From Eubacterium sp. (lineage in GTDB: Bacteria > Bacillota > Clostridia > Lachnospirales > Lachnospiraceae), in contig JAFUBZ010000001.1 in NCBI GenBank assembly GCA_017459945.1, positions 1 to 38,777 on the forward strand: a stretch of 38,777 nt of DNA. Direction: 5' to 3'. Numbering within the stretch: the stretch's first letter is position 1; each line of letters opens with the position of its first letter. Both the position numbers and the translations under genes were made by a program. Positions 1-38,777 of the stretch are shown here, in pieces. The notes beneath the pieces are model-generated. The model saw only the letters and a program-made list of their open reading frames with translations. It was not told the DNA's origin and did not search any database.

Positions 1-195
1 AGTAAGAAACAGGTTATTGTAAATGCAGTTGTAGACCAAAGACAGGATTACTTAAGTATTAGAAGAGGTTTGTAGCACAGTGCCTCAAAAAAGAAACATG
101 TCCCCAAAATGTCTACAAACTCTGTGGGTTTTCAAATGAGACTGATACAATATGTAGTTGGCTTTATCGAGATGGAGTAGACAATAAATGCTTGA
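1..195. other. Left-edge stretch, no identifiable gene
   Basis: Frame 1 is open from the window edge to a TAG at 73-75 and ends ...DYLSIRRGL. It could be the last 24 residues of a protein that begins outside the window, but I do not recognise it. Bases 76-190 hold no convincing gene; only a 14-codon ATG frame starts at 136. A strong hairpin terminator follows at 195-220, so something is probably transcribed rightward here. Confidence 0.25.
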
Positions 196-220
196 AACCC
201 GCTCTGTGAGCGGGTTTTTT
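195..220 (+). terminator. Rho-independent terminator
   Basis: A perfect 9-bp stem (AAACCCGCT / AGCGGGTTT) with a CTGTG loop runs directly into a T run. It would end plus-strand transcripts entering from the left edge. It abuts the stop codon of the minus-strand MobA-like remnant. Confidence 0.85.
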
Positions 221-533
221 ATTTAGAAGCTTCCAGAATCTTCTGATAATCCTCCGGTGTATCCATATCCATATGGATCCCCGGGTCATCGATCGCAAGA
301 TAAACCGGCTCCACAGGCAAGGCGGAAAGCGCGCCGCGCAGACCGCCATCTCCGTCAAACGAAAGGATCATATCTAAAAAGGCGGCATATATGGAAACTG
401 GATGCCCTTTTTTTATGCGATCACCCGGATAGACCAGAGGTTCTGTGCGCGCAAGAAGAGCTTTGATGGCAGAAGCCGGAATCAGAGGAATGTCTGCCGG
501 GGTGAAGAGAACGCGGGAATATTCATCTGTCAC
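219..533 (-). pseudogene. MobA-like NTP transferase, C-terminal fragment
   Basis: The 104 residues from a GTG codon match the second half of MobA/MocA-like nucleotidyltransferases (NTP_transf_3), which transfer CMP or GMP to molybdopterin or act in related maturation steps. Visible are the VLFTPADIPLIPASAI strand with its conserved Asp, the KKGHPVSIY segment, the GGLRGALS helix and the closing IHMDMDTPEDYQKI motif. Full-length proteins are about 190-200 residues and begin with a glycine-rich nucleotide loop (L-A-G-G-x-S-x-R-M-G type), which is absent here. Upstream on the minus strand the frame stays open for about 22 more codons to a stop, but that extension does not look like the family. 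I therefore read it as a 5'-truncated remnant whose break lies near 530-540. It could still be translated, but the missing nucleotide-binding half should make it inactive. Confidence 0.75.
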
Positions 534-698
534 AGAACCAATCGAAAACTGGTATAAAGATACAGGAATAATATCTTCCGAGGCAATTTATACGGCTTGC
601 AACGGATTTGTAAAGCGAATAAAATGATGTTACTATAAAGTAGTAGTTTATGATGTGTGACAGAATTATTAAGAGGAGTGAATCGGAGGTGGTGTGTT

Positions 699-1040
699 GT
701 GTCTCAGACATTACATGATTTGCTGAAGGAATATATTGAAAAACTAATAGATGTTTATGGAACACATCTAAAACAGATTATTTTGTTTGGTTCATATGCG
801 AGAGGTGATTATCGTCCGGATTCAGATATTGATGTGATGATATTGTTGGACATATCAGATCTGGACGTGAAAATGTATAGTTGTCAGCTTTCTGATATGA
901 CGTATGATTTTAATATGGATCATAACACGGATATCAAGCCGATTGCAAAAAGTGATGAACATTTTCAAAAATGGGTGGTGAACTATCCATTTTATGCAAA
1001 TGTAAAAAATGAAGGAGTAGTGTTATATGATGCAGCATAA
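699..1040 (+). CDS. MNT-type nucleotidyltransferase (antitoxin of MNT-HEPN pair)
   Basis: This is a minimal nucleotidyltransferase of about 113 residues with the polymerase-beta-fold signature G31-S32-x2-R35-G36 followed by D43-I-D45, the metal-binding aspartates. In MNT-HEPN systems such as MntA/HepT the MNT partner AMPylates the HEPN toxin and blocks it. I chose the GTG at 699 because GGAGG at 685-689 lies 9 bases upstream; an earlier GTG at 657 would add 14 residues but has no good ribosome site. The gene overlaps the HEPN gene by 14 bases, as expected for translational coupling. It lies between two gene remnants (MobA-like and tuf), so it probably arrived by transfer or rearrangement. Its AT-rich composition differs from the metabolic genes to the right. 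Family assignment is firm; the toxin-antitoxin role is inferred. Confidence 0.85.
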   Translation: MSQTLHDLLKEYIEKLIDVYGTHLKQIILFGSYARGDYRPDSDIDVMILLDISDLDVKMYSCQLSDMTYDFNMDHNTDIKPIAKSDEHFQKWVVNYPFYANVKNEGVVLYDAA

Positions 1041-1473
1041 TGACGATATCGGAACCAAGGAAGATCTGGCTGGATATCGTTTGCAGACGGCAAAAAGCAA
1101 TTTGAATGCTGCCAGAATACTGTTGGAAGCAAAAGAATATAAGAGTGCAAATAATAGGGCTTACTATGCAATCTTTCAGGCAATCAATGCAATTCATGCA
1201 CTTTCCGGAAAGGCATATAAGCGACATGGTGAAGCAATTGGTAGTTTTAATAAAGATTATGTTAAAACAGAAATATTTCCTCGCGATATAGGGAGAAAGA
1301 TTGCGCAGGCAGAGGAAATACGACATGCCAGTGATTATGATGATTTTTATATTGCCAGTCACGAAGAGGCACAACGACTCGTGACTAATGCAGAGGAATT
1401 TATCCAATTGACGGAAGCTTATCTTGCTGCTCAAGTGGAGAATAGTGGCAATGTGCCAAGGACCAGAGAATAA
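1027..1473 (+). CDS. HEPN domain protein (putative RNase toxin)
   Basis: A 148-residue helical protein of the HEPN type (COG1895/COG2250-like) that pairs with the MNT protein just upstream. The core shows an RLQTAKSNLNAARILLEAKEYKSANNRAYYAIFQAINAI segment, matching the family's typical S/N-R-A-Y-Y-A-x-F helix, and a later K-R-H-G-E-A-I-G-x-F motif. HEPN proteins often cut RNA through an R-x4-6-H motif. Here the Arg and Tyr of the NRAYYAIFQ segment are present, but a textbook RX4-6H with a polar second residue is not obvious, so nuclease activity is uncertain. The ATG at 1027 overlaps the MNT gene by 14 bases, indicating one transcript and coupled translation. An alternative role is a nucleotide-binding partner of the nucleotidyltransferase rather than a toxin. 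Confidence 0.8.
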   Translation: MMQHNDDIGTKEDLAGYRLQTAKSNLNAARILLEAKEYKSANNRAYYAIFQAINAIHALSGKAYKRHGEAIGSFNKDYVKTEIFPRDIGRKIAQAEEIRHASDYDDFYIASHEEAQRLVTNAEEFIQLTEAYLAAQVENSGNVPRTRE

Positions 1474-1590
1474 TAGGTAGAGACAAGAAAAAGTGGCTAC
1501 AATTTGGCTACAGGATTGTAAAAAAATGCATATAATAGGTACATCAGAACCGTTTTCGGATAATAAAATCACCAAAATACATCCATTTTG

Positions 1591-1668
1591 ATGAAAAAAT
1601 GTGCCAGAATGGACCGTGAAGGTGGACGTACAGTAGGTTCAGGCCGTGTAGCTACCATCATCGAGTAA
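1591..1668 (+). pseudogene. tuf: 3'-terminal remnant of tuf (EF-Tu)
   Basis: Bases 1615-1668 read R-E-G-G-R-T-V-G-S-G-R-V-A-T-I-I-E-stop, the C-terminus of bacterial elongation factor Tu in the Firmicute form. Upstream of the first Arg codon the similarity stops abruptly: the in-frame codons back to an ATG at 1591 (MKKCARMD) are not EF-Tu, so about 380 residues are missing. A strong terminator follows 32 bases later, consistent with the original tuf 3' end being kept with its terminator. The fragment is either a scar left when the rest of the gene was deleted or replaced, or a duplicated gene tail from an integration event. A functional tuf must exist elsewhere. Confidence 0.85.
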
Positions 1669-1700
1669 TTTGTAGTAATACATATTATTTATTGATCTTT

Positions 1701-1735
1701 ACTCCCGGGAAACTAAGGTTTCCCGGGAGTTTTCT
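1701..1735 (+). terminator. Rho-independent terminator (ancestral tuf terminator)
   Basis: A perfect 13-bp stem ACTCCCGGGAAAC / GTTTCCCGGGAGT with a TAAG loop, followed by TTTCTC. It follows the tuf remnant and isolates the scar region from the metabolic locus starting at 1769. Confidence 0.9.
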
Positions 1736-1768
1736 CTATCGTTCATAACATAGAAAGCGAGGCATATA

Positions 1769-2755
1769 ATGATCAAATCAGTGGCAGTTCTTGGCGCAGG
1801 GACGATGGGGCACTCCATCACGAATAATATCGCAAGTCATGGAATCCAGGTGAACCTATATGAGTCTTTTAAACAGGTTCGTGAAACGGTAAAGGACCGG
1901 ATCAAAGGTGAACTTGAGATTATGGTGGAAGAGGGATATTTCCCGGAAGCAAAGATTCAGGAAACACTGGAAAACATTACACTTTATAAAGATCTGGAAC
2001 CTGCTGTAAAGGATGTGGATTTTGTGATCGAAGCACTGCCGGAAATATTGGAGCTCAAACAGGACCTCTTAGAACAGCTGGATCAAATATGCCGGCCAGA
2101 CACGATCCTGGCAAGCAATACTTCCAGTCTGAAGCTTTGGGATATGGCGGCAAAGATCTCGGAAGAACGGAAGGCAAAGATCCTGATCGCGCATTGTTAC
2201 AATCCGGCGCATCTGATCCCGATCATCGAACTCTCTTTCTTTGGGAATATGTCAGAAGAAGATTATAACGAAGTCAGAGACCTTTTTATCAGATGTGAAA
2301 AAGCACCGGTCAAGGTCTTAAAAGATGTCACAGGGATGGTAGCAAACAGACTGCTGCATGCGCAGGCCAGAGAAGCGTTTTATCTGATTGACCAAGGCAT
2401 TGCGGAAGCGGAGGATGTAGACCGCGCGCTGATGTTTGGACCGTGTTTTCGGAATGCGACTACTGGCATGCTCGAATGTGCGGATATGGGCGGACTGGAT
2501 ATCTGGTATGCTGCTGAAAGCAATTTCTTCCCGGATCTTGCAGATAATAAAACGCCCAGCGATACGATGAGAAAGCTCGTCGAAGAAGGGCATTATGGGA
2601 TCAAGACCGGAAAAGGGTTTTACGACTATCCGGAAGAAGCAAAGGAAAAAGCGACAGAAGCCTTCAACCGACGCCTGATCACACAATTGAAGGCTTGCAG
2701 AGACTATAAAAAAGCTACTTCGTCGACGCCTGAAAATCCATCAGCGCATACTTGA
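1769..2755 (+). CDS. 3-hydroxyacyl-CoA dehydrogenase family protein
   Basis: This 328-residue soluble enzyme has an N-terminal NAD-binding Rossmann domain with GAGTMG at residues 9-14, and the family's S-N-T-S-S segment near 116-120. The catalytic His-Glu pair is visible as H142 in AHCYNPAHLIPIIE and E154, twelve residues apart as in the family. The C-terminal helical dimerisation domain contains MVANRLLHAQAREAFYLIDQGIA and ends with the usual GIKTGKGFYDYPEE motif. The family oxidises L-3-hydroxyacyl-CoA to the 3-oxo form with NAD+; L-carnitine dehydrogenase and lambda-crystallin-like L-gulonate dehydrogenase share the fold. The C in AHCYNP, where acyl-CoA enzymes usually have FFNP, leaves room for a non-CoA hydroxy acid. 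It starts 33 bases after a terminator with no obvious promoter in between, and its 3' end overlaps the convergent TetR gene by 41 bases. It may supply beta-oxidation of products of the neighbouring hydrolase; that link is inferred. Confidence 0.85.
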   Translation: MIKSVAVLGAGTMGHSITNNIASHGIQVNLYESFKQVRETVKDRIKGELEIMVEEGYFPEAKIQETLENITLYKDLEPAVKDVDFVIEALPEILELKQDLLEQLDQICRPDTILASNTSSLKLWDMAAKISEERKAKILIAHCYNPAHLIPIIELSFFGNMSEEDYNEVRDLFIRCEKAPVKVLKDVTGMVANRLLHAQAREAFYLIDQGIAEAEDVDRALMFGPCFRNATTGMLECADMGGLDIWYAAESNFFPDLADNKTPSDTMRKLVEEGHYGIKTGKGFYDYPEEAKEKATEAFNRRLITQLKACRDYKKATSSTPENPSAHT

Positions 2756-3308
2756 ACGTATTCCCGAGGATCAGCGCAAAGTTTTCCTTTGTGATATCCG
2801 GGTCTTCAAAAATAAAATAGCGATAGATTCCAATGAGTGTCGAAGAGAAGATCGCGCACGCGAGCCCGGCACTCTTTGGATCGTGTTTTTCTCTTAAAAA
2901 CCGATTTGCAAAACTCGATGCGATATGACGCCGCCAGCGGTTCTCAAAACTGGGGTCGCCCTTTGGCCCCATGATGGCGCGGTATTCATCCAGATGCGCC
3001 AGAATAAAATCAACCGTTTTCGATGCCTGGGGAAGAGGATTTCCTTTTAATACGGGCGTGACTTCCAGATTTTCCAGATTGTTATTCACTTCAGCCAGGG
3101 TGCTTAATAACTCGGTTTCAATCTCCTCAAGAACAGCATATTTGTCTTCAAAATACGTATAGAACGTTGACTTGACGACTCCTGCCTGCTTGCAGAGTCC
3201 GTTAATGGTTACACCATCAATCCCTTTTTCAGAATAAATCTCCAAAAAGACATTTCTGATATGACGTTGTGTTTCAGAACGATTGTAATCTTTTCGATTG
3301 CCTGCCAT
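2715..3308 (-). CDS. TetR/AcrR family regulator, divergent to module A
   Basis: This 197-residue regulator has an N-terminal helix-turn-helix: RHIRNVFLEIYSEKGIDGVTINGLCKQAGVVKSTFYTYFEDKYAVLEEI, with the typical T-F-Y-x-Y-F recognition region. The variable C-terminal half would bind the effector. The start ATG at 3308 has TAGGAGGA upstream. It is divergent from the flavoprotein gene at 3464 with 155 bases between them. A strong imperfect palindrome sits exactly inside its own promoter, so it very likely represses itself and the module A operon until a substrate binds. A copy of the right half of that palindrome lies before the SDR gene at 6339, suggesting a two-site regulon. The ligand is unknown. 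Confidence 0.9.
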   Translation of the reverse strand: MAGNRKDYNRSETQRHIRNVFLEIYSEKGIDGVTINGLCKQAGVVKSTFYTYFEDKYAVLEEIETELLSTLAEVNNNLENLEVTPVLKGNPLPQASKTVDFILAHLDEYRAIMGPKGDPSFENRWRRHIASSFANRFLREKHDPKSAGLACAIFSSTLIGIYRYFIFEDPDITKENFALILGNTFKYALMDFQASTK

Positions 3309-3396
3309 GGTATCCTCCTAAATCGAACTTTTTTGTCCCAAAAGTCCGATTACAAAACTTTTCCGAATGTTTCGGTCTTAATCCACCCTTAAAAAA

Positions 3397-3425
3397 ATTG
3401 TATCTTATTACCAGATAAGAAACAA
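3397..3425 (-). promoter_or_regulatory. TetR promoter with embedded 28-bp palindromic operator
   Basis: On the minus strand a TTGTTT -35 (3425-3420) and TACAAT -10 (3402-3397) are 17 bases apart and point at the TetR gene. Almost the same bases (3398-3425) form an inverted repeat: left arm TTGTATCTTAT, spacer TACCAG, right arm ATAAGAAACAA, with a single mismatch in 11-base arms. A repressor here would cover both promoter elements and also block the divergent flavoprotein gene, whose own promoter I could not place with confidence. Confidence 0.8.
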
Positions 3426-3463
3426 GATTCAATTGGTTTTAAGGATATGGAAAGGGGTTTCAA

Positions 3464-5017
3464 ATGGGCAAAACAGTAAAAGTAGATGTAGCGGTCATGG
3501 GTAGCGGCGTTGCAGGAATGGGTGCAGCGTATAAGCTGGTTCAGGCAGGTGTAAAAGACATTGCGGTATTTGAGAAATATCCGGCACAGGGCGGCGCGGT
3601 TTCTAACTGCCCGATGATGTTCTGTTCCACACCCGACACACCGGAAGCACAGAAAGCAGCATACGAGGTTCTGGCAAGATTCTCCAACTATGACGGCAAT
3701 ATGAACCTGATCAGCAAGGTCGTAAAATACTCTTCAGAGTTCCCGCGTATCTTCCTCGAGGAGCTGGGAATCAAGTGCATGATCAAGGTTGACAGAGATC
3801 CGGCAGACTACGGAAATAAAAGAGCGTATACACAGGGCCATGCAAACGGCATCGATGTAGGAGATTATTATTTCCTGGAAGGACGCGGAAAAGGCCATGC
3901 GTTAGCACCCGCACTGCTTCGGATGCGTATCAATTTAGAAAAAGCAGGCGTACAGTTCTTCTTCCAGACTCCGATCAAAAAGATCGTAAAGACCGGAGAT
4001 AAAGTAACCGGTGCGATCGCATATGAAAAAGACGGCACAGAAGTTGAGATCCAGTGCAAAGCATTGATCGTTGCTTCAGGCGGAATCAGCGGAAACATGG
4101 AGATGATGAAGGAAGAAGGCGTCATCAATGTAGATCCGAAATTCGAAGAAGTATATGAAGAAGGTAAGCAGGTTCTGATCACATTCCCGGATAGCTGCCA
4201 GGATGGTGACGGACAGAAGGCTGTATGGGAGATCGGCGGAAAGAAGACTGCAATGGTCATCAGCGCAGATCCGGAAGTTCCGAACCCGGGCGTTCGTATC
4301 GGACCGAACACACCTTGGCTGAACGCAAACCAGATCAAGGTCGTTACAGAAATGCCATGGATGCGTGTCAATGAGCAGGGTAAGCGTTTCATCAATGAAG
4401 AAATGAGCAATCAGCACACCGCGATGAGCCGCGCATATTGCAAGCAGTCCAACATGCACGGATATCAGATCTTTGATGAGGATACTGTAAAACGCATGGA
4501 AGAAGAGTTTGATGAAAACTATGTATACTTCATCTTCAAGGGTGCAAAGCTTTCCGGCCTGCGTGAACAGATGGATGCTTCGATCGCAAAAGGCAATAAG
4601 CATATGTGTCATTTCGATACGATCCATGAAGTCGCAGAATACATGGGCATCAATGAAGCAAATCTGAAAGAGACAATCGCAAAATACAACAAGGCAGCCG
4701 AAGAAGGCTATGATCCGGACTTCCATACAGATGCAAAATACCTTCATCCGATCAGAGAAGAAAGCGGACACATTTACTGCTTCCGTATCTTCGCAGGTGC
4801 ATATGATACAATGGGTGGTCTGGCGATCGACGAGAATGCAAATCTTCTGGACATCAACAATCAGCCGATCGAAGGACTCTATGGCGCAGGCGATATGGTA
4901 ACAGGCAGCTTCTACGGTGAGCCGACCTCCAATGCAGGCGGTACCGTATACGGCGCAATGACAACAGGTTTTCTGGCAGGTGACAGCGCAGCTGCATATG
5001 TGCGCGAAAATTTCTAA
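3464..5017 (+). CDS. FAD-dependent fumarate-reductase-like flavoprotein (module A)
   Basis: A 517-residue cytoplasmic flavoprotein of the fumarate reductase/succinate dehydrogenase flavoprotein superfamily. FAD binding shows as G13-S-G15-x-x-G18 after a short beta strand, an acidic strand end (VFEKYPAQGG), LIVASGGISGN in the middle, and the C-terminal GLYGAGDMVTGSFYGEPTSNAGGTVYGAMTTGFLAGDSAA region. The substrate-domain signature RVNEQGKRFINEEM is present. It has no heme domain, FMN-binding domain or signal peptide, unlike the extracytoplasmic fumarate and urocanate reductases, so electrons must come from elsewhere; the ferredoxin gene starts 49 bases downstream and is the natural donor. Family members reduce activated C=C bonds or dehydrogenate ketosteroid-like rings. 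In an operon with a PhlG-like hydrolase, reduction of an enone or ring double bond before C-C cleavage is a reasonable inference. GGAAAGGGG precedes the ATG. Confidence 0.85.
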   Translation: MGKTVKVDVAVMGSGVAGMGAAYKLVQAGVKDIAVFEKYPAQGGAVSNCPMMFCSTPDTPEAQKAAYEVLARFSNYDGNMNLISKVVKYSSEFPRIFLEELGIKCMIKVDRDPADYGNKRAYTQGHANGIDVGDYYFLEGRGKGHALAPALLRMRINLEKAGVQFFFQTPIKKIVKTGDKVTGAIAYEKDGTEVEIQCKALIVASGGISGNMEMMKEEGVINVDPKFEEVYEEGKQVLITFPDSCQDGDGQKAVWEIGGKKTAMVISADPEVPNPGVRIGPNTPWLNANQIKVVTEMPWMRVNEQGKRFINEEMSNQHTAMSRAYCKQSNMHGYQIFDEDTVKRMEEEFDENYVYFIFKGAKLSGLREQMDASIAKGNKHMCHFDTIHEVAEYMGINEANLKETIAKYNKAAEEGYDPDFHTDAKYLHPIREESGHIYCFRIFAGAYDTMGGLAIDENANLLDINNQPIEGLYGAGDMVTGSFYGEPTSNAGGTVYGAMTTGFLAGDSAAAYVRENF

Positions 5018-5066
5018 CATTTTACTGATGAGTGAACAAATTCGATAATCGGGAAAGGAAATCAAG

Positions 5067-5261
5067 ATGAAATTAGAGATTAATAATAAATATTGCATCC
5101 GTTGTGGACTTTGTGAAGATCTGTATCCGGATCTGTTTAAGAGAAACTTTGAAGAGCATTGCATCGACGTTCTTCATGAAGAGCTTCCGGCTGAACTCGA
5201 AGAGCGCGCAAAGCAGGCAGTTGCTGACTGTGCAGTTGCAATGATCAAACTGGTAAAATAA
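5067..5261 (+). CDS. Small monocluster ferredoxin
   Basis: This 64-residue ferredoxin carries C10-x2-C13-x2-C16 (CIRCGLCEDLYPDLF) and a distal C55, the pattern of single [4Fe-4S] ferredoxins. The distal cysteine is followed by Ala (ADCAVAMI) rather than the usual Pro, and C32 is an extra cysteine. It lies between the flavoprotein and the PhlG-like hydrolase with short gaps (49 and 15 bases) and is probably co-transcribed as the electron donor or acceptor of the flavoprotein. GGAAAGGAAATCAAG precedes the ATG. Confidence 0.85.
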   Translation: MKLEINNKYCIRCGLCEDLYPDLFKRNFEEHCIDVLHEELPAELEERAKQAVADCAVAMIKLVK

Positions 5262-5276
5262 AGACAGGAGGAGAAG

Positions 5277-6092
5277 ATGGCTTTAGTACCCGTTTCAGAA
5301 GACGCAAAAACAAAAAGATATTACAAGTATTATGAGCAGGGAGTCGCTTCCCCGACACCGGAGCAGATTGCCATGGTCGATGCAAGCAAGGGGACGGTAG
5401 AGGAGTGCCTTGAGATCGAGGACAGAAATAAGGTTCTGGAGCCGGAAACACTCTATCCGGAGAGACTTGGATTCTATCCGACGAAAGACGGCGGCCTTCT
5501 GGTCGCAGGTAATATTCCGATGCCGGATTGTACAGCAGACATGTTCTACTGGTGGTTTGCATGGCATGGTCTTGAGCCGTTCCGCTATGCTATCTGGGAT
5601 CCGGAAGACCATTACGGCCTGGAGCTGAATGAAGAAGGCAGGCGCCGCGCACTGGATTCGTCTGTCCCGATGGAAGAGAAAACCTGGGGTGCAACGCATA
5701 CCGTTCAGGAATCGATCGGCGGACCGCCAGATGAGATCGTGATCATGTTCCAGAACCCGGCAGATATGGGAATGGACACCAGCCTGATCGGTAAGGAAGG
5801 CTGTGAATTCATCGTCTGCGCAAATGCGCTTCTCGGACCGATGAAAATGCCGGTCGTGATGCTCGAAGTCGCAAAGAAGATCGATGGTGTAATGACATTC
5901 CAGGCAAGATTCTGGGTGGGATATCATATCGTTGACGGGAAACCGCAGTGCCTTGTTCCGGCCTGGAAGGTCATTCCGGAGCAGGAATGTGAGATGATCG
6001 CAAAAGGTCTTCTGGCGCATAACCTCAAAGAGTTTGGAAATCTGAATAAGGTTCTGCCAAAGGTTTACGCGGAAGAAAAAGACAACTGGTAA
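5277..6092 (+). CDS. PhlG / phloretin-hydrolase-like C-C hydrolase, copy 1
   Basis: A 271-residue protein of the DAPG hydrolase (PhiG-domain) family, whose known members are Pseudomonas 2,4-diacetylphloroglucinol hydrolase PhlG and Eubacterium ramulus phloretin hydrolase. These zinc enzymes hydrolyse the C-C bond between an acyl group and a phloroglucinol ring. The core WWFAWHGLEPFRYAIWDPEDHYG, the HTVQESIGG segment and the closing GLLAHNLKEFGNLNKVLP helix are all present. Predicted metal ligands are H112, E145, H248 and E252; the H-x3-E of the last pair and the overall spacing fit PhlG (H129, E160, H270, E274 as I recall them). The protein is soluble with no signal peptide. It follows the flavoprotein and ferredoxin genes with 15 bases between and ends before a terminator, forming a tight three-gene unit. 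A paralogue sits at 35403. The substrate cannot be read from sequence: a phloretin-like ketone is one option, another 1,3-diketone equivalent is possible. Confidence 0.85.
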   Translation: MALVPVSEDAKTKRYYKYYEQGVASPTPEQIAMVDASKGTVEECLEIEDRNKVLEPETLYPERLGFYPTKDGGLLVAGNIPMPDCTADMFYWWFAWHGLEPFRYAIWDPEDHYGLELNEEGRRRALDSSVPMEEKTWGATHTVQESIGGPPDEIVIMFQNPADMGMDTSLIGKEGCEFIVCANALLGPMKMPVVMLEVAKKIDGVMTFQARFWVGYHIVDGKPQCLVPAWKVIPEQECEMIAKGLLAHNLKEFGNLNKVLPKVYAEEKDNW

Positions 6093-6112
6093 AAGAATAA
6101 CAGAATCATCAA

Positions 6113-6157
6113 AAGGATCCCTTGTTGCCAATATGGCGGCAGGGGGTCTTTTTTTTA
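6113..6157 (+). terminator. Rho-independent terminator after the flavoprotein-ferredoxin-hydrolase unit
   Basis: GATCCCTTGTTGCC (6116-6129) pairs, with some G-U pairs, with GGCGGCAGGGGGTC (6135-6148), and an eight-T run follows. It separates the first three module A genes from the SDR transcription unit. Confidence 0.8.
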
Positions 6158-6240
6158 CAGGGATCGAATCCCAGGCTTAGAGTAAAGTAACCATTTCTCC
6201 AAAAGAGTTGCTTTTGTAACGAACTCAGTTAGATTGACCA

Positions 6241-6318
6241 TTGTTAGTTATAGATAGCCAAATTATAATAGGACCAGATAAGAAACTATGGTTGCAAAAT
6301 CCAAAAACAAGGTATAAT
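6241..6318 (+). promoter_or_regulatory. Two candidate promoters and a TetR half-site before the SDR gene
   Basis: Promoter 1 is TTGTTA (6241-6246), 17 bases, TATAAT (6264-6269). Promoter 2 has TATAAT at 6313-6318 with TTGCAA at 6292-6297, a short 15-base spacer. Between them, 6273-6286 repeats 14 bases (ACCAGATAAGAAAC) found at 3410-3423, the spacer edge and right arm of the TetR operator. It covers the expected start point of promoter 1. The left arm is not conserved, so binding would be weaker or by a half-site. Transcription from promoter 2 would leave only about 14 bases before the ATG at 6339. Confidence 0.6.
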
Positions 6319-6338
6319 GGTTATGAGAGGACAAAACG

Positions 6339-7190
6339 ATGATCTTTGACAGAAATGAAAACAAACAGGTGATCGCACTGCTCGGCGCAGGCAGCATGGG
6401 TGCGGCAATCGTCAGACGGATCGCACCGGGAAAGAAAATTCTGCTTGGTGATATCAGTGAAAAGAATTTAGAGAAGGTGGCACATGATTTTCAGTACAGC
6501 GGATATGATGTGGAGACGATGATCGTTAATGCACTCGAAAAAGACAGTGTCGAAGCATTTGCAAATAAAGCAGCCTCGCTGGGAGATGTGATGTATTTTA
6601 TCGATACTGCAGGTGCTTCTCCAAACCAGGCAGCACCGGAGCATATCTTAAATCTTGACATGGTCGGAACCGGCTATGCGGTTGATGCATTCGGAAAAGT
6701 CATGGCAAAAGGAGGCGCAGGTCTGCTGATCTCCAGCCAGACAGGATATATGTATCCGATTCCCTATGAGGTTGAGAATGAGATCCTGAATACACCGACC
6801 GAAAAGCTGATGGACCTTCCGTTTATCAAAGAGGTTGCGATGCAGAACTCCGGCTTTGCGTATATGATCGCAAAGCGCATCAATCATCTGCAGGCAATGC
6901 GGGCGGCGGCAACGAGCTGGAAGGAGCGCAGAGCGCGGATCAATACCATCAGTCCGGGTGTCATTGTAACACCGCTGGCTTACGATGAGTTTGCGGCTGC
7001 GGGTGAAGGATATCAGCAGATGGTAGACGCTTCTGCAGCAGAGCGCTGTGGCACATCGGATGAGATCGCGGACGCCGGCGCATTTCTGCTCGGAGAGCAT
7101 GCAGGATTTATCACGGGAACAGATCTTCTGATCGACGGCGGTGTGATTGCATCGATCCGCACAGGAAACTACCAGCTGCCGGTGCAATAA
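6339..7190 (+). CDS. Short-chain dehydrogenase/reductase with atypical Rossmann loop
   Basis: This 283-residue SDR-fold oxidoreductase has the catalytic Ser (S132/S133 in LLISSQTG), Y175 and K179 in the Y-x3-K motif (YMIAKRIN), the RINTISPGVIVTP segment after the active site, and the GTDLLIDGG C-terminal strand. The N-terminal nucleotide loop is unusual: instead of T-G-x3-G-x-G it reads G16-A-G18-S-M-G21, a dinucleotide loop more typical of 6-phosphogluconate or 3-hydroxyacyl-CoA dehydrogenases. D38 at the end of strand 2 (LLGDIS) suggests NAD(H) over NADP(H). The reaction should be a ketone/alcohol interconversion. It is the first gene of a second module A unit, has its own promoters with a TetR half-site, and is followed 52 bases later by a second TetR gene. 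GAGAGG lies upstream of the ATG. Confidence 0.85.
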   Translation: MIFDRNENKQVIALLGAGSMGAAIVRRIAPGKKILLGDISEKNLEKVAHDFQYSGYDVETMIVNALEKDSVEAFANKAASLGDVMYFIDTAGASPNQAAPEHILNLDMVGTGYAVDAFGKVMAKGGAGLLISSQTGYMYPIPYEVENEILNTPTEKLMDLPFIKEVAMQNSGFAYMIAKRINHLQAMRAAATSWKERRARINTISPGVIVTPLAYDEFAAAGEGYQQMVDASAAERCGTSDEIADAGAFLLGEHAGFITGTDLLIDGGVIASIRTGNYQLPVQ

Positions 7191-7242
7191 CAGGCGGTCC
7201 GAACATTTACCGGGCACGCAAAACAGGAAAGAGGGATCAGCT

Positions 7243-7812
7243 ATGATATTGACAGGAAACGAAGATTTGCGCGTGATCAAAACCATCGAAGGGATCAAAG
7301 GAGCTTTTGAGCGTCTGATCTGTAATAAGGATTATGAAAAGATCACCGTAAAGGAGCTTTGCGACCTGGCACGGATCAACAAGAAAACCTTTTATCATTA
7401 TTATGAATCGCTGGATGATCTGCTTGCAGAAATGCAGGCAGAACTTTCTGCGTCTTACCTGGAACGAATTAAAGACTATTCCCTGCCGGAAGATCTCGAC
7501 AAAGTGAACCGTGAATTTTTCATGTACTCGGCAGAACAGAGACTGGCCTATGAAAAGATCACCTGCAGCAATGCTTATCATTCGATCCGGGATAAGATGG
7601 TGGTGGAGGTGACAGATGCCGGTTGGGGCAAGTCAAAGCAATATCAGAAACTCTCTGATTTTGAAAAACGGCTGTTACTTGCCTTCGTCAACCAGTCTGT
7701 GCTGACGGCATACAGACAATGGGTCGAGGATGGAAAACAGATGCCGCTTGAAGAAGTAATCGACACCACGAACCGAATCGTACTCGGCGGCGTAAATGGA
7801 TTCTTTGGATGA
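7243..7812 (+). CDS. TetR/AcrR family regulator, second of the locus
   Basis: A 189-residue regulator with an N-terminal HTH: GAFERLICNKDYEKITVKELCDLARINKKTFYHYYESLDDLLAEM. The C-terminal part resembles the TetR_C helical effector domain of dihydroxyacetone-kinase-regulator-like (DhaS-type) proteins. I placed the start at the ATG at 7243, preceded by AGGAAAGAGGGATC, rather than at an earlier codon that overlaps the SDR gene and lacks a ribosome site. It lies in the same direction as the SDR gene and the flavodoxin lipoprotein gene, so it may be co-transcribed and autoregulate. Two TetR proteins in one small locus suggest separate control by two ligands. Its operator was not identified. Confidence 0.85.
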   Translation: MILTGNEDLRVIKTIEGIKGAFERLICNKDYEKITVKELCDLARINKKTFYHYYESLDDLLAEMQAELSASYLERIKDYSLPEDLDKVNREFFMYSAEQRLAYEKITCSNAYHSIRDKMVVEVTDAGWGKSKQYQKLSDFEKRLLLAFVNQSVLTAYRQWVEDGKQMPLEEVIDTTNRIVLGGVNGFFG

Positions 7813-7866
7813 AATAAGATATAATAATAAAGACTAAATTTACTTGAACCTAGAGGTAACCAAAAC

Positions 7867-8607
7867 ATGAAAAAACGAGTCAGAAACCTTTGTGTGATAT
7901 TGCTTGTCTTGAGTATGCTTTTTGCTCTGGCAGGATGTGGAAGTGCGGGAAGCAGCAACAACGGGGAAGACAAAGATCAGAATACTTCAGTCGGCGCATC
8001 CCAAAATGCGGATGCAGGAACGGTGGCGGAAAGCACAGAACAGCCAGAAGTACAGCCTTCTGATACAGGGACGGGTGACAGCAATACGCTGGTCGTTTAC
8101 TTCTCCCGTACCGGAGAGCAATATACAGTCGGTGTGATCGATGAGGGCAATACAGCGATCGTTGCCAAAATGATCGCGGATCAGACCGGCGCAGATCTGT
8201 TTGAAGTATTGCCGGTAGATGATTATTATCCGATGACTTATGATGAGCTGACAGAGGTGGCAAAGCAGGAACAGAATGACAATGCAAGACCGGCATACGC
8301 TGGAGAAGTGCCGGATCTTTCGCAGTACGATACCATTTTCATCGGCGCACCGGTATGGTGGGGGGACTGGCCGATGATCATGTATACATTCTTTGAAAAC
8401 AATGCGGATGCGTTGGCCGGAAAGACATTGATCCCGTTTTCAACGCACGAAGGTTCCGGCTTGTCAGGGTTTGATACGAAGCTCTCATCTGCATGCCCGG
8501 ACAGCACGGTTCTGGATGGACTTGCGATCAGAGGAAACGATGCCCAGAACGCGCAGGATGATGTAAGAGCCGAAGTAGAGGATTGGATTTCCGGACTGGG
8601 ACTGTAA
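7867..8607 (+). CDS. Flavodoxin-domain lipoprotein
   Basis: A 246-residue exported lipoprotein. Residues 1-24 form a lipoprotein signal (MKKRVRN, hydrophobic core, LAG-C24). A Ser/Gly/Asn/Glu-rich linker of about 50 residues follows, then a long-chain flavodoxin domain with VVYFSRTGE, EGNTAIVAKMIADQTGADLFEV, YDTIFIGAPVWWGDWPMIMYTFF and the late THEGSGLSGF loop. Such flavodoxin_4-type proteins bind FMN and shuttle electrons; here it would be anchored on the outer face of the membrane. The gene downstream encodes a DUF4405-type multi-helix protein with heme-ligand-like histidines, a plausible electron donor across the membrane. TAGAGG lies 10 bases before the ATG, and a TATAAT at 7820-7825 may be the -10 of a local promoter, though without a clear -35. 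Confidence 0.85.
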   Translation: MKKRVRNLCVILLVLSMLFALAGCGSAGSSNNGEDKDQNTSVGASQNADAGTVAESTEQPEVQPSDTGTGDSNTLVVYFSRTGEQYTVGVIDEGNTAIVAKMIADQTGADLFEVLPVDDYYPMTYDELTEVAKQEQNDNARPAYAGEVPDLSQYDTIFIGAPVWWGDWPMIMYTFFENNADALAGKTLIPFSTHEGSGLSGFDTKLSSACPDSTVLDGLAIRGNDAQNAQDDVRAEVEDWISGLGL

Positions 8608-8671
8608 TGAATATAGAAGTGGACGGAGGAAAACGGTTCTGCTAAAAGAGTGGAATCGGAACGATAGCAGG

Positions 8672-9337
8672 ATGAAAAAGCACTTCAGGATGATCTTAGA
8701 CATTGCAATGGTTGTTTTGCTGCCGATGCTCATGGCATATTCATTGATCGGAGAAACCTTTCATGAGGTGATCGGATCAGTGATCTTTGTGCTGTTTATT
8801 ATCCATAACATTCTGAACAGGAAATGGTATCGGTCGATATTTGCTTCAAAACATGCGAGAAACATTTTTCAGATCTGCCTGAATCTGTTCCTGTTTGTCT
8901 TTATGATCCTGCAGCCTGTGAGCGGGATTCTGATGTCAAAACATTTATATGCATTTCTTCCGACATTGCCGGTCACGGCACAGCTTAGAAGCATTCATAT
9001 GATACTGGCATACTGGGGATATGTAATGCTGTGTGTCCATGCGGGAACCCATTTGGTTGCACCATTGAAAAAGCTGGTGAGAAAGAGTCAAAAAGGATTT
9101 GCGGCATTTTGTGTGATCTTTGTCTGCATCTCGGTTTATGGATTTGTGGCATGGATCAGGCGGGGATTCCCGGGATATATGTCAGGAAGGACGATGTTTG
9201 CCTTTTTTGATCTGAGTGAACCGCGGGTGTTTTTCTTCCTGGACTATATCGCCATTATGGTCCTCTTTATGATGGCGGGATGTCTGATCATGTATTTGCT
9301 GCGAAAGAAATCTGCAAAAAGAGGTAGTGTCAAATGA
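8672..9337 (+). CDS. DUF4405-like membrane cytochrome b protein
   Basis: This 221-residue protein has about five transmembrane helices (around 8-27, 33-49, 65-84, 105-127, 145-161, with a last one at 190-211). Histidines H31 and H45 in one helix and H109 and H123 in another are each 14 residues apart, the spacing that in b-type cytochromes allows two stacked bis-His hemes; H127 is extra. Members of this type (DUF4405, described as flavinylation-associated cytochrome) carry electrons from the quinone or NADH side to extracytoplasmic flavoproteins. The upstream gene is a flavodoxin lipoprotein, and the downstream DUF364 gene overlaps by four bases (ATGA). The ribosome site before ATG 8672 is weak (GCAGG); a stronger GGAGG lies about 50 bases upstream but has no usable in-frame ATG. 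Heme content is inferred from spacing only. Confidence 0.75.
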   Translation: MKKHFRMILDIAMVVLLPMLMAYSLIGETFHEVIGSVIFVLFIIHNILNRKWYRSIFASKHARNIFQICLNLFLFVFMILQPVSGILMSKHLYAFLPTLPVTAQLRSIHMILAYWGYVMLCVHAGTHLVAPLKKLVRKSQKGFAAFCVIFVCISVYGFVAWIRRGFPGYMSGRTMFAFFDLSEPRVFFFLDYIAIMVLFMMAGCLIMYLLRKKSAKRGSVK

Positions 9338-10089
9338 GCACGGAACAATTATATGATTTGCTGCAGACGAAATTCCGACAGGTTTTATCAGATCATCATC
9401 TGGAAGAGGAAGCGGTGACGATTCATTGCCGTGCATTGAGTCCGGAGGAAGCGATCGGGGTTACCAGGCGGAAAGATTTTCCGATCATTGCCGGAAAAGA
9501 CATCATGGTGCAGGCTGAATACCGGGACGGAAAGGGCCAGGCGTTTACCGATGCGCCGGCAGATTTTTCGGGAACGCTTGCGGATGTGGCAGATCTGGAT
9601 ATCACAAGCGATGCGCATGCAAGAGGAATCTTTATCGCGTCGATGAATGCGGTGATGAATGCGCTTGGGAGATGCAAGGGGACGGTCCACTGCAGGACGG
9701 AGGGACCGGAGCTTTGTGCAAAAGAGATGGAAGCGTATTTGACAGAGCATTATGCGGATGTTAAACGGGTCGGCCTGGTTGGCTATCAGCCGGCACTATT
9801 GGAGATGCTTGCAAATAGCGAGTATGAAGTCAGAGTATTGGATCTGAATCCTGCAAACATCGGGGAAATGCGGTATGGTGTCCCGGTTGAGGATGGTGCA
9901 ACCATGCAGCAGGATGTGAAAGCGTGGGCTGACCTGGTCCTTTGTACCGGCAGTACGCTCTGCAATGGGACGATTGTGGATTATCTGGGGCTGGAGAAAG
10001 AAGTGCTGTTTTTTGGGATCACGATCGCAGGTGCCGAGGAATTCCTGGGCGTGAAACGAGTCTGTTTTGCAGACCGGGTGGGTGATTAA
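9334..10089 (+). CDS. DUF364 (putative heavy-metal chelation) protein
   Basis: A 251-residue soluble protein. The N-terminal part (about 1-100) resembles the DUF4213 enolase-like N-domain, and the C-terminal part is the DUF364 Rossmann-like domain, seen in KRVGLVGYQPALLEMLANSEYEVRVLDLNPANIG and WADLVLCTGSTLCNGTIVDYLGLEKEVLFFGITIAG. The family has been proposed to bind or chelate metals and often lies next to molybdenum, tungsten or siderophore genes; no enzyme reaction is established that I know of. It starts inside the stop codon of the DUF4405 gene (ATGA overlap), so the two are translationally coupled. A role in metal or cofactor supply to the neighbouring redox enzymes is possible but unproven. 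Confidence 0.75.
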   Translation: MSTEQLYDLLQTKFRQVLSDHHLEEEAVTIHCRALSPEEAIGVTRRKDFPIIAGKDIMVQAEYRDGKGQAFTDAPADFSGTLADVADLDITSDAHARGIFIASMNAVMNALGRCKGTVHCRTEGPELCAKEMEAYLTEHYADVKRVGLVGYQPALLEMLANSEYEVRVLDLNPANIGEMRYGVPVEDGATMQQDVKAWADLVLCTGSTLCNGTIVDYLGLEKEVLFFGITIAGAEEFLGVKRVCFADRVGD

Positions 10090-10153
10090 GTGAAAACACA
10101 AAAATGGTGGGATTATTGCGGATTAGATCAACATATGGATGGAAAGGGGTAAC

Positions 10154-11263
10154 ATGATGGAAAAGATTAACAAATTTGGATTTGGACTGATGCGCCTTCC
10201 GCAAAAGGACAATGTGATCGATGTAGAGCAGGTCAAGGAGATGGTTGATCTGTTTATGGATGCAGGATTTACGTATTTTGACACAGCATGGGCGTATGCG
10301 GGATCGGAAGATGCGATCCGTCAGGCGCTGGTGGAGCGTTATCCGCGAGAGCGCTTTCAGCTGGCGACAAAGAATGCAGCATGGATCAACTGCAAGAAAA
10401 AGGAAGAGGCTTATGCGCAGTTTGATACATCTTTAAAGCAGACCGGGGCGGGATATTTTGATTTTTATCTGCTCCACAATCTTGGCGAAATGCGGACACA
10501 CTATTTTGACGATTTCGATATGTGGAATTTTGTCAAAGAGAAAAAAGAACAGGGACTGATCAAACACATCGGCTTTTCCTTCCATTCAACACCGGAAGAG
10601 CTGGAGCCGATCTTACAGGCACATCCGGAAGTGGAATTTGTGCAGCTGCAGATCAATTACGGTGACTGGGAGAATCCGGCAATCCAGTCAAAAGGTGTCT
10701 ATGAGATGGCCAGAAAATACAATAAGCCGGTCATCGTTATGGAGCCGGTCAAGGGTGGTATGCTGGCAAATCCGCCGCAGGTCGTTACGGACATTTTCAA
10801 GAAGGCGGAGCCGGAAATGTCACCGGCAAGCTGGGCGCTTCGATTCGCTGCTGATCTGGATGGCGTGATGGTTGTACTGTCAGGTATGAGCAATGTCGAA
10901 CAGATGCAGGATAACCTTTCCTTTATGAAAGGATTTGAACATCTGACAGAAGAAGAAAGAGGCGTGATCGAAAATGCGAGAGAAGCACTTTCAAAGATTC
11001 CGGTCATTCCATGTACAACGTGTGACTACTGTGCAAAGGTATGTCCGCAGGATATCGGGATCTCGGGTTCCTTTGCTGCGATGAATGTTTGGAACCTGTA
11101 CGGCAACCTGGAAGGGGCAAAGCACCAGGAAGGATGGCTGGTCGGCGGACACGGAAAGAAACGTGCCAATGAGTGCATCAAATGCGGCGCCTGTGAGGAG
11201 GCTTGCCCGCAGCATATCAAGATCCGGGATGAACTGGACAAGGTGGCAGAAAAACTGTTGTAA
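10154..11263 (+). CDS. Aldo/keto reductase with C-terminal 2x[4Fe-4S] domain
   Basis: A roughly 370-residue fusion of an aldo/keto reductase barrel and a ferredoxin-like tail. The catalytic tetrad is visible as D43, Y48, K73 and H108 (FDTAWAYAGSED, LATKNA, LLHNLG). The C-terminal 90 residues hold two cluster motifs, CTTCDYCAKVCP and CIKCGACEEACP, each C-x2-C-x2-C-x3-C-P. Proteins of this type are common in anaerobic Firmicutes, and the clusters may let electrons come from ferredoxin rather than only NAD(P)H. I set the start at the ATG pair at 10154/10157 behind GGAAAGGGG; an earlier in-frame ATG at 10139 overlaps that ribosome site. It precedes the Old Yellow Enzyme gene by 14 bases and is surely in one operon with it. 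The substrate is likely a carbonyl intermediate of the pathway, by context only. Confidence 0.88.
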   Translation: MMEKINKFGFGLMRLPQKDNVIDVEQVKEMVDLFMDAGFTYFDTAWAYAGSEDAIRQALVERYPRERFQLATKNAAWINCKKKEEAYAQFDTSLKQTGAGYFDFYLLHNLGEMRTHYFDDFDMWNFVKEKKEQGLIKHIGFSFHSTPEELEPILQAHPEVEFVQLQINYGDWENPAIQSKGVYEMARKYNKPVIVMEPVKGGMLANPPQVVTDIFKKAEPEMSPASWALRFAADLDGVMVVLSGMSNVEQMQDNLSFMKGFEHLTEEERGVIENAREALSKIPVIPCTTCDYCAKVCPQDIGISGSFAAMNVWNLYGNLEGAKHQEGWLVGGHGKKRANECIKCGACEEACPQHIKIRDELDKVAEKLL

Positions 11264-11277
11264 AAGGAGGTCGTGGA

Positions 11278-12309
11278 ATGGAGCATCTGTTTTCTCCCGG
11301 AACAATCGGTAATATGGAGATGAAGAATCGTATCTTCAGAGCGGCGACAGGAGATGCGCATGCCATAGAGGGTCATTATACGGATGAAGATTTCAGATGG
11401 TATGAAACGGTGGCAGATTCCGGCGTGGGCGCTGTGATCACCGGGCTGGCATATGTCGCGGATTATCCGATGCGGGACGGACCGGGCATGCTGGGGATCT
11501 ATGATGATTCCTTTATTCACGAATATCGCCGCCTTGCAGAGATGATGCATGAAAAAGATACCCGGCTGATTCCGCAGCTTGTGCATTGCGGTTCAAATAT
11601 GTATCAAAGCAAAGAGCAGGCGATCGGGCCAAGTGCCGTAGAGAATCCGATGAGCGGTGTAACGCCTGTTGAGATGTCTGAAGATGAAATCGAGAGGATC
11701 AAAGAGGCATTTATCAGGGCGGCGGTCCGTGCGAAAGAAGCCGGCTGTGACGGAGTCGAACTGCATGGGGCGCATGGATATCTGCTCCATGAGTTTTTGT
11801 CGACATATTATAACAAACGCATAGATTCATACGGAGGCAGTCTGGAAAACAGGGCGCGGTTATTGCTGGATATCTGTACCGGGATCAGACAGGAAACAGG
11901 AGAGCAGTTTCCGATTCTTGTGAAGATCAATTGTAATGACCTGGTGCCTGGAATTACCAATGAAGATTTTCTGAGGACAGGAGAACTTTTACAGGAGGCA
12001 GGTGCGAGCGCGATCGAAGTCAGCGGAAGATGGAAAAACAATCAGAGCTGGCATCCGTATTTTCTTTCGGAAACAAAGGAGCTGGCTGAGCGGCTGCAGA
12101 TCCCGGTGATCCTGACCGGCGGGATCAGAGATCCGCTGGAACTGGAGCAGATTCTGACGGATACAAAGATCGCCTTTGCGGGACTGTGCCGTCCGCTCAT
12201 TGTAGAACCGGGGCTTTTGAAACGCTGGCAGGGTGGAAATACGGCCAGATCCTGGTGCCGCAACTGCAGTGCGTGCCTGACAACGAAGCTGGTTTGCCCC
12301 TATCGGTAA
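11278..12309 (+). CDS. Old Yellow Enzyme-type NADH:flavin oxidoreductase
   Basis: A 343-residue FMN TIM-barrel of the NADH:flavin oxidoreductase/OYE family. Seen are the N-terminal MKNRIFRAATGDA segment, LVHCGSNM with the family's Gln/His region, HGAHGYLLHEFLSTYYNKRIDSYGGSLENRARLLLDI, and the phosphate-binding VILTGGI and FAGLCRPLI segments. It is single-domain: it lacks the C-terminal FAD and NADH domains of 2-enoate and dienoyl-CoA reductases. The last 20 residues contain C-x2-C-x2-C-x6-C (WCRNCSACLTTKLVCPY), which might bind a cluster or metal. The family reduces activated C=C bonds, fitting the reductive theme. AAAGGAGG precedes the ATG. Its last 10 bases overlap the end of the convergent radical SAM gene. 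Confidence 0.88.
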   Translation: MEHLFSPGTIGNMEMKNRIFRAATGDAHAIEGHYTDEDFRWYETVADSGVGAVITGLAYVADYPMRDGPGMLGIYDDSFIHEYRRLAEMMHEKDTRLIPQLVHCGSNMYQSKEQAIGPSAVENPMSGVTPVEMSEDEIERIKEAFIRAAVRAKEAGCDGVELHGAHGYLLHEFLSTYYNKRIDSYGGSLENRARLLLDICTGIRQETGEQFPILVKINCNDLVPGITNEDFLRTGELLQEAGASAIEVSGRWKNNQSWHPYFLSETKELAERLQIPVILTGGIRDPLELEQILTDTKIAFAGLCRPLIVEPGLLKRWQGGNTARSWCRNCSACLTTKLVCPYR

Positions 12310-14135
12310 GATAGTGTTTTGACGGATGCGGATCCGTTTAACGGATCTTTCTTGCGGTAGGAAAAGAGCAGCACCTGTTCTTCGGAAATCGGGATACCGC
12401 TGCCGGCAGTTTTTGCCACATCGATCGAAAAGATCTCGATGTGTGTCTCGTGACGAATCTGTCTGACTGGTTCGTCAGAAAACGCAGAGAAATATTTTGT
12501 GCGGATTTCTTCGTTGTGATACAGCGAGGAGATCCGCTCTTTTTCTTTATTCTGGTCCGGTGCCCATTCCGGTCTTGTCTTAATCTTTTCGCGCAGATAA
12601 AGGTCGTAGAGCAGGATGGAGTCAAGTGCATCCGGGTTGACACCTGTGGATGCTTTCAATGCAAATGCCCGCAGCAGGTTATATTTCTGCAGGCGATTAT
12701 GGGAAATACCAATGTGCCCGTTTTCTTTCATCCACTCTGCAAAGCACAAAAAGAAGTCCCACGGACGTGAGAAAAAGTGCATCAGATAGGTGAGCGTCAT
12801 CTGAAATTGACCGCTGTTGTAATAGATTTCGACCATTTCCTCGATGTTTTTTAATAGCAGTAGTTCAGACGCGCTGATCCAGCGGGTCGAGATGACTTCA
12901 TAAGGCGGCCAGGGGCGGTACACCAGTTCGTAGTCACCTTTCAAACGGTGCATTTTGGAGCCCTGCAGTACCTTTAAGAAGCCAAGCTGGAGCTGGTCCG
13001 GCTGCATGTCATAAACGATATCAAAGGACCGCGAAAAGCTTTCTAGGTCTTCATAGGGAAGCCCGGCGATCAGGTCCAGATGCTGATGGATGTTTCCGTT
13101 TTGGTGGATCTGTGCTGTGACACGTCTTAAATGATCGATGTCCTGCGTCCGGTCAATGGCAGAAAGTGTTTCTGGATTTGCGGACTGCACACCGATCTCA
13201 AGCTGCACGAGCCCTGGGCGAAGTGTAGCAAGCAGTGCAAGTTCTTCTTCGTTTAAGAGATTTGCCGTCACTTCAAAATGGAAACGGGTGACCCCGTTAT
13301 CGTGCTCCTTTAAAAACTGCCAGATTGCTAATGTTCGCTTGTGATCACAGTTAAAGGTCCGGTCGACAAACTTGACCAGAGGGACGCGCTGGCCCAGAAA
13401 TATTGAGAGTTCATCAAATACTTTGGAAAGGCTTTTAAACCGCACCCGGCGGTCGATCGAAGAGAGACAGTAGATGCAGCCAAACGGACAGCCGCGGCTG
13501 CTCTCGTAGTATAAAATGTGGTGATCCAAAATGGACTGGTCCGGATACGGAAATACAAGAAAATCCAGGTCCAGAAGAGGTGCGGGCGGATTCGTGATGG
13601 CCTGGTTGCCGGGTGTTCTGAAAACAATGCCAGGAACATGTTTATAGGGCATATTGTTGGATACATCCGGATTAGCTGTTAATGTGTTTTGCGCTATTTT
13701 AACAGCAGAAGAACAAGCAGTATGCAAGTAAGCTTGTATCAAAGAGGAAAAAACAGCTTCGCCCTCGCCTGTCATCACACCCGTGACACTCTGGTTTTCT
13801 AAAAGAAAGCTTTCTGCACAGTAAGAAACCTCAGGCCCGCCGACCCAGATGTCGGCATTTGGTATGGCGTGTTTTACGAGCAGAGAAAGCTTTTTAACAT
13901 ATTCAATATTCCAGATGTAGCAGGAAAACGCGATGAGACAATCCTGATCAGAAACACGGTCGCAGATATCACTTAAGATATCATCGAGCGGCTGATTAAT
14001 GGTATATTCAGCCGTCTCGATGATAATATCGCTGGTGTCGGTATTAAGACCGGCCTCGGCATACGCTTTCAGACTATGGATGGCGAGGCAACTGTGTATG
14101 TACTTTGCATTGATTGCGATGAGTAAGGTTTTCAT
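12300..14135 (-). CDS. B12-binding-type radical SAM protein with DUF4080-like C-terminus
   Basis: A 611-residue protein. Residues 1-150 form a cobalamin-binding-like Rossmann domain (AINAKYIHSCLAIHSLKAYAE, VGGPEVSYCAE, TGEGEAVFSSLI) without the canonical D-x-H-x2-G, as is usual for this subgroup. The radical SAM core starts with C216-x3-C220-x2-C223 (SSRGCPFGCIYC) and includes HLDLIAGLPYEDLESF. The C-terminal third resembles DUF4080. The reaction is unknown for most members; some B12 radical SAM enzymes methylate unreactive carbon. A TTGTAA-17-TACAAT promoter lies so close to the ATG that the mRNA should begin at the start codon, and no ribosome binding site is visible. It runs convergent to the OYE gene and in the same direction as the histidine kinase, whose stop codon forms part of its -35. 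Confidence 0.85.
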   Translation of the reverse strand: MKTLLIAINAKYIHSCLAIHSLKAYAEAGLNTDTSDIIIETAEYTINQPLDDILSDICDRVSDQDCLIAFSCYIWNIEYVKKLSLLVKHAIPNADIWVGGPEVSYCAESFLLENQSVTGVMTGEGEAVFSSLIQAYLHTACSSAVKIAQNTLTANPDVSNNMPYKHVPGIVFRTPGNQAITNPPAPLLDLDFLVFPYPDQSILDHHILYYESSRGCPFGCIYCLSSIDRRVRFKSLSKVFDELSIFLGQRVPLVKFVDRTFNCDHKRTLAIWQFLKEHDNGVTRFHFEVTANLLNEEELALLATLRPGLVQLEIGVQSANPETLSAIDRTQDIDHLRRVTAQIHQNGNIHQHLDLIAGLPYEDLESFSRSFDIVYDMQPDQLQLGFLKVLQGSKMHRLKGDYELVYRPWPPYEVISTRWISASELLLLKNIEEMVEIYYNSGQFQMTLTYLMHFFSRPWDFFLCFAEWMKENGHIGISHNRLQKYNLLRAFALKASTGVNPDALDSILLYDLYLREKIKTRPEWAPDQNKEKERISSLYHNEEIRTKYFSAFSDEPVRQIRHETHIEIFSIDVAKTAGSGIPISEEQVLLFSYRKKDPLNGSASVKTLSYR

Positions 14136-14141
14136 AAAGAC

Positions 14142-14170
14142 ATTGTAACCAAGCTTTTGCTTTTTTACAA
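14142..14170 (-). promoter_or_regulatory. Promoter giving a predicted leaderless mRNA
   Basis: TTGTAA (14170-14165), a 17-base spacer and TACAAT (14147-14142) point leftward. Only six bases separate the -10 from the radical SAM ATG at 14135, so a start seven bases downstream would fall on the A of the ATG. The -35 uses the last codons of the upstream histidine kinase gene. Confidence 0.6.
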
Positions 14171-16861
14171 TAATTGCGGAAACCCGATCACGACTTTGAA
14201 CAGATCGCCATCCAGGATGATATCAAAGGTGCCGCCCTGCATGATGGTCAGGTTTCGTGCAATCTCCAGGCCGAGGCCGCTGCCTTCCGTGTTGCGGGAG
14301 AGGTCTCCGCGGACAAAGCGCTCGGTCAGCTCTTCGGCAGAGATGTTTAAAGCATGCTCTGAGATGTTGCGGATCGTAAAGACAACTTTGGGATCCGCTC
14401 CGTTTGCATCGGGTTGAATGATGCCTTCCACATAAACCCTTGATCCCGGCATAGAATATTTTGCGGCGTTACTGTACAGGTTTTCAATCACTCTGCAAAG
14501 ACGCGCGCCGTCTGCCTGTATCATCATCGGTTCTTCGGGAAGCGTGCAGACCAGAGAAAGGTTCCGCTCTTCGAATTTTTCCCGGAATTCCCCGTTCATC
14601 TGCTGGATCATCTGACGAAGATCAATGGAGTGCATATCCAGAGTGATGTTTCCGGAGCTGATCTTAGAGGACTCGACCAGGTCATCCACTAGTTGCTTTA
14701 ACCTGGCAGATTTGCGGTCAAGGATCTCTACATAGCTGCGGACTTCATCATCCTCGATGTCGTGTCGTTTCAGAATGTCAACATAATTGATGATCGATGT
14801 CAGGGGCGTTTTGATGTCATGGGAAACGTTGGTGATCAGCTCGGCTTTCATACGTTCGCTTTTCATTTCGTTTTCCACGGCTGCTTTCAAACCGGCGCTG
14901 ACCTTGTTGACGCCTTCTGCCATTTCGCGATTGTAACCGGTCGCTTCATCCAGATCGACCTTGTAATCCAGATTCCCGGCAGCGATCTCATCCATGCCTT
15001 TCCGAACGGCATCCCGGCCTGCAAAATAAGTCATCAGCTTGCGCAGGATCATGATATTGCCGAGGATTAAGATGACGAGTCCGACTATCGCCGGAATGAT
15101 GCTTGATGACATCGCCATGACGATCGCACAGATGCCTGCTACGATGGCATTTCCGGCAGCGATCAGGATATAGACGATCACAAGGCGTTTTCCTTCTTGC
15201 TGCGTCCGATATGCAGAGGTCGTGACTTTTCTGATTACGATAAACAGACTTCTGAGCAGACTGTTTCCAAGCGTTCTTGCCTTGATCCGGCGGATATAGT
15301 GCTTTAAGATCCAGCAAAGCAGAATGCCAAACGCAATTGCACCGGGGATCAGACCTGCCAGGAAGTGCGTGCTGATCGTGTGATAGCAGTTGTTCAGCGC
15401 CGCGCCTTTGTCAACACCCGCGAGCAGGCTGTCCTGATAGGTATAAGCCCATCTGAGGGGCAGGGATACGGATACCAGTAAAATGACCCACAGTACGATG
15501 TCGATGATCACAAGAAGCTCGATCGGGAATTTTTCCATCGCTGTCGTATGGATGGCATTGTCTTCTTTGATGTGTCCTGTCTGTAAAATGGTCAGGATGA
15601 GCATGAATACAAACAGGGCTGCAAAAATGATCCCGGCAGGGAGTGCATTTTTCCCGAACGGTTCGTGCGCAGCATATTGCTGATAGAATGCCTGATTGAC
15701 CATCGCGGTATCTTTGACCGGGTATTCCGGATTCAGGCCGATGAAAAGATTGTAGTTGCCATCGCCAAGTAGTTCGTTGGCCTGCCCCGAAACAGAACTG
15801 GTCAGACCCAGATGAGATGTGGCCTGATTCGCTGAATCGCCGTAAAGAGTCGTATGGCTATTGGTATCTTCATAAGCACAGTAGTAGCCGGAATTTGTCG
15901 TACCATCCTTGTCGGAAAACTGCCGTTGATAATCGTTTTCTACTTTTGCGAGGTCATAGGTACTCCATGAATCGACATTGGTAAAGACCTGTCCGTCTTC
16001 TGTGCGCTGCAGCCAGATCATGGCATTGGTGTTATAGTACTTGCCATAGTCGTTGAGTGTAGCAGCTTTCTCTGCAGCATAAAGCAGATTTGTATACTGG
16101 TCTAAGATAGAAACGGTATACAGGTTTTGCTGTGCGTAATCCGCGATCGTTCCGCCGGCAGCATTTTTGATAGACTGCATTTCCAACGGTCGGATGTTGT
16201 TATAAAGAACATTGTATAACTCCGGATAGTAGTTCAGCGTGATCCGGTCATTGCCATTGCGGTCGCGTGAGGTGTCGATATCAACCATGGAGAAATTGTA
16301 TAATATATTGTCATACAAAATGGTTTCATGGCCTGTCGGGACAGCGGCGTCACCATAGACCGGCGCCGTATCTTGCGAGGCGTCGCCCGGCGGGATGAGT
16401 TCTCCGTTCTCTGCATCATAATAACTGTCTTCACCGTTTTCATCCATGGTCAGACCGTCACGGTTTTCCAGGATCCATGCCAGAAAGACATAATCTGATG
16501 TGTAGTAAAAATCACTCAGAGCTTGTAACGTATAGGTCAGGTCCGGATTTTTATTTGCTTTATAAATGCCGGCGTTCAGGTCGGAAATGTCCACAGTTTC
16601 ATTCATGTCCAGTGCGCCGTCTTTGTAGAACTTTTGTCTGGTCGACTGGAATTCGATAAAATCATGTGTTTCCGGGATCAGATACTGGTCGATCATTTCG
16701 GCGGATTGTGCATAGGGCTGCGGATGCAGGATATTGCCGGTCATACCGGCGCCCAGGCCGGCGAGCCCCCACGACATGCTGACGGCACAGCATACGGTAG
16801 AGAGCAGCATGATCGCGATGACCAGGGTTTTTCCGAGTTTGCTGTATAAAAATTGTTTCAT
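14165..16861 (-). CDS. Sensor histidine kinase with large extracytoplasmic domain
   Basis: An 898-residue membrane kinase. A signal-anchor helix spans about 13-40, a 360-residue external domain about 41-405, then five or six helices (about 408-427, 446-468, 500-520, 559-583, 587-607) lead into a HAMP-like linker. The kinase core has the phospho-acceptor H681 in NVSHDIKTPLTSI, the N box near 793-800 (ENLYSNAAKYS), and G-S-G-L-G-L near 860-865. The long external domain, rich in Tyr, Asn and Asp, has no motif I recognise. The gene lies 41 bases downstream of the OmpR-type regulator on the same strand, so the two form one operon. The class resembles VanS-like or envelope-sensing kinases of Firmicutes. 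Ligand and targets are unknown, and neither adjoining metabolic operon is clearly tied to it. Confidence 0.9.
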   Translation of the reverse strand: MKQFLYSKLGKTLVIAIMLLSTVCCAVSMSWGLAGLGAGMTGNILHPQPYAQSAEMIDQYLIPETHDFIEFQSTRQKFYKDGALDMNETVDISDLNAGIYKANKNPDLTYTLQALSDFYYTSDYVFLAWILENRDGLTMDENGEDSYYDAENGELIPPGDASQDTAPVYGDAAVPTGHETILYDNILYNFSMVDIDTSRDRNGNDRITLNYYPELYNVLYNNIRPLEMQSIKNAAGGTIADYAQQNLYTVSILDQYTNLLYAAEKAATLNDYGKYYNTNAMIWLQRTEDGQVFTNVDSWSTYDLAKVENDYQRQFSDKDGTTNSGYYCAYEDTNSHTTLYGDSANQATSHLGLTSSVSGQANELLGDGNYNLFIGLNPEYPVKDTAMVNQAFYQQYAAHEPFGKNALPAGIIFAALFVFMLILTILQTGHIKEDNAIHTTAMEKFPIELLVIIDIVLWVILLVSVSLPLRWAYTYQDSLLAGVDKGAALNNCYHTISTHFLAGLIPGAIAFGILLCWILKHYIRRIKARTLGNSLLRSLFIVIRKVTTSAYRTQQEGKRLVIVYILIAAGNAIVAGICAIVMAMSSSIIPAIVGLVILILGNIMILRKLMTYFAGRDAVRKGMDEIAAGNLDYKVDLDEATGYNREMAEGVNKVSAGLKAAVENEMKSERMKAELITNVSHDIKTPLTSIINYVDILKRHDIEDDEVRSYVEILDRKSARLKQLVDDLVESSKISSGNITLDMHSIDLRQMIQQMNGEFREKFEERNLSLVCTLPEEPMMIQADGARLCRVIENLYSNAAKYSMPGSRVYVEGIIQPDANGADPKVVFTIRNISEHALNISAEELTERFVRGDLSRNTEGSGLGLEIARNLTIMQGGTFDIILDGDLFKVVIGFPQLL

Positions 16862-16902
16862 GATAATATGGTCTCCTTTATGCAGATAGGAGCAGGCCTT
16901 TC

Positions 16903-17598
16903 TTACAGATCCTCAATCTTGTATCCGACACCCCAGACCACTTTCAGATAGCGGGGTTCCTTCGGATTGATCTCAATCTTTTCCCGGATGTGACGGATAT
17001 GCACTGCCACGGTGTTGTCGGCGTTGAACGCCTCCTCGTTCCAGACCGCCTGATAGATCTGGTCGATGGAGTAAACACGTCCTTTGTTACGGGTCAGAAA
17101 GAGCAGGATGTTGTATTGGATCGGGGTCAGTTTTTCGATGAGGGTTCCGTCAATGGTAACGGTTTTCCGTTCGTCATCGATCACAAGACCGCCTGTTTGA
17201 AAAACATGCTCAGAGACGGGCGCCTGCGTGCCAAGGGTTGTGTAGCGGCGCAGCTGCGACTTGACGCGTGCCACAAGCTCCATGGCATTAAATGGTTTGG
17301 TCATATAATCGTCCGCGCCTACATTCAGGCCGACGATCTTATCCGTATCTTCAGTTTTGGCGGATAAAATGATGATGGGAATGTTATACTCCTCACGGAT
17401 TTTTAGCGTGGCACGGATGCCGTCCATTTTTGGCATCATGACATCAAGGATCAGAAGATCAACCTTGTTCTCATGCAGCTTCTCAAGTGCCTCGATCCCA
17501 TCATAGGCTTTCAGGATTTCATAGCCTTCCGGCTTCAGATAAATCTCAATCGCATCGACGATTTCTTTTTCATCGTCACATACAAGAATCGTATACAT
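16903..17598 (-). CDS. OmpR/PhoB-family response regulator
   Basis: A 231-residue regulator. The receiver domain shows the acidic DDE near 8-10, the phospho-acceptor Asp in LLILDVMMPKMDG, the Ser in IIILSAKTED and the Lys in DDYMTKPF. The C-terminal winged helix is of OmpR type (LTPIQYNILLFLTRNKGRVYSIDQIYQAVWNEE...VAVHIRHIREKIE...YLKVVWGVGYKIE). It is the first gene of the pair with the histidine kinase, and AAGGAGG precedes its ATG. It resembles VanR-type regulators. Confidence 0.92.
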   Translation of the reverse strand: MYTILVCDDEKEIVDAIEIYLKPEGYEILKAYDGIEALEKLHENKVDLLILDVMMPKMDGIRATLKIREEYNIPIIILSAKTEDTDKIVGLNVGADDYMTKPFNAMELVARVKSQLRRYTTLGTQAPVSEHVFQTGGLVIDDERKTVTIDGTLIEKLTPIQYNILLFLTRNKGRVYSIDQIYQAVWNEEAFNADNTVAVHIRHIREKIEINPKEPRYLKVVWGVGYKIEDL

Positions 17599-17675
17599 AA
17601 CAAAACCTCCTTCGCGCTCAGGTGTTTCTGATACTACTGTACCAGAAATAAATGAGGAAAGAGAGGGGGAAAATC

Positions 17676-18551
17676 TTAAGAAATGATGAATAAATGTAGA
17701 ATATGCTGATAGAGGATTTTAGCGGCGGGAGCCAAAAGCTCCGGCTCGAGAGCGGAGATGCCGATGATACGGCTTGCTTTGGGACTGACCGGATATGTTT
17801 TGACGGCATAGGGGATGTCGTTCATGACGAGCGCGGGCATGATACAGATGCCAAAGCCTTCTGCGACCATGGAGATCGTTGACAGGTCGTCTACGACATG
17901 GTAAGCGGAATGGACATTCAGCCCGTTGCTTTTAAAGAAATTCGTGATGTCTGCATCGGTGGTCTCGCGCTGGGAGACGAAGCTCTCATTCTGCATTTCC
18001 TCAATGGTCATCACAGGGCTGTCCAGTTTTTTCTGATAGTCAGAAGGAACGACACAAAGAAGCGGGTCTTCATAAAGCGGTTCGAACGGCAGATCACCTG
18101 CGCTTGATGATGAGAGGAAACCGATCTCGACGATTCCGTTTTTGATCCAGTAGGAAACATCGGCATAGGTACCTTCGTAGATTTCAATTTGAATGCCCGG
18201 ATAATCAGCCTGAAATGAATGAATGATATCAGGGATCCAGTTGGTGCAGACACTGGAAAAGCATCCGACCTTTACTGTACCCTGCTGAAGTTCATTGATG
18301 CCGTTAATGGCCTGATGGAGATGTTCTTCGCTTGTCAGAACGGCATTGATATACGGGAGCAGATATTCCCCGTAAGAAGTTAAAGTAATGCCCTTTTTGC
18401 TTCGTACAAAAAGGGCGTTTCCAAGTTCCTGTTCCATAGAGGAAACGGCATGACTGACTGCGGACGGGGTTAACGAAAGCACCTGTGCGGCTTTCTGAAA
18501 ACTTCCCTGATTCACGACTGCCTGAAATACCTGATAGGATAGTAGTGTCAT
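17676..18551 (-). CDS. LysR-type transcriptional regulator
   Basis: A 291-residue LysR regulator with an N-terminal winged HTH: SYQVFQAVVNQGSFQKAAQVLSLTPSAVSHAVSSMEQELGNALFVRSKKGITLTSYG. The periplasmic-binding-like effector domain runs from about residue 90 to the end and contains VKVGCFSSV and the FVSQRETTDADITNFF region. It lies 98 bases downstream of the beta subunit gene of the 2-oxoacid oxidoreductase on the same strand, with no clear terminator between them, so it may be the last gene of that operon and control it. The effector, possibly the 2-oxoacid, is not known. Confidence 0.9.
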   Translation of the reverse strand: MTLLSYQVFQAVVNQGSFQKAAQVLSLTPSAVSHAVSSMEQELGNALFVRSKKGITLTSYGEYLLPYINAVLTSEEHLHQAINGINELQQGTVKVGCFSSVCTNWIPDIIHSFQADYPGIQIEIYEGTYADVSYWIKNGIVEIGFLSSSSAGDLPFEPLYEDPLLCVVPSDYQKKLDSPVMTIEEMQNESFVSQRETTDADITNFFKSNGLNVHSAYHVVDDLSTISMVAEGFGICIMPALVMNDIPYAVKTYPVSPKASRIIGISALEPELLAPAAKILYQHILHLFIIS

Positions 18552-18649
18552 AATATGGCAATTTCCTCATGTTTGATATGTTGCATTTTACGCATGTGCA
18601 AAGGGGCTCTACCACCGCATTCACATAGAAAAATGCAGCCAAAGGGTTT

Positions 18650-19591
18650 CTATTCTTCGCATTTATACAGAAGATGCTCCCAGCGTTTGTCGACTTCTGC
18701 CTGGAACTGTTCGATCAGGTGCTCATTGCCCGGCTTGAACAGATGCTTAAACCGGCCCTGCGCACTTAAAAATTCCTCAATCGGAAGCTTTTTCTTTGGC
18801 TTATAGGTGATGCGCCACTTGCCGTTTTCGACTTCAAACATCGGCCAGTAGCAGGTCTCGACTGCGAGCTTGCAGAGCTTCATCAGATCCTGTGTCTCGT
18901 AGCGCCAGCCGCGCGGGCAGGGGGCCATGATGTTAAGGTAGGCTGCGCCGGGTGTATAGATCGCTTTTTCCGCCTTTTTATGAAGATCTGAGAAATTGTT
19001 TAAAAAGGTCGTTTGTGCAACGTATGGAACGTTGTGGTCAGCGATGATGCTGGCAATATCCTTTCTGCACTGGATCTTTCCGTCAGAAACAGAACCGACC
19101 GGCGTGGTCGTGGTATCCGCATAAAGCGGTGTTGCGGACGAACGCTGGATACCGGTGTTCATATATGCACCGTTGTCATAGCAGACGTACACCATGTCAT
19201 GATTTCGTTCCATTGCGCCGGAAAGCGACTGGAAGCCGATGTCATAGGTGCCGCCGTCGCCGCCGAACGTGATGAATTTAAAGTTTGCGTCTTCCGGCAG
19301 ACGGCCTCGTTTTTTCAAGGCGCGGTAAGCAGTTTCGACGCCGCTTAATGTAGCGCCGGCATTTTCGAATGCGTTGTGGATATAGCTGTCTTCCCAGGCA
19401 GTGTAGGGGTACATGAAGGTGGAAACCTCCATACAGCCTGTGGCATTGCCGATTACAGCCTGGTCGCCTTCGTGAAGCGCACGCAGTACGGCGCGTGCCG
19501 CAATCGGGCCGCCACATCCCGGACACATTCTGTGCCCCGGTGCAAGGCGTTCCGGTTTGCTCATGACTTCTTTAAAATCGTATGCTGCCAT
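18650..19591 (-). CDS. porB: 2-oxoacid:ferredoxin oxidoreductase, beta subunit
   Basis: The TPP-binding subunit (313 residues) of a four-subunit pyruvate/2-oxoacid:ferredoxin oxidoreductase, which turns a 2-oxoacid plus CoA into acyl-CoA, CO2 and reduced ferredoxin. Visible are the cluster and TPP region HRMCPGCGGPIAARAVLRAL, NATGCMEVST, the TPP/Mg motif FGGDGGTYDIG...YDNGAYMNTGIQRS, and a late APCPRGW cysteine. These give the four cysteines expected for the proximal [4Fe-4S] cluster. I set the start at the internal ATG (MAAYDFKEV); a longer reading frame exists upstream but the similarity begins here and an AGGAG lies ahead of it. It is the last structural gene of the gamma-delta-alpha-beta order. 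Pyruvate is the most likely substrate by motif similarity, but an aryl or branched 2-oxoacid cannot be excluded. Confidence 0.88.
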   Translation of the reverse strand: MAAYDFKEVMSKPERLAPGHRMCPGCGGPIAARAVLRALHEGDQAVIGNATGCMEVSTFMYPYTAWEDSYIHNAFENAGATLSGVETAYRALKKRGRLPEDANFKFITFGGDGGTYDIGFQSLSGAMERNHDMVYVCYDNGAYMNTGIQRSSATPLYADTTTTPVGSVSDGKIQCRKDIASIIADHNVPYVAQTTFLNNFSDLHKKAEKAIYTPGAAYLNIMAPCPRGWRYETQDLMKLCKLAVETCYWPMFEVENGKWRITYKPKKKLPIEEFLSAQGRFKHLFKPGNEHLIEQFQAEVDKRWEHLLYKCEE

Positions 19592-19678
19592 AATATATCT
19601 TAACTCCTGTATTTGTGTGATTTCTTTGGTCATAACCGGTCCGGGTATTTTGCAAGCATTGGACCGGTAACTGATGAT

Positions 19679-20908
19679 TTAGCGGCGCAGGCCGATGTAT
19701 TCGTTCTGGAGTGGCTCGTTGCCGCCATCCATCCATTGTGCCAGTTCTTCAAAAACACTTTTGGCCGAGTCGACGGTAAAGTCCCTTCCGCCAAGACCGT
19801 AGATCCGGTTTAATGTGCGGATCTGCACGCCGGCGCGGTAGAGACCTGCAGTCACTTCGCTTCCGAGCACGCCGCTGTTGCCGTTATAGCTTTCGCAGCG
19901 GTCGAGGATCGCGCAGGCTTTGCAGTTTGCAAGCGCTGCAGCCAGTTCTTTTTCCGGGAACGGACGGAAGACGCGAAGCTTGATGACTCCGGCTTTTACA
20001 CCGGCTTCTCTTAATTCGTCAACGGCATCCTTTGCGGTTCCTGCGGCAGAGCCCATCAAAAGCATGATGTAGTCTGCGTCCTCTGTACGGTATTCTTCAA
20101 AAAATCCGTAGGAACGGCCGGACATGGCTGCGAATTCATCCGCGACATCCAGGATAACCTGTCTGGAACGGTTCATCGCATCGAGCTGGTTTTTCTTGGC
20201 TTCCATGACATAGTCTGTTTCAGAGTAGGGGCCAAGTGCCATCGGCTGATGCGGTTTTAACAGATACTCTTCCGGCTCATAGGTGCCGACAAATTCTTTG
20301 ACGGAATCATCCGGCAGAAGATACAGATTCTGAACCGCATGGCTCGTGATAAAACCATCCTGGCAGATCATGATCGGAAGTCTGACATCTTTATGCTCCG
20401 CAATGCGGAAGGCCTGAATGTAGTTGTCATAGGCTTCCTGGTTGTTTTCTGCGTAAATCTGGATCCATCCCGTATCACGCGCTCCCATGCCGTCGGAATG
20501 GTCACAGTTAATATTGATCGGTCCGGAAAGGGTACGGTTAACAAGTGTCAGCGCGATCGGCAGACGATTGGAGGCCGCAAGCAAAAGCTCTTCCCACATC
20601 AGTGCAAGGCCGGCAGAAGAAGTGGCAGTCATCGTACGTGCACCTGCGGCTTCGGCACCGATCGCCGCGCTCATTGCGGAGTGCTCGCTTTCAACCGGGA
20701 TAAACTCCGTATCCAGCTGACCGTTTGAAATATAGGTGGAAACCATCTGCGGAATCTCGGTAGATGGTGTGATCGGAAATGCCGGCATGACATCCGGATT
20801 CACCTGGCGGATCGCATATGCGACCGCTTCGTTGCCGGACATGCGCTCCGGGATCGCTTCGACAGGGGCCTTTTGCATTGTCTGGTTTGTGTTTTCTTTC
20901 ATGCTCAT
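19679..20908 (-). CDS. porA: 2-oxoacid:ferredoxin oxidoreductase, alpha subunit
   Basis: The 409-residue alpha subunit, with the N-terminal pyrimidine-binding-like domain (GNEAVAYAIRQVNPDVMPAFPITPSTEIPQMVSTY, VESEHSAMSAAIGAEAAGARTMTATSSAGLALMWEEL) and the C-terminal domain II (IMLLMGSAAGTAKDAVDELREAGVKAGVIKLRVFRPFPE). The YPITPST-type motif is present as FPITPST. Its ATG overlaps the stop of the delta subunit gene by four bases, indicating translational coupling. Length and motifs are typical of archaeal/Thermotoga-type four-subunit pyruvate oxidoreductases rather than the fused single-chain enzyme usual in clostridia. Confidence 0.9.
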   Translation of the reverse strand: MSMKENTNQTMQKAPVEAIPERMSGNEAVAYAIRQVNPDVMPAFPITPSTEIPQMVSTYISNGQLDTEFIPVESEHSAMSAAIGAEAAGARTMTATSSAGLALMWEELLLAASNRLPIALTLVNRTLSGPININCDHSDGMGARDTGWIQIYAENNQEAYDNYIQAFRIAEHKDVRLPIMICQDGFITSHAVQNLYLLPDDSVKEFVGTYEPEEYLLKPHQPMALGPYSETDYVMEAKKNQLDAMNRSRQVILDVADEFAAMSGRSYGFFEEYRTEDADYIMLLMGSAAGTAKDAVDELREAGVKAGVIKLRVFRPFPEKELAAALANCKACAILDRCESYNGNSGVLGSEVTAGLYRAGVQIRTLNRIYGLGGRDFTVDSAKSVFEELAQWMDGGNEPLQNEYIGLRR

Positions 20909-21213
20909 ACTTCATTCCCCGCTTTCATTTCAATCGCGTCAAACGGACAGACTTCTGCGCAGATACCGCAGCCCTTGCAATGGTCGTAATCAAATCCGGC
21001 GCGTTTTCCGTCAGTGACCGGGATGCTCGAGTCCGGGCAGCATGGTGTACACAATAAGCACTGCCTGCATTTATCAGCATGGTAAACAGGCGTATTGTTG
21101 CGCCAGTCGCCTGTGTTGAAGTGGACAGATGTTCCGCCGGCGAATACTTCCAGCGCCTCGGTCAGTCCGGTATGGGGTGTTTGTTTGTGGATGTTTGTGA
21201 TATCGGTTCTCAT
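20905..21213 (-). CDS. porD: 2-oxoacid:ferredoxin oxidoreductase, delta subunit (ferredoxin-like)
   Basis: A 102-residue subunit with two [4Fe-4S] motifs, CRQCLLCTPCCPDSSI and CKGCGICAEVCPFDAI. It passes electrons from the TPP subunit to external ferredoxin. The N-terminal 45 residues (FNTGDWRNNTPVYHADKC) match the usual delta-subunit extension, which carries the W-R-x-x-R/T-P-V sequence. It lies 32 bases after the gamma gene and overlaps alpha by four bases. Confidence 0.92.
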   Translation of the reverse strand: MRTDITNIHKQTPHTGLTEALEVFAGGTSVHFNTGDWRNNTPVYHADKCRQCLLCTPCCPDSSIPVTDGKRAGFDYDHCKGCGICAEVCPFDAIEMKAGNEV

Positions 21214-21245
21214 GTGTTTTCCTTTTTATTATAGACAGGCGGTGA

Positions 21246-21818
21246 TCAGGCAATCGCATCGAGTGTCATTTCGAGCGCTTTCATATTGCCTTCCACGACT
21301 TCCGGTTTCTTTGCAAACTTATGTGCATAGGCAGTCCGCATTTCCTTTAAGAATTCCTCTCTCGGAAGCAAACCGGTCACCGCAACGACTGCTGCAAGCA
21401 TCGAAGAGTTCGGGAAGTTTTTGCCAAGTGTTTCTTCTGCGATCCTTCTTGCGTCGATCGTGACGATCTTCCCATCGAACCCCGGCAGCTGTGCGCGGAT
21501 CTCATCGCTGCTTTTCGGTGTGTTGACGATCAGAGCGCCTTCCGGCTTCAGACCGGCTGTGACATCCACTGACTGGATGAGTGTCTCATCAACGACTGCA
21601 ACAAAGTCCGGGTCATAAATATTAGAATGTACACGGATCGGATCGGAACTGATCCTGTTATAAGCTGTGATCGGCGCGCCCATTCGCTCCGGACCGTATT
21701 CCGGGAAGCCCTGCACGTTTTTTCCAAATTTAAAGGCAACGTCTGCTAAGAGAAGCGCAGCGGTTTTTGCACCCTGGCCGCCGCGACCGTGCCATCTGAT
21801 CTCGATTTGTTGTTTCAT
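21246..21818 (-). CDS. porC: 2-oxoacid:ferredoxin oxidoreductase, gamma subunit
   Basis: The 190-residue gamma subunit, recognised by EIRWHGRGGQGAKTAALLLADVAFKFGKNVQGFPEYGPERMGAPITAYNRIS and the ALIVNTPKS and NSSMLAAVVAVTGLL segments. This subunit binds CoA in the family. It is the first gene of the operon, which reads leftward gamma-delta-alpha-beta. A predicted promoter and a hairpin at the start of the transcript lie just upstream, and AAAGGAC sits a few bases before the ATG. Confidence 0.9.
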   Translation of the reverse strand: MKQQIEIRWHGRGGQGAKTAALLLADVAFKFGKNVQGFPEYGPERMGAPITAYNRISSDPIRVHSNIYDPDFVAVVDETLIQSVDVTAGLKPEGALIVNTPKSSDEIRAQLPGFDGKIVTIDARRIAEETLGKNFPNSSMLAAVVAVTGLLPREEFLKEMRTAYAHKFAKKPEVVEGNMKALEMTLDAIA

Positions 21819-21847
21819 TCCTTCGTGTCCTTTACGTTCTTATTTAT

Positions 21848-21904
21848 AAAGTGGCTGTGAAAACAGCACTTTGCTTATTATACCTGGATTTTGAGAGAAG
21901 TAAA
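21848..21904 (-). promoter_or_regulatory. Promoter and 5' hairpin of the por operon
   Basis: On the minus strand TATAAT (21882-21877) has a weak TTTACT -35 at 21904-21899 with a 16-base spacer. The first transcribed bases, about 21872-21848, fold into AAAGTG-CTGT / ACAG-(C bulge)-CACTTT. This could stabilise the mRNA or be part of an operator; a weak -35 fits an activated (LysR-type) promoter. The wider gap 21819-22124 holds no gene. Upstream, ATTCAT...ATGAAT repeats around 21946-21972 are possible regulator contacts, but this is weak. Confidence 0.5.
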
Positions 21905-22001
21905 TAGAATTGGTGAATATTTTTCAGTTTATAGATGAAAGATATTCATCGATTGACGATTTTGAATGAATGGAAAACTGCCGTACATAACTGTAGCTGC
22001 A

Positions 22002-22030
22002 TTGAAGAAAAGCGGTGATTCTGGTACAAT
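22002..22030 (+). promoter_or_regulatory. Sigma-70 promoter of the lipoprotein gene
   Basis: TTGAAG (22002-22007), a 17-base spacer and TACAAT (22025-22030). It would give an untranslated leader of about 88 bases before ATG 22125, and may also serve the glycosidase gene downstream. Confidence 0.7.
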
Positions 22031-22124
22031 GTGTGAGTAGATCATATGTGCAGTTTCAATATTATAGATATGTTTCAGAATATGTTTTTTTACATGAGAT
22101 TTGTGCCTTGAAAGGAGAAATCCG

Positions 22125-22745
22125 ATGAAAAAAAGAATATTGATCTTATGCCTGGCGGGCGTATTTATTTTTTCTCTGTCTGCTTGCGGAAAATCTGCAG
22201 GTGAAGAAGTGACAGGTGCCGGGGATGCGGCAGCAGAGCAGACCGCAGAAGAGGCACAGGCAAAGCAGGATGAAGAAAAGCCTGATCAGGAAGAAAAGCA
22301 GGAAGAAGCGCAGGACGAAGACAAGGATGCTGATCAGAAAGCAGATCAGGAAAAGCAGGACGAAAACGACAGTTCGGATGAGCAGGGAGATGCAGAAGAT
22401 ATGGCATCATTTTGGGGATCGACAACGATCGCAACAAGTGTTTCGGACAGCTATGCGTCCATTCAGGATGCTTACCTTGATGGCAGCACATTTGTGATCA
22501 ACGGAACATACGATATCACGACCGATGAAGGCGATGTTCTGGACACATCGGATGCCGGTGAGCATCAGTTCACGGTTTCGGGAAATGCATCTCTTGGTTC
22601 GATGGGCGGAGACGGCGAACCTGAAACGATGGGTGCGGAAGAGTTTAACGAAATGCTGCAGTATGATCTGGAAAATAATCCGGGACTTGGCCTGGTCTTT
22701 TATGTAGAAAATGGTAAAGTGCTGGAGATTTGGATCACATCTTAA
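22125..22745 (+). CDS. Hypothetical lipoprotein with acidic low-complexity linker
   Basis: A 206-residue predicted lipoprotein. The signal is MKKRILI, a hydrophobic core and LSA-C21. Residues about 28-95 are a Glu/Asp/Gln/Lys/Ala-rich low-complexity stretch, probably disordered and spanning the cell wall. The folded C-terminal part (about 100-206) has no motif I recognise; it includes SVSDSYASIQDAYLDGSTFVINGTYDITTDEGD and ends GLVFYVENGKVLEIWITS. I chose the ATG at 22125, which has AAAGGAG ahead of it, over an upstream codon without a ribosome site. It precedes the GH2 gene by 48 bases. Function unknown. Confidence 0.75.
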   Translation: MKKRILILCLAGVFIFSLSACGKSAGEEVTGAGDAAAEQTAEEAQAKQDEEKPDQEEKQEEAQDEDKDADQKADQEKQDENDSSDEQGDAEDMASFWGSTTIATSVSDSYASIQDAYLDGSTFVINGTYDITTDEGDVLDTSDAGEHQFTVSGNASLGSMGGDGEPETMGAEEFNEMLQYDLENNPGLGLVFYVENGKVLEIWITS

Positions 22746-22793
22746 GCATGTTGCAAGAAAAGAATCCTGAAACAAGTTGAGAATCGTTCGTAT

Positions 22794-25346
22794 ATGAGAA
22801 AACAAATACATTTCAATTACAATTGGGAATTTACAAAAGCGTTTGATACGGCATTTTTATCAGGGGAACGGGCGGCAGACGAAACAGTCTGCCTGCCCCA
22901 TTCCTGTGTGGAGATGCCGTATCATTATTTTGACGAAAGCATTTACCAGATGGTATGCGGCTATCGGAAAACGATACCTATACCAAAGGAATGGGACGGG
23001 AAGTGTGTGCTCCTTCAGATCGGCGCAGCAGCTCATTACGCAGAGGTTTACTGTAACGGGGAAAAGGTTGTGGCACATGCCTGCGGATACACGGCCTTTT
23101 CTGCTGACCTGACAGAAGCTTTGCGATATGGGGAGGACAATCAGATCGTCATTTCCGTTGACAGCAGGGAAACACTGGATGTCCCGCCGTTTGGACATGT
23201 GATCGACTACATGACATATGGTGGTCTGTATCGTGAAGTCTGGCTGGAGGTGTTGGAACCTGTACATATTTCCGATGCATTCGTGATCCCGATGCTTCCA
23301 AAGGATGAGAGCCTGGCGGGGAAGACACAGACACAGGCACATCTTCGGACAGAGCTGGAGATCAGCATGGATCGGGAATGGATGCAGAACCTCACAGAGC
23401 CCGTCATGATCCGGCAGACCATGAGAGAACTGCCACGGAAAGAGCGCGGGTTACGCGATCATACAGACGAATCAGACAATAGAGACTTCGTTGCACAGGA
23501 AGTTACACTTGGCTGCATTTCCCTTTCTAAATGCATGACCAGACGCCGGGAGGACCTGGACAGAGAATTCCGCGTTTACGTGACGGACTGGGAAGTGAAT
23601 GCCGTACATCTTTGGGATGTGGAAGATCCGGCCTGCTATCTGGTTCGGACAGAACTGCTCTGTGGTGATATGGTGATCGATTCCGTGGAAACAGAGACCG
23701 GATTTCGCAGGACCCATTTTGCGGCAGACGGCTTTTATCTGAATGACAGAAAGCTGCGGATCGTCGGATTAAACCGTCACCAAAGCTATCCGTATGTCGG
23801 TTATGCGATGCCGCGCTCCATGCAGGAGATGGATGCGGATATCTTAAAAAACGAGCTGGGCTTGAATGCGGTCCGGACTTCGCACTATCCGCAGTCACAG
23901 CATTTCATCAGGCGCTGCAACCGGATCGGCCTGCTTGTTTTCACGGAAATCCCGGGCTGGCAGCACATCGGCGGTGCGCTCTGGAAGGACCAGGCGGTCC
24001 GAAATGTGCAGGAGATGATCAGGCAGTATCGGAATCATCCATCCATAATTCTTTGGGGCGTTCGGATCAATGAGTCGGTGGATGATGAGGACTTTTATCT
24101 TCGGACGAATGCGATTGCAAAGCTGCTTGACGGAACACGTGCGACGGGCGGTGTCCGAGCGCATAAAAAGAGCCAGCTGTTAGAAGACGTTTATACCTAC
24201 AATGATTTTGTGTATGACGGAACCAATCATGGGTGTGAAAAGAAATCGCGCGTGACGCCGGACCGGAAAAAAGCGTACCTCATCAGCGAATATAACGGGC
24301 ATATGTTTCCAACCAAAATGTTTGACAGCGAAGAACACCGCACAGAGCATGCGCTCAGACATGCAAATGTGCTGGATGCGATCGCAGGTGAAGAGGACAT
24401 TGCAGGCGGATTCGGCTGGTGTATGGCAGATTATAATACCCATCAGGATTTTGGGAGCGGTGACCGGATCTGTTACCACGGCGTGCTGGACATGTTCCGG
24501 AATCCGAAGCCGGCGGCGTATGTTTACAGAGCAAATGGGGCAAAAGAGCCTGTGCTTTTTGTAAGCTCCGCAATGGACATCGGCGAACATCCGACCGGAA
24601 ATCCGGGACGGGTTTGGATCTTTACCAATGCGGATGCGGTCAGGATGTATAAAAATGACCGGCTGATCAAGACCTACCGGCCACAGGAGTCTGTTTACAG
24701 AAAGTTGAAGCACCCGCCGATCGAGATTGATGATTTTATCGGAGATGCAATGCTTGAAAAAGAAAAGTTTTCTACGCAGCAGGAACGCCAGGTCAGGGAA
24801 CTGCTCAATTACGCGGCACGATTCGGATTTTCTGATCTGCCGGCACAGATGATGGCAAAAGGCGGTCTGCTGATGACAAGATACGGTATGCGTTTTGAGG
24901 ATGCATACCGCCTGTACAGCACTTATATCGGTGACTGGGGCGGGACGGCGACATCGTATCGTTTTGAAGCGATCAAAAACGGACAGGTCGTAAAAACAGT
25001 CATTCGGGAGCCGGTAAAAGAGATTCATCCGGAGATTGCCATTGATCACACGGTGCTCTGCGAAGAGGAGACCTACGATGTAGCAGCCATACGTATCAAA
25101 ATGTGTGACCAGAATGGAACGGTACTGCCGTTTTACCAGGGGGCTGTGCAGATTGAAACAGAAGGGCCGCTCCGTGTGATCGGGCCAGAAACGGTGATAT
25201 TGCGCGGCGGCTGCGGCGGTACTTATGTAAAAAGTATAGGCGTATCAGGTAAAGGAGCAGTCAGATTGAAAACTGAGACAGGAGAGGTTTGTGAAATCGC
25301 GTTTTCTGTATCATGTTTCAAAGCGGATGAATCGGAAGAAACTTGA
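22794..25346 (+). CDS. GH2 family glycoside hydrolase
   Basis: An 850-residue glycosidase of family GH2 (beta-galactosidase, beta-glucuronidase or beta-mannosidase group). The N-terminal jelly-roll sugar-binding domain (LPHSCVEMPYHYFDESIYQMVCGYRKTI; YCNGEKV; YGGLYREVWLEV) is followed by the immunoglobulin-like domain and the TIM barrel (GLNRHQSYPYVGYAMP; NAVRTSHYPQS). Predicted acid/base is E427 (ILWGVRINES) and nucleophile E499 (LISEYNGHM). It has no signal peptide, so it acts inside the cell on an imported glycoside. Beta-galactosidase-like activity is my best guess from the N-R-H-Q and S-H-Y-P motifs, but beta-glucuronidase or a glycoside aglycone preference cannot be ruled out. The ribosome site before the ATG is weak. 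It shares the region with a GPH symporter and a GH36 enzyme on the same strand. Confidence 0.88.
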   Translation: MRKQIHFNYNWEFTKAFDTAFLSGERAADETVCLPHSCVEMPYHYFDESIYQMVCGYRKTIPIPKEWDGKCVLLQIGAAAHYAEVYCNGEKVVAHACGYTAFSADLTEALRYGEDNQIVISVDSRETLDVPPFGHVIDYMTYGGLYREVWLEVLEPVHISDAFVIPMLPKDESLAGKTQTQAHLRTELEISMDREWMQNLTEPVMIRQTMRELPRKERGLRDHTDESDNRDFVAQEVTLGCISLSKCMTRRREDLDREFRVYVTDWEVNAVHLWDVEDPACYLVRTELLCGDMVIDSVETETGFRRTHFAADGFYLNDRKLRIVGLNRHQSYPYVGYAMPRSMQEMDADILKNELGLNAVRTSHYPQSQHFIRRCNRIGLLVFTEIPGWQHIGGALWKDQAVRNVQEMIRQYRNHPSIILWGVRINESVDDEDFYLRTNAIAKLLDGTRATGGVRAHKKSQLLEDVYTYNDFVYDGTNHGCEKKSRVTPDRKKAYLISEYNGHMFPTKMFDSEEHRTEHALRHANVLDAIAGEEDIAGGFGWCMADYNTHQDFGSGDRICYHGVLDMFRNPKPAAYVYRANGAKEPVLFVSSAMDIGEHPTGNPGRVWIFTNADAVRMYKNDRLIKTYRPQESVYRKLKHPPIEIDDFIGDAMLEKEKFSTQQERQVRELLNYAARFGFSDLPAQMMAKGGLLMTRYGMRFEDAYRLYSTYIGDWGGTATSYRFEAIKNGQVVKTVIREPVKEIHPEIAIDHTVLCEEETYDVAAIRIKMCDQNGTVLPFYQGAVQIETEGPLRVIGPETVILRGGCGGTYVKSIGVSGKGAVRLKTETGEVCEIAFSVSCFKADESEET

Positions 25347-25360
25347 GAAAAGAGCATAAG

Positions 25361-25395
25361 AGTTTGTTGTATACAAACTATAGATATGGTATATT
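25361..25395 (+). promoter_or_regulatory. Promoter with inverted repeat over the -35
   Basis: TTGTAT (25367-25372), a 17-base spacer and TATATT (25390-25395) form a good sigma-70 promoter for the flavin reductase-rubredoxin operon. A perfect 7-base inverted repeat, AGTTTGT (25361-25367) and ACAAACT (25373-25379), flanks the -35 and could bind a repressor or activator. Confidence 0.65.
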
Positions 25396-25453
25396 TTTGA
25401 TGGTTGCAGTTACTAAACGGTAATTGGATCGTTTTTGGCAAAGGAGAAGAGAA

Positions 25454-26077
25454 ATGGCAAAAAACGCGATGTACAGTCTGACCTATGGGCTGTTTGTATT
25501 AACGGCACAAAAGGACGGAAAACACAATGGATGTATTATAAATACGGCAGGTCAGGTGACGACGGATCCGAACCAGATCACGATCGCTGTCAATAAGGCA
25601 AATTATACGCATGATCTGGTGATGGAGACAAAGAAATTTACCGTATCGATCATCAGCCAGCAGGCCAGCTTTGAACTGTTTAAGCGATTCGGTTTTCAGA
25701 CCGGCCGGGAAGTGGATAAATTCGATGGATTTGATGGCTGGAAGGAAGCACTGAATGGGACTCGCTATATTACAGAAGGGACCAATGCGTATATTTCAGC
25801 ATGGGTGACACAGGCAATCGATCTTGGTACACATACTCTTTTCATCGCGAGTGTGACAGATTCGCAGGGGCTGAATGATGTGCCGTCAACGACGTATGAA
25901 TATTATCTCGAGAACATTAAGCCAAAGCCGCAGGCAGTTGGCGTGACAGAGGAAGGAAAAGTGATCTGGCGCTGCAGAATCTGCGGATATGAATATGAGG
26001 GAGATCCAATCCCGGATGATTTCATCTGTCCAATCTGCAAGCATCCGGCTTCAGATTTCGAACGTGTGGAGGCATAG
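25454..26077 (+). CDS. Flavin reductase-rubredoxin fusion (Hrb-like)
   Basis: A 207-residue fusion. Residues 1 to about 155 are an FMN-binding split-barrel flavin reductase domain (NAMYSLTYGLFVLTAQKDGKHNGCIINTAGQVTTDPNQITIAVNKANYTHDLV; FTVSIISQQASFELFKRFGF). Residues 169-207 are a rubredoxin with C174-x2-C177-G and C192-P-x-C195. The layout matches high-molecular-weight rubredoxin (Hrb) of Moorella, which passes electrons from NADH to the flavodiiron protein FprA in oxygen and NO defence. No FprA gene is in the window. The start is the ATG at 25454 behind AAAGGAGAAGAG; a codon 30 bases upstream lacks a ribosome site. It ends three bases before the TTG start of the next gene. Confidence 0.9.
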   Translation: MAKNAMYSLTYGLFVLTAQKDGKHNGCIINTAGQVTTDPNQITIAVNKANYTHDLVMETKKFTVSIISQQASFELFKRFGFQTGREVDKFDGFDGWKEALNGTRYITEGTNAYISAWVTQAIDLGTHTLFIASVTDSQGLNDVPSTTYEYYLENIKPKPQAVGVTEEGKVIWRCRICGYEYEGDPIPDDFICPICKHPASDFERVEA

Positions 26078-26079
26078 AG

Positions 26080-27576
26080 TTGACAGACAGAGCAAAAACG
26101 ATCTTTGGAAACCATATTTCACAAAAGGATTATGAAAAAGCAGTGGCTTCCAAAGAAAAATACATTCGCCGGTTCGGGGATGATTCCGATCTTTCCTATC
26201 CGGTCAAATTACAGGAAAATGAAGTGATCGGGGACATTCTGGGCGTAAAGGATGTGATCCTTGGAAGACCTGCTTCCGGAAAACGGCCGCAGATCAGGCC
26301 CGCAGGGTTTGATGAAAAAAAGGGCCTGATTGTCGGAAACATTCGCATGGGATTTGGTCATTACAGGATTTCCATGGCGATCGCGTCCGCAGCCAATGCA
26401 CTTGGATACAAGCCATACTGGATGGATCTGAATTCATTTTCAGAGACGACCTGTACGAAAGTGATCAGTGCACAGAACGATCTGTATTCTCTGGGTTCCC
26501 GCATTTCGCAGAAAAGCAGGGTGTTTAATAAAGTGGTCTGGGAGCCGATGAATTATGAAGGCTTCCGTAAGCTTTCATACAATGCGTCCGATCAGAAAAA
26601 TGCGGAGCTGATGGCACCTGTGTTTTACAACATTCCAAAGGATATCCCTGTCATCGCGACACATGTCTGGCCGGCACAGGCAGCATTACATGCGGGCATG
26701 CAGTATGTCGTTAATGCAATCCCGGACAACTGGCCGATGGCATTGCATCTTGCAGAGGGAAGCCTGCATACGGTGCAGACGCACAGCGCTTACCTTGGAT
26801 ATCGTACCTTAAACGGCATGCGCGGGAAGGAAGTTCTGCATCCGATGCCGGAGGATTCCCTGCTTTACACTGGTCATTACATTGACCATGAACTCGTCAA
26901 AAACATTCAAAAAGACTGCAAGCGCCGTAAAAAGAGACAAAAGAATGGCGAACCGATGCGGTTTCTTTTGACCATCGGCGGTGCAGGGGCGCAAAAAGAG
27001 ATCTTTGCTGCGATCATCAGACACCTGATGCCTGCGATCAAAGAAAAGAAGGTGGCACTGTATGTCAATGTCGGAGATTACGAACACGTCTGGCATGAAC
27101 TGACCGCGGAGATCCCGGTTTTGCGAAAAGTGTCAAGGACACATTTCAATGACTGGGAGAACACCCGCAAGTTCTGTGAGAAGGCATTAGACGGTCGTGT
27201 GATCGGTGTGCATGCATTCTGTCATGACAATATTTTTGAGGCGGTCTATGTCACCAATCTGTTGATGCGAAGCTGTGACGTGCTGGTAACAAAACCGAGT
27301 GAGCTGGCATTTTATCCGGTTCCGAAGCTCTTTATCAAGCGGATCGGCGGACATGAAAAATGGGGCGCGATCCATTCGGCAGAGATCGGAGACGGCACGA
27401 TTGAGTGCGAGGATATCCCGCACATTCTGCAGATGATCGATCTGTTCCGGCAGGATGCATCTCTTTTGAAAGGCATGTGTGAAAACATCTGTGAGAACAA
27501 AGAGATGGGCATCTACGATGGTGCGTACCGCGCGGTGGAGGCAGCATTTGAGATGAAGAAAGCTGCAAAGGATTGA
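26080..27576 (+). CDS. GT-B-like protein of unknown function (MGDG synthase/MurG-like fold)
   Basis: A 498-residue cytoplasmic protein I cannot name. The N-terminal part has a nucleotide-fold loop GLIVGNIRMGFGHYRISMAIASAANALGY, resembling the G-x-G-H-x2-A loop of GT-B glycosyltransferases such as MurG or diacylglycerol glycosyltransferases. The C-terminal half has RFLLTIGGAGAQKEIFAAIIRHL and CDVLVTKPSELAFYPVPKLFIKRIGGHE, comparable to the donor-sugar site of the same fold. The first 85 residues are unassigned. Its best start is a TTG at 26080, with GGAGG about 8 bases upstream and the previous stop three bases before. It sits between the Hrb-like gene and a sugar symporter with tight spacing. 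A sugar or lipid glycosyltransferase is possible; a sugar-binding enzyme of another activity is also possible. Confidence 0.7.
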   Translation: MTDRAKTIFGNHISQKDYEKAVASKEKYIRRFGDDSDLSYPVKLQENEVIGDILGVKDVILGRPASGKRPQIRPAGFDEKKGLIVGNIRMGFGHYRISMAIASAANALGYKPYWMDLNSFSETTCTKVISAQNDLYSLGSRISQKSRVFNKVVWEPMNYEGFRKLSYNASDQKNAELMAPVFYNIPKDIPVIATHVWPAQAALHAGMQYVVNAIPDNWPMALHLAEGSLHTVQTHSAYLGYRTLNGMRGKEVLHPMPEDSLLYTGHYIDHELVKNIQKDCKRRKKRQKNGEPMRFLLTIGGAGAQKEIFAAIIRHLMPAIKEKKVALYVNVGDYEHVWHELTAEIPVLRKVSRTHFNDWENTRKFCEKALDGRVIGVHAFCHDNIFEAVYVTNLLMRSCDVLVTKPSELAFYPVPKLFIKRIGGHEKWGAIHSAEIGDGTIECEDIPHILQMIDLFRQDASLLKGMCENICENKEMGIYDGAYRAVEAAFEMKKAAKD

Positions 27577-27603
27577 GAGTAAAGATTGACGGAGGAAACG
27601 GTT

Positions 27604-28968
27604 ATGGCTTTAAATTTGCGGAGTAAGCTGGCATTCGGCTTTGGCGCATTTGGAAAAGACTTGGTTTACATGCTGGTCTCCAATTACATTTTGTATTATT
27701 ACAATGCAGTGCTTGGTGTCAGCAGTGTCTTTATCGGCGCGGTATTGATGGGCGCGCGTATCTTTGATGCGGTCAATGATCCGCTGATGGGTATCATTGT
27801 AGCAAAAACAAAGACAAGGTTTGGACGGTTCCGTCCCTGGATCTTAACGGGTACCGTGCTGAATGCCGTGACGATCTATGCATTGTTTTCCGCTCCGGCA
27901 CAGGCGTCAGGCGGCATGCTTCGCTGGTGGCTTGCGATCATTTACATTGCATGGGGTGTGACTTATACGATGATGGATATTCCGTTCTGGTCGATGATCC
28001 CTGCGATCACGAACCCGGGTGCGGAAAGAGAGCAGCTCTCCTCATTGGCAAGATCCTGCTCCGGCATCGGCGATGCGATCCCGATGGTCTTAACGATGGT
28101 TATCGTACCGATCCTAAGCGGCAGTGCGGTGATCGCGGATTACCGGATCGGTTTCCGGTACTGGGCGCTGATCATTGCCGTGATCTTCGTGATCTCTGAA
28201 ATCATTTTCGTGTTAAAGGTTCCGGAGAAAAAACCGACGGAGATGGAGTCTGTCGGTGTGGGCCAGATGTTTAAGGCGCTGTTTAAAAATGATCAGGCCA
28301 TGACAGCGGTCTTAGCCGTCATTCTGGTTTACCTGGCGCTGAATATCGTTGGCAACCTGATCCTGTATTTCTTCCAGTTTGATGTCGGAAACACAGGCGC
28401 ATACAGTATCTTTGTAGCGGCCTGCTTTGTGACACAGGTCATTGCGATGCTTCTGATTCCGCTGATCCGGAAAAAAGTCGATAAGATGCGATTGTTCCTG
28501 TATGCGATCCTTATCCAGATTCTCGGATTTGCAGTACTTTTGATCTTTGCATATTCGAACCTGTATCACACGGCCGGCTGGGGAATCCTGGTATTGCCGG
28601 GTGTTATGGTATATGCGGGATATGGCGTTTTGACCGTAATGCTGACCATTTTCCTGTCGGATACTGTAGATTACGGAGAACTGAAAAACGGACGCCGCGA
28701 AGAATCCGTGATCTTCTCCATGCAGACCTTCACCGTCAAGCTTGCATCCGGTATCGCGGTATTCAGTGCCGGTGTCGTCAGTAAAGTGGTGGCACTTGAT
28801 CCGCAGGCTGCTTCGCAGACGATCGCAACGTTAAACGGCCTTCGTATTTTCATGACGATCCCGTCCGCGATCATCTTGGTGATCGCGCTGATCGTATTCA
28901 AGAAATTCTATCGGCTCAACGATCAGAAGATGGAAGAGATCTCAGCAGAACTTTCTGCGCATGAATAA
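27604..28968 (+). CDS. GPH-family sugar:cation symporter
   Basis: A 454-residue membrane transporter of the glycoside-pentoside-hexuronide (MelB/XynP-like) family with about 12 helices. Typical features are the N-terminal KLAFGFGAFGKDLVYMLVSNYILYYY, the R-x-F-D-x-x-x-D-P-x-M-G motif (ARIFDAVNDPLMGIIVAKTKTRFGRFRPWIL), and SDTVDYGELKNGRREES late in the protein. It probably imports an oligosaccharide or glycoside for the adjacent GH36 and GH2 enzymes, coupled to Na+ or H+. I set the start at ATG 27604, with GGAGG eight bases ahead, instead of an upstream TTG. It ends one base before a palindromic repeat that precedes the GH36 gene. Confidence 0.92.
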   Translation: MALNLRSKLAFGFGAFGKDLVYMLVSNYILYYYNAVLGVSSVFIGAVLMGARIFDAVNDPLMGIIVAKTKTRFGRFRPWILTGTVLNAVTIYALFSAPAQASGGMLRWWLAIIYIAWGVTYTMMDIPFWSMIPAITNPGAEREQLSSLARSCSGIGDAIPMVLTMVIVPILSGSAVIADYRIGFRYWALIIAVIFVISEIIFVLKVPEKKPTEMESVGVGQMFKALFKNDQAMTAVLAVILVYLALNIVGNLILYFFQFDVGNTGAYSIFVAACFVTQVIAMLLIPLIRKKVDKMRLFLYAILIQILGFAVLLIFAYSNLYHTAGWGILVLPGVMVYAGYGVLTVMLTIFLSDTVDYGELKNGRREESVIFSMQTFTVKLASGIAVFSAGVVSKVVALDPQAASQTIATLNGLRIFMTIPSAIILVIALIVFKKFYRLNDQKMEEISAELSAHE

Positions 28969-28995
28969 GGAGACAGGGGACGGTTCTGTGTCTCC
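28969..28995. repeat. REP-like palindrome GGAGACA...TGTCTCC
   Basis: GGAGACA (28969-28975) and TGTCTCC (28989-28995) are inverted arms around GGGGACGGTTCTG. It begins immediately after the symporter stop codon. From memory, very similar GGGGACGGTTC-containing palindromes are dispersed in many Clostridia genomes, often linked to REP-associated tyrosine transposases; I could not check that here. Only one copy was seen in this window. Confidence 0.55.
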
Positions 28996-29009
28996 TCAAG
29001 GTGAAAGAT

Positions 29010-31508
29010 ATGATCAAACGAGAAGAAAATCTGTTTTCACTGCACACAACCAATACGACATATCTGTTCCAGGTGCTCGCAAGCGGGCATCTGGAGCATT
29101 TGTATTACGGCTCGGCTTTGGGCGAGGTCACTATGGAAGACGCAGATGCGTTGATGGAAAAGCGAGCGTTTGAGGCTGGCAATACGATCTGTTATGATCC
29201 TGCGCATAAAACGATCACACTGGAAGATCTGCGGCTTGAGGTGTCTGGCAGAGGAAAGGGAGATCTGCGGGAACCGTTTGTCGAACTGACTTTTGCAGAC
29301 GGAAGCCGGACAACGGATTTTCTGTTTGCAGAAGCACGAATTGAGAAGCTTCCAGACGAGATGCTTCCGAATGTGGATAAACGTTCGGATACAGTCGTAA
29401 ATGGACGGGCGGGGGATAAACTTGTCCTGCCACACGCATACGATGAGGCAGGGGAGGCTGAGCGTCTGACGATCGTTTTAAAAGAAGCCGTACAGCCGGT
29501 CAGGTTGGAACTCTACTATGATGTATTTGCAGATTGCGATGTCATCTGCCGAAGCGCAAAGCTGTTCAACGAAGGAAATACACCGGTCGTCATTGAAAGA
29601 CTCTTGTCGACGCAGCTGGATTTTTCTGACAGCGGGTATATGATGGGCGGTTTTTTTGGCGCCTGGGCAAGAGAGATGAACAGAGTGGATCTGCCCGTTT
29701 TGGCAGGAAAGCAGGTGGTCTCTTCGGTGACCGGTTCGTCTTCAAACCGCGCCAATCCGTTTGTGATGCTGTTTGAGGAAGACGCGACAGAAAAGCAGGG
29801 GATCTGCTATGGGTTCCATCTGCTCTACAGTGGAAATCACTATGAGGCAGCAGAAGTCAATGCGTATGGTAAGACGCGTTTTTGCGCCGGCATCAATCCG
29901 GACAGTTTTTCCTGGAACCTTCAGCCGGGGGATTCCTTTGAGAGTCCGCAAAGTGCCATGACGGTCTCCGGTCAGGGATTTGCCGGTATGAGTCATCAGA
30001 TGCATGCGTTCATCAGAGAGCACATCGTACGCGGAGCATGGAAAAAGAAAGTGCGTCCCGTATTGCTGAACAGCTGGGAAGCGGCTTATTTTGATATTGA
30101 TGAAAAAAAACTGTTGAAACTGGCGCAAAAAGCAAGCGAGGTGGGCATCGAGCTGTTTGTCATGGATGACGGATGGTTCGGAAACCGTGATAACGATCAG
30201 TCTTCTCTGGGTGACTGGTATGTTAATAAAAAGAAACTGCCCGGCGGACTTGCCGGTATTTGTAAAAAGATCAATGACCTGGGACTGCAGTTCGGGATCT
30301 GGGTCGAGCCGGAAATGGTAAATACAGACAGTGATCTGTATCGTGCACATCCTGACTGGGCGATGGAGATCCCGGGGCGCGCCCACTCTGAGGGACGTAA
30401 CCAGAGAGTACTGGATCTGGCAAATCCGGAAGTGGTTGATTATATGATCGAGAGGATGACAGAAGTCTTTTCTTCGGCAAATATCGCATATGTCAAATGG
30501 GATATGAACCGGATCTTTTCGGATGTTTACTCGCCATATCTGGCAGGCTGCGCCAATGTACGTAATGATGACAAGACTGCAGGAAAGACGGGACAAGCCG
30601 GGCAAATGCAGGCACTGCATCGGCAGGGCGAAACGGCGCACCGTTATATCTGCGGATTTTACCGGATGGCCGAAACGCTGACGAAACGTTTCCCGGATAT
30701 CCTTTTTGAAGGATGCGCGGCTGGCGGCAATCGGTTTGACGCGGGAATGCTTTGCTATTTCCCACAAATTTGGGCAAGTGACAATACGGATCCGATCAGT
30801 CGTGCAAGGATTCAGGAAGGCTACAGCTACGGATATCCGCTCTCTGTGATCTCTGCACATGTGTCCGGCAGTCCGAATCATCAGACGCTGCGGACAACAC
30901 CTTTGGATACCCGTTTTGCGGTTGCCATGTTTGGCAGTATGGGATATGAGTGCAATCTCGTGGATATGAGACAGCGGGATCTTGAGATCGTAAAGGAGCA
31001 GGTTGAACAATATAAAAAGTGGAGGGAAGTCATCCAGTTTGGTGATTTCTACAGAGTGAATCGTTCGTGCGGAAAGACACAGGATCACAACCGGTCACCG
31101 CTTCGCAGCTGGATCTGTGTGTCAAAAGACAAAAAAAGAGCGGTCGGCATGCTTTTACAGGAAATGGTCACTGCCAATACGCAGTATGCCAACTTCCGTG
31201 CAGAAGGACTGGATCCACAGAAAACATATCATTTTTACAACAAAAAGATTGATCAGAGTATCCTGCAGTTCGGAGATCTGATCAACACGGTTGCGCCATT
31301 CCATGTCCGCCAGGATTCCCTGACGCATCATGTGATCGCAAGATTCCAGCAGATGCCCGGAGAGCAGGAATATCACAGGGTGTCAGGCACAGTCCTGATG
31401 AATGCCGGTATCAGTCTGATGCAGGGCTTCTCCGGAACCGGGTACGATGAAAACGTACGGTACTTCCAGGATTATTCCGCACGTATCTATTATATGGAAG
31501 CGCGGTAA
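29010..31508 (+). CDS. GH36 alpha-galactosidase
   Basis: An 832-residue intracellular GH36 alpha-galactosidase, which removes terminal alpha-1,6-galactose from raffinose-family oligosaccharides or galactosylated glycosides. The N-terminal beta-sandwich (about 1-330) leads to the barrel with NSWEAAYFDIDEKKLLKLAQKASEVGIELFVMDDGWFG, FGIWVEPEMVNTDSDLY and the nucleophile D498 in YVKWDMNR. The acid/base is D591 in WASDNTD. The two catalytic Asp are 93 residues apart, about 20 more than usual, because of a Lys/Gly/Gln-rich insertion at about 509-540 (VRNDDKTAGKTGQAG). I set the start at ATG 29010, six bases after AAGGTG; a GTG at 29001 would add three residues. There is no signal peptide. The GPH symporter upstream fits as its importer. 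Confidence 0.9.
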   Translation: MIKREENLFSLHTTNTTYLFQVLASGHLEHLYYGSALGEVTMEDADALMEKRAFEAGNTICYDPAHKTITLEDLRLEVSGRGKGDLREPFVELTFADGSRTTDFLFAEARIEKLPDEMLPNVDKRSDTVVNGRAGDKLVLPHAYDEAGEAERLTIVLKEAVQPVRLELYYDVFADCDVICRSAKLFNEGNTPVVIERLLSTQLDFSDSGYMMGGFFGAWAREMNRVDLPVLAGKQVVSSVTGSSSNRANPFVMLFEEDATEKQGICYGFHLLYSGNHYEAAEVNAYGKTRFCAGINPDSFSWNLQPGDSFESPQSAMTVSGQGFAGMSHQMHAFIREHIVRGAWKKKVRPVLLNSWEAAYFDIDEKKLLKLAQKASEVGIELFVMDDGWFGNRDNDQSSLGDWYVNKKKLPGGLAGICKKINDLGLQFGIWVEPEMVNTDSDLYRAHPDWAMEIPGRAHSEGRNQRVLDLANPEVVDYMIERMTEVFSSANIAYVKWDMNRIFSDVYSPYLAGCANVRNDDKTAGKTGQAGQMQALHRQGETAHRYICGFYRMAETLTKRFPDILFEGCAAGGNRFDAGMLCYFPQIWASDNTDPISRARIQEGYSYGYPLSVISAHVSGSPNHQTLRTTPLDTRFAVAMFGSMGYECNLVDMRQRDLEIVKEQVEQYKKWREVIQFGDFYRVNRSCGKTQDHNRSPLRSWICVSKDKKRAVGMLLQEMVTANTQYANFRAEGLDPQKTYHFYNKKIDQSILQFGDLINTVAPFHVRQDSLTHHVIARFQQMPGEQEYHRVSGTVLMNAGISLMQGFSGTGYDENVRYFQDYSARIYYMEAR

Positions 31509-31579
31509 AGTATGCATCATCTATGGTGACAATGAATAACGAAAAGAGCAGTCATTTATGGGAGGTTTCCCGTAAACGT

Positions 31580-31613
31580 AAAACAGCCGTCGCATTTTGC
31601 GGCGGCTGTTTTC
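31580..31613. terminator. Bidirectional terminator between GH36 and PucR-type genes
   Basis: AAAACAGCCGTCGC and GCGGCGGCTGTTTT form a 14-bp stem with one G-U pair and a short ATTTT-type loop. It has Ts on the plus side and the complementary A run on the other, so it can stop both convergent transcripts. It abuts the stop codon of the minus-strand regulator. Confidence 0.85.
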
Positions 31614-33179
31614 TTAAAACGAGATGTTTAACAGCTCAAATGAGAGCAGCAGTTTTAAACGGGTCTTCGGATCGTCAAAATCCAGACCATATTGCTCGCC
31701 GAGATTCTTAATATGATAGATCACATTGTTCCGGTGCATATCCATCTTTTTGGCAACATCGGTATAATTCCGGTCGCAGTTTAAGTATTCATAAAGGATG
31801 CGGACCTGCTGCCGGGATTTTTTTGTGTCTTTTTTGATCAGATCCAGCAGGCAGGGTTCGCAGTAATAGGATACCTGATCCCTGACCGGATTCTGATAGA
31901 TCAGATCCTGCACAACATAATCTTCAAAAAAGAAAAACGGAATTTTGGAACCGGCTGCAGGAGTGGCGAACTCCCGCATGTTTGCAGCCTGTTTATAAGC
32001 CCCCGGGAAGTTGCTGATCGTAAAAAACGGCCGGCTGAAGTATACCTGCATTTTTTGATGGGAGAAACTGTTCAGCAAGGACTGCAAGAATGTTGTCAGA
32101 TACTCCCGGTAGTTTGGCAGCTGTGCTGAAGGGATCTGGTGCAGGATGATCACTGCATCATGCCAGGAAAAGATCTGACTGTTGACCATATTATTTCTTA
32201 ACTGCTGCAGGAAAAACTGTTCTGCGGATTTTTTGCTGACATCCGATTCGATCAGAGTCAGGACGAAGTTTCCTTCAAAAGGAAGTTCGCTGTAATAGAT
32301 GCGTTCTTTGATCTGTTCCGGCGAAGTGTCCGGATTCTCCAGAAGATCCATCAGCAGATAGTCTGTGACGGAACGATCGCGCAGGAAGGTTGTATGCCTT
32401 TTTTTCAAAATACGTTCAACAGCATCACACAGGACATCAAATAATTGTTTTTCATAGATGCGCGGAAGCTTATCCGTAAACAGTAAAACACAGTATACGG
32501 CGAGCTGGTTACTGATCTTGACAGTGCGGAAATAAGCGGGGGTCTTGTCCGTATCATCTTTGCTGAAGGCAAGACCCTGATCGTTCAACGTTTCAAAATA
32601 ATTCTGTTTTTCCAAAAACTTGACCGTTTCCATATTCAGATAGCCTGACCGAATCGCTTCCGGATAAAAAGGACTGTTAACATCCGGCTGAAAGACGGAT
32701 TGTGCCAGCAGTTTCAATGCGGGGTCATAAAGAAGCATGGCGGAAGCTATTTTTTCTTCTGCAATGTTGATCAGTTCCTGAAAAGGCGCGTCCTGAAAAA
32801 CAGCAAAATCCAGCTTCCGTTCCCAGTCTGCAAATGCAGAAAAGTGACTCTGCAGATCATTGAATCCATGTGCCAGTTCGAAAGGGGATTGTAAAACGGT
32901 CGTATTGTTCGGCGAGGGCGAATCTGCTTTTTCGGTATTGCTGCCGCCAAGACTGTTCCGGTTGGCAAAACAGACAATGGAGACGTCCTGATCGATATCA
33001 GAAAGCAAAGAAAGCTGTCCCTGGTCTGTGACATACAAATAGTCTTGATCTAAAGTGGACAGATCCTCCGGCAGAAGGCGAAGTCCGATGATCTCTTTTT
33101 CGCCGTTGGAAAAAGGTGCCTCTGCCTCCGGATGGTCTGCAAAAAAACTGGTTAAGATCATTTCTATGGTAATCGTCAT
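31614..33179 (-). CDS. PucR/CdaR-type transcriptional regulator
   Basis: A 521-residue regulator. The N-terminal region (about 1-180) is of the PucR N-terminal/catabolite-sensor kind, the middle holds GAF-like and GGDEF-like CdaR segments (NFVLTLIESDVSKKSAEQFFLQQLRN), and the C-terminal PucR-type HTH is LLDLIKKDTKKSRQQVRILYEYLNCDRNYTDVAKKMDMHRNNVIYHIKNLGEQYGLDFDDPKTRLKLLLSFEL. Such proteins usually activate catabolic genes in response to the substrate. The start is the ATG at 33179 behind AGGAGGG; the frame extends 13 codons further without a ribosome site. It is divergent from the ferredoxin-flavoprotein-hydrolase operon beginning at 33394, its most likely target. A short inverted repeat sits in the shared intergenic region. 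Confidence 0.85.
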   Translation of the reverse strand: MTITIEMILTSFFADHPEAEAPFSNGEKEIIGLRLLPEDLSTLDQDYLYVTDQGQLSLLSDIDQDVSIVCFANRNSLGGSNTEKADSPSPNNTTVLQSPFELAHGFNDLQSHFSAFADWERKLDFAVFQDAPFQELINIAEEKIASAMLLYDPALKLLAQSVFQPDVNSPFYPEAIRSGYLNMETVKFLEKQNYFETLNDQGLAFSKDDTDKTPAYFRTVKISNQLAVYCVLLFTDKLPRIYEKQLFDVLCDAVERILKKRHTTFLRDRSVTDYLLMDLLENPDTSPEQIKERIYYSELPFEGNFVLTLIESDVSKKSAEQFFLQQLRNNMVNSQIFSWHDAVIILHQIPSAQLPNYREYLTTFLQSLLNSFSHQKMQVYFSRPFFTISNFPGAYKQAANMREFATPAAGSKIPFFFFEDYVVQDLIYQNPVRDQVSYYCEPCLLDLIKKDTKKSRQQVRILYEYLNCDRNYTDVAKKMDMHRNNVIYHIKNLGEQYGLDFDDPKTRLKLLLSFELLNISF

Positions 33180-33235
33180 CAGCGTTCCCTCCTGTGTTTC
33201 ATAAGAGAAGAATAGCATGTCTTAGATAAACATAA

Positions 33236-33253
33236 TTTGTAACATCCTACAAA
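33236..33253. promoter_or_regulatory. Inverted repeat, candidate operator of module B
   Basis: TTTGTA (33236-33241) and TACAAA (33248-33253) are perfect six-base arms with a six-base spacer, about 57 bases upstream of the PucR-type ATG and 140 bases upstream of the ferredoxin ATG. It is a reasonable site for the divergent regulator. No strong -35/-10 pair was found for the ferredoxin operon in 33254-33393, fitting an activator-dependent promoter. Confidence 0.4.
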
Positions 33254-33393
33254 AAAATAATAACAAATTTTTTAGAGGTTGGATATAGCGGAAATGAATC
33301 AAAAAGAATATTTGGATATGATTTTGCCAAGAACAAAAAAACAATGTCGTTTACGAAACTTTAGAAATGGAATCATGATAGGAGGAACACAGC

Positions 33394-33630
33394 ATGAACA
33401 AAATCATCGTAAGCAAAGATCTGTGTGTGGGATGCCAGATCTGCTTCAAGTCCTGTTTTATCGATGTTATCAAATGGGACGCAGAGAAACGGATGCCGAT
33501 CATCAAATATCCGGAAGAGTGCGTACAGTGCGGTTTTTGTGAACTGAACTGTCCGAAGCGTGCGATCAAAATGGAACCGGATTATGAGAACTATATGTTC
33601 CCGCGCGAGAACATCTTCACAATGGATTGA
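33394..33630 (+). CDS. 2[4Fe-4S] ferredoxin (module B)
   Basis: A 78-residue ferredoxin with two full motifs, CVGCQICFKSC and CVQCGFCELNCP, separated by 24 residues that include the DAEKRMPII loop. It resembles the beta (ferredoxin) subunits that partner AprA-like flavoproteins. It is the first gene of module B, 21 bases before the flavoprotein gene, and ATAGGAGG precedes its ATG. It should supply electrons to that flavoprotein. Confidence 0.92.
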   Translation: MNKIIVSKDLCVGCQICFKSCFIDVIKWDAEKRMPIIKYPEECVQCGFCELNCPKRAIKMEPDYENYMFPRENIFTMD

Positions 33631-33651
33631 TCGAATAAGGAGGAAAAGCTG

Positions 33652-35388
33652 ATGGCAAATTATAAGACAGATCTCCTGGTGGTTGGCGGCTCTCTTGCGG
33701 GGCTTGCAGCAGCGATCACTGCAAAGGAGGAGAATCCGGAGGTGGAAGTACTTCTGGTAGAGAAATACACGACAGGTTATGCGGGAAAAGCAAACCGCGG
33801 TGCAGGTATCATGGATATGATCGGGGAATCCGACCCGGAAGACTATGTCAAATATCATACCCATTATATCGGGGAATACTTAAATGATCAGGACGCGCTT
33901 CGTCAGTATGCAAATACACTGGATGACGGTGTTGCACTTCTGGACAAATGGTCAAACGGAAAGATCAATAAGAACGAAGACGGATCCTTTAAAACACTGA
34001 AGTGGCTGGCACAGATCACAGGAGAAGATGAGAACGGCAAGCGTACGTTTGACGAGCCGGATCATTTCCCGTGGACACTGGTCTGCGTAGAGCTGGATTA
34101 TCTGATCAATGTAAGACGTTACGCTATGAAAGCAGGCGTAAAGATCGTTGACCGTGTAGGCGTTGTTGACCTGTTGAAGGACGGCGACCGTATCAGCGGT
34201 GCTGTCGGATATCACATTGATACAGAGGAGCAGATCGTATTTGAAGCGAAGGCAGTTCTTCTGGCAACCGGTTCCCAGAACTATCGTGTTATGCCGATGT
34301 GGTCACCGGGACGTGGCGAAGGTCTTGCGGCAGCATGGCGTGCAGGCGCGCAGTTCAGAAACTGTGAGTTTGGTTCTTTCTACAACTGGACTTCTCCGGA
34401 TCACTTTGAATCCAATATGGGCGTTGAGTTTGCGCTGTTCAATGATAAAGGCGTCAATGTTGGCCTTCCGCTTTGTCAGGGTGAGCACCCGGATGTAGAT
34501 GCGCGTTCACTTGCAGAATGTTATAAGCAGGTGATGGCAGGTAATGGTCCGATGCATTACCGCATTCAGGACAATCCGCTGATGCCGTATCTGTCTTCCG
34601 TATTGGCAAGCGATTCCTATTTTGACCGTCCGTATGCAGATGACTTCTGGGGCAGACTGTTCTTTAATGCATTTTCACAGCAGCTTTCGGATATCTGTAT
34701 CCCAGGTCTGATCGGTGAGTTCTCCGGATTGAAAGTAGATCATAATTTTGCGACAACCATTCCGGGACTCTATGCTGCAGGTGACATCTGCTACGGCGGT
34801 TCTGCCACAGCGGGTGCTGTACCGCCGCCGCCGGGACGTGTCAGAGGATCAGGTCTTGCATTTGCTCAGTATTCCGGACGTGTTGCGGGACCGAAAGCAG
34901 CAGAATACTGCAAGAACGCAGCACAGGGGGCGATCAACGATGCAGATATCAAGGCGATTGATGAACGCTTTATGGCACCGAAGAAAAACGGCGGTTCTGT
35001 CAAGGTAATGGACTTCATTCCGGAAATCCACAAGGTTATGCAGCCACTCGGCAACAGCCTGTATCGTCATGAAGATCGTATTCAGAAAGCGATTGATCGT
35101 ATTGAGGAACTGAAGGTAAAAGTGAATGAAGTGGGTGCAGAGGACGCGCACAACCTGTTTGGTGCAAATGAGATCCAGTCCATGCTGATCTGTGCAGAGC
35201 TTTTCTTCAGATCATCACTCTTAAGAAAAGAGAGCAGAGGATGGTTCTTGAGAGAAGACTATCCGGATCGTGATGATTCCGTCATCAAATGGTACACGAT
35301 GCAGAATGTCAATGGCGAGATGGTAAGTGGCGAAGAGATCGTACCGATTGATCAGTACACCTATAAGCCGGCGCCGATCACAGATTGA
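33652..35388 (+). CDS. FAD-dependent AprA/fumarate-reductase-like flavoprotein (module B)
   Basis: A 578-residue flavoprotein of the succinate dehydrogenase/fumarate reductase/AprA superfamily. The FAD loop is V-G12-G-S-L-A-G17 (third position Ser instead of Gly, a known variant), followed by an E-K strand end (LLVEKYTTGYAGKANRG). AVLLATGSQNYRVMP lies in the middle, and IPGLYAAGDICYGGSATAGAVPPPPGRVRGSGLAFAQYSGRVAG near residue 370-410. The C-terminal 150 residues contain a helical AprA/SdhA-like region (ALEIRSMLICAELFFRSSLLRKESRGWFLREDYP). The proline-rich VPPPPGR replaces the usual GANRLGG. Together with the ferredoxin it forms an AprAB-like pair, but an APS-reductase role is unlikely because no sulfur genes are near. 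Reduction of an unsaturated or aromatic ring substrate is inferred. It overlaps the region of the hydrolase ribosome site by only a few bases. Confidence 0.85.
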   Translation: MANYKTDLLVVGGSLAGLAAAITAKEENPEVEVLLVEKYTTGYAGKANRGAGIMDMIGESDPEDYVKYHTHYIGEYLNDQDALRQYANTLDDGVALLDKWSNGKINKNEDGSFKTLKWLAQITGEDENGKRTFDEPDHFPWTLVCVELDYLINVRRYAMKAGVKIVDRVGVVDLLKDGDRISGAVGYHIDTEEQIVFEAKAVLLATGSQNYRVMPMWSPGRGEGLAAAWRAGAQFRNCEFGSFYNWTSPDHFESNMGVEFALFNDKGVNVGLPLCQGEHPDVDARSLAECYKQVMAGNGPMHYRIQDNPLMPYLSSVLASDSYFDRPYADDFWGRLFFNAFSQQLSDICIPGLIGEFSGLKVDHNFATTIPGLYAAGDICYGGSATAGAVPPPPGRVRGSGLAFAQYSGRVAGPKAAEYCKNAAQGAINDADIKAIDERFMAPKKNGGSVKVMDFIPEIHKVMQPLGNSLYRHEDRIQKAIDRIEELKVKVNEVGAEDAHNLFGANEIQSMLICAELFFRSSLLRKESRGWFLREDYPDRDDSVIKWYTMQNVNGEMVSGEEIVPIDQYTYKPAPITD

Positions 35389-35402
35389 TAGGAGGAAAGC
35401 AG

Positions 35403-36260
35403 ATGAATCCACAGGATAGAAAACCAATCGGTCTGACCGATAAAGAAAAATTAAGCCCTGTTGCAAAATATTATACAGAAGAACTGGCGCCGCCGACCAA
35501 TCCGGCAGCGCTGCAGGCCCTGCTTGCAGGACCGATGGATCCAAAGCTTGCAAAGGATCCGTATGAAACGGCAAAGATCATGCTTCAGCCGGGGTATGTA
35601 GAAGGCGAGAACGGATATTGCATCATGGAAGATGGCTGCGGTTATCTTTCAGTCAACAATAAATTTCCAGGCGTTACGCTTGATATGATCAAATGGTGGT
35701 TTGCATGGCATCCGCTTGACAGTCTCCGCTATAAAATCTGGAATCCATATTGTCATCCATATGCAGCGATCGCTGATGTAGACAGAGAAAAAATCCTGGA
35801 TCCGAACATTCCAATCGAAGAGAAGAGTACAGATGTGGTACACTTTGTATGTGAAGACATCGGTGGCGGCGTACAGGATATCGTCATCCACTTCCGTCCG
35901 GTAGAGGAACTTGGTTTTACAAAGGAAGAGCTGGCCGAAGCGCATGCATGGGTAGCAGGCGGCTATGGTCTGGTAGAAAACCGCGTCGGCGAAAAAGGAA
36001 AAGCTCCTGTTATCATGATGCACTATTATCGTGAAACAGAGGATGGCATTGAATCCAGAACCCATTTCTGGATGGGATACCGTGTCGTTCAGGGCAAAAT
36101 GGTCAGAGTACTTCCGCCGGGCGTAAAGATTCCGGAGTTCATTCCGATGGGACTGGCATTGCACAATGTAGAGGAATTCTCACATCTGGCAAGCATTCTG
36201 CCGAAGGTTTATGCTGAGTTCGGAAGCCAGCCGTTCGATGCAGGTCTGGTAGAGTATTAA
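35403..36260 (+). CDS. PhlG / phloretin-hydrolase-like C-C hydrolase, copy 2
   Basis: A 285-residue second member of the DAPG hydrolase family. The core KWWFAWHPLDSLRYKIWNPYCHPY, VCEDIGGGVQDIVIHF and MGLALHNVEEFSHLASILPKVY segments are conserved; predicted zinc ligands are H118, E151, H254 and E258. It shares motif order and spacing with copy 1 (5277-6092) but differs in most loops, so the two probably act on different substrates. The stop codon of the flavoprotein lies 14 bases before the ATG and TAGGAGGAAAG lies between, so it is co-transcribed. The FMN ene-reductase-like gene follows 12 bases later. The reaction, by family, is hydrolytic C-C cleavage of an acyl-phloroglucinol-like compound. 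Confidence 0.85.
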   Translation: MNPQDRKPIGLTDKEKLSPVAKYYTEELAPPTNPAALQALLAGPMDPKLAKDPYETAKIMLQPGYVEGENGYCIMEDGCGYLSVNNKFPGVTLDMIKWWFAWHPLDSLRYKIWNPYCHPYAAIADVDREKILDPNIPIEEKSTDVVHFVCEDIGGGVQDIVIHFRPVEELGFTKEELAEAHAWVAGGYGLVENRVGEKGKAPVIMMHYYRETEDGIESRTHFWMGYRVVQGKMVRVLPPGVKIPEFIPMGLALHNVEEFSHLASILPKVYAEFGSQPFDAGLVEY

Positions 36261-36272
36261 AGGAGGCATCTC

Positions 36273-37238
36273 ATGAACAGAGTATGTGAAGTGTTGGGAA
36301 TTGAAAAACCGGTCATTCAGGGACCGATGGCGTGGATCTCTACAGCACCATTGGTTGCTGCAGTATCCAATGCAGGCGGCCTGGGTGTTCTGGGTGTTGG
36401 TTTTGCACCGGAACCGTTTATTATGGATCAGATCGCTAAGACCAGAGAGCTGACGGATAAGCCGTTTGGTATGAACTGTATCATGATCCCGGATAATCTG
36501 GAGCATGTGACAGGAATCATCACAGCAGCAAAACCGCCAGTTGTTTACGCAGACACCATTGACGGACTGGATCCGGCTCTCTGCAAGAAATATTTTGATA
36601 TCTGGCATGAAGCAGGCTGCAAGATCATCGTAAAGGCATCTCATATTGCGGATGCAAAGGTTGCAGCAGACGCCGGATGCGACGTCATGATCGTGAAAGG
36701 CTGGGAAGGCGGCGGACATGTTACTTTTGAAGCAACCACAGTTCTCGTTCCGCAGGCAGTCGATCTTCTGGATATGCCGGTTGTAGCTTCCGGCGGACTG
36801 GCAGACGGACGCGGTATCGCAGCTGCGATTGCAATGGGCGCTGACGGATTCGAAATGGGTACTGCCTTCATGGCAGCATGCGCAAACATGGTACATCCGA
36901 ATGTGAAGCAGGCAGTCATCGATGCCGGTGATATGTCAACCGTTATCACCGGATACTCTACAGATGAGCCTTGCCGTCAGATCAAAAATAAGCTGGCGAA
37001 CGAGCTGATCGCGATCGAAGCGAACCACACCAAGGCAGAAGCAGCAGAACTCCTTCGCCCGGTAGCGGAAAGCTCCTTAAAGAAAGCGATGATGGAAGGT
37101 GATATGGAAGACGGTGCCGTTATGGCAGGTCAGATCACAGCGCTGATCAAAGAAGAGCGTCCTGCAGCAGTCATCATCGATGCAGCGATTGCAGAAGCAA
37201 AAGAGATCCTTGCAAAAATGCCGGCATTTGAGTTTTAA
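36273..37238 (+). CDS. FMN-dependent nitronate monooxygenase/FabK-like oxidoreductase
   Basis: A 321-residue TIM-barrel FMN enzyme of the 2-nitropropane dioxygenase/FabK superfamily. Seen are KPVIQGPMAWISTAPLVAAVSNAGGLGVL, PFGMNCIM, KASHIADAKVAADAGCDVMIVKGWEGGGHV with the FabK-type His H149, and the FMN phosphate segment MPVVASGGLADGRGIAAAIAMGADGFEMGTAFMA. The conserved E-A-G-G-H is present as E-G-G-G-H. A FabK role in fatty acid synthesis is unlikely in this operon, which has no fab genes. Reduction of a C=C bond of an enone or unsaturated acid is a better fit to the context, though nitronate oxidation cannot be excluded. AAAGGAGG precedes the ATG. It is the last gene before an 11-bp palindrome that may end the operon. 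Confidence 0.85.
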   Translation: MNRVCEVLGIEKPVIQGPMAWISTAPLVAAVSNAGGLGVLGVGFAPEPFIMDQIAKTRELTDKPFGMNCIMIPDNLEHVTGIITAAKPPVVYADTIDGLDPALCKKYFDIWHEAGCKIIVKASHIADAKVAADAGCDVMIVKGWEGGGHVTFEATTVLVPQAVDLLDMPVVASGGLADGRGIAAAIAMGADGFEMGTAFMAACANMVHPNVKQAVIDAGDMSTVITGYSTDEPCRQIKNKLANELIAIEANHTKAEAAELLRPVAESSLKKAMMEGDMEDGAVMAGQITALIKEERPAAVIIDAAIAEAKEILAKMPAFEF

Positions 37239-37272
37239 GGTGTCATAAATGATATAAAACGAACTTTATTAG

Positions 37273-37313
37273 ATATGCCGGGCTGATGTGGATACTACAT
37301 TGGCCCGGCATAT
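37273..37313. terminator. Stem-loop after module B
   Basis: ATATGCCGGGC (37273-37283) and GCCCGGCATAT (37303-37313) form a perfect 11-bp stem with a 19-base loop. The following T content is modest (TCGTGTTTGT), so termination is likely but less certain than at the other sites. Confidence 0.6.
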
Positions 37314-37328
37314 TCGTGTTTGTAGATT

Positions 37329-37371
37329 TGACAAACACGTATTTGTCACACAATCAACCTCGTGCTAAAAT
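37329..37371 (+). promoter_or_regulatory. MATE promoter with 20-bp palindrome over the -35
   Basis: TTGTCA (37343-37348), a 17-base spacer and TAAAAT (37366-37371) form a sigma-70 promoter. The -35 is the right arm of TGACAAA (37329-37335) and TTTGTCA (37342-37348), whose centre CACGTA is nearly self-complementary too. A repressor of MarR/TetR type would block this promoter; no such gene is adjacent in the window. Confidence 0.7.
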
Positions 37372-37401
37372 ACAGTTACATGTTTAAAAGGAGACCATAG
37401 T

Positions 37402-38754
37402 ATGACACTTGCCAAAAAACCGGATCTGCTGCACGGTAGTTTATGGAAATCAATGCTGCTGTTTTCTATTCCATTGATCATCACCAACCTGCTGCAGGCA
37501 ATTTACAACATAGTAGATATGATTATCGTAGGTCAGTTTGCGGGAGCGACCGGTCTGGCTGCAGTCGGAAACGGCGGCCAGGTGACGATGCTGATCTTAG
37601 CGATCGTGATGGGGTTATCAAACGGTGGTGTTGTACTGGCAGCGCAGTTGCTTGGTGCAAAAAAGTCATTCCAGATATCAAATGTGATGGGGACCATGTG
37701 CGTGGCGTTCTTTTGCGTTGCGATCGCAATCACCGTTGTCGTGTTTGCGCTGGCAAAACCATTACTGCATGTGATGGATACGCCGCCGGAAGCATATGCA
37801 CAGACTGTGAATTATCTCCGGATCTGTGTGATCGGAACGGTTTTCATCTATCTGTATAATGTCATGGCGGCGCTGCTTCGGGGGATCGGAGAATCCATGA
37901 TCCCGATGCTTCTGATCATTATTACCGCAGTGCTCAATATCGTGCTCGACCTGATCCTGGTCGGGGTGTGTGATATGAATGCAACGGGTGCCGCGATCGC
38001 AACATTGATCGCACAGATTGTTTGCTGTGTTCTGGTATTCCCGCTTGCCGGCAGAAAATATGATTTCCTGAATCTGAAAAATGTACGTTTGCGGGTGCAG
38101 AAAAACCTATTAAAAAGTGTGTTGAAGATCGGTCTGCCACAGGCGATTCAGTTTACACTGACCAACATTTCATTTATTCTGGTGCTTGTTCTGGTCAATC
38201 ATTATGGCAATACAGCAGCAGCTGTTTCCGCTTCTGTCACAAGGCTCAGTTCTTTTGCTGTACTTGCAGGGCAGGCAGTGATGGGAGCGATCATCGCAAC
38301 AAGTGGTCAGAATATCGGTGCAGGAGAATATAAACGTGCCCAAAAGGGTATGCTTGTCGGAATCGTGTATGCGCTTCCTCTGGCAGTCATCTTTTTTCTG
38401 TTATCGGAATTCATTCCGCAAACGATGCTGCATATCTTTACAACCGATCCCGCTGTCCTTGCGATGGGCGGCCCATATCTTCGGATCTTTGCCTGGAGTT
38501 TCCTGATCGAGACGGTCATGTTCTGCCTGTTCGGTCTCCTGATTGGTGCGGGCTATACGCATGTGACCCTAAGCTGTGCGATCATTAATGCCTTTGCGGT
38601 CCGTTATGCACTGGCAAGAATCCTGAGCACAGTGACACCGCTGGGATTTCTTGGGATCGCATTGGCGTATCCGTTTGCGCCGCTTTGTTCGTGTATCATC
38701 TGTGTCACGTTCATATTGACGGGACGGTGGAAGAATAGCCGGGTGAAGGTATGA
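37402..38754 (+). CDS. MATE family multidrug/toxin exporter
   Basis: A 450-residue, 12-helix transporter of the multidrug and toxic compound extrusion family (LHGSLWKSMLLFSIPLIITNLLQAIYNIVDMIIVGQFAGATGLAAVGNGGQV; LLRGIGESMIPMLLII; SGQNIGAGEYKRAQKG). It likely exports an amphipathic or aromatic compound using a Na+ or H+ gradient. AAAAGGAGACC precedes the ATG. It has its own promoter with a palindromic operator, so it is separately regulated from module B but may protect the cell from a toxic intermediate or aglycone. It ends 23 bases before the window edge. Confidence 0.9.
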   Translation: MTLAKKPDLLHGSLWKSMLLFSIPLIITNLLQAIYNIVDMIIVGQFAGATGLAAVGNGGQVTMLILAIVMGLSNGGVVLAAQLLGAKKSFQISNVMGTMCVAFFCVAIAITVVVFALAKPLLHVMDTPPEAYAQTVNYLRICVIGTVFIYLYNVMAALLRGIGESMIPMLLIIITAVLNIVLDLILVGVCDMNATGAAIATLIAQIVCCVLVFPLAGRKYDFLNLKNVRLRVQKNLLKSVLKIGLPQAIQFTLTNISFILVLVLVNHYGNTAAAVSASVTRLSSFAVLAGQAVMGAIIATSGQNIGAGEYKRAQKGMLVGIVYALPLAVIFFLLSEFIPQTMLHIFTTDPAVLAMGGPYLRIFAWSFLIETVMFCLFGLLIGAGYTHVTLSCAIINAFAVRYALARILSTVTPLGFLGIALAYPFAPLCSCIICVTFILTGRWKNSRVKV

Positions 38755-38777
38755 GAAAACCTGGAATAATCGAGTAG

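What the first reader, a model, noticed from the sequence alone, without database searches (positions are those of the whole stretch)
3464..37238. Two separate ferredoxin-flavoprotein-PhlG hydrolase modules in one window
Seen: 3464-6092 (FAD flavoprotein, monocluster ferredoxin, hydrolase) and 33394-36260 (2[4Fe-4S] ferredoxin, FAD flavoprotein, hydrolase) have the same three functions in tight operons, with different regulators (TetR; PucR/CdaR). Both hydrolases keep four predicted Zn ligands (H112/E145/H248/E252 and H118/E151/H254/E258). Known: PhlG-family enzymes cleave acyl-phloroglucinol C-C bonds. Inferred: each module reduces a conjugated or aromatic substrate with low-potential electrons and then cleaves it hydrolytically, a reductive route for dietary polyphenols or similar ketones. 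The coupling of an AprA- or fumarate-reductase-like flavoprotein plus ferredoxin to this hydrolase is not an architecture I know to be described.
Basis: partly seen in the sequence, partly recalled or inferred. Interest (0 to 1): 0.85.

Follow-up and report, generated by a model that had tools for sequence, protein, structure and literature searches.

The report
Flavoprotein–ferredoxin partners of phloretin-type hydrolases
A bacterium carries two separate gene sets that each pair a flavin enzyme and a ferredoxin with an enzyme of the phloretin-hydrolase family, and in two related genomes the second kind of flavin enzyme is fused to the hydrolase in one protein; each set likely reduces a plant polyphenol and would then cut it in two.

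Summary
Both modules are where stated; both hydrolases are PF18089 (PhlG/phloretin hydrolase family) with the four Zn ligands. The flavoproteins belong to different branches: F1 to flavocytochrome-c/vinylphenol-reductase-like enzymes, F2 to the FrdA/AprA/PAPS-reductase branch.

The coupling of F2 plus ferredoxin to the hydrolase is real. F2 lies within 3 kb of the hydrolase in 30 of 80 named loci from several phyla. In 397 genomes of the window's family, 14 of 18 F2 homologues adjoin a PF18089 gene, two of them fused to it. Other hydrolases sit beside an OYE-type (Fcr-like) reductase, as in the published FLR-Fcr-Phy operon of Clostridium butyricum. A DPGC-type enzyme (next step of phloroglucinol breakdown) is in 18 of 29 PF18089 genomes, against 4 of 368 others, and in the window's own genome. 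So Fd2-F2 most likely does the reductive step before Phy-type cleavage.

Module 1 is weaker: F1-Fd1 is a constant pair (10 of 10 close homologues), but the hydrolase follows in only 5 of 10.

A new variant of a known pathway type. Unexpected: Zn-lost hydrolase paralogues beside F2. Substrate and reaction are inferred.

The parts
2715..3308 (-). TetR-family regulator, divergent from module 1
   Evidence: TetR_N 38.3 bits; kept beside F1-Fd1-H1 in L119, L151, L152
3464..5017 (+). F1: FAD flavoprotein of the flavocytochrome-c / vinylphenol-reductase-like branch
5067..5261 (+). Fd1: single-cluster type ferredoxin
   Evidence: Fer4_13 43.6 bits; Cys 10, 13, 16, 32, 55
5277..6092 (+). H1: PF18089 hydrolase, Zn ligands H112, E145, H248, E252
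   Evidence: 194.5 bits
31614..33218 (-). PucR-type regulator, divergent from module 2
   Evidence: HTH_30 46.9 bits, GGDEF_2 26.1 bits
33394..33630 (+). Fd2: 2[4Fe-4S]-type ferredoxin
   Evidence: Fer4_7 41.9 bits; 8 Cys
33652..35388 (+). F2: FAD flavoprotein of the FrdA/AprA/PAPS-reductase branch
35403..36260 (+). H2: PF18089 hydrolase, Zn ligands H118, E151, H254, E258 (ORF listed from TTG 35385)
   Evidence: 228.1 bits
36273..37238 (+). FabK/nitronate-monooxygenase-type FMN enzyme, fourth gene of module 2
   Evidence: NMO 181.7 bits; TIGR03151 284.8 bits, cut-off 453.1 not reached; beside F2 in 12 of 121 loci, one of them a duplicate
37272..37314 (+). Hairpin after module 2, terminator-like
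   Evidence: 20 pairs, 9 G-C; a consensus match only

Best explanation
Each module is likely a reduce-then-cut pathway: its flavoprotein, predicted to take electrons from the ferredoxin encoded beside it, would reduce a conjugated polyphenol such as a flavanone or chalcone to a dihydrochalcone-type acyl-phloroglucinol, which the Zn hydrolase would then split into phloroglucinol and an aryl-propionate. For module 2, Fd2-F2 is proposed to stand in for the OYE-type flavanone-cleaving reductase (Fcr) of the known FLR-Fcr-Phy pathway, and the FabK-like enzyme possibly for the flavone reductase FLR; phloroglucinol would go on through the PGR-DPGC-TfD-TAL route, of which homologues of the last three are found in this incomplete genome. 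Shown: gene content, family membership, Zn ligands, conserved neighbourhood, fusions, co-occurrence with a DPGC-type enzyme. Inferred: electron donor, substrate, reaction, order of steps. That the genus mate G230 keeps several unlike modules suggests one module per substrate class.
For: Fusion: F2 and a complete PF18089 domain in one ORF in L149 and L135, with the four ligands. Neighbourhood: F2 within 3 kb in 30 of 80 named loci and adjoining or fused to PF18089 at 14 of 18 places in the family sample. Same hydrolase family beside an OYE-type enzyme in 14 of 80 loci, the published FLR-Fcr-Phy order; H2 is 48-50% identical to the hydrolases of five such Clostridium loci. DPGC-type enzyme in 18 of 29 PF18089 genomes against 4 of 368 others; own genome has dehydrogenase-DPGC-BKACE, G230 also PGR; L149 has the fused gene and this set together. 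For module 1: F1-Fd1-H1 with divergent TetR in L119, L151, L152; 16 shared contig lengths of F1 and H1 homologues against 0 for F1 and H2.
Against: No substrate or activity is known. 28 of 80 loci have no F2, F1 or OYE-type gene within 3 kb, so the hydrolase works without such a neighbour too. L068 and L085 hold both F2 and an OYE-type gene, and PMC8084988 reports FCR in MAGs that also appear here with F2 (L030, L035), so F2 need not replace Fcr. FLR-like genes occur with F2 in only 1 of 16 loci, so F2 sets may serve other substrates than flavones. In 2 of the 14 adjoining cases (L175, L176) the only hydrolase seen has lost its Zn ligands. Module 1: hydrolase missing at 5 of 10 close F1-Fd1 pairs. 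H1 is only 34-37% identical to the Clostridium hydrolases. PGR itself was not found in the window's incomplete genome (best 32%).
Confidence: 0.5

Rival explanations
1. Cut first, reduce later: the hydrolase acts on an unsaturated acyl-phloroglucinol and the flavoprotein reduces the freed cinnamate-type acid or its vinylphenol, as relatives do with acrylates and vinylphenols.
For: F1 scores best with vinylphenol reductase (175.2 bits, cut-off 600); both flavoproteins belong to a superfamily that reduces C=C of acrylates.
Against: In the published pathway reduction precedes hydrolysis. Residues recalled as catalytic for the dicarboxylate in flavocytochrome c3 are replaced in F1.
Confidence: 0.17
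2. Same two-step logic, but the substrate is not a flavonoid: another acyl-phloroglucinol or beta-diketone, for example hop or fern acylphloroglucinols or a microbial DAPG-type compound.
For: PF18089 includes enzymes for DAPG (PhlG) and phloretin; FLR-like genes are rare beside F2 (1 of 16); own genome has four PF18089 genes and G230 seven matches, two of them weak.
Against: H2 is closest among tested references to hydrolases of the FLR-OYE type loci (48-50%), against 29% to PhlG.
Confidence: 0.15
3. The flavoprotein reduces the aromatic ring of phloroglucinol or its acyl derivative and the hydrolase cuts the reduced ring or side chain.
For: Low-potential ferredoxin would suit ring reduction; F1's structural neighbours include ketosteroid and cyclohexanone dehydrogenases.
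Against: PGR- and DPGC-type genes for that job lie in the same operon as the fused gene in L149 and in 10 or more of these genomes.
Confidence: 0.08
4. Module 1 is not a functional unit with its hydrolase: F1-Fd1 is a general ferredoxin-linked reductase that merely lies beside H1 in some species.
For: 5 of 10 close F1-Fd1 pairs lack a PF18089 neighbour; an alpha/beta-hydrolase gene follows in L187 and, for a more distant pair, a thioesterase-like gene in L188.
Against: TetR / F1-Fd1-H1 order kept in three further genomes, two of other genera, and probably in L184, cut by the contig end; 16 shared contig lengths.
Confidence: 0.2

Closest known systems
FLR-Fcr-Phy gene set of Clostridium butyricum and the E. 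ramulus flavonoid pathway (PMC11868195, section 14 read; PMC7862272, passages)
   Same: Reductase gene beside a phloretin-hydrolase-family gene in an operon-like row; H2 is 48-50% identical to hydrolases of like Clostridium loci
   Different: Reductase is a FrdA/AprA-type (module 2) or VprA-type (module 1) flavoprotein with its own ferredoxin gene, not an OYE-type Fcr; no FLR-like gene in the modules
PhlG, 2,4-diacetylphloroglucinol hydrolase (3HWP; PMC8003664, passages)
   Same: PF18089 fold family and Zn ligands
   Different: 29% identity; NCBIfam PhlG cut-off not reached; PhlG Y229 is F in H1 and H2
M. abscessus phloretin hydrolase (5XE5)
   Same: Same family and ligands
   Different: 33% (H2) and 28% (H1) identity
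Adenylylsulfate reductase AprBA, PAPS reductase and fumarate reductase flavoprotein subunits
   Same: F2 fold; a 2[4Fe-4S]-type ferredoxin gene beside it, as AprB beside AprA (recalled)
   Different: About 21% identity; the middle third of F2 (about 245-357) is outside the printed alignments to SdhA; genomic partner is a hydrolase
Vinylphenol reductase VprA, urocanate reductase, flavocytochrome c3
   Same: F1 family and fold
   Different: Far below the VprA cut-off (175.2 of 600 bits); separate ferredoxin gene; dicarboxylate residues replaced
Phloroglucinol degradation cluster PGR-DPGC-TfD-TAL (PMC10470551, passages)
   Same: Homologues in many PF18089 genomes and next to some Fd-F2-hydrolase sets; the paper's Fig. 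8 legend lists DAPG_hydrolase
   Different: In the window's genome it lies on another contig, C53

Membership tests
PF18089 DAPG/phloretin hydrolase family (H1, H2) | Pfam gathering score 22.7 | tested here: met
   194.5 and 228.1 bits
PF18089 DAPG/phloretin hydrolase family (H1, H2) | His-Glu-His-Glu Zn site | tested here: met
PhlG equivalog (NF047887) | curated cut-off 600 bits | tested here: not met
   86.7 and 117 bits
Phloretin hydrolase (Phy) activity | cleaves phloretin to phloroglucinol and 4-hydroxyphenylpropionate | not testable with these tools
   needs an assay; E. ramulus Phy sequence itself was not compared
FLR-Fcr-Phy flavonoid operon | OYE-type Fcr beside the hydrolase | tested here: not met
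   modules hold FrdA/AprA- or VprA-type flavoproteins
FLR-Fcr-Phy flavonoid operon | FLR-like gene in the row | tested here: not met
   none in the modules; FabK-like gene in module 2
Fumarate/adenylylsulfate reductase flavoproteins (F2) | curated NCBIfam cut-offs | tested here: not met
   best 159.6 of 587 bits (PRK08275), AprA 89.8 of 641.75
Fumarate/adenylylsulfate reductase flavoproteins (F2) | fold | tested here: met
   Foldseek TM 0.74-0.77 to 8A8O, 1KF6, 6AWF, 1JNR
Vinylphenol reductase VprA (F1) | curated cut-off 600 bits | tested here: not met
   175.2 bits
Flavocytochrome c fumarate reductase (F1) | R402, H504, R544 of S. frigidimarina Fcc3 (roles recalled) | tested here: not met
   N316, Y447, S489 by the alignment
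FabK enoyl-ACP reductase (36273-37238) | TIGR03151 cut-off 453.1 | tested here: not met
   284.8 bits

The most novel reading that the evidence does not exclude
Anaerobes evolved a second, ferredoxin-driven class of C-ring-opening reductase from the fumarate/AprA flavoprotein stock; it works as a complex with a phloretin-type hydrolase (fused twice), and PhlG-fold paralogues that lost their Zn site were recruited more than once as non-catalytic parts that hold or hand over the substrate.
Probability: 0.3. Interest if true: 0.82.

Novelty: new variant of a known kind. Interest (0 to 1): 0.62.

Why it matters
Surveys of flavonoid breakdown search with a set of known enzymes (FLR, CHI, Fcr, Phy; for example PMC8398226, abstract and passages seen). 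If Fd2-F2 does the Fcr step, organisms without an Fcr can still open flavonoids and such searches would undercount them, in the gut and in anoxic soil (MAGs titled CTSoil_007, _080 and _081, of the kind discussed in PMC8084988, passages seen, are among the loci: L030, L035, L036). The fusions and the Zn-less paralogues make substrate hand-over between a redox flavoenzyme and a C-C hydrolase directly testable.

Tried and rejected
Rejected: 'the modules are copies of each other' (H1 and H2 31% identical; flavoproteins of different branches). Rejected: 'hydrolases outside the PhlG family'. Rejected: F1 as a plain fumarate reductase. Led nowhere: promoter scans (at or below chance); paper searches. 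Considered and left: a thiolytic way of freeing the acyl group (thiolase, zf-ChsH2/DUF35-type and ptb/buk genes near H3 and H4 on contigs C32 and C22), not part of the modules.

Literature: the searches (0 papers; 2; 1; 3; 11, Pseudomonas and biocontrol by title) gave no paper that, from the listing, describes a flavoprotein-ferredoxin-PhlG-type hydrolase set. I looked for ferredoxin and/or fumarate reductase inside PMC8398226, PMC12940152, PMC7862272 (no hits), PMC8084988 (one reference-list hit for ferredoxin), PMC7911950 (one docking remark on FrdA), PMC11170127 (ferredoxin in other contexts) and, for phloroglucinol and flavoprotein, PMC3971608 (other enzymes). Only open papers are held, no preprints; other listed papers were not opened.
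Full report
WHAT IS THERE. The window is contig C44 of an unnamed 1.44 Mb, 64%-complete genome. Module 1 is a TetR gene (2715-3308, minus) divergent from F1 (3464-5017), Fd1 (5067-5261) and H1 (5277-6092). Module 2 is a PucR-type gene (31614-33218, minus) divergent from Fd2 (33394-33630), F2 (33652-35388), H2 (35403-36260; the ORF is listed from TTG 35385, but GGAGGA stands before ATG 35403) and a FabK/nitronate-monooxygenase-type gene (36273-37238). Gaps are 49 and 15, then 21, 14 and 12 nt. A long hairpin follows at 37272-37314. Both hydrolases are PF18089 and align with PhlG and the M. abscessus phloretin hydrolase, ligands included. H1 and H2 are 31% identical.

THE FLAVOPROTEINS DIFFER. 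F1 scores best with vinylphenol reductase and flavocytochrome c models; its AlphaFold model (pLDDT 87.1) matches flavocytochrome c3 and urocanate reductase. By the alignment, three residues that I recall as catalytic in flavocytochrome c3 (R402, H504, R544) are N316, Y447 and S489 in F1. F2 scores with fumarate reductase and adenylylsulfate reductase models; its model (pLDDT 87.6) matches archaeal PAPS reductase, FrdA and AprA at about 21% identity. Neither reaches a curated cut-off among the rows shown.

CONSERVATION OF MODULE 2. A scan of named genomes with alignment A1 confirmed 308 loci and kept the best 80 by likeness to H2, so the set leans towards H2-like genes. Within 3 kb on the same strand, 30 of 80 have F2 (counted first), 7 an F1-type and 14 an OYE-type gene, 28 none of these, and in 1 my script found no hydrolase. 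In L021 and L024, counted as none, an F1-type gene lies a little farther off. The 30 records with F2 are titled as various Bacillota, actinobacteria, Acidobacteria/Holophagaceae/Bryobacterales, Spirochaetales and Desulfobacteraceae. Over 121 loci, taking gene-hydrolase pairs with genes of at least 300 aa, F2 makes up 38 of 313 pairs within 2 kb and 12 of 718 farther off. The loci are related and L133 repeats L011, so the Fisher value of 1e-11 is a guide only. In 397 genomes of the window's family, own genome included, PF18089 is in 29 (27 above the cut-off) and F2 (E up to 1e-70, three candidates scored per genome) at 18 places in 12 genomes. Fourteen of the 18 adjoin or are fused to a PF18089 gene; one of these (G309:C11) was missed and found on reading the stretch. 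The other four: G379:C110 (contig ends about 400 bases beyond the ferredoxin), G309:C85 (thiolase-, DUF35-, ptb- and buk-like genes nearby), G219:C25 and G067:C3.

FUSIONS. In L149 (G229) and L135 (G261) one ORF of 818 and 813 aa holds the flavoprotein and a complete PF18089 domain (207.1 and 245.6 bits) with its four ligands. Both have a ferredoxin gene beside them, and L149 goes on with MFS, PGR-type SDR, dehydrogenase, DPGC-type and BKACE homologues. In the Acidobacteria loci L059, L060 and L073, F2 carries a degenerate C-terminal PF18089 piece (24.9, 27.2 and 22.8 bits, cut-off 22.7), with a separate complete hydrolase domain beside it.

ALTERNATIVES BESIDE THE SAME HYDROLASE FAMILY. In Clostridium and Flavonifractor loci the hydrolase often sits with an OYE-type enzyme (one tested: 454.8 bits to BaiCD, cut-off 825 not reached) and an FMN-reductase-type protein that I call FLR-like (length, FMN_red in one tested member, and place in the row), or with an F1-like enzyme plus GltD/NuoG- and NuoF-like partners. 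The FLR-Fcr-Phy row is published for C. butyricum, whose Phy is 57% identical to the characterised E. ramulus enzyme (PMC11868195, section 14). H2 is 48-50% and H1 34-37% identical to hydrolases of five such Clostridium loci (L014, L019, L020, L022, L023); the E. ramulus sequence was not at hand. FLR-like genes occur with F2 in 1 of 16 loci, while F2 is in 41 of 121. L068 and L085 hold both F2 and an OYE-type gene, so exclusion is not strict. On a tree of 127 hydrolases (quick method, support by SH-aLRT) the F2 label needs 13 changes against a shuffled mean of 35.5: clustered, yet gained or lost repeatedly.

LINK TO PHLOROGLUCINOL. DPGC cleaves dihydrophloroglucinol and is of the 'cyclase' family (PMC10470551, passages). 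I used as probe a cyclase-family protein (PF04199) lying between PGR-type and BKACE-type genes in L145; it was not compared with the tested enzyme itself. It is matched (E up to 1e-60) in 22 of 397 family genomes: 18 of the 29 with PF18089 and 4 of the 368 without (Fisher 3.6e-20, relatedness ignored). The window's genome has dehydrogenase, DPGC- and BKACE-type genes at the very start of contig C53; its genus mate G230 has PGR-type, dehydrogenase, DPGC- and BKACE-type genes in a row.

MODULE 1. F1 (E up to 1e-70, three candidates scored per genome) occurs at 15 places in 9 of 397 genomes; 10 are at least 67% identical. All 10 have an Fd1-like gene next to F1. A hydrolase follows in 5 (window, L119, L151, L152, and L184, where an 84-aa piece scoring 35 bits is cut by the contig end) and not in L182, L183, L185, L186, L187. 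In L187 an alpha/beta-hydrolase gene follows instead. Of the other five places I read two (L188, L189) and not three. In L119, L151 and L152 the divergent TetR is kept; L153 has H1 and Fd1 with only a piece of F1. Listed F1 and H1 homologues (120 of 165 and 120 of 166) share 16 longest-contig lengths; F1 and the 72 H2 homologues share none. L054, a separate Lachnospiraceae MAG, has a module-2 set, with its hydrolase gene in two pieces, and an F1-Fd1 pair close by.

ZN-LESS PARALOGUES. Of 140 aligned PF18089 rows (two reference enzymes and a few duplicates included), 131 keep H-E-H-E, three are cut short (L041, L054, L061) and six have lost ligands. Five of the six (L148, L170, L175, L176, L177) lie directly beside Fd2-F2; three of these loci (L148, L170, L177) also hold an intact hydrolase, and L175 and L176 show none in the stretch read. 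The sixth (L155) has no F2 nearby. Four of the five are 44-54% identical to each other, L177 stands apart. With the degenerate pieces in Acidobacteria, this suggests that the PhlG fold was kept beside F2 as a non-catalytic part more than once. The ligand calls rest on a MAFFT alignment of diverged sequences.

READING. That F2 and the hydrolase serve one pathway is well supported by linkage and fusion; that F2 does an Fcr-type reduction and H2 the Phy-type cut is the best mechanism I can offer and is untested. For module 1 the same is proposed with less weight. Confidence was lowered slightly on re-checking (0.55 in my notes to 0.5) because two adjoining cases have only a Zn-less hydrolase and because PMC8084988 reports FCR in MAGs that also have F2 here. 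Interest 0.62: the enzyme class, the fusions and the Zn-less paralogues would surprise a specialist, while the pathway logic is known.

Noticed in passing
L148:8418-9128, L170:6085-6810, L175:5847-6707, L176:6629-7441, L177:5907-6704: PF18089 paralogues that have lost Zn ligands, each directly beside Fd2-F2; three loci also hold an intact hydrolase.
   Followed up: partly
L005 (G000:C32) and L006 (G000:C22): The window's genome has two more PF18089 genes. Near them lie thiolase, PTA_PTB and acetokinase-family genes, in L005 also a phosphopantetheine-binding protein, an acyl-ACP thioesterase-like protein, an [FeFe]-hydrogenase-like protein and further ferredoxin-flavoprotein pairs, in L006 a zf-ChsH2 protein. 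A thiolytic, ATP-yielding way of freeing an acyl group is conceivable.
   Followed up: partly
L006:7900-9306: This hydrolase ORF is 468 aa, with about 190 extra residues at its C-terminus; a like ORF of 468 aa is in G230 (L120). The extra part was not identified.
   Followed up: no
1769-2755: 3-hydroxyacyl-CoA-dehydrogenase-family gene beside module 1; it scores 328 bits with the dehydrogenase of the phloroglucinol-type row in L145.
   Followed up: partly
18650-21818: Genes of a 2-oxoacid:ferredoxin oxidoreductase type (TPP_enzyme_C, POR_N, POR) lie between the modules and could supply reduced ferredoxin.
   Followed up: no
22794-31508: Run of a GH2 glycosidase, flavin-reductase/rubredoxin protein, DUF6937/6938 protein, MFS_2 sugar transporter and GH36 alpha-galactosidase.
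   Followed up: no
L188 (G230:C35:1-13000): A distant F1-Fd1 pair (38% identity) is followed by a gene 51% identical to the thioesterase-like protein of L005.
   Followed up: no
L028, L030, L056, L086 (Holophagaceae CTSoil_007): One soil MAG has four PF18089 loci, L030 with Fd-F2 and L056 with an OYE-type gene; PMC8084988 reports phloretin hydrolase peptides from a Holophaga MAG (passage), but which gene is not known to me.
   Followed up: partly
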